Origin: Actinokineospora enzanensis DSM 44649
GTDB taxonomy: Bacteria; Actinomycetota; Actinomycetes; Mycobacteriales; Pseudonocardiaceae
DNA: 64,000 bases
Assembly: GCF_000374445.1 (NCBI RefSeq)
Contig: NZ_KB894431.1
Coordinates: 1-64,000, forward strand
Direction: 5' to 3'
Under the pieces are notes generated by a model. That model saw only the letters and a list, made by a program, of their open reading frames with translations. It made no database searches and was not told the origin of the DNA. Both the position numbers and the translations under genes were made by a program. Of this stretch, positions 1 through 64,000 are shown piece by piece (the first letter of the stretch is position 1; each line of letters begins with the position of its first letter).

Positions 1-15
1 AACCCAGCCACCACG

Positions 16-107
16 CGGGATCGCGCCGGTCTCTTCCCACCCGATCCCAGGAGGCCCCCAGGGCCGAGTGGGATCGGGTGGGAAGAGACCGGCTGAAGGC
101 GATCCCG
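16..107. terminator. Very long inverted repeat downstream of the P450 gene
   Basis: Bases 25-49 and 69-93 are perfect reverse complements (25 bp, core GGTCTCTTCCCACCC and its complement) around a 19-nt loop. An outer 9-bp stem (16-24 with 99-107) extends it, with a 5-nt bulge (94-98) on the right side. It lies just after the stop of the leftward P450 gene, so a strong and possibly bidirectional terminator is the simplest reading. The stem is much longer than a usual terminator and there is no clear T run, so a repeat-element remnant is also possible. Confidence 0.7.
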
Positions 108-162
108 CCGCCGAGGCGAAGCCGAGGCCAACAAACACAACACATGCGGGCCCAGCCGGTAA

Positions 163-1443
163 TCACCCCAACCGCACCGGCAAAGCCTCCAGCCCCCGAA
201 TAGTAGAACTATGCGCCCACCGCAACTCCTCAGGCTCAACAGCCAACGAAACCCCAGGGAACCGAGCCAACAGCGCCCGAAGCGCCACTTCCCCTTCCAT
301 TCGAGCCAACGGCGCCCCCACGCAATAATGCACCCCATGCCCAAACGCGATATGCCCAGAAGTATCCCGAGTGACATCAATCCGATCCGGATCCGGAAAC
401 TTCCCCGGATCCCGATTGGCCGCACACAACGGCGCCAACACCAGATCCCCAGCCGGAATAGTCATACCCGCCAGCTCGATCGGCGCGGTGGTATGCCGAA
501 CAGTAGGCACATTAACCGGCCCCTCAAACCGCAAAAACTCCTCAATAGCCCCAGGCATCAACCCGGGATCAGCCACCAACTTGGCCTGCTGATCCGGCTG
601 CTGCATCAAAGCAAGCATCCCACTGGCGATCAAGTTCACCGTAGTCTCATGCCCGGCAAGCAACAACAAAAACGTCATGGAAACCAGCTCCCGGTCATTC
701 AACCGGTCCCCACCCTCATGCGCCTCGATCAACGAGGTCATCAAATCCTCACCAGGCTCCGCCCGCTTCGCCGCGACCAGGCTGGTCATATACTTTCCCA
801 TATTCGCCCGAGCCTCGGCAATAACGGCAGGCGGACTGGCAGACAGAATCGTCGACCCCCAGTCCCGAAATGCCTCACGATCGGCCGACGGAACCCCGAG
901 CAGCTCACAGATCACCGTGATCGGCAACGGAAAGGCATAGTCGGCGATCAGATCGACCGTCCCATCCCCAGCCGCCGCGCGCTCGGCCAACCCATCGAGC
1001 AGACCCGCCGCAATACCTGCGGTCCGCGGCCGCAAGTGAGTGATGCCGCGTGCGGTGAACGCCTTCGTCACCAGCTTGCGCAGCCGGGTGTGCGCGGGCG
1101 GGTCGGAGTTGAGCATGTGCGAGGACAACGCGGCATCGAACCGCACCGGCGGCTTGTCCGGGTCGCGGTGCCGCTCGAACGCTTCGTGCCCGGCGCCCAC
1201 GTCGTTGCTCAACCGCCCGTCGGCGAGCGCGGCGCGGACGTCGGCGTAGTGCGTCACCATCCAGGCGTGCGTGCCCTGCGGCAGGCTCACCCGCTGGATC
1301 CGGCCCGCGTCCCGCAGTGCCGTGTAGGTGGCGTAGGGGTCCTGGAAGAACTGCTCGTCCAGCCGGACCGGACACTGAGATCCGCTCGGACTGTCCACAG
1401 TGGTCGATGTGGCCTGACTGATCACGGCGTCCGGTACGGACAT
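163..1443 (-). CDS. Cytochrome P450 (bacterial class I, CYP105/107-like)
   Basis: A 426-residue haem monooxygenase of the soluble actinobacterial type, which needs separate ferredoxin and reductase partners; none is encoded nearby. The I-helix oxygen-binding motif AGHETT lies near residue 262 and the haem-ligand motif FGHGVHYCVG has its Cys near residue 374. An EEFLRFEGP segment follows the ExxR helix region. An upstream in-frame start would add 37 Arg-rich residues. I prefer the ATG at 1443 because GGGGGAG sits just before it and the protein then has normal family length. Substrate is unknown. The 3' part (about 163-950) uses many A/T-ending codons (GCT, TTG, ATT, CCT), whereas the 5' part is strictly G/C-ending, which suggests a mosaic gene. 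Confidence 0.95.
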   Translation of the reverse strand: MSVPDAVISQATSTTVDSPSGSQCPVRLDEQFFQDPYATYTALRDAGRIQRVSLPQGTHAWMVTHYADVRAALADGRLSNDVGAGHEAFERHRDPDKPPVRFDAALSSHMLNSDPPAHTRLRKLVTKAFTARGITHLRPRTAGIAAGLLDGLAERAAAGDGTVDLIADYAFPLPITVICELLGVPSADREAFRDWGSTILSASPPAVIAEARANMGKYMTSLVAAKRAEPGEDLMTSLIEAHEGGDRLNDRELVSMTFLLLLAGHETTVNLIASGMLALMQQPDQQAKLVADPGLMPGAIEEFLRFEGPVNVPTVRHTTAPIELAGMTIPAGDLVLAPLCAANRDPGKFPDPDRIDVTRDTSGHIAFGHGVHYCVGAPLARMEGEVALRALLARFPGVSLAVEPEELRWAHSSTIRGLEALPVRLG

Positions 1444-2009
1444 GGTCTCCCCCGGGAGGCGTCGAGTGGACCGCGGTCGCGGCGACCGTAACCAGCACCG
1501 CCCGAAACCTCCCAATGAGACCCAGGTCACGAATGACCGCCTACGGTCGACCATGCCTTAGGATCGCCCGTCCCCGACCGCGGCCACGGAAATATGCCGC
1601 CTGACCAGCAGTGGGTTGCCCTGTGTTCGCCGCACCGGCGTGGACATCGTGTGCGGGGAAGCGCCTCGACGCCGTCCTAGGGGGCACGGCGATAGGGGTA
1701 TCCGATTGATCGGTGAGATGTGCTCAACGCCGGGCCTCGGTCAGGCGACACCCGGAATCCGCACCCGCCCGGCTGCCCGGATCTCACCGAACGCGGTGGC
1801 CGGAACCGGCCGGGTGTCGCCCGGCGGCACGGTCCGTGATCGGGTATGTCGAGTCCTGCTCACCAACGACGACCCGGTGGCTCTCGCCCGCGACTTCGAG
1901 TACCTGCGCACGGAATACGAGCCTTGTCGCTGTCGAACCTGAGAGGCTGGTCCGGTATCGGGTGGCCGCGGGTCGATCCCCGCTCCGCGGCCACCGGCCC
2001 CACGTCAGC
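1444..2009. other. Gene-free interval between P450 and dedA
   Basis: About 560 bp lie between the P450 start and the dedA stop. Open frames here (for example 1616-1942 on the plus strand) have no recognisable domain and no good ribosome binding site. The segment nearest 1444 should contain the P450 promoter. No terminator or repeat is obvious. Confidence 0.5.
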
Positions 2010-2654
2010 TCACTCGGAGACCTTCTCCGGCTCCGGCTTCTCCTCGTGCGCGCCCATCCGCTTGCGCACGACCAGGGTCACCACCACACCCACGATGACG
2101 GCCAGGGCCAGGCCCGCCCAGGAGAAGCGGGACAGCCACTTCTCCGCGACGACGCCCAGGTAGTAGACCAGGGCCGTGGTGCCGCCCGCCCAGACGATGC
2201 CGCCGAGGGCGTTGGCGGTGAAGAAGCGGCCGTAGCTCATGTGCAGGGAACCGGCCAGTGGGCCGGACAGGATGCGCAGCAGTGCGATGAACCGGCCGAA
2301 GAACACCGCCCACATGCCGCGTCGGGCGAAGAGGGAGCGGGCCTTCTCGATGTGCGCGGGGCCGAAATGCTTGGGGAACTTGCGCCCGGCCCAGGCGAAC
2401 AGCCGGGGGCCGCCCTTGCGGCCGATCGCGTACCCGATGCTGTCGCCCACGATCGCGCCCACCGTGGCGCACACGCCCACCCAGACGGGGTTGAGCTCGT
2501 GGTGCTGTGAGGCCATCAGGGCGGCGCTGACCAGCACGATCTCCCCGGGCAGCGGGATGCCGAGGCTCTCCACCCCGATGACCAGCCCGACGATCAGGTA
2601 GATCGCCAGCGGGGGGATGGCGTTGAGAATCTCATCGACTGACACAGGGGGCAT
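2010..2654 (-). CDS. DedA-family integral membrane protein
   Basis: A 214-residue polytopic membrane protein of the DedA/SNARE-associated (VTT) family. The family is known for roles in membrane homeostasis and lipid flipping, including undecaprenyl phosphate recycling in other bacteria; the substrate here is not shown. Family signatures are visible: the N-terminal ESLGIPLPGE stretch (residues about 30-38), GDSIGYAIGRKGG near residue 71, and the FFGRFIALLR motif followed by GPLAGSLHMSYGRF in the second half. The C-terminus is a hydrophobic helix ending in a charged tail. The ATG at 2654 is preceded by AGGAAAG. It appears monocistronic. Confidence 0.93.
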   Translation of the reverse strand: MPPVSVDEILNAIPPLAIYLIVGLVIGVESLGIPLPGEIVLVSAALMASQHHELNPVWVGVCATVGAIVGDSIGYAIGRKGGPRLFAWAGRKFPKHFGPAHIEKARSLFARRGMWAVFFGRFIALLRILSGPLAGSLHMSYGRFFTANALGGIVWAGGTTALVYYLGVVAEKWLSRFSWAGLALAVIVGVVVTLVVRKRMGAHEEKPEPEKVSE

Positions 2655-3247
2655 CTTTCCTTGTCGGCGTTCCCGTCCGCAGGTATACCCCGATGTTTCC
2701 GTTTTGCCCTTTTAATCCTGTTGGCCGAGTCGCCACCGAGAACCGACCGGGCACGTCCGAACGCTCCTCGGTGGACATGAAGGCCGCCGGGACGTGCGCG
2801 GCGTCGGGGTCGGGGCGGTGGAGTGGGAATCGCCAGGTGCTCGGCGACCAGCGGCGATCGGACGCGGGGTTGGACACTCTCCGCAACGGAGATGCAACGG
2901 TCTTCTGGCAAAAGCGCGAACGTGTGTCACCCAGAAGAGTGGCATGTAGTGCCGGCGGGCCCGGTTGGGGCTAGAACTGACGACGTGGTTCGAAGGACCC
3001 GGGTGCGGACCACGGAGCCGGAGGTGCGGGCGACGTTGTCGGCCCCGGGACGGGGCTTGGAGCCCACAGGTGCTGATTCCGGGGCGGGTAGACTCCGCGG
3101 CGCGCGGGCGGTCGTGTCGCGGAGTCCCCATCCCCCTTCGAACCACGTGTCGGGGAAACCGGCCGCACGTCGTCGAGTCGAAGTTGGAGAGATGAACCGG
3201 AGCCTGCCGAGCCGAGGTTGTCAGCACAGTCCAGGAAACACCGTCCG
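2655..3247. other. Divergent intergenic region, dedA / MerR regulator
   Basis: About 590 bp between divergently transcribed genes; promoters for both should lie here. Bases around 2690-2720 are locally A/T-rich (TTTTGCCCTTTTAAT), suiting a promoter for dedA. Several open frames cross the region but none has recognisable protein character. I see no clear repeat. Confidence 0.45.
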
Positions 3248-4114
3248 GTGAGCGTCGACGAGGATTCGGAGTTCCGCCCCGGCCACAGTGCCGACCGGCT
3301 GCCCAGGTGGACAGCCGGACAGGTCGCCGGACGACTGGGAATCACCGAGTCGACCCTGCGCTCCTGGCACCGGCGGTACGGGTTGGAGCCCTACACGGCC
3401 CGGCAGGGCGGGCAGCGGCGTTACGGTCCGGACGACGTGGTGCGGCTGGCGCGGATGTGCGAGCTGGTCAACAGCGGCATGCGCCCCGCGGCCGCCGCCG
3501 GTCTGCTCAACGGGGCCGCCCCGCTGCGCAACACCCAGGACGCGGTGATCACCGCCGCCCGCAGGCTGGACACCGCGACCTGTTCGGACCTGCTGATCCA
3601 GTCCGTGCACCGGTGGGGTGTCATGCGGACCTGGGAACGGGTGTGCCGTCCGTCCCTGGTCATGGTCGAGCGGGCCCAGCGCCGCGACCCGGACTGTGTG
3701 GACAACGAGCACGCCCTGTCCTGGTCGATGACCGTCGCGTTGCACCGGGTACACCGGCCGTTGCGCGAGGCCTCGATCCTGCTCGCCTGCGCGCCGGGGG
3801 AGCAGCACTCGCTCCCCGTCGACGCGCTGGCGGCGGCGCTGGCCGAGCGCGACATCGCCGCCCGGGTGCTGGGCGCGGCCATGCCAACGCCCGCGCTGGT
3901 GCGGGCGGTCACCACGACCACCCCCGAGTCGGTGCTGCTGTGGTCGCACCGGACCGAACCGGCCCACCACGACGCCGCGACCACCATCGCCGGACTGGGC
4001 CCGCGGCTGATCGTCGCGGGGCCGGGCTGGCGGAGCACGCCCGTCCACTGGGAACAGCCGAAGTCACTGTCCACCGCGGTCGCGATGCTGAGCGAACCCC
4101 GATCCGACGACTGA
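3248..4114 (+). CDS. MerR-family regulator with CarH/LitR-like C-terminal domains
   Basis: A 288-residue DNA-binding regulator. A MerR winged helix-turn-helix occupies residues about 20-85 (WTAGQVAGRLGITESTL, RRYGPDDVVRLARM). The helical and Rossmann-like regions after it resemble B12-binding light sensors of the CarH/LitR group: an EH pair near residue 153 and PGEQH near 184-188. CarH has Trp ten residues before the EH pair; here that position is Gln, so cobalamin binding is uncertain. The GTG at 3248 is chosen over a TTG at 3218 because AGGAAA lies at a suitable distance before the GTG. No carotenoid or photolyase genes are adjacent, so its target is unknown. Confidence 0.82.
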   Translation: MSVDEDSEFRPGHSADRLPRWTAGQVAGRLGITESTLRSWHRRYGLEPYTARQGGQRRYGPDDVVRLARMCELVNSGMRPAAAAGLLNGAAPLRNTQDAVITAARRLDTATCSDLLIQSVHRWGVMRTWERVCRPSLVMVERAQRRDPDCVDNEHALSWSMTVALHRVHRPLREASILLACAPGEQHSLPVDALAAALAERDIAARVLGAAMPTPALVRAVTTTTPESVLLWSHRTEPAHHDAATTIAGLGPRLIVAGPGWRSTPVHWEQPKSLSTAVAMLSEPRSDD

Positions 4115-4116
4115 GG

Positions 4117-4128
4117 CGCGGGCCCGCG
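4117..4128. terminator. Short GC palindrome between convergent genes
   Basis: CGCGGGCCCGCG is a perfect 12-bp palindrome in the 14-bp gap between the MerR gene and the convergent membrane-protein gene. It may act as a weak bidirectional terminator. It is short and GC-rich, so chance is possible. Confidence 0.35.
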
Positions 4129-4464
4129 TCAGCGGCGGCGACCGAGCACGATCACCGCCGCGGCGCAGGCCAACGCCCCACCCAGACACGTGAACAACAA
4201 CGGATTGAGCCACCAGGGCATCTGCGCGTACGTGGTGCCGTCGGCGTACACGCACGTGGCCTGAGGTGGCAGCAGGCTCCACCGCAGTTCCTTGAACCCG
4301 GGATCGGCGAGGCCGGTCGACTGCTTCAGGCACTCCTCGTCGATCTCGCTCAACGTCACGATGATGAACCTCACCACGTACGACAGCATCCCGATCGACA
4401 ACAGCACGTATCCGGCCACCCCGAGCAGGATCTCTGTCACCCGCAGCCGGGAACGTTCCACCAT
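4129..4464 (-). CDS. Small two-helix membrane protein, unknown function
   Basis: A 111-residue protein with two hydrophobic helices (residues about 10-36 and 84-107) separated by a loop of about 45 residues. The loop holds two Cys (EECLKQS and ATCVYAD), possibly a disulfide outside the membrane. It ends in a basic LGRRR tail. A longer frame begins at 4620, but its first 52 residues are low-complexity and Arg-rich. The ATG at 4464 has a good AAGGTGAGG site, so I use it. I do not recognise the family. Confidence 0.7.
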   Translation of the reverse strand: MVERSRLRVTEILLGVAGYVLLSIGMLSYVVRFIIVTLSEIDEECLKQSTGLADPGFKELRWSLLPPQATCVYADGTTYAQMPWWLNPLLFTCLGGALACAAAVIVLGRRR

Positions 4465-4656
4465 CCGAGCCTCACCTTCCCCCGTGCGGCCCAGCGAGTC
4501 CGGAACGCCGGTCCTGCACCGGCGACGGGATTCGGCGTGGGCGGCGTGATGATCCTGTCGAACCCAGGAGTCTCCATGCGCAAGCGCGTACCGCAGGCGG
4601 ACGCGGTCCGGGGCCGCCACCGAAGGCCTTGGTGGCAGCCCCGGCCCGGCTGGACC

Positions 4657-7600
4657 TCAGTCGAACGCCCGCGCTATCAACGCCTTCTGCTCCACCTCGT
4701 GCACCTTGGACGAGCCCGCCGAGGGGGCCGCCATCGGACGCCGGGCCACGACCTCCAGCCGGGCGAGGACCTCCGGGAACTTCCGGGGCAGGTTGAGGCC
4801 GAAGAACGGCCACGCACCCTGGTTCTCCGGTTCCTCCTGCACCCACGCGATCCGATCGGCCCGGTTGTACCGCGCCAGGGCCGCGAGCAGTTTCCGCTTC
4901 GGCAGCGGGTAATACTGTTCGATCCGCACTATCGCCACATCGTCGATCCCCCGGGCGGCGCGCTCGGCGACCAGCTCCCAGTACAGCTTGCCCGAGGTCA
5001 ACAGCACCTTACGAATCCGATCGGGCGTGGCAGTCGTGTCGTCGATGACCGACAGGAAGCGGGTTCGGTCGGTGAAGTCCGCCACCGGCGACGTCGCCGC
5101 CTTGTTCCGCAGCATCGACTTGGGCGTGAACACGACCAACGGCCGCTGGATCCCGTCCAGGGCGTGCCGCCGCAGCAGGTGGAAGTGGTTCGCCGGGGTC
5201 GACGGGACCGCGACGGTCATCGAACCCTCCGCGCACAGCTGCAGAAAGCGCTCGATGCGGCCCGACGTGTGGTCCGGGCCCTGGCCCTCGTGGCCGTGCG
5301 GGAGCAGCAGCACGACGTCGGAGCGCTGCCCCCATTTGGCCTCACCCGAGGAGATGTACTCGTCGATGACGGTCTGCGCGCCGTTCACGAAGTCGCCGAA
5401 CTGCGCCTCCCACAGCACCAGCGACTCGGGGTTGGCCACCGAGTAGCCGTACTCGAAGCCGACCGCCGCGTACTCCGACAGCGCCGAGTCGTAGATCATC
5501 ACGCGGCCCTGGCCGTCCGCCAGGTTCTGCAGCGGGGCGTACTCCTGGCCGTTCGCCCGGTCGATCAGCACGGCGTGCCGCTGGGTGAAGGTGCCGCGCC
5601 GGGAGTCCTGACCGGACAGTCGCACCAGGCGCCCCTCCATGGCCAGCGACCCGAAGGCCAGCAGCTCGCCGAAAGCCCAGTCTATCTCGCCCTCGCGCGA
5701 CATCCGGTGCCGCCGTTGCATGACCGGCAGCACCCGGGGATGCGGGGTGAAGCCCTCGGGGACGTCCACGAACGCGTCGCCGATGCGCTCCACGACCTCG
5801 CGCGGCACGCCGGTGGCCAGTTTGGTCGGGACCTGCTGCTCTTCCTCGACCGACGGGCTCGGCGAGATCGGGTGCTGCTCCAGCTCGCGGACCTCGTTGA
5901 ACACGTGCTCCAGCCTGCTGGAGAAGTCGCGCAGCGCGGCCTCGGCCTCGTCCTCGGACAGGTCACCGCGGTCGATCAGCGACTCGGTGTAGGTCTTGCG
6001 GACCGACCGCTTCGCGTCGATGACGTCGTACATCGCGGGCTGGGTCATGGACGGGTCGTCGCCCTCGTTGTGGCCGCGGCGGCGGTAGCAGACCAGGTCG
6101 ATCACGACGTCCTTGTCGAACGCCTGGCGGTAGTCCACGGCCAGCTCGGCCACCCAGTGCGCGGCCTCCGGGTCGTCGCCGTTGAGGTGGAAGACGGGTG
6201 CGCCGATCATCTTCGCCACGTCGGTGGCGTACTGGCCGGAGCGCGAGTGCTCGGGCGCGGTGGTGAAGCCGACCTGGTTGTTGACCACGACGTGCACGGT
6301 GCCGCCGGTCCGATAACCGCGCAGCAGCGCCAGGTTCAGCGTCTCCGCCACGACGCCCTGGCCCGCGAACGCCGCGTCGCCGTGCAGCAGGACCGGCAGC
6401 ACGGTGAAGCCGCCGGTGTCGCTGTCGCCCTTGTCGAGCAGGTCCTGCTTGGCCCGGACGATGCCCTCCAGCACCGGGTCCACGGTCTCCAGGTGCGACG
6501 GGTTCGCGGTCAGCGAGACCCGCGTCTCGCCGTCGCCGAACATGCGGAAGTACTTGCCCTCGGCGCCGAGGTGGTACTTCACGTCGCCGGAGCCGTGCGC
6601 CTGGCCCGGGTCCAGGTTGCCCTCGAACTCGCGGAAGATCTGGGAGATCGGCTTGCCGACGATGTTGGCCAGCACGTTCAGCCGACCGCGGTGCGGCATG
6701 CCGATGACGACCTCGTCCAGTTCGTACGCCGCCGCCTTGTCCAGCACGGTGTCCAGTAGCGGCACCAGGGTCTCGGCGCCCTCCAACGAGAACCGGCGCT
6801 GGCCGACGTACTTGGTCTGCAGGAACGTCTCGAACGCCTCCGCGGCGTTCAGCTTGGACAGGATGTACTTCTGCACCGCCGGGTCGGGCTTGGCGTGCGG
6901 GACCTCCACGCGCTCCTGGATCCAGCGGCGTTCCTGCGGGTCGAGGATGTGGGTGTACTCGACGCCGACGGTGCGGCAGTAGGCGTCGCGCAGCACGCCG
7001 AGGATCTCGCGCAGCTTCATCCGCTCGCGGCTGGAGAACCCGCCGACGGCGAACTCGCGGTCGAGGTCCCAGAGCGTCAGGCCGTGGCTGAGGACGTCGA
7101 GGTCGGCGTGGCCGCGCTGGCGGTGGTCGAGCGGGTCGGTGTCGGCCATCAGGTGTCCGCGCATCCGGAAGGCCTCGATCAGCTCCATCACCCTGGCGGT
7201 CTTGTCGACCGGGCCATCGGGGATGTCGGCGACCCAGCGGATCGGCTGGTAGGGCAGCCGCAGGCTGGCGAAGACGTCGTCGTAGAAGCCGTCCCCGCCG
7301 AGTAGCAGCTCATGGATGCGCTTGAGGTACTCGCCCGACTCGGCGCCCTGGACGATCCGGTGGTCGTAGGTCGAGGTGAGCGTCATGATCCTGGAGACGG
7401 CCAGGTCGGCCAGCGTCTTCTCGCTGGTGCCCTCGAAGTGCGCCGGGTACTGCATGGCGCCGACGCCGATGATCGCGCCCTGGCCTGCGGAGAGCCGGGG
7501 GACCGAGTGGTTGGTGCCGATGCCGCCGGGGTTGGTCAGCGAGATCGTGGTGCCCGCGAAGTCGTCCGCGGTGAGCGTGCCCGTCCTGGCCCGGCCGATG

Positions 7601-8235
7601 ATCTCCTCGTAGGCCTGCCAGAACCGCAGGAAGCTCAGGTCCTCGACGGCCTTGATGGAGGCGACGACCAGGGTGCGGGCGCCGTCGCGGCCCTTGAGGT
7701 CGATCGCGAGACCCAGGTTGACGTGCTCCGGGGTGACCGCGAACGGCTTCCCGTCGACCAGCCGGTAGTGCCGGTTCAGGTTCGGGAAGTCCTTCAGCGC
7801 GCGCACCATGGCGTAGCCGATGAGGTGCGTGAAGGAGATCTTGCCCGCGCGGGTGCGCTTGAGATGGTTGTTGATGACGATACGGTTGTCGGCCATCAGC
7901 TTGGCCGGGACCGCGCGCACGCTGGTGGCGGTCGGCACCGACAACGAGGCGTCCATGTTCTTCGCGATCGCGGCGGCGGCACCGCGTAACTGCTTGGACT
8001 CGGCGGCGTTCTCGATCCTGGTCGGGGCCGGGGCCGGGGCCGGGGCCGGGGCCGGGGTCGAGCCGTTCCGGGTCGGTGGGGAGCCGTTTCCGCTTGGCCT
8101 GTCCGGCCGGTATTCGGCGAAGAACTCGTGCCAGGCGGCGTTCACCGACTTGGGATCTGCCAGGTACTGCTCGTACATCTCCTCGACGAGCCACTCATTG
8201 ACACCGAACTGCGCTGCGGGATTGCTGCTGGCCAC
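4657..8235 (-). CDS. kgd: Multifunctional 2-oxoglutarate decarboxylase/dehydrogenase (E2-E1 fusion)
   Basis: A 1192-residue TPP enzyme of the TCA cycle, the actinobacterial fusion (Kgd/OdhA) that joins an E2o succinyltransferase domain to the E1o decarboxylase. The N-terminal 40 residues match the E1o peptide ([17 protein letters not shown]), followed by an Ala-Pro linker around residues 60-72. The acyltransferase domain spans about 95-330, with the DHRIVQG active-site motif near residue 293. The E1 part shows [13 protein letters not shown] near 511 and the TPP-domain segment [16 protein letters not shown] near 618. There is no lipoyl domain, as expected for this fusion. The GTG start is preceded by GAGGCGAA. 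It is transcribed alone and is a core metabolic anchor in an otherwise accessory region. Confidence 0.97.
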
Positions 8236-8349
8236 GGCTGGCGTTCGCCTCTATCCATCCTCGATCCGACACCATGCGCTTGCTCGTCGCCAGGCTAGCC
8301 CTGCCGCAGTGTGCGAGGGCGGACAACCCGCGAGGTCGTACGCGGTGTG

Positions 8350-9636
8350 TTACTCGGTGGCCGATGTCCGGTTCGCGGCGGCGGCGGCCGCTGCCAAGGC
8401 GATCGCGAACAACACATAGGAAGCGAGCAGCCCACTGGAGCCGTCGGAGCTGAGGGTGCCGCCGATCGCGCGTCCCAGGAGTTGGCCGGTGCACTCGGCC
8501 GTGATGACCGCGGTGGCCAGTTCCGCCGCGGTGAAACCGCTCGTGCCCGCGGTCGTCGCCCTGATGTACAGCCCCGGATACGCCAGCCCGACACCGATCC
8601 CGCCCACCGCCCAGGCGGTGGCCACTACTGCGAATGGCCCAGCGAAGGCCAGTTCGGTTGCCAGTGCAGCGGTTCCGAGCGCGGCAATGCCGAGTCCGAT
8701 GGTGGGGAAGCATTGTGGTCTGGTGAACCGGGTGGTCAGGAGACTGGTGACACCCCAGGCCAGCGGGGCGGCGCCGAGGACGATGGCCGCCTGTCCGAGG
8801 CTGACGTGCAGGCCGGTGGTCAACAGCACGGTGATCAGGCTGTCCGCGCCGAAGTAGCCGACCGCGAACAACACCATCGCGCCGAGCGCGGCGGGAGTCC
8901 CCGGCCTGAGGCGCGCGGTTCCCGCGGGCAGGATCGTCACCATTCCGACTGTGGCGACTGCGGCGCCGATGATCGCGAGCGGCCACCAACCCGTGCTCAA
9001 CACGACGCCTGCTGCGCCCAAGGGGATCAGCAATGTCCGCGCCACCGGACGTTGTGCTGCCTGGTCGGGTTTATCGTCACGGACCGCGCGCACCACGAGT
9101 AACCGTCCGAAGAGGACGAACGGGATCGGGACGAGCAGGGTCCAGCGCCAGCCCACGAGGTGTTCGAGGCCCAGGGTGGCGGCGGGGCCGACCAACGCGG
9201 GCGCGATCCACATCGCCGAGGACGCGGCGACCACGCGGACGCGCAGCCGTTCGTCGAGATGCCGGATCGCGGTGCTGATACCGAACACGGCCAGCAAGCC
9301 GCCTGCGAGCCCGTTGGCGAACTGTCCCACCGCGAAAACCCACGCCGTCCGGGCGGTGGCGGCCAGGATGAGACCGCCGACGTAGGCAGGCATGCCGACA
9401 GCCAGTGTGCTTCGCGTACCCAGGCGGCCGAGAACCCGGCTCGACAGCGGCAATGCGACGAACAACCCCAGTGTCGAACCGGCGATCAGCAGCGCGAGCC
9501 GGTCGGTTGCGTCCAGGTCGGTGGCGACAATGGGCAGCAGGGTGGAGGCGACGAAACCGGTGACGGCGGCGGCGAACTCAAGCGCCACGATTCCCGCCGC
9601 GAGGAGGACGGTGCTCGTGGTGCGGGTTTCGCTCAT
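8350..9636 (-). CDS. MFS transporter (12-helix drug-efflux type)
   Basis: A 428-residue major facilitator with about 12 hydrophobic segments. A conserved acidic residue sits in helix 1 (ALEFAAAVTGF) and the cytoplasmic loop motif GRLGTRSTL lies between helices 2 and 3. Most likely an exporter of the DHA1 type; substrate unknown. A longer frame extends to 9879, but the ATG at 9636 overlaps the stop of the upstream VOC gene (ATGA) and begins the recognisable protein. It is the last gene of a three-gene operon with a ribbon-helix-helix protein and a VOC protein, which suggests a small-molecule defence or resistance unit. Confidence 0.9.
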   Translation of the reverse strand: MSETRTTSTVLLAAGIVALEFAAAVTGFVASTLLPIVATDLDATDRLALLIAGSTLGLFVALPLSSRVLGRLGTRSTLAVGMPAYVGGLILAATARTAWVFAVGQFANGLAGGLLAVFGISTAIRHLDERLRVRVVAASSAMWIAPALVGPAATLGLEHLVGWRWTLLVPIPFVLFGRLLVVRAVRDDKPDQAAQRPVARTLLIPLGAAGVVLSTGWWPLAIIGAAVATVGMVTILPAGTARLRPGTPAALGAMVLFAVGYFGADSLITVLLTTGLHVSLGQAAIVLGAAPLAWGVTSLLTTRFTRPQCFPTIGLGIAALGTAALATELAFAGPFAVVATAWAVGGIGVGLAYPGLYIRATTAGTSGFTAAELATAVITAECTGQLLGRAIGGTLSSDGSSGLLASYVLFAIALAAAAAAANRTSATE

Positions 9637-9980
9637 GTGTAGAGCTCTCGGTCGTACCGGTTTATCTGCACCCACACGCCATCCGGGTCCTGGACCCGCA
9701 GGTAGTGCCCGAACCTCTCGTCCATGATCTCCGACGGCTCGAACCCGGCCACCCGCAGCCGCTCGACGACGTTTTCCAGGGGTTCGTCGGCCTCGAAAGC
9801 CAGCTCGCACCGCCCCACGTCCTCGGCGGGCCCGCGATGGATGGCGAGCATGCCACTGTCGGCGGGCATCTCGACCCACCCGCCAGGCCGCGACGCGGGC
9901 CCGACCCGCAGGCCGACCGCCTGGTAGAACCGCGTCGACGCGGCGACATCCGAGCTGTAGCGAATCGGCATCACGCGCAT
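9633..9980 (-). CDS. VOC-superfamily (glyoxalase/bleomycin-resistance-like) protein
   Basis: A 115-residue single-module vicinal-oxygen-chelate protein. It starts [20 protein letters not shown], shows the central GWVEMPADSGMLAIHRG strand region, and ends with the family's terminal motif VQDPDGVWVQINRYD. The Glu/His metal ligands are not all obvious, so it could be a binding protein (as in antibiotic sequestration) rather than an enzyme. The ATG at 9980 overlaps the stop of the upstream regulator gene (TGATG), and its own stop overlaps the transporter start. Co-transcription with an efflux pump supports a resistance or detoxification role. Confidence 0.85.
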   Translation of the reverse strand: MRVMPIRYSSDVAASTRFYQAVGLRVGPASRPGGWVEMPADSGMLAIHRGPAEDVGRCELAFEADEPLENVVERLRVAGFEPSEIMDERFGHYLRVQDPDGVWVQINRYDRELYT

Positions 9981-10147
9981 CACGGTCGCTCCTTGTCGGT
10001 GACGTGCCCCTGCCGCAGGAAACTCTCCAGCGCCCGCTCGACGAACGCCGACAACGACTCGTCCGCGTCGACGGACGCGTGCTTCACCCGCCGGATGAGG
10101 TCTCCCGGCAGATAGACGCTGAACTGCCGCTTGTCGGCTTGAGGCAT
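9980..10147 (-). CDS. Ribbon-helix-helix (CopG/MetJ-type) small regulator
   Basis: A 55-residue protein translated by hand: [20 protein letters not shown] followed by an amphipathic two-helix segment containing [16 protein letters not shown]. The pattern of an N-terminal beta strand (RQFSVYLP) then two helices is the classic ribbon-helix-helix fold, either an antitoxin-like protein or an autorepressor. The stop overlaps the VOC start (TGATG), so all three genes of this operon are translationally linked. A 12-bp perfect palindrome (10153-10164) lies six bases upstream of the start codon and is the probable operator. Confidence 0.8.
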
Positions 10148-10152
10148 GCCCG

Positions 10153-10164
10153 CATGCTAGCATG
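10153..10164. promoter_or_regulatory. Palindromic operator candidate for the RHH-VOC-MFS operon
   Basis: CATGCTAGCATG is a perfect 12-bp palindrome directly upstream of the RHH gene. Ribbon-helix-helix dimers bind short palindromes or inverted repeats, usually over their own promoter, so autoregulation is likely. Its core TGCTAGCA resembles the inverted repeat TGCTAG-G-CTAGCA at 55432-55444. No protein link between the two is shown. Confidence 0.6.
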
Positions 10165-10217
10165 TGAGCACAGCGCCGCCCGGCGAGTGCCGATTCCGAC
10201 CGTTGTGACCTGCGCGT

Positions 10218-11165
10218 TCAGTGATCGCGGCGCAATGAGGCACTGATCGTGTCGCGGAGGGCGTCCGCGAGGTCGCCACCGGTGACGCCGAGCCCGGTGC
10301 GGCATACCGACTCGTCCACGTACAGCTCGGACATCAACAGACCCGGTACCCGGGCAGGCGTCAGGCCGGACTCGCGCCCGGTCAGCCGGTGCCACAGCCC
10401 GACACCGCGTATCCCCGCGTGCACCACCACTCGCGGCAGCCGATACACCCGCACCGGCTCGCGCCTACCCGCCGCGACGGCCAGCCGCGCGACCAGCTCC
10501 CGCCAGGTGAGGTTCGCGTCCGCCACCGGGAAGGCGCCGTCCGCGGCCCGCTCGACCGCGCCTGCCGCGGCCTGCCCGACGGTCACCGCCGACGTCACCG
10601 CCGTACCGCCGGTCAACGACACCAACGGCAGCCGCGACCGCAACCACGGCACCGCGGGCGCCCACAGCGGGCGCCGCCCCTCGGCCGACCCGAACACCAG
10701 CGGTATCTCCAGCACCGCCACGGTCATCCCATCGCCGGAATGCTCCGTCGCCAGCTCGATCTGCCCCAGCCGACTCCGCACGTACGGATGGTGCTCGGCC
10801 AGACCCCAACCCGGATGAGCCCTGTGCAGCGCGGTGAAATACGAGCCGAACACCACCACGCGCCCGCATCGAGCCTCCCGCGCCGCGTCCAGCATCCGGC
10901 GCAACGCCGCCACATTGGCGTCATGGAAGAATCGCTCCGCCGGAGCCCGCGGCACATGCCGGTCGTCGGCCCCCGTGGCCCACACCACCCCGTCGAAACC
11001 GTGCAGCGTCGAGGTCCACTCACTCTCGGAGAGCCGCTGAACGTCCCCCAGAACCGACGCGTCCCCCTGCCGCGCCAACGTGCTGACCTCGTGCCCGCGA
11101 CTCTTCAACTCCGCGGAAGTGTGCTGCCCGAGCAGACCGGTGCCGCCGACAACCAGAACACGCAT
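10218..11165 (-). CDS. NAD(P)-dependent epimerase/dehydratase-like protein (extended SDR)
   Basis: A 315-residue Rossmann-fold protein that begins with the nucleotide motif VLVVGGTGLLGQH. It continues with the pattern of atypical extended SDRs: VVWATGADDRH, then VVVFGSYFTALH, EIPLVFGSAEGRRP and a C-terminal substrate lobe. A canonical YxxxK pair is not clear (HHPYVRSRLGQIE), so catalysis is uncertain. A longer frame starts at 11219. The ATG at 11165 lies directly before the Rossmann motif, so I use it. It is transcribed toward the RHH operon, with 70 bp between, and divergently from the GNAT gene. Substrate unknown. Confidence 0.8.
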   Translation of the reverse strand: MRVLVVGGTGLLGQHTSAELKSRGHEVSTLARQGDASVLGDVQRLSESEWTSTLHGFDGVVWATGADDRHVPRAPAERFFHDANVAALRRMLDAAREARCGRVVVFGSYFTALHRAHPGWGLAEHHPYVRSRLGQIELATEHSGDGMTVAVLEIPLVFGSAEGRRPLWAPAVPWLRSRLPLVSLTGGTAVTSAVTVGQAAAGAVERAADGAFPVADANLTWRELVARLAVAAGRREPVRVYRLPRVVVHAGIRGVGLWHRLTGRESGLTPARVPGLLMSELYVDESVCRTGLGVTGGDLADALRDTISASLRRDH

Positions 11166-11283
11166 CGTCACCCGCCCACCATCACAGAACCCACACCCCA
11201 GGGCAACGGATGTCACCACATCCCGCGCGTGGCCGTGGTAGTGGTGGTGGCACTGGTTCTCGGGGACGGATCAAGGGGGAGAT

Positions 11284-12330
11284 ATGACGCTGGTCGTGTC
11301 GAGATTCGAGCCCGCGGCGGCCGCTGATGCCGTGCTGCGCGGGTATTACGAGGTGATGAGAGCCAGCCAGGCGAGAGACCGCGTGGACGAGCCGCGCCTC
11401 ACCTACGAGAACTGCGTCGGGCGGCTGAGAACCCCGTTCGCGGGGCTCGGACCGGTGGCGCATTGGATCGCGACCGCCGAAGGCGAGATCGTCGGCCTGG
11501 CGACCGTGTATCTCATGGAAGGCCCGCAAAACGGACAGCTCGCCGTCACCGACATCCAAGTGCACCCGCGCCACCGGCGAAAGGGCGTGGGGACGGAGGT
11601 GTTGCGGACTCTTCTGCCCTGGTTACGGGAGAACGGACGCACTGTCGTCGAATACTGGCAGGTCACGAAGAACGGCGACGGCGAACACTGGGCGCGCGGA
11701 CTGGGCATGCGCACCACCTACCACAACCGTTTGCAGGCGCTCTCGCTCGCCGAACACGACCCGAAGCGGTGGCGGCCGGACACCCCTCGTGGATACCGTC
11801 TCGTCCAGTGGGATGACGCCGCGCCGGACGAGTTGCTGGAGTCGTATGTCCGTGTACACCGGGCGATGCGGGACGCGCCCCACGAGGGGATGGCGTACCA
11901 GGCTCCGGAATGGACAGTCGAGGGCATCCGTGCCAGGGAGGCGGAGTTCCGGGAAAGCGGTGTACGACAACGAGTCGTCGTCGCCGTGCACGAGCGGACG
12001 GGCGAGGTCGCCGGGTTCACCGAACTGGAGCAGCACCCGCACCGGCCCCGCTGGGGCTATCAGCGTGACACCGGCGTCCTGTCCGCCCACCGGGGCCACG
12101 GACTGGGATACGTCGTCAAGTCGCGCATGCTCACCTGGCTGCTGGCCGATGTCCCGGACCTGGAACTCGTCTTCACCGGGTCCAACGCGGGCAACACGCA
12201 CATGCTCCGGGTCAACGCCGAACTGGGCTACACGGTCACCCGCGAGATGATCGCGGTCAACCAGGACATCGACGCCTTGGCGGTGGCTCTGGGGCGCACC
12301 GAGAACGACTCGATCGGAAGTCCGTCGTGA
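11284..12330 (+). CDS. Tandem-domain GNAT acetyltransferase
   Basis: A 348-residue protein with two GNAT folds. The first (residues about 5-155) has the acetyl-CoA loop HPRHRRKGVGTEVL. The second (about 165-335) has SAHRGHGLGYVVKSRML followed by TGSNAGNTHMLRVNAELGY, the typical NxxxxxxxxxxGF/Y terminus. Two-domain GNATs include mycothiol synthase and several antibiotic or amine acetyltransferases; the sequence does not show which. GGGGGAGAT precedes the ATG. It ends at a strong hairpin shared with the convergent hydrolase gene. Confidence 0.9.
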   Translation: MTLVVSRFEPAAAADAVLRGYYEVMRASQARDRVDEPRLTYENCVGRLRTPFAGLGPVAHWIATAEGEIVGLATVYLMEGPQNGQLAVTDIQVHPRHRRKGVGTEVLRTLLPWLRENGRTVVEYWQVTKNGDGEHWARGLGMRTTYHNRLQALSLAEHDPKRWRPDTPRGYRLVQWDDAAPDELLESYVRVHRAMRDAPHEGMAYQAPEWTVEGIRAREAEFRESGVRQRVVVAVHERTGEVAGFTELEQHPHRPRWGYQRDTGVLSAHRGHGLGYVVKSRMLTWLLADVPDLELVFTGSNAGNTHMLRVNAELGYTVTREMIAVNQDIDALAVALGRTENDSIGSPS

Positions 12331-12332
12331 AC

Positions 12333-12370
12333 CCGAGTCCGGGCACTCTGGAACGAGTGCCCGGACTCGG
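12333..12370. terminator. Bidirectional hairpin terminator (GNAT / hydrolase)
   Basis: A perfect 16-bp stem (12333-12348 with 12355-12370, CCGAGTCCGGGCACTC) with a 6-nt loop sits in the 52-bp gap between two convergent genes. The position and stem strength fit a shared terminator for both. Confidence 0.85.
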
Positions 12371-12382
12371 TGAGGCCATGGT

Positions 12383-13930
12383 TCAGCGGAATCCCAGGGA
12401 CACGACCGGCGATTGCGCCTGGGGAGCCGGATCCGGTTCACAGGACGTGTCATGGTCCGGGAGTGTTCCCGTGGCCAGGTACAGGTTCACCGCGGTGATC
12501 CCGCACGACGGCGCCGTCGGGTTGTACACCCCGTGGTTGCCCGCGTCGACGGTCACCAACCGGGCGCGGTGGCCGAGGGAGTGGCGCATGTCCAACGCGC
12601 CCTCGTACGGTGTGGCGGGGTCCCGCAGGTTCTGCACCATCAGGATGTTCTCCGGACCGTGGTCATGGATCGATACCGAGCGCTCCCGAGGATCCGGCCA
12701 GAACGCGCACGCCCGGATGTTGGCGCCCATACCGCCCAGGATCGGATAACGGGCGCGATCCTCCCGCGCCGCCCGCCGATACCGGTCCACATCATGCGAG
12801 GACCGAGCGTCGCCACAGGCCACCGCCGTCTGTACGGCGGCCGCGTTGTCCGGGGGAATGCCCGGGATGTCCACCGGGGGGAACACCATCGGTGGCGGAC
12901 CCTCGCCCGCGAGGAAGTGCCAGATCCCCGCGAACGACGGGAAGGCGGCCGTGTAGTACGAGGCCGCGAAGTAGATGGCCCGGAACGTGTTCCCGTCCAC
13001 CAGCGCGAAGTCCGGGATCTCGACCGGTTTCCGGTCCAGCCGCTCAGCCAGCGCGAACATGTTGGCGCGCACCTGTTCCGGCGTCGTACCCAGGCTCGGG
13101 TCGTGCGCGATGGACCACGCGGCGAAGTCGGCGAACCGGACCTCGGTCGCCTTGTCCGCCATCCGCCATTCCCCCTGCCAGACCGAGTGCGGCCCGACAG
13201 CCGAGTCGAGGATGACGCGGTCGGTCCGGTCGGGGAACAACGACGTGTACACCGCGCCGAGATAGCTGCCGTAGGAAGCGCTGTTGTAGGAGATCTTGCG
13301 TTCCCCGAGCGCGGCGCGGACGCGGTCCAGGTCGCGGGCCGTGTTCGCCGTGGTGATGTAGGGGAGTTCGCGGCCGCCGTTGGCGAGGCAGTCCTGGGCG
13401 AGACCGCGGGCGAAGGCGATGTTGTCGTCGATGGAACCATCGGCGGCCGGGAATGGCTGGAGCTTGGCCCGAGGAACCTGCGCGGCGGTACGACCGCACG
13501 TGATCGGTGAACTGTAGGCGACGCCGCGTGGATCGAAGCCGACCAGGTCATAGCGGTCGAGCACGTCGGGCGGATAGATCTGGGCGTAGAAGCTTGGCAG
13601 ATTCAGACCGGCGATACCGGGATCGCCCGCGTTGTGCACCAGGATTCCGCGCCGCAGGTCGGGTTTCGCGGTCGATAGTCGGGATACCGCGATCTGGATG
13701 GTGGGGCCGTGCGGATCGGAGTAATCGAGCGGCACGGTGATCCGAGTGCACCGCAGGCGTGGGTCGATGGGGTTGCCGTAGGGATCGGGTGGACATTCGG
13801 TCCACATCGGCGGTGGGGGGCCGGGAGCGGCCTGTGCGGGGACGGAGGTGACCAGACTCGCCAACACCACCGCGCCGAGCAGGACCGGGAGTGATCGTCG
13901 CACCGTTCGACGGTAGGGCGGCGCGCGCAC
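12383..13930 (-). CDS. Secreted alpha/beta hydrolase, tripeptidyl-aminopeptidase-like
   Basis: An exported serine hydrolase of about 515 residues, resembling SlpD/SlpE-type tripeptidyl aminopeptidases. It has a signal peptide (basic n-region, hydrophobic SLPVLLGAVVLASLVTSV, cleavage after AQA). The mature part carries RGILVHNAGDPG (oxyanion region), the nucleophile elbow SASYGSYLG, and C-terminal Asp and His candidates in LRDPATPYEGA and AGNHGVY. The elbow lacks the usual first Gly. Cys pairs (ECPPDP, RLRCTR, PSCG, SCEPDP) suit an extracytoplasmic protein. Two GTG starts are possible. I choose 13930, which has GGTGGA upstream; 13903 would only shorten the n-region. Confidence 0.88.
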   Translation of the reverse strand: MRAPPYRRTVRRSLPVLLGAVVLASLVTSVPAQAAPGPPPPMWTECPPDPYGNPIDPRLRCTRITVPLDYSDPHGPTIQIAVSRLSTAKPDLRRGILVHNAGDPGIAGLNLPSFYAQIYPPDVLDRYDLVGFDPRGVAYSSPITCGRTAAQVPRAKLQPFPAADGSIDDNIAFARGLAQDCLANGGRELPYITTANTARDLDRVRAALGERKISYNSASYGSYLGAVYTSLFPDRTDRVILDSAVGPHSVWQGEWRMADKATEVRFADFAAWSIAHDPSLGTTPEQVRANMFALAERLDRKPVEIPDFALVDGNTFRAIYFAASYYTAAFPSFAGIWHFLAGEGPPPMVFPPVDIPGIPPDNAAAVQTAVACGDARSSHDVDRYRRAAREDRARYPILGGMGANIRACAFWPDPRERSVSIHDHGPENILMVQNLRDPATPYEGALDMRHSLGHRARLVTVDAGNHGVYNPTAPSCGITAVNLYLATGTLPDHDTSCEPDPAPQAQSPVVSLGFR

Positions 13931-14307
13931 CCCGTCATCCACCCGGGAGCGGCATACCCATACCCCGCACGTCCACGTACGGACGGTGTGGACCGTCCCG
14001 GGGTACTGCCGTTCAGCCGTTCGAACGGTCCGCGGCACCCGACAGCGCGACCGGGTCGCGAGGTTTCTCCTCCATGGTCGTTTGGTGAGGTTTTCGGCCG
14101 ACCCGACCCGAGAAGTAGCGAGCACACGGTCCGAACGGGCAATGCCGGGGGAGCGAAAGGGGCATGGTCACTCGAACCATTTCTTGGACAGTGCCATGCT
14201 ACCCCCGTTCGCGCCTTTCGCGACCGAAACCTTGCCTGAAACGAAGGCGGAATCGAATTCTGTTGGCGACGAGCGAAATCATTGCAGTCGAATGGGGAGG
14301 TTCGCGT
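13931..14307. other. Divergent promoter region, hydrolase / PIG-L 1
   Basis: About 375 bp between two divergently transcribed genes for secreted proteins. An open frame from 14164 runs in phase into the PIG-L gene, but the real start at 14308 has its own ribosome site. The sequence around 14190-14290 is less GC-rich than the genes and is the likely promoter area. No repeat is evident. Confidence 0.45.
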
Positions 14308-16377
14308 ATGAGAAGCAGGTTTATCTGTTCCCTCGCGGTGGCGGGGGTGACGTTGTCGGCCGTGCCCGAGGTCGGCGTGCCCGCGCTCGCCGCCGGGCAG
14401 GACCCGGTCACCGTCCAGGTCGTCGCGCACCAGGATGACGACATCCTGTTCATGAACCCCGATCTGCAGAACTCGATCCGCCTGGGCAGGCCGGTGAAGA
14501 CCATCTTCGTCACCGCGGGCGAGAACACCCACGCCCCCGGCGACGAGGGCCCGCTGCCGAGCCGCGACACCTGCAAGACCGGCGCCGACCTGGTCCGGGA
14601 GGAGTACGCCTACTGCAGGCAGCGGGGCGCCATGGCCGGGTACGCGCTGATGGCCGGTCTACCCGACGACTGGGACCACGACGCGCTGTCGGTCGACACC
14701 GGCGAGGGCGCGGTCGTCGTCGACGAGTACACCCTGCGCGGCCGGTCCGACCTGGCGCTGGTGTTCCTCGACCTGCCGGAGAACGCCGACGCGAACCCGG
14801 ACGTCGCTCCGCAGGGCCGGGGGAGCCTGGTCCACCTGTGGGCGCGCACCGGCACCGCGAACACCGTGCTGACCTGGGGCACCCTGGCGGGCCGCTACAC
14901 CTACGACCACGACCGGCTCGTGGACGTGCTGCGCGGCCTGTTCGACCACTACCGTCCGACCGTCATCCGGGCGCAGGACCCGGAGCCCGACCCCAGGTAC
15001 TCCGGCGACCACGACGACCACGTCCACGCCGCCCGGTTCGCCGCCGAGGCTGCCGGGGCGTACACCGACGGCACCGGCCAGGCCGTCGACCTGGTCGACT
15101 ACCGCGACTACAACCTCTCCGACGCGCAGCAGAACGTGACCGGTCTGCCCGACCTGCACGACGGCGGCCGCGACCAGAAGGCGGCCACCTACCTCGCCTA
15201 TGACGGCTGGGACACCCACACCTCCGCCGACAGTCCGACCTACCTGGGCTGGACCAGGCGCATGTACCACCGGTACCCGACGGGCACCACCTGGGTCGGG
15301 GCGAACGCCGACGGCAGGTTGGCGGCGTTCGCGGTGCTCAGCGGCCACCTGGTCGCCTGGCGGCAGGGAACGGACGGCGAGTTCGGCCGGGGCGAGGTGC
15401 TGACCACCCCGTGGCGGCTGCTGCCCGGCCTGACCGTCGGCCGCAACGCCGACCACCGGCTCCAGGTGCTCGCCCGCCGCGCCGACACCCACGAGATCGT
15501 GACCACCTGGCAGGTCGAGGTGAACGGCGGCTTCTCCGGCGAGTGGGCGTCGCTGGGCAATCCGAACGCCGGGACCGGCAACGAGGCCCAGGTCGGCGCC
15601 CCGGTCGCGGTGCTCGGCCCCGACGGGTTGCAGCGCGTCGCGGTGAAGAACGGCGACGGCGGGATCAGTGTCCTGACCCAGCAGGAGGCCGATGGCGCGT
15701 GGGGCACCGACTGGACCGACATCGGCGCAGGCACGGGCGTGCAGGACCCGGTGGCGCTCGCGGTCGACCGGACCGACGGCGTCAACGTGTTCGCCTACTC
15801 CATCGACGACGGCGTCGGCTCCATCCGGCACTGGCGCGCCGCGCCGGGGGAGGGCTACACCGCGCAGCCGCAGCTGGCCGGGTACGAACCGGCGGGACCG
15901 CCCGCCGTGGCGCACAGCAAGGACGGCAGGCTCGACGTGTTCTACCGGCTGGCCACCAACTCCACCAACGACTTCGCGGGCCTCGTCGGCCACACCTGGC
16001 AGCGCTCGGACGGGTCGTTCAGTCCGACCGGCGAGCAGGTCGGCGGCCACGGCGGCGTCGGCGCGGTCGCGGTGGGCGACGCACCCGGGCCGTGGTCGGG
16101 TTCCACCCCGGTCGCGGACGCGCGCATCCTGGTATTCGCCGGGAACGCGGGCACCGGCCAGAGCACGACCCGGCAGACCGGCCCCGACGCGGGCTACTCG
16201 ACCTTGTGGACCGACGTCGGCGCGGTGCACGTCGACCAGCCCGCGGCCGCCGTCGACCGCGACGGCTGCGTGTTCTCCTTCGCGCTCACCGATTCCGGCT
16301 CCCTGGTCGTACGCAACCAGACCCGGTGCAGCGGCGGCGCGGCGTTGGACCGTACCCGCGAGATCGACGGCCCCTGA
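14308..16377 (+). CDS. Secreted PIG-L family deacetylase with propeller-like C-terminus (copy 1)
   Basis: A 689-residue exported protein. A signal peptide (MRSRFICSLAVAGVTLSAV, cleavage near ALA) is followed by a PIG-L/LmbE zinc N-acetylglucosaminyl deacetylase domain. The metal and catalytic motif AHQDDDILFMNPD (family consensus AHPDDE) is near residue 38 and HDDHVHAARFA supplies the later His ligand. After about residue 300 comes a region of repeating segments (WVGANADGRLAAFAVLSG, VGRNADHRLQVLARR, GLQRVAVKNGDGG, SKDGRLDVFYRL), like the blades of a beta-propeller lectin or sialidase-like fold. The role is probably removal of acetyl from extracellular amino sugars; substrate unproven. GGGGAGG precedes the ATG at 14308. 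A near-identical gene follows after 87 bp. Confidence 0.9.
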   Translation: MRSRFICSLAVAGVTLSAVPEVGVPALAAGQDPVTVQVVAHQDDDILFMNPDLQNSIRLGRPVKTIFVTAGENTHAPGDEGPLPSRDTCKTGADLVREEYAYCRQRGAMAGYALMAGLPDDWDHDALSVDTGEGAVVVDEYTLRGRSDLALVFLDLPENADANPDVAPQGRGSLVHLWARTGTANTVLTWGTLAGRYTYDHDRLVDVLRGLFDHYRPTVIRAQDPEPDPRYSGDHDDHVHAARFAAEAAGAYTDGTGQAVDLVDYRDYNLSDAQQNVTGLPDLHDGGRDQKAATYLAYDGWDTHTSADSPTYLGWTRRMYHRYPTGTTWVGANADGRLAAFAVLSGHLVAWRQGTDGEFGRGEVLTTPWRLLPGLTVGRNADHRLQVLARRADTHEIVTTWQVEVNGGFSGEWASLGNPNAGTGNEAQVGAPVAVLGPDGLQRVAVKNGDGGISVLTQQEADGAWGTDWTDIGAGTGVQDPVALAVDRTDGVNVFAYSIDDGVGSIRHWRAAPGEGYTAQPQLAGYEPAGPPAVAHSKDGRLDVFYRLATNSTNDFAGLVGHTWQRSDGSFSPTGEQVGGHGGVGAVAVGDAPGPWSGSTPVADARILVFAGNAGTGQSTTRQTGPDAGYSTLWTDVGAVHVDQPAAAVDRDGCVFSFALTDSGSLVVRNQTRCSGGAALDRTREIDGP

Positions 16378-16464
16378 CCGGCTTGGGAAAACCTGGGGAT
16401 GCGTGGTCCCCGGACGAAACGCGGTGACGCGTGCTCACTGTCAGTCCGATGTGGAGGTTTGTTC

Positions 16465-18531
16465 ATGCGAAGTAGGCTCATCTGCGCGCTCGCGGCGGTG
16501 GGGGTGACGTTGTCGGCCGCGCTCGTGGTGGGGGGACCCGCCCCCGCGCTGGCGGCCGGGCAGGCCCCGGTGATCGTCCACGTCGTCGCGCACCAGGACG
16601 ACGACATCCTGTTCATGAACCCCGATCTGCAGAACTCGATCCGGACGGGGCGACCGGTCAAGACCATCTTCGTCACCGCCGGGGAGAACGACAACAACCC
16701 CGATGCCTGGGGGCCGCAGCCCCAACGCGCCGAGTGCAAGGGCACACGGCAGGCCCGGGAGCGGTACGCCTACTGCAGGCAGCGGGGCGCCATGGCCGCG
16801 TACGCGCTGATGGCGGGTCGGGCCGACCAGTGGGACCACGGCAGCCTGTCCATCCCCACCGGCGCGGGTCCGGTCGTCGTCGACCAGTACACGTTGCGCG
16901 GGAAGTCGGACATGACGTTGGTGTTCCTGAACCTGCCGGAGGAGGCCGACGCGCACTCCGACGTCGCTCCGAACGGCGGTGGCAGCCTGGAGCGGCTGTG
17001 GGCGCGCACCGGCACCGCGAACACCCTGCTGACCTGGGGTACCGTCGCGGGTCGCTACACCTACGACCACGACCGGCTCGTCGACGTGCTGCGCGGACTG
17101 TTCGACTACTTCCGGCCGACCGTCATCCGCACCCAGGACCCGGAGCCCTTCCGGGGCGCGGACCACCCCGATCACGTCCGGACCGCCCGCTTCGCCGCGG
17201 TGGCGGCCAGGGCGCACACCGACGCCACCGGACGCCGGGCGGTCAACCTGGTCGCCTACCACGACTACAACATCGAGACCAGGGCGGAGAACCTGACCGG
17301 CCTCCCCGACCGGCTCGACGGCGGCCGCGACCAGAAGGCCGCCACCTACCTCGCCTACGACGCCTGGGACGACCGCACCTCGGCGACCGACGGGCGTTAC
17401 CTGGGGTGGACCAGGCGCATGTACAACCGGTACCCGACCGGCACCACCTGGGTCGGGGCCAACAACGACGGCAGGCTGGAGGCGTTCGCCGTCCTCAGCG
17501 GTCGCCTGGTGACCTGGTACCAGCGGTCCGACGGCGAGTTCGGCCGCGGCGAGGTGCTGAGCACGCCCTGGCCGTTGCTGCCCGGTGTGAGCGTCGGCCG
17601 CAACGCCGACCGCAGGCTCCAGGTGTTCGCCCGCCGCGCCGACACGTTCGAGATCGTGACCACCTGGCAGGTCGCGGTGGACGGTGTGTTCTCCACCCAG
17701 TGGGCGTCCCTGGGCAACCCGAACGCCGGGATGGACAGCGAGGCCCAGGTCGGCATCCCGGTCACCGTGCTCGGCCCGGACGGCCTGCAACGCGTCGCGG
17801 TGCGCAACGGCGGCGGCGGTGTCAGCCTGATCTCCCAGCAGGTGCCCAACGGCGGATGGAACACCGGCTGGGCCGACCTCGGCGGCGCGGGCGTGCAGGA
17901 CCCGGTGGCGCTCGCGGTCGACCGGGACAACGGTATCAACCTGTTCGCCTACTCCATCGACAGCAGCCGCGGCGTGAACCTGCGCTGGCGCGCCGCGCCG
18001 GGGCAGGGCTTTGCCGCGCAGCCGAACCTGGCCGGGGACGAACCCGGCGGTCCGCCCACCGTGGCGCACAACGAGGACGGCAGGCTCGACGTGTTCTACC
18101 GGCTGGCCACCAACTCCGGCGCGGACTACGCGGGCCTGGTCGGCCACACCTGGCAGTGGCCGGACGGCTCGTTCAGCTCGACCGGCGAGCGCATCGGCGG
18201 CCACGCGGGCGTCGGCGCGGTCGCCGCGAGCGACGCGCCCGGCCCGTGGTCGGGTTCCGCCCCGATCGCGGACGCGCGCATCCTGTTGTTCGCGCAGAAC
18301 GCGGGCACCGGGCAGAGCACGACCCGACAGAACAACCCGAACATGGGCTACCTCAACTCCTGGACCGACGTCGGTTCCGTGCACGTCGACAACCCCGCCG
18401 CGGCCGTCGACCGGGACGGCTGCGTGTTCTCGTTCGAGCTGACCGACTCGGGTTCGCTGGTCGTCCGCAACCAGACGCAGTGCGACGGCGGTGCGCCGTT
18501 GGGGCGCTACCGCGACATCGAGGGTCCCTGA
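16465..18531 (+). CDS. Secreted PIG-L family deacetylase with propeller-like C-terminus (copy 2)
   Basis: A 688-residue paralogue of the preceding gene with the same architecture: signal peptide (RLICALAAVGVTLSAALVV), PIG-L domain with AHQDDDILFMNPD and HPDHVRTARFA, then propeller-like repeats. Long stretches are identical to copy 1, and both end with CVFSF-LTDSGSLVVRNQT-C. The pair is a clear tandem duplication, probably co-transcribed. The ATG at 16465 has GTGGAGG upstream; a longer frame from 16399 adds residues without signal-peptide character. Differences concentrate in the loop after the metal motif (residues about 75-110), which could change substrate preference. Confidence 0.9.
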   Translation: MRSRLICALAAVGVTLSAALVVGGPAPALAAGQAPVIVHVVAHQDDDILFMNPDLQNSIRTGRPVKTIFVTAGENDNNPDAWGPQPQRAECKGTRQARERYAYCRQRGAMAAYALMAGRADQWDHGSLSIPTGAGPVVVDQYTLRGKSDMTLVFLNLPEEADAHSDVAPNGGGSLERLWARTGTANTLLTWGTVAGRYTYDHDRLVDVLRGLFDYFRPTVIRTQDPEPFRGADHPDHVRTARFAAVAARAHTDATGRRAVNLVAYHDYNIETRAENLTGLPDRLDGGRDQKAATYLAYDAWDDRTSATDGRYLGWTRRMYNRYPTGTTWVGANNDGRLEAFAVLSGRLVTWYQRSDGEFGRGEVLSTPWPLLPGVSVGRNADRRLQVFARRADTFEIVTTWQVAVDGVFSTQWASLGNPNAGMDSEAQVGIPVTVLGPDGLQRVAVRNGGGGVSLISQQVPNGGWNTGWADLGGAGVQDPVALAVDRDNGINLFAYSIDSSRGVNLRWRAAPGQGFAAQPNLAGDEPGGPPTVAHNEDGRLDVFYRLATNSGADYAGLVGHTWQWPDGSFSSTGERIGGHAGVGAVAASDAPGPWSGSAPIADARILLFAQNAGTGQSTTRQNNPNMGYLNSWTDVGSVHVDNPAAAVDRDGCVFSFELTDSGSLVVRNQTQCDGGAPLGRYRDIEGP

Positions 18532-18538
18532 CCGGTTC

Positions 18539-18584
18539 CGCACCCCCGCGCCCCACGCCCGCGGGCGTGGGGCGCGGGGGTGCG
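18539..18584. terminator. 46-bp perfect palindrome, bidirectional terminator
   Basis: Positions 18539-18561 are exactly complementary to 18562-18584 with no loop, giving a 23-bp GC-only arm apart from one A-T pair in each third of the stem. It sits between the PIG-L operon end and the convergent membrane-protein gene and ends both transcripts most plausibly. Confidence 0.9.
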
Positions 18585-18590
18585 ACCGCG

Positions 18591-19112
18591 TCAGTGCAGG
18601 AGAGTCTTGAGCAGGATCACGATGCCGCCGAGCGCGGCACTGCCCGCGGCCCAGGCGACGGCGACCGCCCGTGTCGCCCCGGCCTGCCGCGCTGCGGTGT
18701 GGCCGAGGGCGCTGAGCATGAGGGTCGACATACCCAGCGCGACGACCATGCCCGCCCGGAGCTCGCCGGTGAGGAGCGTGACCGCGACGAGCACGACGGG
18801 GGCCGTGCAGGCGGCCTCGATCGTCGGCAGCCCCTGGCGCAGTGCGCGGGCGACCCGGGCCCGCCGGTGGGGTCCGCGCACGGCCGCCGCCAGCGCGTCG
18901 GCGTAGCGTTCGGCCATCCAGTAGACGGCGACGGTGACCGACACCGTGGCGACGGTCCGGCCCAACGTGCTGTGCGCGCCCGCGGTCGCCATCGCCGCCG
19001 TGCTGACGACCGTCCCGTAGATCGCGTGGGCGAGATCCCGTTCCCCGGTCCACCGCAGGTGGTGCGGTCGCAGGAACCTTGGCCTGTCCCGAGCCTCCGT
19101 CACACCGGCCAC
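18591..19112 (-). CDS. Integral membrane protein, four to five helices, unknown function
   Basis: A 173-residue protein with a polar N-terminus (about 30 residues) and hydrophobic segments at about 31-50, 52-70, 98-115, 120-140 and 150-172. The first part (RDLAHAIYGTVVSTAAMATA) resembles actinobacterial membrane proteins distantly like the VIT/CCC1 group, but no metal-binding motif is certain. The start is GTG at 19112; a second GTG four codons in is possible. It shares a palindromic terminator with the PIG-L pair. Function not assigned. Confidence 0.75.
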   Translation of the reverse strand: MAGVTEARDRPRFLRPHHLRWTGERDLAHAIYGTVVSTAAMATAGAHSTLGRTVATVSVTVAVYWMAERYADALAAAVRGPHRRARVARALRQGLPTIEAACTAPVVLVAVTLLTGELRAGMVVALGMSTLMLSALGHTAARQAGATRAVAVAWAAGSAALGGIVILLKTLLH

Positions 19113-19173
19113 CGTGACACGCGTCCTGACCGCACCCCCTCACCCGGCCTGGGCGGTTCGGCGTGCGGCGTCC

Positions 19174-19560
19174 TCAGTCGTCCCCCGTGACGTCGATGAG
19201 GAGATCGCCGGGAACGGCCAGCAACCTGGCCAACAGCGCCCGGTCGAGTTCCACCGCGTGCTCGGTCGCGTGCGAGGCGGCCAGGCAGAACCAATCCGCG
19301 GTGTAGCCTGCCTCGACCAGGCGCCACAGCTCCGCTTGCCTGGGTTCGAGCCGGTCGAGCAGCCAGTCCAGGTGATCGGCCAGCTCCGCGTCGGTCGGCA
19401 GACCGGAGCTCAGGAACCAGTACGGGACGCTGACGGTCGACCGACCACGCCGATCACCCACCTCCGCCGCGATGGTGGGTTCGAGACCGAGCATCTCGGT
19501 GACCGCTCGGGCGGACCCGCCCCCGACGAGGCGATAGGTCGCTTCGGTACGCACCCGCAC
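19174..19560 (-). CDS. DUF4279-like protein
   Basis: A 128-residue cytoplasmic protein. The opening VRVRTEATYRLVGGGSARAV-TEMLGLEPT, the PYWFLSSG centre and the LDWLLDRLEPRQAELWRLVE helix follow the DUF4279 pattern. That family has no established enzyme activity and is often linked with polymorphic-toxin or immunity neighbourhoods. No toxin gene is adjacent here. The GTG start lacks a strong ribosome site, and a start a few codons later is possible. Confidence 0.7.
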   Translation of the reverse strand: MRVRTEATYRLVGGGSARAVTEMLGLEPTIAAEVGDRRGRSTVSVPYWFLSSGLPTDAELADHLDWLLDRLEPRQAELWRLVEAGYTADWFCLAASHATEHAVELDRALLARLLAVPGDLLIDVTGDD

Positions 19561-19725
19561 ATCGTCGATGGCCGGGCCCGATCAAGCGAGTCGATTCTGC
19601 TGCTGTCCAGCAGGTTGCAGGCACCGACGCGGACGGGTTCGAGGGAGTAAGACGATTGCGCGGCTACCTCGCTGCCAGCATGAGCGGGGACGTTCGTTCC
19701 GTTATCGCCGAAGGGACTGTGGACA

Positions 19726-20634
19726 GTGACCAAGACGTCGCGGCGGACCATGATCCACCGCTGGGGGGCCGCAGCCGACCGACGGTGGAGCGCGCAGCCG
19801 TTCCGCCGAGGTGTGCCCATCCCGCCGGAGGTCTTCCTCGCCCATGGCCGTACCGCGACCCTGCGCTACCTTGACACCGCCCCCGACGACGCCACGCGCC
19901 CGCTGGTCGTCCTGCTCGCCGATCCGCCCGTGACCATCGAGTCCTACTCCGACCTCATCGGACGGTTGCGCGACAGCCACCGAGTCGTGGTGACCGAGCT
20001 ACCGGGCTTCGGCTTCAGCACACCGCTGCCGGGCTACGACTTCACCCTCACCGCTCTCGGCGACGCTCTCACCGAGTTCATCGCCACGCTCTCCGACACC
20101 CACACCACCCTGGTCGCCCCCTGCGCAACCGCCTACTGCGCCCTGGACATCGCGACCAGACAACCGGCGCTGCTGCACCGACTCGTGCTGACCCAGGCCC
20201 CCGACTGGCCGACCGCGCTCTTCTGGCGCGACCGGCTCGACCGGGCGTCGAAAGGCATCCTGCGCACACCACTGCTCGGCCAACTGCTGCTCCGCGCCGT
20301 GCGCACGAACCTCGGCGGACAATGGCTACGCCGAGCCTGCGCCACCCCGGACACCCGCGCCCGCCTGCTCGCCGACTTCGCGGCGGCCGACCGCACAGGC
20401 GCCGCCTTCAGCCTCGCGACAGCGTTCCAGCACTACCTCGCCGGACCGGCACCCCGCATCGACACCGCCACCGACATCCTCGCCCTCTGGGGCGACGCCG
20501 ACCCCAGCCACCGGCACAGCGACCCGGAGACCATCACCCGGATCGCCCCCGCCGCCCGCCTCGTCCGACTCCCCGACACCGGGCACTTCCCCGAGCTCGA
20601 ACGCCCCGACATCCTGGCCGCCCTGCTCCGGTGA
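19726..20634 (+). CDS. Alpha/beta hydrolase with Cys at the nucleophile position
   Basis: A 302-residue alpha/beta-hydrolase-fold protein: VVLLADPPVTIESYSDL (HG-loop region), ELPGFGFSTPLPGYDFT, an acid candidate in LWGDADPSH and the catalytic His in LPDTGHFPELERP. Where the family has GxSxG, this protein reads LVAPCATAYCAL, so Cys replaces Ser and both flanking Gly are lost. It may be a Cys-dependent hydrolase (as in dienelactone hydrolase), a thioester-handling enzyme, or inactive. GTG start with AAGGGA upstream. It ends 6 bp before the convergent gene. Confidence 0.85.
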   Translation: MTKTSRRTMIHRWGAAADRRWSAQPFRRGVPIPPEVFLAHGRTATLRYLDTAPDDATRPLVVLLADPPVTIESYSDLIGRLRDSHRVVVTELPGFGFSTPLPGYDFTLTALGDALTEFIATLSDTHTTLVAPCATAYCALDIATRQPALLHRLVLTQAPDWPTALFWRDRLDRASKGILRTPLLGQLLLRAVRTNLGGQWLRRACATPDTRARLLADFAAADRTGAAFSLATAFQHYLAGPAPRIDTATDILALWGDADPSHRHSDPETITRIAPAARLVRLPDTGHFPELERPDILAALLR

Positions 20635-20640
20635 CCCGGG

Positions 20641-21081
20641 TCAGCGCCTGCCGGTGGACAGGATGACGAGGTACTGGCCGCCGCCCGCCTCCACGTTCGC
20701 GGTCACCGGCAGGTCCGGCACGAGTCGGGAGAAGCGGTCCACCAGCCAGTCGGCGGCCTCGTGCGCGTCCTGCTCGGTCGGGCAGCGGGCGACCATCTCA
20801 CGGCCGCCCTTGCGCTCCAGCCGTCCCGCGACGGTGATCAGCGGGGCGGGCTCGGCCACGTGCAGGCGGTCCGGCCAGGCGATGACGACCTTGACCGCGC
20901 CCTTGCGGGTGTTGCAGCCGCGGTGGGCGAGCCGCTCGGGGAGCCTGGCCTTCCGGTCGGCGGTCCGGCTGTCGACGCTGGGGCCGCGCGGGTCGTTCAC
21001 CGACATGTCGGGGTCGACCGGCTCGTCGCACACCCAGCAGCGCCAGCCGTCGCGTTCGGCTACTTCGTCGAGGAGGCTCAC
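20641..21081 (-). CDS. HNH-like zinc protein of unknown function
   Basis: A 146-residue protein. The first half looks like a zinc-finger/HNH scaffold: CWVCDEPVDPDMSVNDP (first Cys pair) and LAHRGCNTRKGA (His, Cys and Asn like the HxxCNxxKG end of HNH nucleases). The second half is a small alpha/beta region (ARCPTEQDAHEAADWLVDRF). A second Cys pair and the catalytic His-Asn context are incomplete, so nuclease activity is uncertain. GTG start at 21081. Transcribed convergently with the hydrolase gene. Confidence 0.7.
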   Translation of the reverse strand: MSLLDEVAERDGWRCWVCDEPVDPDMSVNDPRGPSVDSRTADRKARLPERLAHRGCNTRKGAVKVVIAWPDRLHVAEPAPLITVAGRLERKGGREMVARCPTEQDAHEAADWLVDRFSRLVPDLPVTANVEAGGGQYLVILSTGRR

Positions 21082-21276
21082 GGGGGCAAACTACAGCGGG
21101 GGCGACGCGTCGGCCCGACCGCCTCGGTGCCCGGCCGTCTGACCTGCGCGGATGCGGCGCACGCGCACGCACGCGCGGGTGGAAACAATGGGAAGGGTTA
21201 TAGCTTCCTGTTGGGTGCCGGTCTTGAGACAGCGGCATTTACGTTGGGAAAGTCCCAGCGCAAAGGAGCTGTACCC

Positions 21277-21789
21277 ATGTCCCGCACCAGAGTCCTCGCC
21301 GCACTCGTCGGCATCCTGGCCGCGTTCGCCCTGGTTTCCCCGGCCGTCGCCTCGACCACGCTGGTCCGCACCATCTACTACGACAGCAGCCGCGCCGCCG
21401 AACTGGCCGACGAGGTCGACCAGGCCGCGCAGATCTGGAACGCGGGCGTCACCAGTGTCAAACTCGTGAAGGGCCCCGGCGGGGTCACCGTCACCACGGC
21501 CCAGAGCGGTTCCGCTCCCGGCACCTCCAGCTGTGTCGGCTGCACCCGCGGCCAGATCTACTTCTACCGCAACCAGATCACCAGTTCCGGTGCCGCCCCG
21601 CTGCGCGTCGTCGTGCACGAGTTCGGGCACATCCTGAGCCTCAACCATCCGTCGGACATCGGGAACTGCGCGAAGGTGATGGCCGGTGGCCGGTGCCAGA
21701 ACGCGCAGCCGAGCGCCGCGGAACTGGCCGCCGTGCAACGGTTCTGGACCGGGCGGGTGGCGGCGCCGACCGTCGGCCTGGTCGCCTGA
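21277..21789 (+). CDS. Secreted snapalysin-like (M7) metalloprotease
   Basis: A 170-residue exported zinc protease. It has a signal peptide (MSRTRVLAALVGILAAFALV, cleavage near AVA-S), a short mature domain starting TTLVRTIYYDSS, and the active-site motif VVHEFGHILSLNHPSD, matching the HExxHxxxxxH/D arrangement of small neutral proteases. A Cys pair (SSCVGC) and another (NCAKVM, GRCQN) support disulfides. Length fits the small M7 family without a propeptide. AAAGGAGCT precedes the ATG at 21277. The usual upstream divergent LysR activator of Streptomyces snapalysins is absent here. Confidence 0.88.
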   Translation: MSRTRVLAALVGILAAFALVSPAVASTTLVRTIYYDSSRAAELADEVDQAAQIWNAGVTSVKLVKGPGGVTVTTAQSGSAPGTSSCVGCTRGQIYFYRNQITSSGAAPLRVVVHEFGHILSLNHPSDIGNCAKVMAGGRCQNAQPSAAELAAVQRFWTGRVAAPTVGLVA

Positions 21790-21819
21790 CCCGGGATCCG
21801 TCCTCGGTGGACCTTGATG

Positions 21820-21853
21820 CGCCCCGGCCATCCCAAGTGGAATGGCCGGGGCG
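21820..21853 (+). terminator. Hairpin terminator after the protease gene
   Basis: A perfect 12-bp stem (21820-21831 with 21842-21853, CGCCCCGGCCAT) with a 10-nt loop begins 30 bp after the protease stop. It separates that gene from the WXG100-like pair. A frame starting inside it at 21842 is therefore not a credible gene start. Confidence 0.85.
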
Positions 21854-21949
21854 TACGTCATCGACGTTCTGTCCGAATCGGCCATGTTCGTCGTCTGCCT
21901 CCAGTACGCTGCCGCCAGATGCCCGATTCAGGGATGGTGGTCACGGACT

Positions 21950-22237
21950 GTGAGCGGATACGGGGTCGAGATCGGTCAGTTACGGGCCGCCGCAGGCGCG
22001 GCGGGATCCGCCGCCGACCAGGCCAGGGCGGTGAACCCGGGTACCGGGCTGGACGCCGTCGCGGCGGCGTTGCCGGGTGGGGACGCGGCAGCGAACGCGC
22101 CCGCGTTGGCGTCGACGTTCAACGAGCGCGGGAAGACGTGGGCGGGCGAGATCGACCAGTGGGGCGAATCGGTCGCCGCGGCCGCCAAGGCGTACACCGA
22201 GAACGAGGAGTCCGCGGAAAGGGCGTTCCGGGGATGA
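21950..22237 (+). CDS. WXG100/ESX-target-like small protein
   Basis: A 95-residue Ala-rich helical protein (VSGYGVEIGQLRAAAGAAGS at the N-terminus, FNERGKTWAGEIDQWGESVA later). Size, helical character and its partner downstream fit a type VII secretion target or chaperone-like protein. The exact WXG is not present at the turn, but Trp residues occur in the second half. The GTG at 21950 is preferred over a longer frame that starts within the upstream terminator. Its stop overlaps the next start (ATGA), so the two are translated together. Confidence 0.72.
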   Translation: MSGYGVEIGQLRAAAGAAGSAADQARAVNPGTGLDAVAAALPGGDAAANAPALASTFNERGKTWAGEIDQWGESVAAAAKAYTENEESAERAFRG

Positions 22238-23147
22238 CCACCGGCTACGACGACGTCCGCCAATGGGACGCCGATGCGCTCGATACGTCGGCCACGAACC
22301 TGCGCGGGCGGCGGGACAAACTCATCGGGTTGCAGGACGAACTCGACGACGCCAGGAAACTGCCCGACTGGCACGGGCCCGCGGGTGAACGGGCGCGCAA
22401 TTCGCTGGGGGAGACGCGGAACAATGCCGAGATCCTGATCGCGGAGCTGTCCGCCGTCGAACGCGCCATGCAAACCGCGTCGGACGACGTTTCCACCCTG
22501 AAATCCCGGGTCGCCAACAACGATTCCCTGGCCGGTACCTATCAGTTCCGCATCGCCGCCGACGGCTCGATCGTGGACGACAAACCCGCCGACCCGCCGC
22601 CGAGGTCGCGGGTCGAGGCCGAGGACCGGGCCGAGGCCCGACAGCACCGCGAGACGATCCGGAAGCAGCTGGAGCAGGAAACCAAGGCGATACTCGCCAC
22701 CGCGAAGAACATCGACTCGGCTCTCGCCCAGGTGATGCGGCTCGCACAGGAACGCAAGATCGGCGACCACGGGGCGAACACCCTGGCCGACGCCCGTAAG
22801 AACGGGGAGATCGAGGCCCAGGTGATCGAGATGGAGCAGGCGCTGCGCGACGCCGGGCTGCTCACCGGTCCGCCCGCGTCCGGCCACTACCGGCAGTGGC
22901 TGGAGAACGCGGTGCGCCGGGGCGTGTCGGTCGACACCATCAAGCAGATGATCACCGACCACCACATCACGCCGGACGATTTCCGGGTGCTCGACGGAAT
23001 GGAGGAGATCCGCGAGGACGAGGACGGCGACGGCACCTTCAAGTCGTACTTCCTGATGCCGACGAACATCAGCGGGGACGACGCAAGATCACCGGTGGCA
23101 ACGAGACCGAGGAAGACGCGGGACTGTCCGATGGCGGGTATCGCTAG
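22234..23147 (+). CDS. WXG100-like helical protein, apparent frameshift near 23085
   Basis: The N-terminus (YDDVRQWDADALDTSATNLR, LPDWHGPAGERARNSLGETR) is typical of long type VII secretion-associated helical proteins. A charged coiled-coil region follows (about residues 125-180, EAEDRAEARQHRETIRKQLE) and a C-terminal domain with HHITPDDFRVLDGMEEI. In the annotated frame the protein runs straight into the downstream lipoprotein through an unnatural Arg/Pro stretch. A -1 shift at GCA/AAG (23083-23087) instead gives DDAKITGGNETEEDAGLSDG and a stop at 23147, a far more natural tail. I annotate that end and treat the fusion as a frameshift or sequencing indel. Confidence 0.68.
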
Positions 23148-23691
23148 CCGATCGCGCGTGGCCGGTGCAGTCCTGCTCGTGGCCGCGCTGACCACGGCGT
23201 GTGACACCAAGGCCCAGTTCGCGCCGTCACTGCCCCCGGCGGCCGGGTTCCGGGTCGACGACGGCGTCCTGAAGCTGTGGACGGGCACCCCGTGCGACGG
23301 TGTCACCGGCCTGCGGCTGATCTTCGACTCCGGCACCGCGAAGAGCGCGGAACAGGAGTGGACCGCGCCCCGACCGGGGGTGACGGTGGAGCACATGGAC
23401 CTGCTGCGGACCGCCGGGGGATCCGCTCCGGACACCGGCGACCCGCTCCAGGTCCGACAGCCCCTGCCCGCCGACTACGACTGGACCACGGCGGCCTCGG
23501 TCAACTTCTCCGTCGACGGCCCGGTGGCGAACGGCGCCAGGGTCGACGTCGCCCAGGTACTGCGCGAGTCGGCCCGGCACCCGTCCGGTAGCTACCTGTT
23601 CGGCTCGCGCGGCTGGCTGGACGCGTCGGATGTGCAGCGGGAGAACCGCAGGTCGTTCCTGACCGTCTGCACCCCCGACCCGGGGCGATGA
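23131..23691 (+). CDS. Secreted lipoprotein, unknown function
   Basis: A 186-residue protein with a lipoprotein signal peptide: basic SRSRVAG, hydrophobic AVLLVAALTTAC with the lipobox LTTAC, and a Cys near residue 24. The mature part has two further Cys (GTPCDGV and LTVCTPD), likely a disulfide. The ATG at 23131 overlaps the predicted end of the previous gene by 17 bp, which supports it as a separate gene. No family is recognised. It may work at the membrane with the two WXG100-like proteins upstream. Confidence 0.72.
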   Translation: MAGIASRSRVAGAVLLVAALTTACDTKAQFAPSLPPAAGFRVDDGVLKLWTGTPCDGVTGLRLIFDSGTAKSAEQEWTAPRPGVTVEHMDLLRTAGGSAPDTGDPLQVRQPLPADYDWTTAASVNFSVDGPVANGARVDVAQVLRESARHPSGSYLFGSRGWLDASDVQRENRRSFLTVCTPDPGR

Positions 23692-24127
23692 CCGGAGCCG
23701 CACGTCGTCCGAGGGCGAGCCGGATGTCATGAGTGGACTGTCGCACCCGAACACATGATTGCCCTGGATATCCCGGGAACGATTCGGTGGCGGCCGAACA
23801 GGCGGAACCGGAATGGCGCGGAACCCGCTCAATTTACGTCCTTTATGGACTCCGATCGGTCCCGACGCGGACGGGGTTCGACCGTGTCGACTGTCCGAAT
23901 GAGACAATGTGACCGGTGGCGCGCCGCTTTCTCGCGCGCGGCAGGGGATCCGGTAGTGGGAACGTGCGAGTGGACCGGCAGGCCGGGGGCGGAGTTCTGG
24001 CAACGTCGAAAGTGCTCGCCTTGGCGAAGGTTGGATGGTAAAGGGAAACCGGAACCGGACGCAACCGGCAAAAATGTGGATGAGAGCAGCGACACACCTC
24101 TCGCGTGATCCGGCCGTAATAGCTAAC
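23692..24127. other. Intergenic region upstream of the siderophore locus
   Basis: About 435 bp with no convincing gene, of lower GC than the neighbours. It separates the lipoprotein gene from the dhb operon and carries the promoter region whose iron box lies at its right end. Confidence 0.5.
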
Positions 24128-24146
24128 TTAGGGGAGGCTAAATCGT
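24128..24146 (+). promoter_or_regulatory. IdeR/DmdR-type iron box upstream of dhbA
   Basis: TTAGGGGAGGCTAAATCGT matches the actinobacterial iron-box consensus TTAGGTTAGGCTAACCTAA at 12 of 19 positions, including the whole TTAGG and AGGCTAA blocks. It lies 15 bp before the dhbA start and overlaps a possible -10 region (TAATAGCTAACTT). Iron-loaded IdeR/DmdR would repress the siderophore operon from this position. I see no second box inside the operon. Confidence 0.75.
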
Positions 24147-24161
24147 CGGAAGGAGACAGCG

Positions 24162-24941
24162 GTGGCTGGGGTGACGGGGTTGTCCGGTCGTATCGCGCTG
24201 GTCACCGGTGCCGCGCGTGGGATCGGTGCCGCCATCGCGGAGGCACTGGCCCGCGAGGGGGTCGCCGTCGCGGCTGTCGACATCGACGTGGACGGGCTCA
24301 AGGAGGTCGTGGACCGGACCGGCGGCGCGGTGGTGCCGTTCCCGGTCGACGTCACCGACCAGCAGGCGTTCGCCCGGGTGGTGGACGAGGTGGAGCGCGA
24401 TCTCGGCCCGCTCGACATCGGCGTCTCCGCGGCGGGCGTGCTGCACCCGGCCTCCGTCGGCGCGACCCGCGCCGAGGACTGGGCGCGGACCTTCGCGGTC
24501 AACTCGACCGGGGTGTTCTTCGTGCTGCGGGAGATCTCCCGCCGGATGGTGCAGCGCGGGCGCGGGGCGCTGGTCACCGTCGGCTCGAACGCGGCCGGTG
24601 TGCCGCGCACCGGGATGGCCGCCTACGCGGCGTCCAAGGCCGCCGCCACGATGCTCACCCGGTGTCTCGGCCTCGAACTCGCCGGGTCGGGCGTGCGCTG
24701 CAACATCGTCTCGCCCGGCTCGACTGACACCGCGATGCAGCGCGCGCTGTGGACCGACGGCAACGGACCCGAGCGCGTCATCGCGGGCGACCCGGCGCAG
24801 TTCCGCGTCGGGATCCCGTTGCGACGCATCGCGGATCCGGCCGACGTGGCCGACGCGGTGGTCTTCCTGGCCTCCGACCAGGCGCGGCACATCACCATGC
24901 AGAACCTCTACGTGGACGGCGGTGCCACCCTGTGCGCCTGA
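24162..24941 (+). CDS. dhbA: 2,3-dihydro-2,3-dihydroxybenzoate dehydrogenase
   Basis: A 259-residue classical SDR. It oxidises 2,3-dihydro-2,3-dihydroxybenzoate to 2,3-dihydroxybenzoate with NAD+, the last step of catechol synthesis. It shows the cofactor motif [12 protein letters not shown], the NSTG helix, the active-site Tyr-Lys in [11 protein letters not shown] and the closing [10 protein letters not shown] segment. The neighbourhood (isochorismate synthase, DHB-AMP ligase, isochorismatase) fixes the assignment within this broad family. GTG start with AAGGAG upstream; first gene after the iron box. Confidence 0.95.
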
Positions 24942-24976
24942 GCTGTCCGGGCCGCGGACGCGCGTTCGGCCTTCCG

Positions 24977-24990
24977 CTCGGTTAGCCGAG
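24977..24990. promoter_or_regulatory. Small hairpin between dhbA and dhbC
   Basis: CTCGG-TTAG-CCGAG forms a 5-bp stem with a 4-nt loop in the 139-bp gap between dhbA and dhbC. It could tune transcription or mRNA stability within the operon. It is too short to be confident. Confidence 0.35.
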
Positions 24991-25080
24991 TCGCACGAGC
25001 GGATCGGCGCGAGGTGAGGGCGCTCCCCGAATGCCGCCCGGCCCATGTCCCGAACCGCTTTCACGAAAGGGAAACCCGAC

Positions 25081-26270
25081 GTGTCTCCTGCTGTCCTGGT
25101 GCGTCCCCGCCCCGTCCACCGGGCGGCGGACCTGTTATCCGCGTACCTGCCCGGCTCGTTCTACTACTCCTCCGCGCACGGCTCGCTGCTCGCCGACGGC
25201 GTGCACGCCCCGGTGGAGGCCGGTGACGGCGACCGCGCCGCGGCCGCGCGCGCGGCGTTGGCGGCCGCGGCCCGCGCGGGTGTCGACGACCCCGTGGTGG
25301 TGGGCGCCATCGGTTTCCGCCCGGACGGTCCGGCCAGCCTGGTCGTGCCCGCGCTCGTCCGCCGGGCCTGCGCCCCCGTTGGCGATGGCCCCACCGGCGC
25401 GGCGGCGGTACCCGACTGGACGATCACCCCCCGGCCGGGACCGGCCCACTACGCCGACGCCGTGCGCCGCTCGCTGGAGCTGATCGGCGGCGGCGAGCTG
25501 GACAAGGTCGTGCTGGGGCGGTGTCTCGACCTGCTCGCCGACACTCCCGTCGCGGTGCCCGCGCTGCTCGCCCGGCTGGTGCGCGCCGATCCCGCCGCGC
25601 ACGCCTTCGCCGTCGACGTCAGCGCGCCCGGCGATCCCGCCCCGCGCACGCTGGTCGGCGCCAGCCCCGAGCTGCTGGTGTCCCGGCGCGGCGCCGAGGT
25701 GGTGGCCAACCCGCTGGCCGGGTCGGCGCCGCGGGTGGCCGACGAGCACGAGAACCGCAGGCGCCGTGCCGCATTGCTGGCCTCGGCCAAGGACCGGGCC
25801 GAGCACGCGCACGTCGCCGCCGGGGTCGCGGGGGTGCTCGCCCGGTTCTGCTCCGAGCTCGACGTGCCCGAACCCACCGTGATCGGCACGCCGACCATGT
25901 GGCACCTCTCCACCAGGATCACCGGCAGGCTCGCCGATCCGACCGATCCGGGCGCCTCCGCGCTGGCGTTGGCCGAGGCGCTGCACCCCACGCCCGCGGT
26001 GTGCGGGGTGCCCGTCGACCGGGCGCGCGACGCGATCGCCGACCTGGAGCCGCTCGACCGCGGCTACTTCACCGGCCTGGTCGGCTGGACCGACCTGCGC
26101 GGCGACGGCGAGTGGGTGGTCACCATCCGCTGCGCCGAGGTCTGCGACGCGGCGGTGCGCCTGTTCGCGGGTGCCGGGATCGTCGCGGGCTCGGACCCGG
26201 ACTCGGAGGTGGCCGAGACCGGCGCGAAGTTCCGCACCCTGCTGCGGGCACTCGGCGCGGAGGAGCCGCG

Positions 26271-26274
<4 letters not shown>
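25081..26274 (+). CDS. dhbC: Isochorismate synthase
   Basis: A 397-residue chorismate-utilising enzyme (DhbC/EntC/MenF group) that converts chorismate to isochorismate, committing it to DHB. Family motifs are [14 protein letters not shown] near residue 140, [34 protein letters not shown] and the C-terminal [18 protein letters not shown]. The GTG at 25081 is chosen because GAAAGGG precedes it; the in-frame ATG at 25045 lacks a good ribosome site. Its stop overlaps the dhbE start (GTGA), giving translational coupling. Confidence 0.95.
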
Positions 26275-27905
<1,631 letters not shown>

Positions 27906-27908
27906 CCC

Positions 27909-28577
27909 GTGCCGTTGCCCAGGATCGATGACTACCCGCTGCCCACGGCGGCCGAGCTGCCCGCGGGCCGGGTCGACTGGCGGCCCGACCCGGCGCGGGC
28001 GGCGCTGCTGGTGCACGACACCCAGCGCTACTTCCTCGCCCCCTTCGCGGGCGCGCCCATCCCGCGGATGCTCGCCAACATCGCCGTCCTGCTCGACGCG
28101 GCGCGCGAGGCGAAGATCCCGGTGATCTACACCGCCCAGCCGGGCAGGCAGGCCGCCGAGGACCGCGGCCTGCTCACCGAGTTCTGGGGCCAGGGCATCG
28201 GCGCGGTCATCGACCGCGACCCGCGCGCCGCCGACATCGTCACCGAGCTCGCCGCGCGGCCCGGTGACACCGTGCTGACCAAGTGGCGCTACAGCGCGTT
28301 CCAGCGCACCTCGCTGATCGAGCGGCTCGCCGCCGCGGGCCGCGACCAGCTGCTGATCACCGGCGTCTACGCGCACATCGGCTGCCAGGCCACCGCGGTG
28401 GAGGCGTTCATGCGCGACGTGCGGCCGTTCCTGGTCGCCGACGCCGTGGCCGACTTCTCCCGCGCGCACCACGACCGGGCCTGCGAGTACGTCGCGCAGT
28501 GCTGCGGCGCCGTGATCACCACCGCCGACACGCTGACCGAGCTGTCTGCGCCGTTCGCGGCGGGGGTCCGGCGATGA
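27909..28577 (+). CDS. dhbB: Isochorismatase
   Basis: A 222-residue isochorismate lyase that cleaves pyruvate from isochorismate to give 2,3-dihydro-2,3-dihydroxybenzoate. It has the family HDTQRYFLAPF start (catalytic Asp), LTKWRYSAFQRTSL (Lys) and ITGVYAHIGCQATAVEAFMRD (cis-peptide and nucleophile-region Cys). Unlike EntB and Bacillus DhbB, it ends without a carrier domain; the carrier is the next gene, whose ATG overlaps this stop. Translation begins at a GTG three bases after dhbE. Confidence 0.95.
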   Translation: MPLPRIDDYPLPTAAELPAGRVDWRPDPARAALLVHDTQRYFLAPFAGAPIPRMLANIAVLLDAAREAKIPVIYTAQPGRQAAEDRGLLTEFWGQGIGAVIDRDPRAADIVTELAARPGDTVLTKWRYSAFQRTSLIERLAAAGRDQLLITGVYAHIGCQATAVEAFMRDVRPFLVADAVADFSRAHHDRACEYVAQCCGAVITTADTLTELSAPFAAGVRR

Positions 28578-28828
28578 GCGCCCCCGAGCCGGACGGCGCC
28601 CTGACCGGCGACCGCCTGCGGGCGGACATCGCCGAGGTGCTCGGCTGCGCACCGGCCGAGGTGACCCCGGACGCCGACCTGCTCGACCTTGGCCTGGACT
28701 CCGTGCGCACCATGGCCCTGGTCGAGCGCTGGCGGGCGGCGGGCGCGCCCGCGGTCGAGTTCGCCGACCTGGCCGAGGAACCCCGGCTGGACCGCTGGAC
28801 CCGGCTCGTCGGCGGGGCGGACGCGTGA
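28574..28828 (+). CDS. Free aryl carrier protein (ArCP)
   Basis: An 84-residue phosphopantetheine-binding carrier. The attachment motif LLDLGLDSVRTMALVERW has the modified Ser near residue 40. It should hold 2,3-dihydroxybenzoyl as a thioester for the first condensation domain of the NRPS. In most catechol systems this domain is fused to the isochorismatase, so the split is a local feature. It overlaps dhbB and the following gene by 4 bp each. Confidence 0.93.
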   Translation: MSAPEPDGALTGDRLRADIAEVLGCAPAEVTPDADLLDLGLDSVRTMALVERWRAAGAPAVEFADLAEEPRLDRWTRLVGGADA

Positions 28829-29676
28829 ACCGGGTCGACCACCGGCACCGCCACCGCGAGCGGATCGCCGAGGTCCGCGCGGGCACGTCGGCGGAGAAGG
28901 TCGGCTACCCGATCCGGGTGCGTGCCGCGACGGTGCTGCGCACGACCATGGTCGGGTCCGGCCTGCTGCGGGTCACCCTGGGCGGCCCGGGGACCGACGG
29001 GTTCGAGGCGCACGCGCCGGACGAGCACGTCAAGGTGCTGTTCCCGGACCAGGACGGCGGCCTGCGCCTGCCCGAGCCGAACGGCGACATGCTGCGCTGG
29101 CCCAAGCCGTCGCCGACCTCCCGCGAGTACACGGTGCGCCGCTACGACCCGGCCACCGGCGAGCTCGACCTGGACATCGCCCTGCACCCGGGCGGACTGG
29201 GCAGCGAGTGGGCGCGCACCGTCGAACCCGGCACGGTCGTGCACGTGGCGGGCCCGCCCGGCGGGTTGATCGTCCCGCACAACTACGACCGCTACCTGCT
29301 CGCGGGAGACCTGACCGCGTTGCCCGCCATCGCCCGCTGGCTGGAGGAACTGCCCCGTACCGCGCGTGGCTGGGCGTTCATCGAGGTCGCCGACGCGGGC
29401 GAGCACATCGACCTGCACGCGCCCGAGGGCATCGAGGTGTGCTGGCTGCACCACGACGGCGCCGAGCCCGGTGACCCCGGGCTGCTCGACCGCGCGGTCC
29501 GGGAGGTCCGTGTCCCCGAGGGCGAGCGGGTCTACGTGTGGGTCGCGGGCGAGGCGGGCGCGATCAAACCGTTGCGCCGCTGGGTCCGGGACGAGCTGGG
29601 CCTGGACAAGGCCGACCACGACATCACCGGCTACTGGAAGCGTGGCGTCGCCGACTTCGACGACGACCACGACTAA
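28825..29676 (+). CDS. Siderophore-interacting FAD-dependent ferric reductase (SIP family)
   Basis: A 283-residue ViuB/SIP-type flavoprotein that would reduce ferric siderophore in the cytoplasm and free the iron after uptake. An N-terminal FAD barrel (LLRVTLGGPGTDGFE, SREYTVRRYDP) is followed by a NAD(P)H-type domain (LLAGDLTALPAIARWLEELP, VWVAGEAGAIKPLRRWV). The C-terminus ends with KADHDITGYWKRGVADFDDD, a very typical SIP tail. GTG start overlapping the carrier-protein stop. Followed by a tandem-repeat intergenic region. Confidence 0.93.
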   Translation: MNRVDHRHRHRERIAEVRAGTSAEKVGYPIRVRAATVLRTTMVGSGLLRVTLGGPGTDGFEAHAPDEHVKVLFPDQDGGLRLPEPNGDMLRWPKPSPTSREYTVRRYDPATGELDLDIALHPGGLGSEWARTVEPGTVVHVAGPPGGLIVPHNYDRYLLAGDLTALPAIARWLEELPRTARGWAFIEVADAGEHIDLHAPEGIEVCWLHHDGAEPGDPGLLDRAVREVRVPEGERVYVWVAGEAGAIKPLRRWVRDELGLDKADHDITGYWKRGVADFDDDHD

Positions 29677-29715
29677 GCCTCACAGACCCCACCACACCCG
29701 GCCCAAGACCCCCGG

Positions 29716-29821
29716 CTGACTGCACTCCCACCACACAGTGCTGATTCCCCACCCACCACACCCCGCTGATTCCCCACCCACCACACCCCGCTGATTCCCC
29801 ACCCACCACACCCCGCTGATT
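29716..29821. repeat. 25-bp tandem repeat array (four units)
   Basis: Three perfect 25-bp copies (29741-29765, 29766-29790, 29791-29815), each starting CTGATTCCCCAC, are preceded by a diverged copy (29716-29740) and followed by six bases of a fifth. The array fills most of the 189-bp gap between the siderophore reductase and binding-protein genes. There are no spacers, so this is not a CRISPR. The C-rich top strand could affect transcription or RNA structure. Confidence 0.95.
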
Positions 29822-29865
29822 GCCGCCACCACCCCGGCTCCACGATCAACCTGCTGAGGAAGTCA

Positions 29866-30861
29866 ATGCCAGTTCCCACACTCGCCCGCGTCACGGGTGC
29901 GCTCGTGCTCATCGTCGGCCTGGTCGCGGGGTGCGACTCCGGTGCCGCCGAGCCCGCCGCGCCCTCGGGGGCCACCCGGGTCTTCACCGCCGACAACGGC
30001 GACATCACCATCCCGGTCGCGCCGAAACGCGTCGTCGCCACCGGGTACGCCGTCCCGGCCCTGCTGGAGGCGGGCGCGCCGCTGGTCGGGATCTCCACCT
30101 GGCAGCGGGGGCTGCCGATGATGTCCGCCAAGGACCGCGCCGCCTACGACAGGCTGGCCAAGGTGGCAGGCGAGTCCGCCGCGGAGACCAACTACGAGGC
30201 GATCGCCCAGGCCGAGCCCGACCTGATCGTGATCGGTGTGCCCAAGCCGGTGCTCGCCGACATCGACCTCGACCGGCTGCGGGCGATCGCCCCGGTCGTC
30301 GCGCTGGGCCCCTCGCTCCCGTCGGCGTGGCGGGACCTCTCCCGCAAGCAGGCCGACGCGGCGGGCGCGCTGGCCACCTTCGACACCGTCCGTGCCGCCT
30401 ACGTGGACAAGACGAAGCAGCTGGCCGCCAAGTACGCCGGGGTCCTGCCCAAGCTCAAGTTCGCGCACCTGGGCGCGTACGGCGAGGTCGCCAACGGCAA
30501 CTTCCAGCGCGAGTTCAACGGCTCCTGGGGCACCAACGTCGCCCAGGACCTGGGCGCGAACTACTACGGCGAGGTCAAGGTGAAGGGCACCGGCTCCAAG
30601 GCGGTCAGCGAGTACCCCTCGATCGAGGAGCTGCCGTCCGCCTTCGCCGCGGCCGACGTGATCACCTACACGGTCAGCGCCGACGGCTCCGTCCCCAAGG
30701 GCGTGCGGTACGTGCTGGACTCGGAGCTGTGGAAGGGGCTGCCCGCGGTCAAGGCAGGCAAGATCTATCCGCTGCGCTACACCGAGGCCGCGACCTACGG
30801 CTCGGCCATGGCCACCGCCGACGCGGCCGACCAGGCGCTCGCCCCGCTGCTGACCTCGTGA
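29866..30861 (+). CDS. Ferric-siderophore-binding lipoprotein
   Basis: A 331-residue substrate-binding protein of the FepB/FhuD type. The signal ends in the lipobox LVAGC (Cys near residue 23), followed by a flexible GAAEPAAPSG stretch and two lobes: NGDITIPVAPKRVVATGYAV and AEPDLIVIGVPKPVL in the first, YPSIEELPSAF and GLPAVKAGKIYPLRY in the second. It should deliver the ferric catecholate to the permease encoded next. GAGGAAG precedes the ATG; the stop overlaps the first permease start. Confidence 0.94.
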   Translation: MPVPTLARVTGALVLIVGLVAGCDSGAAEPAAPSGATRVFTADNGDITIPVAPKRVVATGYAVPALLEAGAPLVGISTWQRGLPMMSAKDRAAYDRLAKVAGESAAETNYEAIAQAEPDLIVIGVPKPVLADIDLDRLRAIAPVVALGPSLPSAWRDLSRKQADAAGALATFDTVRAAYVDKTKQLAAKYAGVLPKLKFAHLGAYGEVANGNFQREFNGSWGTNVAQDLGANYYGEVKVKGTGSKAVSEYPSIEELPSAFAAADVITYTVSADGSVPKGVRYVLDSELWKGLPAVKAGKIYPLRYTEAATYGSAMATADAADQALAPLLTS

Positions 30862-31871
30862 CCACCGTCCACGCCGCGCCCGCGCGTCCCCGATCGGGGA
30901 CGCGCCGGGCGTGGCTCGTCGTGGCGCTGGTCGTGCTGGCCGCGGTGGCGGTGGTCAGCGTCGGCGTCGGTGCGCACGCCATCGCCCCCGCGGCCGTGCT
31001 GCGCGCGTTGTTCGCCCCGACGGGCACCGGTGACGACGCGGTGGTGCGCCACATCCGCGCGCCCCGCGCGTTGCTCGCCGTCGGGGTGGGCGCCGCGCTG
31101 GGCGTGGCGGGCGTACTGGTGCAGACGATCTCGCGCAACCCGTTGGCCGAGCCGGGAATCCTCGGCGTCACCACCGGCGCCGGGTTCGCCATCACCCTCG
31201 GGTCCGCGGCCGGGCTGACCGCCACGGGCGCGGGGGAGCTGATGCTGGCGGTGGCCGGTTCGGTGCTGGCGACCGTGATCGTGCACGCGGTTGGCCGGGG
31301 TTCACCGCTGCGGCTGGTGCTCACCGGGGTGGCGCTGAGCGCGGTGCTGTCCGGTGTGTCGCTGGGGACGCGGCTGTTGCTGCCGGACGTCTTCGACGCG
31401 TACCGGTTCTGGGCGGTGGGCTCGCTGGCCGGGCGGGAGCAGTCGCCGATGCTGCTGCCGTTGCTGGCCATCGGCCTGGCGCTGGTGGGTGCCGTGCTGC
31501 TGAGCAGGCAGCTGGACGCCGTCGCGCTCGGCGAGACGGTCGCGCGCAGCCTGGGCGCGAACGTGGTCGCGATCCGGGCGGGCGCGCTGGTGCTGATCAC
31601 CGTGCTGGCCGGGGCGGCGACCGCGATCGCCGGGCCGATCCTGTTCGTCGGCCTGATCGTGCCGCACCTGGCCCGCCGGGTGGCGGGCGGCTCGGTGCCG
31701 TGGCTGGTCGCCTACGCCGCCGTGCTGGGTCCGATCCTGCTGCTGGTGTCCGACGTCGGGTCGCGGGTGCTGCTGCCGACCGGCGAGGTTCCGGTGGCCT
31801 TCGTGACCGCGTTCCTCGGCGCGCCGGTGCTCATCTGGGCCGTCCGCCGGTACGGGGCGGCGCCGCTGTGA
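30858..31871 (+). CDS. Ferric-siderophore ABC permease 1 (FecCD family)
   Basis: A 337-residue membrane protein with about ten helices. FecCD signatures include HIRAPRALLAVGVGAALGVA, VQTISRNPLAEPGILGV and the cytoplasmic coupling region RSLGANVVAIRAGAL, then GPILFVGLIVPHLARRVAG. It forms a heterodimer with the following permease. GTG start overlapping the binding-protein stop, and its own stop overlaps permease 2, so the subunits are made together. Confidence 0.94.
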   Translation: MTTVHAAPARPRSGTRRAWLVVALVVLAAVAVVSVGVGAHAIAPAAVLRALFAPTGTGDDAVVRHIRAPRALLAVGVGAALGVAGVLVQTISRNPLAEPGILGVTTGAGFAITLGSAAGLTATGAGELMLAVAGSVLATVIVHAVGRGSPLRLVLTGVALSAVLSGVSLGTRLLLPDVFDAYRFWAVGSLAGREQSPMLLPLLAIGLALVGAVLLSRQLDAVALGETVARSLGANVVAIRAGALVLITVLAGAATAIAGPILFVGLIVPHLARRVAGGSVPWLVAYAAVLGPILLLVSDVGSRVLLPTGEVPVAFVTAFLGAPVLIWAVRRYGAAPL

Positions 31872-32890
31872 CCGCCGTCGTCCTGCGCCGCGGCCGTTTC
31901 TCGGTCCGCGTCGAGCGCCGCACCCTCGTCGTCACCGTCGTCGCGCTGGTCGTGATCGCCGGTCTGATCCTGCTGGGCCTGTGCCACGGTGCCGTCTGGG
32001 CGAGCCCGGCCAAGGTGTTCGCCGCGCTGACCGGCGGCCACGGCGAGTCCGCCGTGGTGATCCGCCAGTGGCGCCTGCCCCGGGTGCTCGCCGCCGCGGT
32101 CTTCGGCGCCGCGCTCGGCGCGGCCGGGGCGATCTTCCAGGGCCTCACCCGCAACCCGCTGGGCAGCCCGGAGGTCATCGGCCTCGACGCGGGCGCCTAC
32201 ACCGGCGCGCTGGTCGCGCTCACCGTGCTGTCCGGCACGTCCGGCCAGCTGGTCACCGGTGCCGTGCTGGGTGGTCTGGTGGCGGCGGCCGTGGTCTACC
32301 TGCTCTCCCGCTCCGGCGGCGTGTTCGGGCTGCGGCTGGTGGTGGTCGGCATCGCGGTCAACGCCATGCTGACCGCGGTCAACTCCTGGATCGTGCTGCG
32401 CGCCGACCTGGAGATCGCCATCGCCGCCGTCGGCTGGAGCGCGGGCTCGCTCAACGGGATCGGCTGGGACGACGTGGGCGTCCCGTTCGCCGTCATCGGC
32501 GTCCTGCTGGCCCTGCTGGCGTCCCGGGCGCGGTCCGCGCAGCAGGCCGACCTGGGCCGGGAGGTCGCGATCGCCACCGGCGTCGGGCTGGACCGGCTGC
32601 GGTTGCAGCTGGTGTTCATCGGCGTGGGCTGCACGGCCACGGTCACCGCGGTGGCCGGGCCGATCGCGTTCATCGCCCTGGCCGCCCCGCAGATCGGCAG
32701 ACGGCTGGTCGCCGCGCCGGGCGTGCCGGTGCTCCCGGCCGCGCTGACCGGCGCGGTCCTGTTGCTGGCCACCGACCTGCTCGCCCAGGTGCTGCTCGCG
32801 CCGGTCTCGCTGCCCGCGGGCGTGGTCAGCACCGTCGTCGGCGGCATCTACCTGATCTGGCTGCTGGCCAGGAAGGTCGGGCGCACGTGA
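31868..32890 (+). CDS. Ferric-siderophore ABC permease 2 (FecCD family)
   Basis: A 340-residue partner permease. It shows RQWRLPRVLAAAVFGAALGA, FQGLTRNPLGSPEVIGLDAG, ATGVGLDRLRLQLVFIGVG and GPIAFIALAAPQIGRRL, the equivalents of motifs in permease 1. Hydrophobic helices fill the rest. GTG start and GTGA overlaps at both ends. No separate regulator lies in this transport set, so expression probably depends on the upstream iron box. Confidence 0.94.
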   Translation: MTAVVLRRGRFSVRVERRTLVVTVVALVVIAGLILLGLCHGAVWASPAKVFAALTGGHGESAVVIRQWRLPRVLAAAVFGAALGAAGAIFQGLTRNPLGSPEVIGLDAGAYTGALVALTVLSGTSGQLVTGAVLGGLVAAAVVYLLSRSGGVFGLRLVVVGIAVNAMLTAVNSWIVLRADLEIAIAAVGWSAGSLNGIGWDDVGVPFAVIGVLLALLASRARSAQQADLGREVAIATGVGLDRLRLQLVFIGVGCTATVTAVAGPIAFIALAAPQIGRRLVAAPGVPVLPAALTGAVLLLATDLLAQVLLAPVSLPAGVVSTVVGGIYLIWLLARKVGRT

Positions 32891-33663
32891 GCGCCCGCCT
32901 GTCCGCGCGGGACCTTACCCTGCGCTACGACGACCGGGTGGTCTCCACCCGGCTGTCGGTGGACGTGCCCGACGGCGCGTTCACCGCCGTGGTCGGCCCG
33001 AACGCGTGCGGCAAGTCGACGCTGCTGCGCGCGTTCGTCCGGCTGCTGCGCCCCAGCGCGGGTGTGGTCCTGCTCGACGGTCGGGACGTGCGGTCCTACC
33101 CGAACAAGGAACTGGCGCGCGCGCTGGGTTTCCTGCCGCAGGAACCGATCGCCCCCGAGGACGTGCGGGTGCGCGCGCTGGTCGCACGCGGTCGCTTCCC
33201 GTACCAGTCGCTGCTGTCGACCTGGTCGGACGAGGACGAGCACTGCGTCGCCGAGGCGATGACCGCGGCGGGTGTGGCCGATCTCGCCGACCGGCCGGTG
33301 CACGAACTGTCCGGCGGGCAGCGGCAACGGGTGTGGATCGCGCTGGTGCTCGCGCAGCGCACCACGCACCTGCTGCTCGACGAGCCGACGTCGTTCCTCG
33401 ACATCGCCCACCAGTACCAGCTGCTGGAGCTGCTGGCAGGCCTGCGCGACCAGGGCCGCACCGTGATCGCGGTGCTGCACGACATCAACCAGGCCTGCCG
33501 CTACGCCGACCACGTCGTGGCCATGCGCGACGGGCAGGTGGTGGCCGAGGGCCCGCCGTCGCGGGTCGTCGACGCCGCCCTGATCACCAAGGTCTTCGAG
33601 CTGCCCTGCGTGGTGGTGCCCGACCCGGTGACCGGCACGCCGATGGTCGTCCCCGCCCGCTGA
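32887..33663 (+). CDS. Ferric-siderophore ABC transporter ATPase
   Basis: A 258-residue ATP-binding subunit of the FepC type. It has Walker [10 protein letters not shown] (near residue 38), Q-loop LGFLPQEP, signature [17 protein letters not shown], Walker [12 protein letters not shown] and the switch His in [13 protein letters not shown]. Its role is to power import of the ferric siderophore. GTG start overlapping permease 2; 28 bp separate it from the NRPS gene, which has its own ribosome site. Confidence 0.95.
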
Positions 33664-33691
33664 CCACCCCGACACCGACCAGGAGCACGCG

Positions 33692-36600
33692 TTGAGCACA
33701 GCCCACGCCCACCCCGGGACCGAGTCCGAGTCGGCCGCGCCCGGGATCACCTGGGAGCTGACCCGCGCCCAGCGCGGCATCTGGGACGCGCAGCGCCTGG
33801 AGCCGGACTCGCCGTACTACGTCGTCGGCGACGTGCTGGAGATCGGCGGCGGCGAGCCGGTGGACGTCGAGGCGCTGCGCGCGGCGATCCGCGCGACCAC
33901 CGAGGAGGCGGACAGCCTGCGGCTGCGGGTGTTCGCCACCGCGGACGGGCCGCGTCAGGTGCTGTCCGCCGAGCCGGTGCCGCTGCCGGAGGTGGTCGAC
34001 CTGCGCGGCGCGCCGGACCCGATAGCCGCCGCGCACGCGTTCGTCGACCGGGAACGCCGCCGGGTCGCCGAGGCGTGTCGGGAGATGGTGGACCGGCCGT
34101 TGTTCTCGCACAAGGTGTTGCGCCTGACCGACCGGGAGGTGTGGTTCACGCAGCTGGGCCACCACCTGGTGTTCGACGGCTACACCGCCGCCATGCTGGC
34201 CCGCCGCACCGCCGCCCACTACACGGCCCTGGTGCAGGGGAACCCGCCCGCTCCGTCGCCGTTCGGGCGGTTCGCCGATGTGGTCGCCGCCGACCGCGAC
34301 TACCTCGCCGGTGAACGGGCCGAGAAGGACCGGGCGTACTGGCGCGAGCGGTTCACCCCGCTACCGGACCTGGACGACGTCGTGGGCGGGACCGGCCTTC
34401 CCGAACACACGGTCACCGCTCGCGCCGTGTTGCCCGCGAGCGACCTCGCACGGCTGGGCGAGATCGCCGAGAGCGTGGGCGCGACCTGGGGTGAGGCGCT
34501 CATCGCCTGCTATGCCACGTTCCTGCACCGGGTGCTGGGCCGCGACGACGTGGTGTTCGCGCTGCCGTTGATGTGCCGGTTCGGTTCCGCGCTGCGCACC
34601 CCGGCCATGGCGGTCAACGTGCTGCCCCTGCGGGTCGCGGTGTCCGGCGGTGACGGCCTGGCCGAGGTGACCGCGCGGGTTGCCGTGGCGATGCGCGAGA
34701 TGCGCGCGCACCAGCGCTATCGCGGCGAGGACCTGCCCCGTGACCTGGCCGTGCCCGGCGCGGGCGCGCTGCTGCACGGGCGGGGCGTGAACCTCAAGGC
34801 GTTCGACCTCGCGCTCGACTTCGCCGGGTCGGCCGGGACCATGCGCAACGTCGCGGGCGGGCCGCCGGAGGACATGGGGCTGAGCGTCCTGCCGACCGCG
34901 GATGGCGGGTTGTTGCTGGGCTTCGAGGTCGACGCCCGCACCCACGACCAGGCCGGGGTCGATCGCAGGCTGGACTCGTTGCTCGCGCTGCTGCACGGCC
35001 TGACGGGCCCGGACACACCCGCGATCGGCCGGGTCGACCTGGTCGCGCCCGAGGACCGCGCGGCCCTGCTCGACGCGTGGTGCACGAAGGCCGCGCCGGG
35101 CGCGCCGCGCGATGTGCCCGGCCTGCTGGCGGATCTTGCCTTGGACCACCGTGGACAGACGGCGCTGGTGTGCGGGGCGGAGCGTCTGACCATCGCGGAG
35201 CTGGTCGCCCGGGTGCGTCGACTGGCCCGTGCCCTGCGGGCGCGTGGTGTCGGCGCGGACGAGGTGGTCGCGCTGCCGCTGACCCGGTCGACCGATCTCG
35301 TCGTCGCCCTGCTGGCGGTGCTCGACGCGGGCGCCGCCTTCCTCCCGCTCGACGTCGAGCACCCGGCACCACGACTGCGCGCGACGATCACCGAGGCGGG
35401 CGCCGTGCTCGTGCTGGCCGAGTCGTCCACTGTGGACGCCGTGCCGCCGGAGGTGCCGCACCTGATACTCGACGCGCCGGAGGTACGCGCGGAACTGGCC
35501 GGGTTGCCCGATCTTCCACTGTCCGCCGAGGAACTTTCGGCGCCCCGGCACCCTGATCACCTCGCCTACGTCATCTTCACCTCCGGCTCCACCGGCACCC
35601 CCAAGGGCGTGCTGGGGCGCGTCGGCGGCCTGGCCTCGCTCGTGCACCACCATCGGTCCACCACGGTGGCCGGGGCCGCGCGGGCGGCCGGGCGGCGGCT
35701 GCGTGCCGCGCACACGTACTCGTTCGCCTTCGACTCCGCGCTCGACCAGCTGGTGTGGTTGCTGTGCGGGCACGAACTGCACCTCTACGACGCCGAGACC
35801 GCACGCGACGCGACCGCGTTGCTCGCCGCGTTCGGGCGAGACGCCATCGACGTGGTCGACACCACGCCGTCGATGGCCGCCCCGCTGCTGGACTCGGGCC
35901 TGCTCGACAGCTCCCGCCGACCGACGTTGCTCATTCTCGGCGGGGAGGCCGCGCCGCCCGCGATGTGGCGCCGGATAGCGGAATCCGGTGTCGCCGCCCG
36001 CAACCTCTACGGCCCGACAGAGGCCACTGTGGACAGTGTAGGTGCCCGGATCGACGGCGGTGAGCCGGTGATCGGGTTCCCGGTCCCCGGGACCCGCGTC
36101 TACCTGCTGGACAACGCGCTGCGCGTGGTGCCGCCGGGCAGCGTCGGAGAACTGTACCTGGCAGGCCCGCACCTGGCGCGCGGCTACCTGGACCGACCGG
36201 GCGCCACCGCCGAGCGATTCGTCGCCGACCCGTTCGGCGCCACCGGTGATCGGATGTACCGCACCGGGGACCTGGCCCGGTGGGTGCCGGGCCGAGGTCT
36301 GGCGTACCTGGGCCGTCGCGACGGGCAGGTCAAGGTACGCGGCCACCGGGTCGAACTCGGCGAGGTCGAGGCCGCGCTGGGCGCGCTGCCCGGAGTGGGC
36401 GCTGCGGCGGCCGCCGTGCGTACCGACACCGGCACGGCCCGTCTCGTGGGCTATGTCGTGCCCGCCGCGCGGACCACCGCGCTCGACCCGGACGAGGTCC
36501 GCGCGGCGTTGGCGGAGGGGGTGCCGGACCACCTGGTGCCCACGGCCGTGGTCGTGCTCGACGCGCTTCCCATGACCACCAACGGAAAGCTCGACCGCGC

Positions 36601-39600
36601 CGCCCTGCCCGCCCCCCGAGCCGCCGGGGGCGGCCGGGCCCCGACCACGGAACGGGAACGACTGCTCTGCGCCGCCGTCGCCGAGGTGGTCGGGGTGCAG
36701 CGGGTCGGCCCGGACGACGACTTCTTCGCGGTCGGCGGCGACAGCATCACCGCGATCAGCGTCAGCAGCAGGCTGCGCGCGCACGGTCTGGACCTGCGCC
36801 CCCGTGACCTACTCGGCCGTGGCAGCTTCGCCGCGCTGGCCGCCGCCGGGCGTGATCTCGTCGAGGTGCAGGCGGTGGTGGTCGACGAGCCCACCGGGCC
36901 GGTGCCCGCGCCACCCATCGTGCGCGCCCTGCTCGAACCGCACCCCGATCACGCCTCGATCGCGGGCTACGCGCAGTGGACCACGTTGCGCGTCAACGGA
37001 TCCCTGACCCTCGCGGACCTCACCCGTGGCGTCCGCGCGCTGGTCGACCACCATGACGCCCTGCGCCTGCGGGTGTCGCCCTCCGGCGAGCTGGTCGTGG
37101 TCTCCGGGCCCTCGGCACACCGGGTCGTCGAGTCCACAGGGGACGATCCGGGCGCGGTGGCGAAAGCGTTGGCCGCCGCGCTCGACCCGGCTGCGGGCGA
37201 GGTCGTGCGGGTCGCCGTGCTGCGCACGCCGTCGGACGCCCCGGACGAGGTCGTGATCGTGGTCCACCATCTCGCTGTGGACGGTGTGTCGTGGCGGGTC
37301 CTGGTTCCCGACCTGCAAGCCGCCTGCGCAGGCTCGCCGCTCCTGCCGGTCGGTACCTCCTGGCGCCGACACGCGCTCCGGCTTGCCGAGCAGGGCGCCA
37401 CCGGCGCCCGCCGGGCCGAGATCGACCACTGGCGCGCCTCCCGCGACGATTTCCGGCTCGGTGCTCGGCCGTTGGACCAGTCCGTCGACACCACGGCCAC
37501 CGCCCACCGCACCACCACCGTCGCCTCGCCCGAGGCGAGCGCAGCCGTCCTTACCGGACTGACCACCGCCTACCGCGCGGGTTCCGATGAGGTGCTTCTG
37601 GCCGCGCTCGTTCTTGCCCTGCGGCTGTGGCGCGGCGACGAACGCGACACGGTGACCGTCACCGTGGAAGGGCACGGTCGGGATCAAGCCGGGCTCGACC
37701 TCGCCCGCACCGTCGGCTGGTTCACCGCCGAGCACCCCCTGCGCCTGCCCGCCGACGCCGTGCGCACGCCCGCCGACCTGGCCGACGCCCTCGCCGGTGG
37801 CGCTGCCGCAGGTCGGTTGGTGCGTGCGGTCAAGGAGGCCAAGCGCGCGGTTCCCGACAACGGCATCGGGTACGGCGTCCTGCGCCACCTCGATCCCGAG
37901 ACCCGTGCGGACTTCGCCGCGATCCCGCCACCGGACGTGCTGCTCAACTACCTGGGCCGGTTCGCCCCGGCGACCGATGGCGGGTGGCGGCTGCCCGACG
38001 ACGACCCGTTCGCCGTGATCGAGCCCCCGGCCAAGGCGCTGGAACAGGTACTCGCGCTCAACTGCTTCGTCCGCGCGGGCACCGAGCCGCGCATCGCCGT
38101 CGAATGGACCGCCGCCGGACTGGTCCTCGGCCCGCACGCGCTCGCCTGCCTGCGGCTCGCCTGGGACGAGGCGCTCGCCGCCCTCGCCGCGCACGCCGAA
38201 CGTCTGGGCCGGGACGGCGGCGGTCTCACCCCGTCCGACCTGCCGCTGGTCGACCTCGACCAGGACGCCATCGACGAGCTGGAGCGGCGCGGCCGGGTGC
38301 TCGACGTCCTGCCCGCCACGTCCCTGCAGGTCGGCTTGGCCTTCCACACCCAGCTGCGCGGCGACCAGGACACCGACGTCTACGTCGTGCAGGCGGTCAC
38401 CCTGCTGCGCGGCGCCCTCGACCACGACCGGATGCGCGCGGCGACCGGCGAGCTGCTGCGCAGGCATCCCGCGCTGCGCGTCCACCTGCACACCACCACG
38501 GGCGGCGAGGTCGTCCAGGTCGTCCCGACAGAGGTCACTCTCGACTGGCGGCGGGTCGACCTGTCCGGACACACTCCCGACGAGCGCGCCCGGCTGGTGG
38601 CCGAGCACTGCCGCGTCGACCTGGAACGGCCATTCGACACCGCCGTCCCGCCGCTGGTGCGCTTCCTGCTGTGCACGCTCGGCCCCGACGAGCACCGCCT
38701 GGTCATCACCAACCATCACGCGCTGCTCGACGGCTGGTCGATGCCGCTGGTCGGCCGCACCCTGCTGGCCACCTATGCCGAACTCGGCGGCGGACCCGCC
38801 GCACCGACCGGCCCGTCCCTGACCGACTACCACCGCCTGCTGGCGAGCCGCGACCACGCCGCCGGGCTCGATGCCTGGCGTGTCGCGTTGGCCGGTCTCG
38901 ACGGGGGCACCCGACTCGCCCCGGCCGCCGTGGCGTCCACAGTGGAGCGTCCGGAGCGGGTGACCGTCAACCTGGGCACGGAGTTCAGCGAGCGGCTGCG
39001 CGCGTTCGCCCGCGCGCAGGGCGTGACCGCCACGACCGTGTTCCAGACCGCGTGGGGAGTGCTGCTCGGCAGGCTGACCGGGCGCAACGACGTGGTGTTC
39101 GGCTGTCCCGTCTCCGGCAGGCCCGCCGAACTCGACGGTGTCGACCGCGTGATCGGCCAACTCGGCAACACCATCCCGGTCCGCGTGCGCGCCGGAGTGG
39201 CCGAGACGGCCGCCGCCGTCCTCGCGCGGGTGCAGGCCGAGAGCGCCGCCCTGGTCGAGCATCACCACGTCGGCCTGCCGGACGTGCAGCGCGCGGCGGG
39301 GCTGGGCGAGCTGTTCGACACCATGCTGGTGATGGAGAACTTCCCGCTCTCCGACCGGAGTCGCACCCCGCTCGCCCCCGGCCTCGACCTGGTGGGCGTG
39401 GACATCATCGACGCGACGCACTACCCGCTGACCGTGATCGTGATCCCCGGGGCGGAGATCGTCGTCGGCCTCGGCTACCAGCCGCGCGCCTTCGACGAGG
39501 ACACCGTGCGGCGCTACGGCCACTGGCTGCGCACACTGCTCGACGAGATCATCACCGACCCGGACCGCCCCGTCGCCCGGCTACGCGCGCTCGACGCCAC

Positions 39601-42600
39601 CGAGCACCGGGCGATGCTGGCGCTGGGGGAGGGACCCGAGCCGAGCAGGCAGGTCGGCGGCTGCCTCGCGGAGTTCGGGCGCTGGGTGTGCGAGACGCCT
39701 GACGCGGAGGCGGTCGTGTGCCGTGACCGCAGCCTGTCCTACGCCGAACTCGACCGCCGCGCCAACCGCCTCGCCCACGCCCTACGCGCGCAGGGCGTGC
39801 GTCCGCAGGACCCGGTGGCGGTGCTGCTCGACCGGGACGTCGAGCTGGTGGTGGCACTGTTCGGTGTGCTCAAGGCGGGCGCGGTGCACGTCCCGATGGA
39901 CCCGACCTACCCGGTCGACCGCCTCCGGTTCATGATCGACGACATCGCCCCCACCGCGGTGATCGCCACCGGCAGGCCCGCCATCCCGGTCGCGGTCCCG
40001 GTGGTCGACCCAGTCGCGTTCGGACCGTCCACTTGGGATATCGACCCGACCGAGTCCCGACCGGACATCACCGACGACTCGATCGCCTACGTCATCTACA
40101 CCTCCGGCACCACGGGCAGGCCCAAGGGCGTCGCCATCCCGCATCGCGGCCTGCCCAGCCTGGTCACCCTGCAGGAGGACATCGTCGGCATCGGCGAGCG
40201 CGAGCGCTACCTGCACTTCGCCTCGACCAGCTTCGATGTCGCCTTCTGGCAGTTCATGCTGCCACTGCTGTCCGGCGGCACCTCGGTCATCGCGCCCGAG
40301 GAGGCGCGGGTGCCCGGCGACGAGCTGCTGGACTACATCGTCGAGCACCGGGTGACCGGGGTGAACCTGCTGCCCTCGTTCGTCGCGGCGATCCCCGACG
40401 ACAGCGCGATCGCCCGCGACGTGCTCGTCATGATCGGCGCCGAGCGGCTCGACCCCGAACTCGCCCACCGCTGGGGCGACCGCCGCGCGCTGTTCAACGC
40501 CTACGGGCCCACCGAGGTCACCATCAATTCCGTCACCTGGCACTACCGACCGGACGACCCGGGCCCGCTGCCGATCGGCCGCCCCGACCCGCAGGTGCGC
40601 GCCTACGTCCTCGACGCGGGCCTGCTCCCGGTCGGCGTCGGCGTGGCGGGCGAGCTGTACCTGGCAGGCCCCAAACTGGCCCGGGGTTATGTCAACCGCG
40701 CCGCACTGACCGCCGAACGGTTCGTCGCCGACCCCTTCGGCCCGGCGGGCGAGCGCATGTACCGCACCGGCGACCTGGTGCGCTGGCGGCCGGACGGTCA
40801 GCTGGTGTTTCTCGGCCGGACCGACCATCAGGTCAAGGTGCGCGGGTTCCGCATCGAACTCGCCGAGATCGAGACCGTGTTGGGCAGGCATCCGGCCGTA
40901 CGCGCCTGCGCCGTGATCGTCCGTGACTCCAGACTGATCGGCTACGTCCTGCCCGACGGCACCGCTCCCGACCCGGCCGCACTGCGCGCACACCTGGCCG
41001 CCGATCTTCCCGACCACATGGTGCCCACGACTTTCGTGACCGTCGACCGGTTGCCCCTGGGCCCCACCGGCAAACTCGACCGCGACGCCCTACCCGACCC
41101 CGTCCTGCACACCGCGACCGAGGCCCGGGAACCGTCCACCCCGGCCGAGGCCACGCTGCTCACGGTATTCCGCGAGATACTCGGCAACGTCCACCTGGAC
41201 CACTCCTTCCTGGACATCGGGGGCGACAGCATCGTCTCCCTCCGGGTGGTCTCCCGGGCTCGCCGCGCGGGCCTCACTCTCACCGCCCGCGACGTCTTCG
41301 AGGGCGGCACGATCGCCGGAATCGCGGCCCGCTGCGGAGCTGTTGTGTCCACAGAGGACATTCCCGCCGTCGGCGACATCCCCCTCACCCCGATCATGCA
41401 CGACCTACTGCGGCGCGGCCCCGCGAACTCCTTCTGCCAGTGGGTCCGGATATGCGTACCCCCAAGCGACGCCGCGACGTGGCACGGAGTCCTCGACGCC
41501 ATCCTCACCCGCCACGACGCAGTGCGCGCCCACCTGATCGACGAACCGACGTCGCGTGACCCCGAAGCGGGTCCGGTGTTGCGCGTTCCCGAAGCGGGTG
41601 CCGTGACCGGCGCGGACGTACTCACCGTGGTGACCGCCACCAATGATCCGGACGTGCAAGCCCTGGAGCACATCACCCGTGCCCGCGCCGCGATGGATCC
41701 GCGCACCGGGCCACTTCTGCGCGCGGTGTGGATCGACGCGGGGCCGTCCCGTCTCGGCAGGCTCGTCCTCATCGCCCACCACCTCGTGGTCGACGCCGTG
41801 TCCTGGCGCGTCCTGCTCGACGACATCGCCCAGGCCCACGCGGGCGCCACCCTGCCCCGCCACGGCATGTCCCTGCTGGGCTGGGCGAAGGCCCTGCGCG
41901 ACGCCGTACCCGCGCGGCAGAGCGAACGCCCGCACTGGCACCGTGTCGCCGCCGCCCCGCCCTCCTCGCTGCCCGCGCTCGACCCGGTTCGGGACATCGC
42001 GGCCACCGCCCGCCACCACCACGTCCGGATCGACCCGGCCACCACCCGCGCCGCGATCACCACCCTGCCCGCCGCGTACCGCACCACCCCCGACACCGTC
42101 CTGCTCACCGCGCTCGCCCGCGCGGTCGCGGCCTGGCGCGGCACGACACCCGACCTGCTCGTCGCGCTGGAGGGCCACGGCCGCCCGGCACACCGCCCGG
42201 ACTTCTCCGGCCCGGTGGACCTATCGCAAACGGTGGGCTGGTTCACCGCCGTGCACCCGGCCCGGATCACCCCACCCGCAGGCACCGCACCCGCCCTACG
42301 CGCCGTCCGCGAACACCTCCGCGCCGCAGGCGACGGCCTCGGCCACGGAATCCTGGGCGGCGACCTGGTACGCCCACCCGAGGTCGGCTGGAACTACCTC
42401 GGCCGCTTCCCCGCCGCCCCCGGCGAGGAAACCGCCTGGCAGCCCCCACCGGACGCCGACCCACTCGGCTCCGGTGGCGAGGACCTGCCGCTGCCGCAAG
42501 CCCTCATGGTGAACGCCCTCCTGCGTGACGACGAACTGGGCGTCCGCATCACCTGGCCCGCCGCCCTGTTCACCCCCTCGGAGATCGCGGAGCTGGGCGA

Positions 42601-43888
42601 CCACTTCGCCCACGAACTCACCGAACTCACCGCCGACGTGCCCAACGGCGACCTCCTCCCGTTGACACCGCTACAGGAACTCATGCTCGACCAGGCCCGC
42701 ACAGGCAGCGACCCCTACACGGTCCAGGCCGTCTTCACCCTCGACGGCGACCTCGACCCGACGGCCCTCCACACCGCAGGCACGCTCCTGCTGACCCGCC
42801 ACCCCAACCTCGGCGCCGTGTTCCCACCCGGCCACGCCGTCCAGGTCATTCCCGCTCGCCCCTGGCCCGGTTTCAGCGTGCTGGAGGTCGACGATGCCGA
42901 CCGGGACCGGGTGCTGGCCGAGGACCTGGCCGAACCGTTCGACCTTGCCACCGGACCGCTCTTCCGTCTCACCGTGCTGCGGCGCGGACCCGGCCGCCAC
43001 GACCTCGTCCTGACCAGCCACCACCTGCTGTCCGACGGCTGGTCGGCCCCACGGATCCTGACCGAGCTGTTCGCCCTCTACAGCGGAACCGAACTACCCG
43101 ACCCCACCCCGTTCGCCCACTACACCCGATGGCTGGCCGCCCACGACCACGCCGCCGACCTGCGAGCCTGGCAATCCGAACTGGCCGATCTACCTGAGGG
43201 CGACCACCTGCTGCACGGCAGGCACGCCACCGTCACCGCAGCCGACCCGGTCCTGTTCACCGTGCCCACCCCGACCGTCGCCGCCCTCGCCACCGCAGGC
43301 GCCGATCGCGGTCTCACCCCCAACACCATGCTCCAGGGCGCCTGGGCAACGGTTCTCGCCGCACGCTCCGGCCGTCGCGACGTCACCTTCGGCACCATGG
43401 TCGCCTGCCGGACCCCCGAGGTGGCGGGAGTGGAGGACATCCTCGGCCTGCTGGCCAACACCGTCCCGGTCCGCGCTCGCCTCGACGGAACCGTCGCCGA
43501 GGCACTGGCGGACACGCAGTCGCGTCAGCAGTCGATGGTCGAACACCAGCACATCGGCATCCCCGAACTCACCACCCTCACCGGCCGCGAGCGCCTGTTC
43601 GACACCCTCCTGGTATTCGAGAACTACCCAGTCGACCCCAACCGCCTGCGCGAACCCGCTCCCGGCCTCATCGTCACCGAAACCCGCTTCCGCGAACGCA
43701 CCCACCACCCACTCACCCTCACCGTCGTCCCCACCGACGACGGCTGGACGGGCGTTCTCTCACCCCAGGCCGGGGTCTTCTCTCCCGACGAGGTCGACGC
43801 CATCGCCACCGATCTCATGCACGCCCTGCGTGTGCTGCCTGCCTTGCTCGACGAGGACGTGGACCGGCTGTTGGGGGAGTTCACGTGA
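33692..43888 (+). CDS. Siderophore NRPS, C-A-T-E-C-A-T-E-C, no thioesterase
   Basis: 3398 residues, two full extending modules plus a terminal C domain. Landmarks: C1 HHLVFDG near 156; A1 [11 protein letters not shown] near 628 and NLYGPTEA near 771; T1 GGDSI with Ser near 1018; E1 [10 protein letters not shown] near 1191 and NYLGRF near 1418; C2 NHHALLDGW near 1675; A2 [11 protein letters not shown] near 2134 and NAYGPTE near 2269; T2 GGDSI near 2512; E2 [10 protein letters not shown] near 2695 and NYLGRF near 2900; C3 SHHLLSDGW near 3110. Hand-read specificity codes are DSDDIGLVDK (A1; two extra acidic positions suggest a basic residue such as Arg, Orn or Lys) and DVWNVIAINK (A2, unassigned). 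C1 should accept dihydroxybenzoyl from the ArCP, giving DHB-D-aa1-D-aa2 passed to C3. No TE or acceptor T follows. TTG start with AGGAG upstream. Confidence 0.95.
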
Positions 43889-43990
43889 GTACCGATAAGC
43901 GTTGGCTGGGCGCGTTTTCGTCCTTCGACCGACCGGTTCTGCTCGATGACGACGTGGACCGCCTGCCGAAGGAGAGCACGTGAGCACCGA
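43844..43990 (+). repeat. Diverged direct repeat of the NRPS end / MFS start junction
   Basis: Bases 43844-43895 and 43939-43990 match at about 41 of 52 positions, offset by 95 bp. Each contains the end of a coding frame ([14 protein letters not shown]-stop and [14 protein letters not shown]-stop) directly overlapping a GTG-AG(T/C)-ACC-GA start. This looks like an old tandem duplication of the gene junction that created a mini-frame between NRPS and exporter. Confidence 0.8.
43885..43983 (+). CDS. 32-residue mini-ORF between NRPS and exporter
   Basis: A GTG at 43885 overlaps the NRPS stop (GTGA), and the frame ends in a TGA that overlaps the exporter's GTG in the same way. The peptide is [18 protein letters not shown] followed by [14 protein letters not shown]. 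Its C-terminal half copies the last residues of the NRPS and its first four residues copy the exporter start. It may merely carry translational coupling across the duplication. It is too short for an MbtH protein. Expression is unproven. Confidence 0.4.
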
Positions 43991-45377
43991 CGCGGCGCGC
44001 CCCACCGTCGACCGGGCCCTGTGGCGGGCCGCGTTCGTCCTGGTGCTCGGCACGTTCATGGCCACTCTCGACAGCACCATCGTCTCGGTGGCCCTGGACG
44101 TCCTCGTCGACCGATTCGCCGTCTCGGTCACGGACATCCACTGGGTCAGCACCGCCTACCTGCTCGCCGTCGTCGCCGCCGTCCCGGCATCCGGCTGGCT
44201 GGCCGACCGCGTCGGCGGCAGGCGTGCGTGGGCGGCGGCGATCGCGGTGTTCCTGTTGGCGTCGCTGCTCTGCGCGCTGGCATGGTCGCTGCCCAGCCTC
44301 ATCGCCTTCCGGGTGCTGCAAGGCGCGGCGGGAGGGCTGCTGCCACCCCTGGGACAGGCCCTGCTCGCCCGTGCCGCGGGCCCGGATCGCATCGGCCGGG
44401 TGATCAGCGTGGTCTCCGTGGTCCCCCTGCTGTCCCCGGTCCTGGGCCCCCTCGCAGGCGGGGCCATCCTCGGCGTCGCCTCCTGGCCCTGGCTGTTCTG
44501 CGTCAACATCCCCATCGGCGCCGTCGCCCTGCTGCTGGTACGCCGATGCGTCCCCGCAGGCGCCCGAGCCGACCACCGCACCCCCTTCGACCTGCGCGGC
44601 GCCGCCCTGCTCTCACCCGGCCTGGCCGTACTCGTCTACGGCCTGACCGGCTTGAGCCACGCGGGCTCGGTCCCGCTCAGCGTCACCGCGATCGTCGTGG
44701 GCGCGTCGATGCTCGTGGCCTTCGTCGTGCACGGTCTGCGCATGGCGGGCGTCCCCCTGATCGACCCGCGCCTGTTCACCCGCCCCCCGTTCGGCGTGGC
44801 GGCGATGGCCCTGGTGGTCCTGGGCGCCTCGGTCTTCGGCACGATGTTCCTGCTCCCGCTCTACCTACAGCGCGCGGCAGGCCAGACGGCGTGGGAGACC
44901 GGTCTCCTGCTCGCCCCCCAAGGCATCGGCGCCGCCCTCGGTTCGGTGTGGGTCAGCCGGGTCGTGCACCGCGTCGCGCCCCGAACCCTGGTGCTGACCG
45001 GAATCGTCCTGGTCGCCCTGGGCACGGCCGTGTTCACCCAACTGGACCACGACATCCCCGACGCCGCCATCGCGGTATCCCTGCTGGTGCGCGGCCTGGG
45101 CGCGGCGATGATCGGCGCCCCGATCATGACCCTCGCCTACCGCGCCGTCGCCGCCGCCCAACTCCCGCGCGCGGCCGGGGCCCTCAGCCTGCTCAACACC
45201 CTCGGCGGATCCGTGGGCACCGCGGCCCTGGCCGTCATCCTGCAATCCCGGCTGACCGTCCACGGCCCCGACTCCCCAGCGGCATTCGCCGACACCTTCT
45301 GGTGGGTACTCGCCGCAAGTGTCCTGGCCGCCTTGGCCGCCACCCGCCTGCCCCGGCCACAACGAAAGCCGGGCTGA
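43980..45377 (+). CDS. MFS exporter of the DHA2 type (siderophore export)
   Basis: A 465-residue EmrB/QacA-like transporter with about 14 helices. It has the helix-1 motif LGTFMATLDSTIVSVALDVL, HWVSTAYLLAVVAAVPASGWLADRVG (motif A), RVLQGAAGG and the motif-C stretch LSPVLGPLAGG. As the last gene of the siderophore operon, it most likely exports the catechol product. GTG start overlapping the mini-ORF stop. The frame ends cleanly, and about 200 bp follow before the next gene. Confidence 0.92.
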   Translation: MSTDAARPTVDRALWRAAFVLVLGTFMATLDSTIVSVALDVLVDRFAVSVTDIHWVSTAYLLAVVAAVPASGWLADRVGGRRAWAAAIAVFLLASLLCALAWSLPSLIAFRVLQGAAGGLLPPLGQALLARAAGPDRIGRVISVVSVVPLLSPVLGPLAGGAILGVASWPWLFCVNIPIGAVALLLVRRCVPAGARADHRTPFDLRGAALLSPGLAVLVYGLTGLSHAGSVPLSVTAIVVGASMLVAFVVHGLRMAGVPLIDPRLFTRPPFGVAAMALVVLGASVFGTMFLLPLYLQRAAGQTAWETGLLLAPQGIGAALGSVWVSRVVHRVAPRTLVLTGIVLVALGTAVFTQLDHDIPDAAIAVSLLVRGLGAAMIGAPIMTLAYRAVAAAQLPRAAGALSLLNTLGGSVGTAALAVILQSRLTVHGPDSPAAFADTFWWVLAASVLAALAATRLPRPQRKPG

Positions 45378-45575
45378 GTCCGCCTCATTTCGGTGCACGC
45401 GGTATTCCGCCGAGCCCGCCGCAAGGAATCTTTCCGCCCAGGATTCCATCGAGTGGGTTCTTGGCGAGAATTCACCCGTTTGTCGGAGAGTCAAGCCCGG
45501 AGCTCACTCGATGTAGTGGGTGGGACCTCCGATAGCTCCCTCGACGACAATTCCTCGACGAAAGGGGTGTGCGCC

Positions 45576-45887
45576 ATGGCTTGGGCAAAGGATGTCGATG
45601 ACGAGATAGAACGACTGTCGCGCAGTGTGACCGCGCGGGACGTGCGGCAGGCGTTGGTGTCGCTGGCCAGGGTCGGCGGGGAGATCGGCGCGATCGTCTC
45701 GGTCGGGTTGGGCGCGGCCACGCTGGCGGCGACCCTGCTCCCGGGCATCGGGCTGCCGGTCGCGGGCGGGACCTTGGCGCTGGTGGCCAAGAAGGCGATG
45801 GAGGGATACGCGTCGCTGGACGCCGACGAGCGCAAGCAGGTGCGCGTCATAGCCGCCTACGTGCGCAAACTGCACCTCGGCAGGTGA
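45576..45887 (+). CDS. Small protein with a Gly-rich hydrophobic segment, unknown
   Basis: A 103-residue protein: a charged N-terminal helix (DVDDEIERLSRSVTARDVRQ), a hydrophobic central stretch of about 30 residues (GEIGAIVSVGLGAATLAATL, then LPGIGLPVAGG) and a charged C-terminal helix (SLDADERKQVRVIAAYVRKL). The middle could be one hairpin of membrane helices. AAAGGGG precedes the ATG. CTCGACGA occurs twice just upstream (45540-45547 and 45554-45561). No family is recognised and no link to the siderophore locus is shown. Confidence 0.65.
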   Translation: MAWAKDVDDEIERLSRSVTARDVRQALVSLARVGGEIGAIVSVGLGAATLAATLLPGIGLPVAGGTLALVAKKAMEGYASLDADERKQVRVIAAYVRKLHLGR

Positions 45888-46223
45888 CGCGTCCGGCGGG
45901 CCGTCAGCGTTTGCGGATGCGGCTCCCGGAGCAGAAATGCCAGGAGAGAGTCAACCGCGGATCCGATCATCGCGGAAGTTTCCGGCGGAGCATCCAATGT
46001 ATCCATGGGAACTCATTGGTCATGTGGATATTGATGCGATCGAACAGGCCCCGGTTCGGAGCGTCGGAGGGGTGACGCAACACCGCTCACCGCGAAAGAT
46101 ATGCGATAGCCCTGTGTCAATCGCTGGACAGTTTTTAGACATCTCGCGCGAATCCCGGCCCGCAGTAGAGCGCATCGTGCTACCACTTTCGCGACACCCC
46201 TGGCGAAGGCGAGGCCGAACACA
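45888..46223. other. Intergenic region, A/T-richer than its surroundings
   Basis: About 335 bp with visibly lower GC (for example 46010-46150) and no convincing gene. Open frames crossing it lack any domain character. It probably holds the promoter of the following membrane-anchored protein gene. Confidence 0.5.
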
Positions 46224-46994
46224 GTGCAACCGGACGGATCCGCCGACCACCCTCTGCTGTTCGAACTGACCGCCGCCGAGGTCGGTCACGACATAGTCCG
46301 GGTCGTCACCGTGCCTGCGGGCGAGGGGCGACCGGCGCGACAGATCACGATGCGCGTACCGGCACAAGCCGTCGACGGCACGCTGATCCGGGTCACCATG
46401 CAGGACGGCGGCGTGGTGCACTTCCGAGTCCACCACGCCGCGCCTGCCCGGACCCGCCGACCATGGTTGGTCGTCGCGGCGGTCGTGGTGGTGGTCCTGG
46501 CGTCCGTCATCGTCGTCCGGACGGCGTTCTCGGGACACGACGAGTCGCTACCGCCCGCTGCCTCCTCGGAACCCGTCGCGCCCACGACAACCCTCGAAAC
46601 GACGACGACCACGGCGCCCACCACGACCGAGCCCATCACCACAGCGCCTATCACCACAGAGCCCATCACCACAGCGCCTATCACCACGGAGTACGCCCCG
46701 CCCATCGACACCGTGCCCGTCGACCCGCAGGACTCCGCCACCGTCGGAACATGCCTGCAACAGACCGGAACCGACACCGACCCGGATATGATCCCCGCGC
46801 CCTGCGCGCGCGGAATGTTCCGCGTCAAACAGCGGTTCGCGGGCACGACCCTCGACTCGGCCTGCCGGAAAGTGCGCGGCTACACGCACACCTTCATCGT
46901 GACGAAGTACTACGTGACCACCCGAAACGGGATAGAGATAAGCCGCAGACCCGCCCCCGCCGAATCCTATGTGCTGTGCCTGCAGGAACTCTGA
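46224..46994 (+). CDS. Single-pass membrane protein with Thr/Pro repeat and Cys-rich outer domain
   Basis: 256 residues. The cytoplasmic N-terminus (1-75) contains ITMRVPAQAVDGTLIRVTMQ, which resembles the C-terminal substrate-binding fold of DnaJ. One helix (about 81-99) is followed by a Thr/Pro-rich stalk with the unit TTEPITTAPI repeated. The outer domain (about 165-256) has four Cys (TVGTCLQ, PAPCARG, SACRKV, YVLCLQ), similar in layout to LppU-like actinobacterial proteins. The stalk repeat is a 30-bp DNA tandem (about 46629-46688). The function is not known; a sensor or envelope role is possible. Confidence 0.75.
   Translation: MQPDGSADHPLLFELTAAEVGHDIVRVVTVPAGEGRPARQITMRVPAQAVDGTLIRVTMQDGGVVHFRVHHAAPARTRRPWLVVAAVVVVVLASVIVVRTAFSGHDESLPPAASSEPVAPTTTLETTTTTAPTTTEPITTAPITTEPITTAPITTEYAPPIDTVPVDPQDSATVGTCLQQTGTDTDPDMIPAPCARGMFRVKQRFAGTTLDSACRKVRGYTHTFIVTKYYVTTRNGIEISRRPAPAESYVLCLQEL
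46629..46688 (+). repeat. 30-bp tandem repeat in the stalk-coding region
   Basis: Two near-perfect 30-bp units beginning GAGCCCATCACCACAGCGCC encode ten residues each of the Thr/Pro stalk. In-frame unit length means copy changes would alter stalk length without breaking the frame. Confidence 0.85.
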
Positions 46995-47003
46995 CGCAGC
47001 CAC

Positions 47004-47972
47004 TCATCCGGTCACCGGGGTGAGCCATTCGGGATGTTCCGACGAGCGGCCGCGCACCACCGACTCGTAGGCCGCGTCGAGCTGTCGGGTGATCGGTCCC
47101 GCTGTCCCGTCGCCGACCCGGAGACCGTCCACTGTGGTCACCGGGAGGATCTCCCAGCCGGTGCCCATGAAGAATATCTCGTCGGCGAGGTACAGCTCAC
47201 TGCGGTCCACCTCGCGCTCCTGTACCGGGTATCCGAGTTCGGTGAGCAGCCGGATCGAGGTGTCCCTGGTGAGGCTGTCCAGGATTCCGCTGGTCAACGA
47301 CGGCGTGGCCACCACACCGTCGCGGACGAGGGCCAGGCAGGCGCCGGGGCCCTCGCTGACCTTGCCGCGGTCGTTGAGCAGGATGGGCCAGTCGTGGCCG
47401 TTCTCCCTGGCCTCGATCATGGCCAGCCTGCCGTTGTGGTAGTTGGAGAACGCCTTGACCCGGGGCGGCATGGCGGCCTCGCTGATGCGTGCCCAGGAAC
47501 TGACCGCGGCCCGACACCCGCGCTCGGTGCCCAGCCCGCTGGTGAACTGCCAGCTGTCCACCACGACCTCGCACTCGACGCCCGCGGGCACCATCTGCTC
47601 CTGGATGATCCCGGCCGGGAACGCCCAGGGGCGCAGGTAGACGTCCTGACGGTAGTTGTTGACACGCAGCACCTCCAGTACGGCCTCGCGCAGTTCCCCC
47701 TGGTCGTGCGGCAAGGTGAGCCGGGCGATGCGGGCCGAGTCGTACAGCCGCTTGAGGTGCTCGTCGAGCCGGAACAGCAGCAGGGTCTCGCCGTCGTGGG
47801 ACAGGTAGGCCTTGATCCCCTCGAACACCGCGGCCACCGAGGCGTGGCCGACCGCGTTGACGTGGACCAACGCGTCCTGCCACGGCACGAGCTTCCCACT
47901 GCGCCACAACCACTCCGGGCGGCGCACGTCGGAACGGACGAGTGAGTCCATGATGGACATCGGACCGGTCAT
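47004..47972 (-). CDS. Class IV (branched-chain type) PLP aminotransferase
   Basis: A 322-residue fold-type IV aminotransferase resembling IlvE. It shows the N-terminal VHVNAVGHASVAAVFEGIKAY, the PLP Lys in PPRVKAFSNYHNGRLAMIEA, KVSEGPGACLALVRDG (phosphate-binding region) and ADEIFFMGTGWEILPVTTVDG. Members transfer amino groups between 2-oxo acids and Glu. As the last gene of an eight-gene operon led by a NeuB-type synthase, it probably aminates a pathway-specific 2-oxo acid rather than serving general branched-chain metabolism. The ATG overlaps the HAD stop (ATGA). Confidence 0.9.
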   Translation of the reverse strand: MTGPMSIMDSLVRSDVRRPEWLWRSGKLVPWQDALVHVNAVGHASVAAVFEGIKAYLSHDGETLLLFRLDEHLKRLYDSARIARLTLPHDQGELREAVLEVLRVNNYRQDVYLRPWAFPAGIIQEQMVPAGVECEVVVDSWQFTSGLGTERGCRAAVSSWARISEAAMPPRVKAFSNYHNGRLAMIEARENGHDWPILLNDRGKVSEGPGACLALVRDGVVATPSLTSGILDSLTRDTSIRLLTELGYPVQEREVDRSELYLADEIFFMGTGWEILPVTTVDGLRVGDGTAGPITRQLDAAYESVVRGRSSEHPEWLTPVTG

Positions 47973-48619
47973 ATCGGGTTCACCTCAGAAAGGTAGCTGT
48001 CCAGACTTTCCAGGACCACGTCCGCGGCACCGAGATCGGTCGCCGAGCCGACCGAGTTGGGCACGGCCACGCAGCGCAGCCCGGCCGCCTTCGCCGCCGC
48101 GACCCCGGTCGGGGAGTCCTCGAAGGCCAGTGCGGCCGTCGCGGCGAGGCCGAGGCGGTCCAGCGCGTACAGGTACAGGTCGGGCGCGGGCTTGTGCACC
48201 GGCACGAGATCACCGGTGACCAGCTCGGCGAAGCGGCCGCGAATGCCGAGCCGGGACAGGTGCGGGCCCACCCAGTCCGCGCCCGAGCTGGAGACGATCA
48301 CGGCGGGCATACCCCGGGCGTCGGCCCACTCCAGCAGGCGGAGCACGCCGGGGCGCGGCGGTTCGGCGGCACACAGTTCCGCCTTGCGGTGACGGCGGTC
48401 CCGCAGCTCGTCGGCGGTGAGCTCGCGGCCGATCAGCCCACCGAGGTGCGCCGCGGCGATGTACTCGCCGCTCGGCCTGCCCGCCATCGCCTGCCATACC
48501 TCGTCCGAGAGTTCGTGCCCGTGCCGTCGGTACACCTCGGCCCAGGAGGCCCTGGCGGCCCGTTCGGTGTCGCAGACCAGGCCGTCGAAGTCCAGCAACA
48601 GCGCCCGGACCTGGCTCAC
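47969..48619 (-). CDS. HAD-superfamily phosphatase (beta-phosphoglucomutase-like)
   Basis: A 216-residue HAD hydrolase: motif I LLLDFDGLVCDTE, motif II VIVSSSG, motif III Lys in PVHKPAPDLYLYAL, motif IV FEDSPTGVAAAKAAG. A helical cap lies between motifs I and II, as in sugar-phosphate phosphatases and mutases. In this operon it would remove phosphate from a sugar or sugar-acid intermediate, for example after the NeuB step. GTG start overlapping the oxidase stop (GTGA). Confidence 0.9.
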   Translation of the reverse strand: MSQVRALLLDFDGLVCDTERAARASWAEVYRRHGHELSDEVWQAMAGRPSGEYIAAAHLGGLIGRELTADELRDRRHRKAELCAAEPPRPGVLRLLEWADARGMPAVIVSSSGADWVGPHLSRLGIRGRFAELVTGDLVPVHKPAPDLYLYALDRLGLAATAALAFEDSPTGVAAAKAAGLRCVAVPNSVGSATDLGAADVVLESLDSYLSEVNPI

Positions 48620-49926
48620 CCGCCCAGCACCCGGCGTAGGTAGTCGCTGGTGAACATGCCCCGCGGGTCCAGTTCGGCGCGCACCGCCTGGAACCGCTGC
48701 CAGCCGGGGTACCGGTCGGCGATCACGTCCCAGGTGGCGGTGTGCGCCTTGCCCCAGTGCGGTCGGCCCTGGTGTTCCCGCAGCACCGCCTCGAACGTGC
48801 GCAGCAGCTCGGTATAGCCGACCGTCCGCGGCACGGTGATGTTGACGAACCCGGTGGTGCGCCCGTGCGCCAGGCTGAGCAGGAAGTCGTCGGCGGCCGC
48901 GAAGCGAACCGTGACCGAGTAGGGAGTCTGCCGACCGAACCGCGTGACGTCCCGCTGCACGGCGGGAACCGCCTCGGCCAGCTCGGTCACCGGCAGCGCG
49001 TACTCCAGGGACAGGAACTTCACCGGCTGCGGGAACGTGAACGCGTCGAAGCTGCGGTCCACGTAGTGCGGCGGGCGGTCCACGGCGAACGGCAGCCGCG
49101 CGGTCATCAGTCCGCGCACCGCGCGCTGGTCCACCCGCCCGGCGAGCCCGGCCAGGGTGCAGCGCACCTCGCCCAGGGTGTTGCCGTACCGGCGCCGGGT
49201 GGCGTCGGCGGACACCGGGTCGTCGGTGCGGTCCAGCTTCAACGTGGACGCGTTCGGCCCGCTCCACGCCTTGAGGCTGAAGGTGGCGTGGTCCGAGCGG
49301 CTCGCCCAGGCAGGCGCGTCCGCCAGGATGGCGGCCAGCGGCTCGCTGCCGCTGACCACCCGCAGCTTGAACCTCGGCACGCACCGCAGGGTCACCGTGG
49401 ACAGGACGCCCAGTGCGCCCAGCGCGGTCCCCGCCGCGAGGAACAGTTCGGGGTCCGAGTCCGCGGCGCACTCACGGATCGTGCCGTCGGCGGTGACCAG
49501 CCGAAGTCCCAGCAGCTGCCCGGTGAACGGCGGGTGCGTGATGCCGCTGCCGTGGTTCCCGGTGGACAGCGCGCCCCCGATCGTCTGCTCGTCCAGCGTG
49601 CCCATGTTGGACAGTGCCAGCCCCACCTTCTCCAGCTCCAGGTTGAGCCGCCGCAGCGAGGTGCCCGCCCGCACGGTCACCGCGGGCGTGTGCCGGTCCA
49701 CCGACACGATCCCGCTATAGCCGGTGAGGTCCAGCAGGACACCGTCGGTGGTGACGATCGGGTTGAAGGAGTGGCCGGTGCCCGCAGTACGCACGGTGTG
49801 CCCGGCGGCGGCCGCCCGTTGCACCGCGCGGACGATGTCCTCCTCGTCCCGCACCACGACCAGCTCCTGCGGCACGCAGCGAGCCGAGCCCGCCCAGTTG
49901 CGCCAGGCCGTGTTCCGACCGCTCAT
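48616..49926 (-). CDS. FAD-linked aldonolactone/alditol-oxidase-like enzyme
   Basis: A 436-residue flavoprotein of the VAO/PCMH fold, close in pattern to L-gulono-1,4-lactone and D-arabinono-1,4-lactone oxidases. The FAD domain has TAGTGHSFNPIV, whose His is the usual covalent FAD site, and LSNMGTLDEQTIGGALSTGN. The C-terminal ALO domain has GRPHWGKAHTATWD and LDPRGMFTSDYLRRVLG. It would oxidise a polyol or lactone hydroxyl using O2. The start overlaps the stop of the RmlD-like gene (ATGA). Its presence argues for a sugar- or polyol-derived intermediate. Confidence 0.9.
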   Translation of the reverse strand: MSGRNTAWRNWAGSARCVPQELVVVRDEEDIVRAVQRAAAAGHTVRTAGTGHSFNPIVTTDGVLLDLTGYSGIVSVDRHTPAVTVRAGTSLRRLNLELEKVGLALSNMGTLDEQTIGGALSTGNHGSGITHPPFTGQLLGLRLVTADGTIRECAADSDPELFLAAGTALGALGVLSTVTLRCVPRFKLRVVSGSEPLAAILADAPAWASRSDHATFSLKAWSGPNASTLKLDRTDDPVSADATRRRYGNTLGEVRCTLAGLAGRVDQRAVRGLMTARLPFAVDRPPHYVDRSFDAFTFPQPVKFLSLEYALPVTELAEAVPAVQRDVTRFGRQTPYSVTVRFAAADDFLLSLAHGRTTGFVNITVPRTVGYTELLRTFEAVLREHQGRPHWGKAHTATWDVIADRYPGWQRFQAVRAELDPRGMFTSDYLRRVLGG

Positions 49927-50831
49927 CCGACCCTCTCCTCCGGCTGCCCGGCTCGGCGCAGCTCCACGCAGTGTCTGGCCACGGCGTCCTGCCAGCTGGG
50001 CATGGTGAGTCCCAGCGCGGCCAGCCGGTCGGTGTTCAGCGCGGACACCTTGGGCCGTCCGCCGACGAACACGGTGTCCGCGAACGCGACCGGCACCGGC
50101 GGATGGTCGGCGTCCAACCTCGCGTCGTAGACCCGCAGCGCGTGCACGCCGAGCTCGTAACGGCTGGCCCGACCCTCGTTGGCCACGTGCACGGTGCCGG
50201 TCGGCATCGGCGCCATGGTGATCAGCTCGATGATCGCCCGGGCCAGATCGACGGTGTAGGTGGGCCTGCTGAGCTGGTCCTCGATCAACGGCTGCCGCTC
50301 GCCGCGCTCGGCCTGCCGGATGGTGGCCAGGACGTCGTCGTTGTTCTCCGCGGCCCCGCCGAACAGCCAGGAGGTGCGCAGCACCAGATGCGCAGGCACG
50401 GTCGCGGCGATCTGCTCACCGGCCAGCTTGGTCAGCCCGTAGACGCTGAGCGGGTTGGGCACGTCGGTCTCGCGGTACCCGTCCGCGGGCGCGTCCACCC
50501 CGTCGAACACGTAGTCGCTGGAGATGTAGACCAGCCCACTGCCGTGCCGCAGGCACCCCTCGGCGACCTGGTGCACCCCGGCCACGTTGACCCGTAACGC
50601 CAGCTCCGGGTCGGTCTGGCAGGCGGCCACGATCGAGACGGCGGCCAGATGCAGCACGAGGTCCGGCCGGAAGGCGTCGATGGACTCGGCGACCGCCGTC
50701 TCGTCGGCGATGTCGAAGTCGGCGACGGACACCCCGAGCACCGGCCAGTCCGCCGTGCGTTCGTCCCGCCGCAACCGGTCGAGCAGTGCCGTGCCGAGAC
50801 TGCCGTCGGCGCCGGTGATGTACAGGCGCAT
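49923..50831 (-). CDS. RmlD-like NAD(P)-dependent sugar reductase
   Basis: A 302-residue extended SDR related to dTDP-4-dehydrorhamnose reductase. It has YITGADGSLGTALLDRL at the N-terminus, LVLHLAAVS, YISSDYVFDG, the catalytic pair in NPLSVYGLTKLAGEQ, and RTSWLFGG. Since the operon has no dTDP-sugar genes, the substrate is probably another keto or aldehyde sugar. A longer frame extends upstream through the RraA gene, but ATG 50831 overlaps the RraA stop (TGATG) and starts the Rossmann motif. Confidence 0.9.
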   Translation of the reverse strand: MRLYITGADGSLGTALLDRLRRDERTADWPVLGVSVADFDIADETAVAESIDAFRPDLVLHLAAVSIVAACQTDPELALRVNVAGVHQVAEGCLRHGSGLVYISSDYVFDGVDAPADGYRETDVPNPLSVYGLTKLAGEQIAATVPAHLVLRTSWLFGGAAENNDDVLATIRQAERGERQPLIEDQLSRPTYTVDLARAIIELITMAPMPTGTVHVANEGRASRYELGVHALRVYDARLDADHPPVPVAFADTVFVGGRPKVSALNTDRLAALGLTMPSWQDAVARHCVELRRAGQPEERVG

Positions 50832-51505
50832 CAGAGGTTCCCGAACTCGGCGCGCAGGTCGGCCGCCGTGGCGCCCGCCTTGATCCGGTCCCGGATCGCG
50901 TTCTCCCGGTCGCACACCTCGCGGGCGGCGGCCAGCACCTGCTCGGCCGACTGCCGGGGCACCACGGCGATGCCGTTCTCGTCGGCCACCACGATGTCGC
51001 CCGGGTTGATCAGCTGACCGCCGAAGGACACCGGCACGTTCACCTGCACCGGCTCGACGCGGTCGTGCACGGCACCCGGGGACTGGCGGGGGACGACAGT
51101 GCGGTACCAGACCGGGAAGCCGATGTCCCGGATCTCGTCGACATCGCGCACCGCGCCGTCCACCAGCGCCCCGGCGATGCCGAACGTGTGCGAGACGGTC
51201 GCGGTGAGCCCGCCCCACATCGCGGTGGTGGCCACTCCGTGACAGGCCATCACCACGACGTCGCCCTCCTGCGCGCGGGCCAGGATCGGCAGCGTGTTCA
51301 CCCAGTCGTCGATCGACAGGTTGATCGTCAGCGCGGGCCCGGCCACCCGCTGTTCGCGCCGGACCACCTGCATGCCACCGATCGCGCCGTGCCTGCGCTG
51401 CGCGTCGGTGACCATGCAGCTCGGGCTGTACTCGGGCAGCAGTGCCCGGAAGCCGTCCACGACCTCCTGCGGCGGGCGCACGAAGTCGTTGTACACGGTG
51501 TCCAT
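50831..51505 (-). CDS. RraA-family aldolase/decarboxylase
   Basis: A 224-residue protein of the RraA/HMG-aldolase fold. It carries the metal-enzyme signature Gly-x20-Arg-Asp-x2-Glu: Gly in MWGGLTATV and the pair in VDGAVRDVDEI. That signature marks divalent-metal class II pyruvate aldolases and oxaloacetate decarboxylases rather than the RNase E inhibitor RraA. The later segment PVSFGGQLINPGDIVVADEN is also conserved. It could cleave or decarboxylate a 2-oxo acid or 4-hydroxy-2-oxo acid in the pathway. ATG 51505 has GAGGAG six bases upstream. Confidence 0.9.
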   Translation of the reverse strand: MDTVYNDFVRPPQEVVDGFRALLPEYSPSCMVTDAQRRHGAIGGMQVVRREQRVAGPALTINLSIDDWVNTLPILARAQEGDVVVMACHGVATTAMWGGLTATVSHTFGIAGALVDGAVRDVDEIRDIGFPVWYRTVVPRQSPGAVHDRVEPVQVNVPVSFGGQLINPGDIVVADENGIAVVPRQSAEQVLAAAREVCDRENAIRDRIKAGATAADLRAEFGNL

Positions 51506-51507
51506 GG

Positions 51508-53421
51508 TCATCTCCTCGGTGATCGTTGCGTGATGTGCGCGGCGAGCGCGGCGGCACTCAGGCCGTGTGCGTCGAGCACCTCGTCCGGTGCCCCACAGGC
51601 GGGCAGTTCGGTCAGGCCGAGCCCGCTGAACGTGGGCAGTCGCGGCAACCCGGATTCCAGCAGGCAGCGGGCGACCAGGTCGGCCTGCCCGCCGCGGGTG
51701 TAGTGGTTCTCCACCACGACAAGATGATCCGCCTCGGCGACCAGCCGGGCCAGCCACTCGGCGTCGACCCGGTTGAGCCAGGGCAGGTTGACCACGGTCA
51801 GGTCGGTGTCCAGCAGCTCGGCCGCGTGCAGCAGCTGGGGGATCACCACCGGGCCCGAGCCGATCGCCACGGTCCGGCCGCCCTGGCGCACGACCCGACC
51901 CCGGCCGAGCACGAGCGGCCCGACCGGCAGCGCCTCGGCCGCTTCCGGGACCGGCGTGCTGACCAGTCGCAGGTAGACACTGTGCGGCGAGTCGGCGCAG
52001 AACTCCACGGCGGCCACGGTCTCCGCGCTGTTGACCGGTTCGAGCACGACCAGGCCGGGGATCGCGCCGACCGCGCTGACGTCGCGGACCGCCTGGTGCG
52101 AGTGACCTGGCGCGGCCGGGAGCAGGCCCGCCAGCGAGCCAACGTAGACGACTTTCCGGTCCTCGGTCGCGTTGGTGTACATCTGCTCGTTGGGCCGTGC
52201 GTGCAGGAAGCAGGAGAACGAGTGCGCGAACGGTATGAGTCCGCGCGCGGCCATACCGCCCGCCATGGACACCATGTCCTGCTCGGCGATCCCGCATTCC
52301 ACGAAGCGGTCCGGGAGTTGCTCCTTGAACGGGATCAACCCGGTGTCCAGGACGAGATCCGCGTCCAGCGCGACGATCCGCTCGTCGACGGCGGCCCGCT
52401 CGGTCAGCGCCCGCCCGTACACCTCGGGCAGCCGCGGCCCCGACGGCCGGGCACCCGGCGTGTGCTCGACCACCGACAGCCGTACCGGATCCGCGCCGTG
52501 CCTGCGCAGGATCGCGTTCACCGAGGCCACCAGCTCCTCGTGCGCTTCGCGGTACGACCCGACATCCGGTGCGCCGCTGTGGAAGCGGTACATCCACTCG
52601 CCCTCGGGCATCGAGGTCGCCGCGAACACCGTCGCCCCGGCGCCCTTCACCGTGTCCGCGATGATCACCGCGGGCCGGGCGCCGAACTCCCGCTCGCGGC
52701 GGGCGAAGGCGGCTGCGAACTCCGGCGCCGAGTTGCCGTCGCAGCGCAGCACCGCCCAGCCGAAGGCGCGGAACTTCGCCTCCAGGTCGCCGAGATCACT
52801 GACGTCCCGGACCCAGGTGTCGGACTGGAGCTTGTTGTGGTCGACGACCACGGTGAGCTCGCCCATCTCCCGGTGCACCGCCCCGGCCAGCGCCTCCCAG
52901 TTCTGGCCCTCCTGCAGCTCCCCGTCCCCGGTGAGCAGGACGACCCGCCGCCGTCGCCCGGTGAGCCGGTCGCCCAGCACGAAACCCTTGGCACGGGAGA
53001 TCCCCATGCCAAGCGAACCGGTGTTGGCGTGCATGTGCGGGGTGCGCACGTCCGGGTGCCCCGGCAGGCCGCCCAGCCTGCGCAGCCGGTGCAGGTCCGC
53101 CTCGGGCAGCTGTCCGAGCGCGATCAGCGCGGCGTAGAGGCTGGGCGCGTCGTGCCCCTTGGAGGAGAAGTAGATGTCGCCGTCCGGGGCGAACGGCTCG
53201 TCCAGTCCCTCCAGCAGCAGCCAGGACACGATGTCGGCGGCGCTGAAGCTGGAGCCGATGTGCCCGGACCCGGCTCGCATCACGCTGTAGAGGGTGTTGA
53301 CGCGCACGGCGTCGGCGAACGCGCGGCACCGGTCGTGCCGGTCGGGCAGCGCCAGGATCGGCGCGAACGCCGTCGTCGGCACGAAGCCCAGCCGGACGGT
53401 GCCGCCGGGGGAGAGAGTCAT
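51508..53421 (-). CDS. Transketolase-like TPP enzyme, single chain
   Basis: A 637-residue TPP enzyme with both halves in one chain. The N-terminal half has GSGHIGSSFSAADI, SSKGHDAPSLYAAL, the TPP motif GDGELQEGQNWEAL and VVDHNKLQSD. The pyrimidine-domain half has the catalytic Glu in FVECGIAEQDMVSMAGG, then HSFSCFLHARPNEQ. The order suits the transketolase/DXS-like enzymes found in sugar and natural-product clusters. It would move a two-carbon unit between a ketose and an aldehyde, making a sugar backbone. ATG 53421 (GTGGAGA upstream) is preferred to an upstream frame. It lies 25 bp after the SDR gene. Confidence 0.92.
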   Translation of the reverse strand: MTLSPGGTVRLGFVPTTAFAPILALPDRHDRCRAFADAVRVNTLYSVMRAGSGHIGSSFSAADIVSWLLLEGLDEPFAPDGDIYFSSKGHDAPSLYAALIALGQLPEADLHRLRRLGGLPGHPDVRTPHMHANTGSLGMGISRAKGFVLGDRLTGRRRRVVLLTGDGELQEGQNWEALAGAVHREMGELTVVVDHNKLQSDTWVRDVSDLGDLEAKFRAFGWAVLRCDGNSAPEFAAAFARREREFGARPAVIIADTVKGAGATVFAATSMPEGEWMYRFHSGAPDVGSYREAHEELVASVNAILRRHGADPVRLSVVEHTPGARPSGPRLPEVYGRALTERAAVDERIVALDADLVLDTGLIPFKEQLPDRFVECGIAEQDMVSMAGGMAARGLIPFAHSFSCFLHARPNEQMYTNATEDRKVVYVGSLAGLLPAAPGHSHQAVRDVSAVGAIPGLVVLEPVNSAETVAAVEFCADSPHSVYLRLVSTPVPEAAEALPVGPLVLGRGRVVRQGGRTVAIGSGPVVIPQLLHAAELLDTDLTVVNLPWLNRVDAEWLARLVAEADHLVVVENHYTRGGQADLVARCLLESGLPRLPTFSGLGLTELPACGAPDEVLDAHGLSAAALAAHITQRSPRR

Positions 53422-53446
53422 TGTGTCTCCACGGGAAGTCGCGGGC

Positions 53447-54250
53447 TCACCAGCAGACATAGCCACCGTCGACCATCAGCTCGGTGCCGGTGACGTAGCT
53501 GCTCAGGTCCGAGGCGAGGAACAGCAGCGGGCCGGTCAGGTCGGCGGGCAGCGCCATCCGCCGCAGCGGCACCCGGTCGGTGAACTTGGCGCGGAATCGC
53601 TCGTCCTGACCGCCGAGGACCCCGCCGGGGGACAGCGTGTTCACGCGCAGCCCGAGCGGGCCCCACAGGGCGGCCAGGTACCTGGTCAGCGCGGCCACCC
53701 CGGCCTTGGACATGCCGTAGGCGGGCGGCTTGAGGAACGGCGGGTCCACCGGGAGGTGCTCGTACAGCCGGGGGTCCGGCGCCATGCCCGCGTAGAGCGA
53801 GCCGATGTTGATGACCGACCCGGTGCCCCGGCGGGCCATCTCCGCGCCGAACACCTGGCACATCCGCAGCGTGCCCAGCGCGTTGACCTCCAGCACCGCT
53901 CCGGAGACCTCGTCCGGGATGTCGTCGAAGCGCCAGCTGCCACCGGTGGCCGACGGGGGCGAGTCGATGCCCGCGTTGTTGACCAGAACGGCGGGTGCGC
54001 CGACCCGGCCGAGGCACTCGGCCAGTGCCGCGCGCACGCTCGCCCGGTCGGTGACGTCGGCCCGCAGCAGGTGGAACCGGGTCGCGTCGTGCTCGCCGAG
54101 CACCTCGCCGAGCGCGGCGGGGATCTCCTCGGCCAGGTCGATGCCGACCACCTCGGCGCCCGCGCCAAGCAGCGCCTCGGTCCACACCGGACCGAGGCGC
54201 CCCAGCACCCCGGTCACCACGGCGACCCGGCCGTCCAGACTGATCCGCAT
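53447..54250 (-). CDS. SDR-family oxidoreductase in the NeuB operon
   Basis: A 267-residue classical SDR: cofactor motif VTGVLGRLGPVWTEAL, VLVNNAGIDSPPSATGG, VINIGSLYAGMAPD, catalytic pair in PAYGMSKAGVAAL, and a C-terminal GTELMVDGGYVCW. The IxSLYAG and YGMSK pattern resembles the SDRs that sit next to NeuB homologues in nonulosonate-type gene clusters (for example PtmA-like proteins); I recall this link and could not check it. Its ATG overlaps the NeuB stop (TGATG), so their products are probably made in fixed ratio. Confidence 0.9.
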   Translation of the reverse strand: MRISLDGRVAVVTGVLGRLGPVWTEALLGAGAEVVGIDLAEEIPAALGEVLGEHDATRFHLLRADVTDRASVRAALAECLGRVGAPAVLVNNAGIDSPPSATGGSWRFDDIPDEVSGAVLEVNALGTLRMCQVFGAEMARRGTGSVINIGSLYAGMAPDPRLYEHLPVDPPFLKPPAYGMSKAGVAALTRYLAALWGPLGLRVNTLSPGGVLGGQDERFRAKFTDRVPLRRMALPADLTGPLLFLASDLSSYVTGTELMVDGGYVCW

Positions 54251-55302
54251 CAGCCGAGACCGTCGAGCCGGATGTCCGCGTCGGCGGCCAGCGCGGCCAC
54301 CAGCGGGCGGCCGAGCACCTGCGGCAGCAGGTGCGGGCGCAGACCGTCACCCGGGGACTTGATCGCCACGTCGGCCTCGGTGAGCACGTGCCCGGCGGGC
54401 AGGTCCCGGGCCGCCACGAGCTTCTTGGCCATCTTGCGCATCGCGGGCAGCTCCTCGGTCAGGTGCCGCTTGACCGGCGAGCCCAGGCTGAGCCGGGTGC
54501 GGGCCAGGCCGTCCACCAGCGCGCTGAGATGCTGTGCCTCCAGCGAGAAGTGGTGGTCGCTGCCGGGCCGGGCCCGGTCCAGTGTGACGTGCTTCTCCAC
54601 CACCCTGGCGCCGAGCGCGTAGGCGACCCAGCTGGACTCGACCTCCAGGTCGTGTGCCGAGAAACCCGCGACGACGCCGTCGAACTCGCGGCGGAATGTG
54701 TCGATGACCGACAGGTTGAGCTGTTCCGGGGTGGCCGGGTAGACGGCCGTGCACTGGAGAAGCGCGAGCTGTCGATTGATCGGGAGAATGGTGTCGACGG
54801 CGCGCCGGACATCATCCATGTCGGCGCCGCCGGTGCTCACGATCAATGGTTTACCGGCGGCCGCCGCATAGGTGAGCAGCGGCGTGTTCGTGAGATCACC
54901 GGACGCCATTTTGATCGCCGGGACGTCGAGATCGACGAGGAAGTCGACGCTGTCCCTGTCGAATGCGGTGGAAAAGAAGTCGATGCCCAGCTCGGCGGCC
55001 AGGCCGGTCAGGTGGACGTACTCCGCGCGGCCGAACTCAAGTGTTTCCCGGTGCTTGCCGTAGGTGGGGCCGAAGCTGTTGCGGCCCACGTAGGGCTCGT
55101 CGAACATGTGCCGGGTGAACAGTGTCCGGTTGCTGCGTTTCTGCAGCTTGACCGCGCTGGCGCCGGCCTTGGCGGCCATGTGGAAGAGCTCCTCGGCGCG
55201 CGCCAGCTCGCCCTCGTGGTTGTGCCCGATCTCGGCGATCACATATGCATCGGAGTAATCGTCGACGATGCGGTCGCCAATGACGATTTTACGCTCGGAC
55301 AT
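54250..55302 (-). CDS. NeuB-family synthase (PEP plus aldose condensation)
   Basis: A 350-residue sialic-acid-synthase-type enzyme. Members join phosphoenolpyruvate with an aldose to give a 3-deoxy-2-keto acid. The TIM barrel (about 1-265) shows YVIAEIGHNHEGELARAEEL, AVKLQKRSNRTLFTRHMF, DFFSTAFDRDSVDFL, KMASGDLTNTPLL, CTAVYPATPEQLN and EKHVTLDRARPGSDHHFSLE. The C-terminal 65 residues form a SAF/antifreeze-like domain (LPAGHVLTEADVAIKSPGDG). No CMP-sugar synthetase or glycosyltransferase is present, so the product is probably not for glycan decoration. First gene of the leftward operon; GGGGAGGA precedes the ATG. Confidence 0.93.
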   Translation of the reverse strand: MSERKIVIGDRIVDDYSDAYVIAEIGHNHEGELARAEELFHMAAKAGASAVKLQKRSNRTLFTRHMFDEPYVGRNSFGPTYGKHRETLEFGRAEYVHLTGLAAELGIDFFSTAFDRDSVDFLVDLDVPAIKMASGDLTNTPLLTYAAAAGKPLIVSTGGADMDDVRRAVDTILPINRQLALLQCTAVYPATPEQLNLSVIDTFRREFDGVVAGFSAHDLEVESSWVAYALGARVVEKHVTLDRARPGSDHHFSLEAQHLSALVDGLARTRLSLGSPVKRHLTEELPAMRKMAKKLVAARDLPAGHVLTEADVAIKSPGDGLRPHLLPQVLGRPLVAALAADADIRLDGLG

Positions 55303-55679
55303 AGTAGGGCAATCCTCCCCAGATCGCACTGAAAATGAACGCGAAAGGTTGACCCGGCGGGTTCGGGCCCGTCGGGTCTCGCGCAGCCGAGTCGCTGCTT
55401 TGATGTATTGAAAGCCTACCCTCCCCCTGAGTGCTAGGCTAGCATGCAGTTTGCCGGTGAACGCGGTCTTTGTCCAGAGGCTTGAGTCCGGAGGCTCGCA
55501 GTCGAGGGGTCATGCAAAGGCCATCGTGTTGCCTGGACCGCACTACGGTCCTTTGAAAGGGCGGCGCGGGCGTTCGTCCGCCCCCAAGGCGGGTCTCCGT
55601 TTACTCCGAGCGGGCTAGACGTTTTTCCGAACGGGCTAGCGGCGAGCCGCTCTCGACGTCGAAGGAACCACGGAACGTA
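55303..55679. promoter_or_regulatory. Divergent promoter region of the NeuB / ATP-grasp cluster
   Basis: 377 bp between the two gene sets. It holds a 13-bp inverted repeat TGCTAG-G-CTAGCA (55432-55444), a 6-bp hairpin GGACCG-CACTA-CGGTCC near 55535, a GGGCGG...CCGCCC stem just after it (about 55559-55585), and two direct repeats CCGA(G/A)CGGGCTAG at 55606-55618 and 55627-55639, 21 bp apart. Direct repeats at two helical turns are typical of activator sites (for example SARP-type). No regulator gene is in the cluster, so control may come from elsewhere. Confidence 0.6.
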
Positions 55680-56942
55680 ATGAGTGTCGTACTGCTGCAC
55701 ACCACGAACCCGAGCCGCCGTCCGCACGTGACGCGGGTGCGGGACTACTGCCGCGCGCACGGCGAGCGGCTGCTGATCGTGATGAAGGACCCGACCTGGG
55801 AGGTCGACTTCGCCGACCGTGTGGTGTCCGCCGACACCACGAGCATCGAGCAGACGCTGACCGCGGTACGCGCGCTGGCCGCGCAGGAGCGCGAGCCGGT
55901 GCGCGGGGTGCTGACGTTCGTCGAGCAGAGCGTGCCCGCCGCCGCGGCCGTGGCCGCCGAGCTGGGACTGCCCTGTGTCGACGAACGGGCGGCCTACCTG
56001 GCCAGGGACAAGTTCGCGATGCGGTCGGCCTTCGCCGCGGTCGGGCTGGACCAGCCGCGGTTCGAGCTGGCCGCGAGCCTGGCGCAGGCACGCGAGGTGG
56101 CGACCCGCGTCGGATACCCGCTGATCCTCAAACCGTTGATCGGCGCGGGGAGCAAGTACGTGCGCCGGGTCGACGGCGACGCCGAGCTGGCCGAGCACTT
56201 CGACGCGATCCGCCGCGGCGCCTGGGACGGGTTCAGCCACGACCCGCTGTACGAGCGCACGGCGGAGCGATACGACCGGGCAATCCTGCTTGAGGAGTAC
56301 ATTCCGGGCAGCGAGATCAGCGTCGAGTCCGTGGTGCGCGCGGGACGGACCGAGGTACTCGCGGTGCACGACAAGCCGTTGCCCATGGAAGGACCGTTCT
56401 TCTACGAGGTCTACTTCAGCACGCCGAGCAGGCTGCCCGCCGAGCTCGTGCGGCGGATCGGCGAGGCCACCGCCGCCGCCAACTCCGCGCTGGGGATCGG
56501 TATCGGCGCCACGCACACCGAGTTCCGGGTCACTGCGGCGGGCCGCGCGGTGATCCTGGAGACGGCGGCCAGGCTCGGTGGGGCGGCGGTCTACCAGTCG
56601 GTGCTGCGGAGCACCGGTGTGGACATGGTCACGGTGCTGCTGGACCTGGCCACCGGCCGGGACACCGATCTGACCGTGCGGGACTCGCCGACGCCGACCG
56701 GTTTCTACCGGATCTACGCCGAGCGGGCCGGGGAGCTGGCGCGGTTCCACGGCGTCGAGCGCTACGAGCAGGACCCGCGGGTCAGCGAGATCGCGCTCTA
56801 CCACGGGGTCGGGGACCGTATCCTGATCGCCCCGCAGCTGTCCGGCGCGCACGGGCACGTGGTGTTCTCCGCCGCCGGTATGGACGATCTCGACGAGGTC
56901 TGTGCCGAACTGCGCCGCGAGATCCGGGTGGAGGTGCGATGA
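55680..56942 (+). CDS. ATP-grasp ligase 1
   Basis: 420 residues. An N-terminal small-domain region (SVVLLHTTNPSRRPHVTRV) precedes an ATP-grasp fold: DKFAMRSAFAAVGLDQPRF, YPLILKPLIGAGSKYVRRV (nucleotide Lys and Gly loop), LLEEYIPGSEISVESVV, and the metal segment VILETAARLGGAAVYQSVL. Similar proteins form amide bonds by activating a carboxylate as an acyl phosphate (L-amino-acid ligases, biotin-carboxylase relatives). The metal motif reads E-T-A-A-R rather than E-x-N-x-R. First rightward gene; its stop overlaps the next ATG (ATGA). Confidence 0.88.
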   Translation: MSVVLLHTTNPSRRPHVTRVRDYCRAHGERLLIVMKDPTWEVDFADRVVSADTTSIEQTLTAVRALAAQEREPVRGVLTFVEQSVPAAAAVAAELGLPCVDERAAYLARDKFAMRSAFAAVGLDQPRFELAASLAQAREVATRVGYPLILKPLIGAGSKYVRRVDGDAELAEHFDAIRRGAWDGFSHDPLYERTAERYDRAILLEEYIPGSEISVESVVRAGRTEVLAVHDKPLPMEGPFFYEVYFSTPSRLPAELVRRIGEATAAANSALGIGIGATHTEFRVTAAGRAVILETAARLGGAAVYQSVLRSTGVDMVTVLLDLATGRDTDLTVRDSPTPTGFYRIYAERAGELARFHGVERYEQDPRVSEIALYHGVGDRILIAPQLSGAHGHVVFSAAGMDDLDEVCAELRREIRVEVR

Positions 56943-58153
56943 GGTACCTGGTGCTCAACCGCACGCCGCTGGCCGACCGGCACTTTCCGGCCTGGCTCGG
57001 CGAGGACAACCGGGCGGTGCTGATCACCGCGGCCGACGCGGTGTCGGACCCCGCGCAGCTGGCAGGCTACGAGCACACCACCGTGCTGGACGACTTCCAC
57101 TTCAACCCGGCGGTGGAGCTGGCGGCGCTGCGCCTGCACGAGCGGTTCGGCTTCGACCGGGTCATCTCGCTGTCCGAATTCGACCTGCTTCGGGCGGCTC
57201 GGCTGCGCGAGCTGTTCGGCGTGCCCGGCCAGGACGTGGCAGGCGCGCGGGCGTTCCGGGACAAGTTGTGGATGAAGGAACTTCTCGGTGCGGCAGGTAT
57301 TCCGTTGGTGCCTTTCGCCCCTGTCGCACACCTCGCGGATGTGCTCGGTTTCATCGACCGACACGGCTACCCGGTGGTGGTGAAACCGCGCCGTGGCGGT
57401 GGTTCCGAGGGCGTGCACGTGCTGCGTGACGAGACCGAGCTGCTCGGCTATGTCGCGGAGACCCGTGAACTGGGCACGGACGACGGCGCCCAGTTGCTTG
57501 TGGAGTCCTACCTTGAGCACGAGCTGTTCCACGTGGATGGGATCACCGTGCGTGGCGAGGTGCGGCTGATGTGGCCGTCCTCACAGGGCACGACCTCCTG
57601 CCTGGACCTGCTCGGCGGGACGGCCCTGCGCAGCGCCCTGCTGGATCCCGACGACCCGCTTCTGGGACCATTGCGCGAGTTGACCGGTCGCGCTCTCGCC
57701 GTGCTGCCCACGCCGGAGATCTCCATGTTCCACGCCGAGGTGTTCCACAGTGAACGGCATGGCCTGGTGTTCAACGAGATCGCCTGCAGAATGGGCGGCG
57801 GAATGATCGAGTGGATGTTGCGGCGCGGGTTCGGCATCACGCTGCCCGAGGTGTACGTACGAGCGCTCGCGGACAATTCGCCACCGGAATTCGACCCGGT
57901 CCCGATCGAACAGGCCGGGCTGGCGCTCGTCCCGCCGCGACCCGGAATGCTGATGAGCATTCCGGCCGAGTGCCCGACGGCCGGGATCGTCGACTACCGG
58001 CCCGGCGCCGAGGTGGGGACCCGGCTGGCCGCGCCGCGCAACAGCATGGACAAGATCGCGTTCCTGTTGGCAGCCGGTTCCACCCGGGTCGAGGTGGAGA
58101 AGTCGTTGGACGGCGCAGTGGACTGGTTCCAGCGCACCGTGGAGATCGGGTAG
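56939..58153 (+). CDS. ATP-grasp ligase 2
   Basis: 404 residues. The N-terminal region (MRYLVLNRTPLADRHFPAWL) differs from ligase 1. The ATP-grasp core shows RDKLWMKELLGAAGIPLVPF, HGYPVVVKPRRGGGSEGVHV, LLVESYLEHELFHVDGITV and the metal segment VFNEIACRMGGGMIEWML. It resembles carboxylate-amine ligases of secondary metabolism more than purine or cell-wall enzymes. Low similarity to its neighbours means it probably makes a different bond. It overlaps ligase 1 and is followed by 23 bp before ligase 3. Confidence 0.88.
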   Translation: MRYLVLNRTPLADRHFPAWLGEDNRAVLITAADAVSDPAQLAGYEHTTVLDDFHFNPAVELAALRLHERFGFDRVISLSEFDLLRAARLRELFGVPGQDVAGARAFRDKLWMKELLGAAGIPLVPFAPVAHLADVLGFIDRHGYPVVVKPRRGGGSEGVHVLRDETELLGYVAETRELGTDDGAQLLVESYLEHELFHVDGITVRGEVRLMWPSSQGTTSCLDLLGGTALRSALLDPDDPLLGPLRELTGRALAVLPTPEISMFHAEVFHSERHGLVFNEIACRMGGGMIEWMLRRGFGITLPEVYVRALADNSPPEFDPVPIEQAGLALVPPRPGMLMSIPAECPTAGIVDYRPGAEVGTRLAAPRNSMDKIAFLLAAGSTRVEVEKSLDGAVDWFQRTVEIG

Positions 58154-58176
58154 CGCCCGGACAGATTGGATCACCA

Positions 58177-59439
58177 GTGCAGTCCATGCCAGACGGTCCG
58201 ATGCACCTGCTGGTGCTCGGCGACGAGCGCGAGATCATCGAGTTCGCCCGCACACTGCGCACCGAGCTGCGCACCTCGGTGCTGTGCCTGCCCGCCGACG
58301 CGCGCAAGCACCCGAAGACCGAGGAACACCGCAGGGTGTTCGTGCTCCCCGAGGGCACGCCGCTCGCGGAGTGGGTGGCGGTCGGGCGGTTCATCCACGA
58401 GCGGGAGCCGGTCGACGGCATCGTCTGCTTCAACGAGACCGGCCAGGAGGCCGCCGCCGCGATCGCGGCCGCGCTCGGCCTGCCCTGGCACCCGCCGGAC
58501 ACGGTGCGGGCGGTCGACGACAAGCGCCTGATGCGCGAACGCCTCGCCGAGCACGGGGTCGACCGCACCGGCTACCTGGACTCGCCGACGCCGGAGCAGA
58601 TCGTGGCCTTCGCCGAGCGCGTGGGCTACCCGCTGATCTGCAAGCCCGTCGACGGGGTCGGCAGCCACGGCGTGGTACGCCTCGACCGCGCCGAGGACAT
58701 CGCAGCGTGTCTGGACCGGGCGCGCTCGGGGGCGGTGGAACTGGGCGGCAGCAAGGTGATGGTGGAGAAGTTCCACGTGGGCGAGGAGTTCAGCGTCGAG
58801 AGCTTCAGCGAGGACGGCGAGCACCTTCCCCTGTGCATCACCAAGAAGTATTTGCTTCCCGGCACCTTTGTGGAACTGGGACACGTGCTGCCCGCGCCGG
58901 TGAGCGAGCAACGCGCGGAGCGGATCGGCGCGGCGGTCGTCGCCGCGCTGACCGCGCTGGGGATCCGCCACGGCGTCACGCACACCGAGGTCATCGCCAC
59001 CGAGGACGGGGTGCACATCGTCGAGACGCACCTGCGGCAGGGCGGCGACCGCATCCCGTACCTGCTGGCAGGCGCCCGCGAGGTGGACATCGTGCCCGCG
59101 CTGGCGCGGCAGTCCCTCGGCCTGCCCGCGCTGGAGGACCTGCGCGGCCAGGTGGACAAGGCCGCGACGGGTCGGTACGCGGCGATCTGGTACGCCACAC
59201 CGGACACCACCGGCAAGATCACCGAGGTGTGCGGCGAGCAGGAGGCCCGGGACCGGCCCGGTGTGCGCGAGGTGACGGTTCGCAAGAGCGCGGGGGACTT
59301 CCTGTCCGGCATCACCTCCTCCAGCGCGCGCCCCGCCTGGGTCTGGGCTGTCGGCGACACCGCCGAGGAGGCGCTGGCCACCGCGCAGCAGGCCGTGCGC
59401 GCGGTGCGGTTCGTGGTCGGTGAGTCCGATGCTGACTGA
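58177..59439 (+). CDS. ATP-grasp ligase 3
   Basis: About 420 residues. It starts MHLLVLGDEREIIEFARTLR after a short lead. The core has DKRLMRERLAEHGVDRTGYL, YPLICKPVDGVGSHGVVRLD, MVEKFHVGEEFSVESFSEDG and the metal segment VHIVETHLRQGGDRIPYLL. The E-x-H-x-R form of the metal motif is seen in L-amino-acid ligases of the BacD type. GTG 58177 is the longest sensible start; ATG 58186 and ATG 58201 are alternatives. Its stop overlaps the transporter gene. It may complete a peptide or amide chain begun by ligases 1 and 2. Confidence 0.88.
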   Translation: MQSMPDGPMHLLVLGDEREIIEFARTLRTELRTSVLCLPADARKHPKTEEHRRVFVLPEGTPLAEWVAVGRFIHEREPVDGIVCFNETGQEAAAAIAAALGLPWHPPDTVRAVDDKRLMRERLAEHGVDRTGYLDSPTPEQIVAFAERVGYPLICKPVDGVGSHGVVRLDRAEDIAACLDRARSGAVELGGSKVMVEKFHVGEEFSVESFSEDGEHLPLCITKKYLLPGTFVELGHVLPAPVSEQRAERIGAAVVAALTALGIRHGVTHTEVIATEDGVHIVETHLRQGGDRIPYLLAGAREVDIVPALARQSLGLPALEDLRGQVDKAATGRYAAIWYATPDTTGKITEVCGEQEARDRPGVREVTVRKSAGDFLSGITSSSARPAWVWAVGDTAEEALATAQQAVRAVRFVVGESDAD

Positions 59440-60679
59440 GAAGCTGACCGGTGCGGTGCGGCGCTCGGCGGACTCGCTGCGCGCGAGCAGCCGTTCGGAG
59501 CGCATCCTGGTGTTCAGCTGCCTGGCTGACTCGTTGGGGTCCGGTCTCTTCCTGGCGATCGGCGCGGCGTTCTTCACCCGTATGGGCAGTCTGGAGGCGG
59601 CCCAGTACGCGCTCGGCCTGTCGGTGGCCGGGCTGGTCGGGTTCGTGCTCACCATCCCGATGGGACTGCTCGGCGACCGGTTCGGCGCGCGCCGCACACT
59701 GATCTGCCTGAACCTGTGGCGGGCGGTCGGATACTCCTGTTACGCACTGGCGGGCACGTTCACCACCTTCATCATCGTGGTGGTGTTCACCGCGATCGCC
59801 GACCGGACCGCGGGCGCCATCGGCCAGGCCGTGGTGGCCGACGTGGCCGACCAGGACCGTCGGATCGGGCTGCTGGCCGTGATCAGGTCGGTGCGCAACA
59901 TCGGGTACGCCTCGGGCGGGCTGGTCGCCGGGTTCGCGATCACGGCGAACAGTCGCCCGGTGTACTACTCGGCGATCGCCATGGTGGCCCTGTTCTACGT
60001 GATCTGCGCGGGCATGCTGACCCGGGTGCGATCCGCCCCGGACGCGGTCGGAGCCGTGCGAACCAGGCGCGAGTGGGCGTTCAAGGACCGGCGCTACCTC
60101 GCGTTCACCGCGCTCAACACCGTGCTGAGCCTGCACGTCACGACACTGAACGTGTTGCTGCCACTGTGGATCCTGGCCAACCCGACGATCCCGCCCGGGT
60201 TCGCCGCCACCCCGCTGATCGTCAACACGATCATCGTGTCACTGCTGCAGTTCCCGGCCACCAGACGCATCACCACGATCAGCGCGGCCGGGCGGGCGGC
60301 CTTCGCCGCCGCGGTGCTGCTGGCGGCCGCGTGCGTGCTGTTCCTCGCCGCCTCCTGGCTGTCGGTCGCCACCTACGCGGTGATCGTGGTGCTGGGCGGG
60401 GCCCTGCTGCTGACGGTGGCGGAGATGTGGCAGGCCGCGTCGTCCTGGCAGATCTCGATGGACCTGGCACCGGACCACAGCCGTTCGCAGTATCTGGCGA
60501 CGTTCAGCCTGAGCACGACGGCGGAACGGGTGGTCGGTCCGGCCGGGCTCACCGTGCTCGTACTGACCGTGCGCCCGTGGGGCTGGCTCCTGCTCGGGAT
60601 CGTCGTCCTGCTCGCCGGACTGGCCACCCTCCGACTGGCCCGTCGCGTGCCCGCGGAGCCTTTGCGGGTGGCGTCGTAG
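59420..60679 (+). CDS. MFS transporter A of the ATP-grasp cluster
   Basis: A 419-residue major facilitator with about 12 helices. It shows FSCLADSLGSGLFLAIGAAF (helix 1), motif A as MGLLGDRFGARRTL, and the mid-loop FKDRRYLAFTALNTVLSLHV leading into helix 7. It probably exports the cluster product or a late intermediate. The GTG at 59420 lies inside the end of ligase 3; ATG 59429 is an alternative. It is related to transporter B downstream (both have FKD-R then a long helix ending LPLW). Confidence 0.9.
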   Translation: MSPMLTEKLTGAVRRSADSLRASSRSERILVFSCLADSLGSGLFLAIGAAFFTRMGSLEAAQYALGLSVAGLVGFVLTIPMGLLGDRFGARRTLICLNLWRAVGYSCYALAGTFTTFIIVVVFTAIADRTAGAIGQAVVADVADQDRRIGLLAVIRSVRNIGYASGGLVAGFAITANSRPVYYSAIAMVALFYVICAGMLTRVRSAPDAVGAVRTRREWAFKDRRYLAFTALNTVLSLHVTTLNVLLPLWILANPTIPPGFAATPLIVNTIIVSLLQFPATRRITTISAAGRAAFAAAVLLAAACVLFLAASWLSVATYAVIVVLGGALLLTVAEMWQAASSWQISMDLAPDHSRSQYLATFSLSTTAERVVGPAGLTVLVLTVRPWGWLLLGIVVLLAGLATLRLARRVPAEPLRVAS

Positions 60680-60759
60680 AGGACCATTGGACCGTGTCCG
60701 GTCGGTGCTCGGGTCGGCCAGGATGAACTCGAAATGATCACGACACGCTGGGGGATCGC

Positions 60760-61989
60760 TTGTCGAGAATCGTGGATGAGTTGCACGGCCGTGGAGAACG
60801 CATGCTGGCGGCGGCCATGGCGGTGCTGTTTCTGGGCACGGGACTGTCGTATTCGCTACTCGCCCTGTACTGCATCCGACATCTCGGACTGAGTCCGGTC
60901 GCCTACGGTGCCGGGATGAGTGTCGCGGCGCTGCTCGGCATCGCTTCCGGGCCGGTGATGGGCATGTTGGCGGACCGGGTCGACGGTCACCGGCTGTACG
61001 CCATCCTGGTGTGGTCGATGTGTGCGGCCACCGCGACCGTCATCGTCGCTCCGGGCTGGTTGGCTCTGATCTTGCTGAGTGTGCTCACGATCTGTGGCCG
61101 GGGGAGTGCTGCGGTGATCGGCGCACTGATCGGGCGTTCGGTGCCCAAGGAGCGCCGGATCCGGTATCGCGCGGTCGTCAAGTCCCTGAGCAACTCCACC
61201 ATGCTGATCGGCTTGGGCTTGGGTGCACTCGTCCTGGCCGACGGCTCCAGGCCTGCTTTCCGGTTCGGGTTCGCGGCCGAGGCACTCACCTTCGTCGTGG
61301 CAGGTCTGTTGGTCTGGCTGTCGACGTCGGCCGAGTCGGCGGAGCAGGCGCAAAAGGCGACAAGGCCGGAGCACGCTGGACGGTCCCGTCTCGTGGTCTT
61401 CAAGGACGTCAGATTCACCGCGCTCACCATCGTGAACGGCGTCCTGACGCTCTCCGAATTCATGCTCACCATCGCTCTGCCATTGTGGGTCTCCACCCGG
61501 ATGCACGCTCCACTGTGGATCGTGTCGGTCGCCGTGGTCAGCTACACCGTCGGAATCACGATTCTCCAGATCCCCGCATCCCGCCGCGTGAACGACATGC
61601 ACTCCTCGGTGCGCGCCGGGCGGCGTGGCGGCTTGCTGTTCGCTGTCGCGGCAGCGCTGTTCCCTGTGATGGGAGCGGTGTCCGGTATACCTCTGGCGGT
61701 CGGTGTCGTCGTGCTGCTGGCGTTGGTCATCGTGGCGGGCGAGGTCTGCTACACGGCGGGCTCGTGGGGGCTCGTCTACGCATTGGCGCCGGAGGAGTCG
61801 CTCGGGCAGTACCAAGGATTCTTCAACACCGGCTTCGACCTGAGCATGATGTTCGGTCCGGCACTGTTCGCCTGGCTGGCCGGCGCGCAGGGCATGCTCG
61901 GCTGGGGTGTGTTGGCGACGGTCTTCCTCGTCACCGCGCTACTGATCACCCCGCTCGGCACACGCGGCACGGCCAACGCTACGAACTGA
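60760..61989 (+). CDS. MFS transporter B of the ATP-grasp cluster
   Basis: A 409-residue major facilitator. Helix 1 reads MAVLFLGTGLSYSLLALYCI, motif A is MGMLADRVDGHRLY, and the mid-loop FKDVRFTALTIVNGVLTLSE matches transporter A in position. TTG start with GGGGGA just upstream, and 80 bp after transporter A, so it may have its own promoter. Two related pumps together suggest separate export of product and precursor, or export plus self-protection. It ends at a strong hairpin. Confidence 0.9.
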   Translation: MSRIVDELHGRGERMLAAAMAVLFLGTGLSYSLLALYCIRHLGLSPVAYGAGMSVAALLGIASGPVMGMLADRVDGHRLYAILVWSMCAATATVIVAPGWLALILLSVLTICGRGSAAVIGALIGRSVPKERRIRYRAVVKSLSNSTMLIGLGLGALVLADGSRPAFRFGFAAEALTFVVAGLLVWLSTSAESAEQAQKATRPEHAGRSRLVVFKDVRFTALTIVNGVLTLSEFMLTIALPLWVSTRMHAPLWIVSVAVVSYTVGITILQIPASRRVNDMHSSVRAGRRGGLLFAVAAALFPVMGAVSGIPLAVGVVVLLALVIVAGEVCYTAGSWGLVYALAPEESLGQYQGFFNTGFDLSMMFGPALFAWLAGAQGMLGWGVLATVFLVTALLITPLGTRGTANATN

Positions 61990-62021
61990 GCCCGATCTCG
62001 GACCGCGCATGCGCCGCGGGA

Positions 62022-62050
62022 AGGTCCACACGGCCCAGCCGTGTGGACCT
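62022..62050. terminator. Bidirectional hairpin terminator at the cluster's right end
   Basis: A perfect 13-bp stem (62022-62034 with 62038-62050, AGGTCCACACGGC) with a 3-nt loop lies 32 bp after transporter B and 23 bp after the convergent small gene's stop. It marks the right boundary of the ATP-grasp cluster. Confidence 0.88.
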
Positions 62051-62072
62051 CCGGTCCAGCAGCGACACGCTA

Positions 62073-62333
62073 CTAGCGGATGTCCTGGCGGAACCAGTAG
62101 TACCAACCGGCCCCGCGGTTGATCCCCTGCGGGTCGGACGCGTAGTAGGAGCAGTCGTAGCTGTAGTAGTAGGGCGGGTCGTTGACGGCGTCGGAGAAGC
62201 TGTCGCACGGTGCTTGTGCCGTCCAGGGGCCCTCGTAGCCGGTGCCCCAGATGCCCGCGCTCGCCGTGCCCGCTCCGACGACCACGGCCGCCGCGGCGAG
62301 CACGGCCGCGGCCGATGCTGCTGATTTCCTCAT
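62073..62333 (-). CDS. Small secreted Tyr-rich protein
   Basis: An 86-residue protein with a clear signal peptide (MRKSAASAAAVLAAAAVVVG, cleavage after ASA). The mature 60 residues are rich in Tyr and Trp (PPYYYSYDCSYY, GAGWYYWF) with two Cys (APCDSF, YDCSYY) that could pair. AAGGGGAG precedes the ATG. Similar tiny exported proteins are common in actinomycetes and mostly uncharacterised. A matrix, binding or inhibitor role would be a guess. Confidence 0.8.
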   Translation of the reverse strand: MRKSAASAAAVLAAAAVVVGAGTASAGIWGTGYEGPWTAQAPCDSFSDAVNDPPYYYSYDCSYYASDPQGINRGAGWYYWFRQDIR

Positions 62334-62581
62334 CGACTCCCCTTTTCGAGATCGGATGAGCGAACGATCACATGCGGCGGCGGGTGTCCGGAATGCCCGT
62401 CACCCTGCCGTACCAATGGTTCCACGCCTGTTGCGGGCCGGTCGGACGCTGCTCATGGGACGTTAGGCGCACCCGGGCGAATCCACTGTAGATTCCCGGA
62501 TTGGACGGAGAGGTCGCCCATGCCCACTGCGGATGGATCGAATGGAGCATCCGGCCGTCGGCCGAGCAGCCGAGACACCGC

Positions 62582-63433
62582 TCAGAACAGGGTCGCGGGC
62601 TCGACCGGGTCCGGCTCGGGCAGTGCGTCGAGGTCGGGCACGAGCGCCCGCACGTCATCGTGGAACCGGCGGGCGAGCGCGGGCGCGTCGTCGTTGTCGG
62701 GAGTGTGCAGGAAGATGGTCGGCGACCGGCCCTCGCGCAGCCACTCGGCGACCACCGCGGTCCACGGCCGCCACCCCTCGACCGTATCCTCGACCGAGTC
62801 CCGACCCAGATACCGGACGATCGGATGGTCGGTCAACGCCCGCGTCCGCCGCGGTAGCCGGGGCTTCTTGACCCAGGCGTCCTGCTCGGCCTCGCTGGTC
62901 GGCGGGCTTTGGAAGAAGACCGTGGTGTCGAACGGCACCCACTCGGCATCCGCGTGCGCGAGTACAGCCTCCAGCGTCGACGTCGAGCCCGCCTCGGAGA
63001 AGAAACCGGGGTGCCGCACCTCCACGGCCCGCCTGCGGTCGGCGGGCAACCTGCGCAGGAAGCGGCCGAGGGCGTCGACGTCCGAGGGGCCGAACGAGCC
63101 GGGCAGCTGGGTCCACAGGACCGCCCGGTCACCGAGGGGTTCGATCGCGTCCAGGAACGCCCGCATCTCGCGCTCGACACCGACCAACCGGCGCTCGTGC
63201 GTGACGACCTTGGGCAGCTTGACCACGAACCGGAAGTCGGGATCGGTCTGCTGCGCCCAGGTTTCGACGGTCTTCCGTGCGGGGGTCGCGTAGAAGGTGG
63301 TGTTGCCCTCGACCGCGTTGCACCAGCCCGCGTAGGCCCGCAGCCGCTCCTTGGCAGGCAGCGACGACGGCAGGAACCGCCCAGGCCACGTCTTGTGGGT
63401 CCACATCGCGCAGCCAACATGAAGACGCGCCAC
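62582..63433 (-). CDS. DUF72 (YecE-like) protein
   Basis: A 283-residue TIM-barrel protein of the DUF72 family: LHVGCAMWTHKTWPGRFLP, VEGNTTFYATPARKTVETWA, FRFVVKLPKVVTHERRL, WTQLPGSFGPS, VEVRHPGFF and the C-terminal FLHTPDNDDAPALARRF. The biochemical role of the family is not established. The frame extends upstream to 63589, but the first 52 residues lack family character; GTG 63433 begins the conserved part. Monocistronic. Confidence 0.9.
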   Translation of the reverse strand: MARLHVGCAMWTHKTWPGRFLPSSLPAKERLRAYAGWCNAVEGNTTFYATPARKTVETWAQQTDPDFRFVVKLPKVVTHERRLVGVEREMRAFLDAIEPLGDRAVLWTQLPGSFGPSDVDALGRFLRRLPADRRRAVEVRHPGFFSEAGSTSTLEAVLAHADAEWVPFDTTVFFQSPPTSEAEQDAWVKKPRLPRRTRALTDHPIVRYLGRDSVEDTVEGWRPWTAVVAEWLREGRSPTIFLHTPDNDDAPALARRFHDDVRALVPDLDALPEPDPVEPATLF

Positions 63434-63677
63434 CTTGGTCGTCAGCTCCTCTCGATCGCGACTGACGATAGCCTGTCGCCCGTTCGGCGGCAGCCGAACT
63501 TCCCCTGGTGCCGGACGGCCTCCAGGAGAAGCGTGGTGTAGGCGCGTCGCCGCGGAACCACATGTCCCCGGCGTTGCGCGTTCAGGCAACCAGAGTCAGC
63601 CGGATGTCCGACCGGCGGGCTCCTCTCCGTTCGTGCCCACTCCGGTAACACGGTCGCGACACCGAGGAGGAATCACC

Positions 63678-64000
63678 ATGCCTGCCCACGAGATCACGGA
63701 GTGCGGCCCCGCCCACGACCATCACGACCCGAAGGCCGCGCCGAAGACCACCCACGATGACGGGCGAGGGCCGCTCACGACCGCGGGTGTGGTACGCCTG
63801 CAGCGCAGTGCGGGCAACCGGGCGGCGACCTCGCTCGTAACCGCGAATGCGGGTGACCGCGGCGCGGCGGTCATCGTCCAGCGGGCGAGGAACATCCCGG
63901 TGCCACAGTTGAACGAGCCGGGAGAAGCGGGCGCCCAGGTGTGGTTCGCGCCGTGGGCATGGATGACCGGCCACGAAACCGCACTCGACCTGTCCGACCA
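63678..64000 (+). CDS. Start of an LQRSAGNRA-type protein, cut by the window end
   Basis: 107 residues are visible. The first 35 are polar and His-rich (HEITECGPAHDHHDPK), followed by GVVRLQRSAGNRAATSLV and then IVQRAR. The LQR-x-AGNRAV-x-x-L segment with a later VQR is a common N-terminal signature of actinobacterial DUF4157 and related proteins, often linked to extracellular contractile injection systems or toxin loci. The rest (QVWFAPWAWMTGHETALDLS) continues off the edge. GAGGAGGA precedes the ATG. The domain that defines its function is outside the window. Confidence 0.75.
   Translation, partial: MPAHEITECGPAHDHHDPKAAPKTTHDDGRGPLTTAGVVRLQRSAGNRAATSLVTANAGDRGAAVIVQRARNIPVPQLNEPGEAGAQVWFAPWAWMTGHETALDLSD

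Follow-up and report, generated by a model that had tools for sequence, protein, structure and literature searches.

A conserved NeuB–transketolase gene cassette beside three putative amino-acid ligases in Actinokineospora enzanensis: a candidate route to a sugar-derived peptide

What is made by a set of thirteen genes in which a NeuB-type synthase and a transketolase-like enzyme are encoded on one side of a divergent gap, and three ATP-grasp ligases and two transporters on the other? The question is raised by positions 47,004–61,989 of a 64,000 nt stretch of contig NZ_KB894431.1 from Actinokineospora enzanensis DSM 44649 (the whole stretch is termed the window). The gene set is best read as a specialised-metabolite cluster built on a conserved, mobile eight-gene cassette. 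We give a probability of roughly 0.6 to the view that the thirteen genes make a sugar-derived amino acid (X), join it into a peptide by means of the ligases and export the product; the chemistry of cassette and ligases is predicted from gene content, conservation, individual residues and co-occurrence.

All thirteen divergent genes, with the enzyme families named in the initial annotation, are confirmed by the ORF map and Pfam (table 1). Eight lie on the minus strand and form the left arm: class IV aminotransferase (AT), HAD, ALO, RmlD-like, RraA-like, transketolase (TK), short-chain dehydrogenase/reductase (SDR) and NeuB with a SAF domain. Five lie on the plus strand and form the right arm, comprising three ATP-grasp proteins with LAL_C2 domains (AG1, AG2 and AG3; for AG3, which has an ATG at 58201, the frame was taken from 58171 in profile searches) and two MFS transporters. 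The gap between the arms is approximately 377 bp with the NeuB ATG start, or 27 bp shorter with a GTG at 55,329, and contains a 14-nt direct repeat (55605–55618 and 55626–55639). No promoter-like site was found in a scan of this gap, so the shared promoter region proposed in the initial annotation is putative; terminator-like sites occurred at chance level, Rfam gave no match at gathering score across 40,000–64,000, and the whole window holds no tRNA genes. CMP-sugar synthetase, glycosyltransferase, NRPS and PKS families are absent from the matches listed for the thirteen genes, which for the SDR and the three ligases are the best 25 families each. The earlier statement that NRPS genes are lacking thus stands for the thirteen genes but not for their surroundings, where a siderophore-like NRPS cluster adjoins.

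Table 1. Features of the divergent gene set, with positions in the window.
Feature	Position	Strand	Matches and remarks
Class IV aminotransferase (AT), branched-chain-aminotransferase type	47004..47972	-	PF01063; NF005146, TIGR01122
HAD-type sugar/alditol phosphatase	47969..48619	-	PF00702, PF13419; TIGR01509
ALO, FAD alditol/lactone oxidase-like	48616..49926	-	PF04030 + PF01565; TIGR01679
RmlD-like reductase	49923..50831	-	PF04321
RraA-like aldolase/decarboxylase	50831..51505	-	PF03737
Transketolase-like ThDP enzyme (TK)	51508..53460	-	PF00456, PF02779, PF02780
SDR, short-chain dehydrogenase/reductase	53447..54250	-	PF13561
NeuB-type PEP-condensing synthase, separate clade	54250..55302	-	PF03102 + PF08666
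Divergent intergenic region between arms	55303..55679	.	ORF map
Putative ATP-grasp amino-acid ligase AG1	55680..56942	+	PF13535 + LAL_C2
Putative ATP-grasp amino-acid ligase AG2	56939..58153	+	LAL_C2, CPSase_L_D2, GARS_A above cut-off
Putative ATP-grasp amino-acid ligase AG3	58201..59439	+	LAL_C2 + PF13535
MFS transporter 1	59420..60679	+	PF07690
MFS transporter 2	60760..61989	+	PF07690; TTG start 60760 or ATG 60802

The eight left-arm genes are a real unit. Fifteen other complete copies of NeuB–SDR–TK–RraA–RmlD–ALO–HAD–AT were found, all collinear, on one strand and 8.1–8.9 kb long, which places the left arm beyond chance; 13 of the 15 come from an 80-locus set and the remaining two are L035 and L144. 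Wherever the alignment reaches, every one of these cassettes conserves the residues examined as catalytic (14 or 15 of 15). NeuB distances correlate with those of each of the seven other cassette proteins (r 0.56–0.78, Mantel p 0.002), and the SDR–RraA correlation is weak (r 0.19, p 0.088); these tests used 499 permutations, n of 14–15 and no housekeeping gene as control. Matches to TK at E ≤ 1e-100 occur in three of 397 genomes of the order, and all three (that of the window and two others) carry the cassette. Reduced forms also exist. Class IV AT and ALO are absent in L045, L048 and L118, where by eye a class III aminotransferase follows HAD, while Micromonospora rosaria (L056) lacks RmlD, ALO and HAD and retains the class IV aminotransferase. 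Since content varies in this way, the end product need not be identical everywhere. By eye, the reduced cassette adjoins NRPS genes in M. rosaria, and on a Streptomyces plasmid (L118) it lies beside NRPS and 4-hydroxyphenylglycine-type genes, an association that fits a peptide building block.

The left arm had been described as a NeuB-type sugar-acid pathway, and the family assignment holds. The description should be narrowed, as the subtype is not that of sialic acid: NeuB falls below the cut-offs of both curated equivalog models (TIGR03569, 275.1 versus 399.65; TIGR03586, 222 versus 340.25), Arg314 of sialic-acid synthase is replaced by Ser, and none of the thirteen genes matches a CMP-sugar synthetase. 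Within genomes of the order the NeuB clade shares 64–70% identity, versus at most 43% for the next relatives, and KSPGDG stands where KRPGxG is usual. Arg314, the SAF-domain residue that is altered in structures 4ipi and 4ipj and has a role in N-acetylneuraminate synthase, is found in 0 of 47 clade rows (two being duplicate records); in the outgroup of 38 rows, 14 are gapped at this position, and Arg stands in 20 of the remaining 24. With the NeuB/PseI pathways to sialic, legionaminic and pseudaminic acids the cassette shares its NeuB family, SAF domain and retained catalytic residues; it differs from them in each of the points that remove it from the subtype. A nonulosonic acid pathway serving the cell surface could be argued from the SAF-bearing NeuB and from relatives in Proteobacteria, Acidobacteria and other phyla that stand with a cytidylyltransferase-like gene and an aldehyde dehydrogenase (ALDH). 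We consider it very improbable, and reject it for the window, given that Arg314 and the CMP-sugar synthetase are missing, that no cytidylyltransferase or glycosyltransferase is among the listed matches and that peptide ligases and pumps are present instead.

The loci of other phyla form a type of their own. In Proteobacteria, Acidobacteria, Planctomycetes and Myxococcota, NeuB–SDR–TK genes occur with cytidylyltransferase-like and ALDH genes (L057, L059, L060, L061, L066, L068, L070, L071 and L075; in L062 the cytidylyltransferase-like gene is set apart). They share with the cassette related NeuB, SDR and TK genes lying close together, but have ALDH and cytidylyltransferase-like genes rather than RraA, RmlD, ALO, HAD, AT and ligases. 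A CMP-sugar is their likelier product, and these sets do fit the surface-sugar reading.

The transketolase-like enzyme has the three transketolase domains of the transketolase/split transketolase/DXP synthase family and keeps the cofactor and catalytic residues H37, H77, H110 and E366 (human numbering; 30/30 each). Unlike that family, it has D, L and P at the positions of human S345, H416 and D424 in all 30 sequences of its clade. We take these three to be substrate-grip residues of human transketolase, and R318 and R474 to be phosphate-binding. Nine relatives at 30–34% identity have S345 in seven, H416 in five and D424 in seven. A suspected loss of Arg474 is weakened as an argument: the column is never R in the 30 sequences, but it is loosely aligned and the nine controls also lack R there, although by eye they have an Arg a few positions earlier; human R318 falls in an alignment gap. 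Genome G574 encodes a TK relative (44–47% identity) in a fetched stretch of 19.9 kb that has no NeuB; some of the replacements occur in this relative too, so they are independent of an adjacent NeuB.

Among the other cassette enzymes, the SDR retains its Ser-Tyr-Lys in 15/15 other cassettes (closest solved structure 6uh2), and the RmlD-like protein scores just under the cut-off of TIGR01214, its closest solved relatives being dTDP-4-dehydrorhamnose reductases. ALO is closest to 8ot8 and xylitol oxidase 2vfr; HAD passes TIGR01509 and falls below the beta-phosphoglucomutase-like and hexitol phosphatase models. The RraA-like enzyme, which retains Arg120-Asp121 in 15/15 other cassettes and is closest to 3noj (4-carboxy-4-hydroxy-2-oxoadipate aldolase/oxaloacetate decarboxylase), could have several roles. 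From these families a pathway may be drawn, although the order of its steps is doubtful. The TK-like enzyme would transfer a two-carbon ketol unit to give a short polyhydroxy carbonyl compound, which the SDR, RmlD, phosphatase and ALO would tune by reducing a ketone to an alcohol, removing phosphate and oxidising an alcohol to an aldehyde. NeuB would add three carbons from phosphoenolpyruvate (PEP) to yield a 2-keto-3-deoxy acid, RraA might trim or decarboxylate some intermediate, and the aminotransferase would convert the 2-keto acid to the alpha-amino acid X. The polyhydroxy 2-keto acid and its amine that the initial annotation proposed are putative products. AG1, AG2 and AG3 would then form up to three ATP-driven peptide bonds, placing X in a short peptide for export by the MFS pumps.

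The aminotransferase lies above cut-off for two branched-chain transaminase models, NF005146 and TIGR01122, so that its substrate may be ordinary. The product could instead be a polyhydroxy acid or an aminated polyol other than an alpha-amino acid; AT would then supply nitrogen or act in some side reaction, and the ligases would join ordinary amino acids to a carboxyl group of the sugar acid. Amino-acid ligases can accept varied acids, and the absence of class IV AT and ALO in L045, L048 and L118 indicates that the core six genes make a usable product without this enzyme. Nonetheless, in 15/15 other cassettes AT stands at the end of the eight-gene series and keeps the Lys taken as its PLP lysine, and it is retained in the reduced M. 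rosaria set; we regard the alternative as unlikely.

In the right arm, AG1–AG3 are putative peptide-bond-forming amino-acid ligases, as first proposed: LAL_C2 is present in all three and the best solved matches are amino-acid ligases, namely 3vot (BL00235) and BacD for AG1, the L-amino acid ligase 4wd3 for AG2 and 3vot for AG3. In AG2 the ATP-grasp_4 match lies under the Pfam cut-off, with CPSase_L_D2, GARS_A and LAL_C2 above. Bacilysin-type clusters (BacD, BL00235) share the ligase family and the logic of an unusual amino acid, ligase and exporter, but have one ligase rather than three; anticapsin of bacilysin is made by a prephenate route, whereas a NeuB/transketolase cassette would be the source of the amino acid in the present set. 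The alanine–anticapsin ligase model NF053745 gives 75.6, 23 and 31.8 bits for AG1, AG2 and AG3 against a cut-off of 850. Transketolase and ATP-grasp enzymes also occur together in vazabitide/ficellomycin-type pathways, which employ an amino-group carrier protein. The LysW-like carrier ends in Glu-Asp/Glu-Trp-Gly-Glu/Asp, and no such C-terminus is encoded on either strand of 46,001–62,600; the amino-group-carrier pathway is rejected for this set on that ground.

Do the two arms belong together? They do occur together elsewhere, contrary to the outcome (homologues of the two arms never co-occurring) by which the initial annotation would have been refuted. The nearest cassette relative, in Streptomyces sp. 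NBC_01306 (locus L039, genome G785), holds counterparts of 12 of the 13 genes, the three ligases among them: those of AG2 and AG3 are 61% and 59% identical, a neighbouring MFS1 counterpart is 61% identical, and MFS transporter 2 has no separate orthologue at L039. AG1-type ligases adjoin 12 of the 16 cassettes when that of the window is counted, hence 11 of the 15 others. The arms could still be two unrelated clusters, one operon for a sugar acid and another for ligases and efflux, which meet by chance at the divergent gap: four of the 16 cassettes have no AG1 in the stretch fetched (one of these loci covers only 15.3 kb), and of the five genomes with AG1 at E ≤ 1e-60 among 397 of the order, which include the three TK genomes, two (G118 and G346) carry the ligase without the cassette, so the ligase is no proof of X. 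This is improbable, since both arms, with three ligases and MFS1, are also joined in a distant genus, and since, with the window excluded, both genomes with TK also belong to the four with AG1 in the sample of 396 (chance about 8e-5 by arithmetic). No gene-for-gene counterpart of the set, and no description of the cassette, emerged from a literature search covering abstracts and listings, most subscription papers being outside its scope; to that extent the initial view that the set matches nothing described is upheld.

To the left, the siderophore-like NRPS cluster at 24,171–45,377, missed by the initial annotation, adjoins the gene set. Its NRPS gene (33,692–43,888) has a Condensation domain at its end and stops 3.1 kb left of the thirteen genes. 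The cassette might feed this siderophore, the two clusters being one, a reading favoured by their adjacency and by the reduced cassettes beside NRPS genes elsewhere. It seems quite improbable: by eye the siderophore-like cluster ends with its own exporter, two small genes separate it from the aminotransferase, and L039, flanked on one side by polyketide synthase genes, shows nothing resembling it in the stretches read. The siderophore-like cluster therefore looks separate from the thirteen-gene set.

A broader proposal is tentative: the cassette may be an undescribed general route to carbohydrate-derived alpha-amino acids that combines ketol transfer by a TK-like enzyme of altered substrate grip with PEP condensation by a NeuB no longer fitting ManNAc. 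It would be a portable module that different bacteria use for peptides made by ligases or nonribosomally and, as a reduced set, for surface sugars activated by CMP. If the main reading is right, the cassette would mark an undescribed small-peptide family in Streptomyces, Micromonospora, Actinomadura, Amycolatopsis, Nonomuraea and Pseudonocardiaceae, several of whose clusters have no NRPS/PKS genes of their own and may thus have escaped NRPS/PKS-based searches. It would also provide two enzymes with altered substrate use (NeuB without Arg314 and TK with replaced grip residues) and, in its 8.1–8.9 kb, a genetic hook to more producers. A plasmid collection gave 37 records matching NeuB at E ≤ 1e-40. 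Of these, NBC_01237 alone exceeds 60% identity; it is also the sole plasmid record that matches TK at E ≤ 1e-100, in a stretch without gene annotation. The companions of the cassette differ between loci and by eye include quinone-oxidoreductase-like, aldo/keto reductase, glutamate mutase, class III aminotransferase and 4-hydroxyphenylglycine genes; an ATP-grasp-like companion in L047 has no Pfam match, and glutamate mutase E in L050 is confirmed by Pfam.

The thirteen genes at 47,004-61,989 belong to the families that the initial annotation named, as the ORF map and family scans bear out. Eight lie on the minus strand, overlapping or nearly touching, and form a cassette in the order NeuB-SDR-TK-RraA-RmlD-ALO-HAD-AT (TK, transketolase-like enzyme; ALO, FAD alditol/lactone oxidase-like enzyme; AT, class IV aminotransferase). 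Five lie on the plus strand and encode three ATP-grasp ligases (AG1, AG2 and AG3) and two pumps (MFS1 and MFS2). The arms lie 350-377 bp apart, according to which NeuB start is taken, and start codons of several genes differ by 1 to 17 codons between gene calls. A promoter scan of the gap found no promoter-like site. Upstream of AG1 the gap holds a 14-nt direct repeat, its copies 21 bases apart start to start with one mismatch, which may be a regulator site or may have arisen by chance.

The two arms do co-occur elsewhere. Their closest relative is locus L039 of Streptomyces sp. NBC_01306, which carries the eight left-arm genes with AG1 (64% identity), AG2 (61%), AG3 (59%) and MFS1 (61%), together with one extra gene, CDP-alcohol transferase-like by eye; there is no separate MFS2 at this locus. 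The window and L039 stand apart from the other full cassettes: they share 80% identity in RraA, 79-80% in AT and 75-77% in RmlD, and the others reach at most 65% for RraA and RmlD. Of the 15 other cassettes, 11 have an AG1-type ligase (49-64% identity) nearby, which in two of them (L043 and L050) runs off the end of the stretch; none is present in the stretches fetched at L041, L049, L051 and L053.

The absence of an NRPS, also claimed at the outset, holds for the thirteen genes and fails for the neighbourhood, where a siderophore-like NRPS cluster adjoins them on the left (see table). Its NRPS end, the part scanned with Pfam, carries a Condensation domain. The L039 stretches read hold nothing resembling this cluster, which argues that it is a separate neighbour; polyketide synthase genes lie on one side of L039, approximately 8 kb past its counterpart of the thirteen-gene set. 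Elsewhere in the window, two adjacent genes of approximately 690 codons have near-identical protein starts and the look of PIG-L-type deacetylases, and by eye are a tandem duplication.

Positions of features in the window and gene content of reduced and variant cassettes in other genomes
Feature or gene content	Position or loci	Remark
Adjacent gene pair	14308-16377; 16459-18531	by eye
Catecholate-siderophore-like NRPS cluster: dehydrogenase, isochorismate-type enzymes, AMP ligase, carrier protein, iron uptake genes, 3,398-residue NRPS, exporter	24,171-45,377	by eye
14-nt direct repeat	55,605-55,618; 55,626-55,639	
NeuB-SDR-TK-RraA-RmlD-HAD	L045, L048, L078, L118 (Streptomyces plasmid, NZ_CP108509.1 801760-842746)	reduced set
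NeuB-SDR-TK-RraA-AT	L056, Micromonospora rosaria	reduced set
NeuB + HAD	L055, L052	reduced set
NeuB alone	L044 and others	reduced set
NeuB, SDR, TK, aldehyde dehydrogenase, cytidylyltransferase-like gene	L057, L059, L060, L061, L066, L068, L070, L071, L075	other phyla

From a scan of genome contigs, taken as the best 80 of 471 confirmed loci, we treat 42 loci (L038-L079) as the clade; the weakest, L076 (42%), overlaps the first outgroup loci (40-42%) in identity and is separated from them by E-value. Among these best 80, all eight left-arm genes are present in 13 of the 42 clade loci which, with L035 and L144, gives at least 15 full cassettes besides that of the window, each keeping the gene order on a single strand and spanning 8,051-8,907 bases. 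Two pairs of loci are duplicate records (L033 and L047; L037 and L055). A quinone-oxidoreductase-like gene adjoins 10 of 14 other full cassettes and an aldo/keto reductase gene 11 of 14 (by similarity clusters), and both also adjoin L144 (the former by eye); neither is seen in L039 or, by tblastn, in the window. Partial forms are more varied (see table). A 40% aminotransferase lies further off from the reduced set at L078, L052 has an additional 31% SDR 7 kb away, and at L062 the cytidylyltransferase-like gene stands apart. Companions at the nine loci of other phyla were assigned from similarity clusters, with Pfam run for the L071 pair.

Although NeuB is matched at E<=1e-30 in 85 of 397 genomes of the order, 64% identity is reached by the window and three others only, the remaining matches having at most 43%; the window's own genome encodes a second, ordinary NeuB (G000:C13:64657-65490), 41% identical to the clade protein. 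TK is found at E<=1e-100 in three of the 397 (the window, G065 and G327), all with the cassette. AG1 occurs at E<=1e-60 in these three and in G118 and G346, which have no TK (E<=1e-100) or NeuB (E<=1e-30) match. SDR is found at E<=1e-60 in none of 15 other genomes of the genus. Across the phylum sample, TK is matched at E<=1e-60 in 46 of 396 genomes and exceeds 37% identity only in the window, G570 (65%; full cassette and AG1-type ligase) and G574 (47%; 19.9 kb fetched, with no NeuB match in it). Near the TK relative (44-47%) at L134 and L145 (G574), genes resembling glycosyltransferases are seen by eye.

Pairwise distances of the eight cassette proteins over 14-15 loci correlate at p<=0.004 in 27 of 28 pairs, the sole exception being SDR-RraA (r 0.19, p 0.088). 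For AG1, compared over 8-9 loci, the distances correlate at p<=0.016 with those of every cassette protein except SDR (r 0.14, p 0.208). These correlations fit inheritance as a unit; species history alone could explain part of them, the cassette proteins having been compared with each other and AG1 only.

NeuB keeps the residues aligned with those of the Neisseria meningitidis enzyme that we take to be catalytic. By alignment it has Ser at the position of Arg314, which is substituted in 4ipi and 4ipj according to their printed alignments; Arg is found here in 0 of 47 clade rows, and in 20 of the 24 outgroup rows without a gap (38 rows, 14 gapped). In TK, numbered by alignment to human transketolase, H37, H77, H110 and E366, presumably catalytic, are kept in all 30 clade rows, and S345, H416 and D424, presumably substrate-gripping, are replaced by Asp, Leu and Pro in all 30. 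These residues are often kept in nine relatives with 30-34% identity, in most of which a stop separates two subunits (S345 is kept in seven, H416 in five, D424 in seven); the replacements are thus no common feature of the family at large. The G574 relative (44%) has Asp, Tyr and Pro, and two of the three replacements thus reach past the NeuB-linked set. At the R474 column there is no Arg in the TK clade, nor in the nine controls, where Arg stands nearby.

Active-site residues of RraA (Arg-Asp), SDR (Ser-Tyr-Lys), RmlD (Tyr-Lys) and AT (Lys) are kept in all 15 other cassettes. AT scores above the cut-off of curated branched-chain-transaminase models, so an unusual substrate gains no support from it. 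The best solved matches of the ligases are amino-acid ligases (3vot and BacD for AG1, 4wd3 for AG2 and 3vot for AG3), and none of the three passes the curated BacD model.

The enzyme set is conserved, with active sites intact, substrate-grip residues altered, and peptide-type ligases and pumps present. In the pathway we propose, two-carbon transfer would build a carbohydrate-derived carbonyl compound, redox steps and dephosphorylation would adjust it, and PEP would supply a three-carbon extension; the product would then be aminated, ligated and exported. This outline of a sugar-derived amino acid, a ligase-made peptide and export does not rest on the transketolase residues. Its weakest link is the role of RraA, whose nearest solved relative is an aldolase/decarboxylase; in L037/L055 and L052, NeuB has a different kind of aldolase-like gene next to it (by eye), which suggests that this NeuB works together with a lyase or decarboxylase step of the pyruvate type. 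In variants that lack ALO and the class IV aminotransferase, HAD is followed by a class III aminotransferase (by eye), and the six-gene form on the 1.6-Mb linear Streptomyces plasmid (L118) has NRPS and 4-hydroxyphenylglycine-type genes alongside (by eye; the PLSDB record lists no genes for this stretch), so that in these variants amination of the same skeleton may occur at a different position. No description of the gene combination was found in open-access papers, a scope outside which most subscription journals and MIBiG fall. We rate the building-block cassette as new to that literature, each enzyme family being known and ligase-made peptide clusters being of a known kind.

Glutamate mutase genes lie near an AG1-type ligase at L050 (MutE, by Pfam), L043 and L131 (by similarity or eye); in the order sample, neither NeuB (E<=1e-30) nor TK (E<=1e-100) is matched in the genome that carries L131. 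At L053, glutamate mutase (by similarity or eye) accompanies the cassette with no AG1 seen. In Streptomyces coacervatus (L052), clade NeuB and HAD are found by eye with the end of a dehydroquinate-synthase-like cyclase and a DegT-type aminotransferase, a gene company as if for an aminocyclitol.
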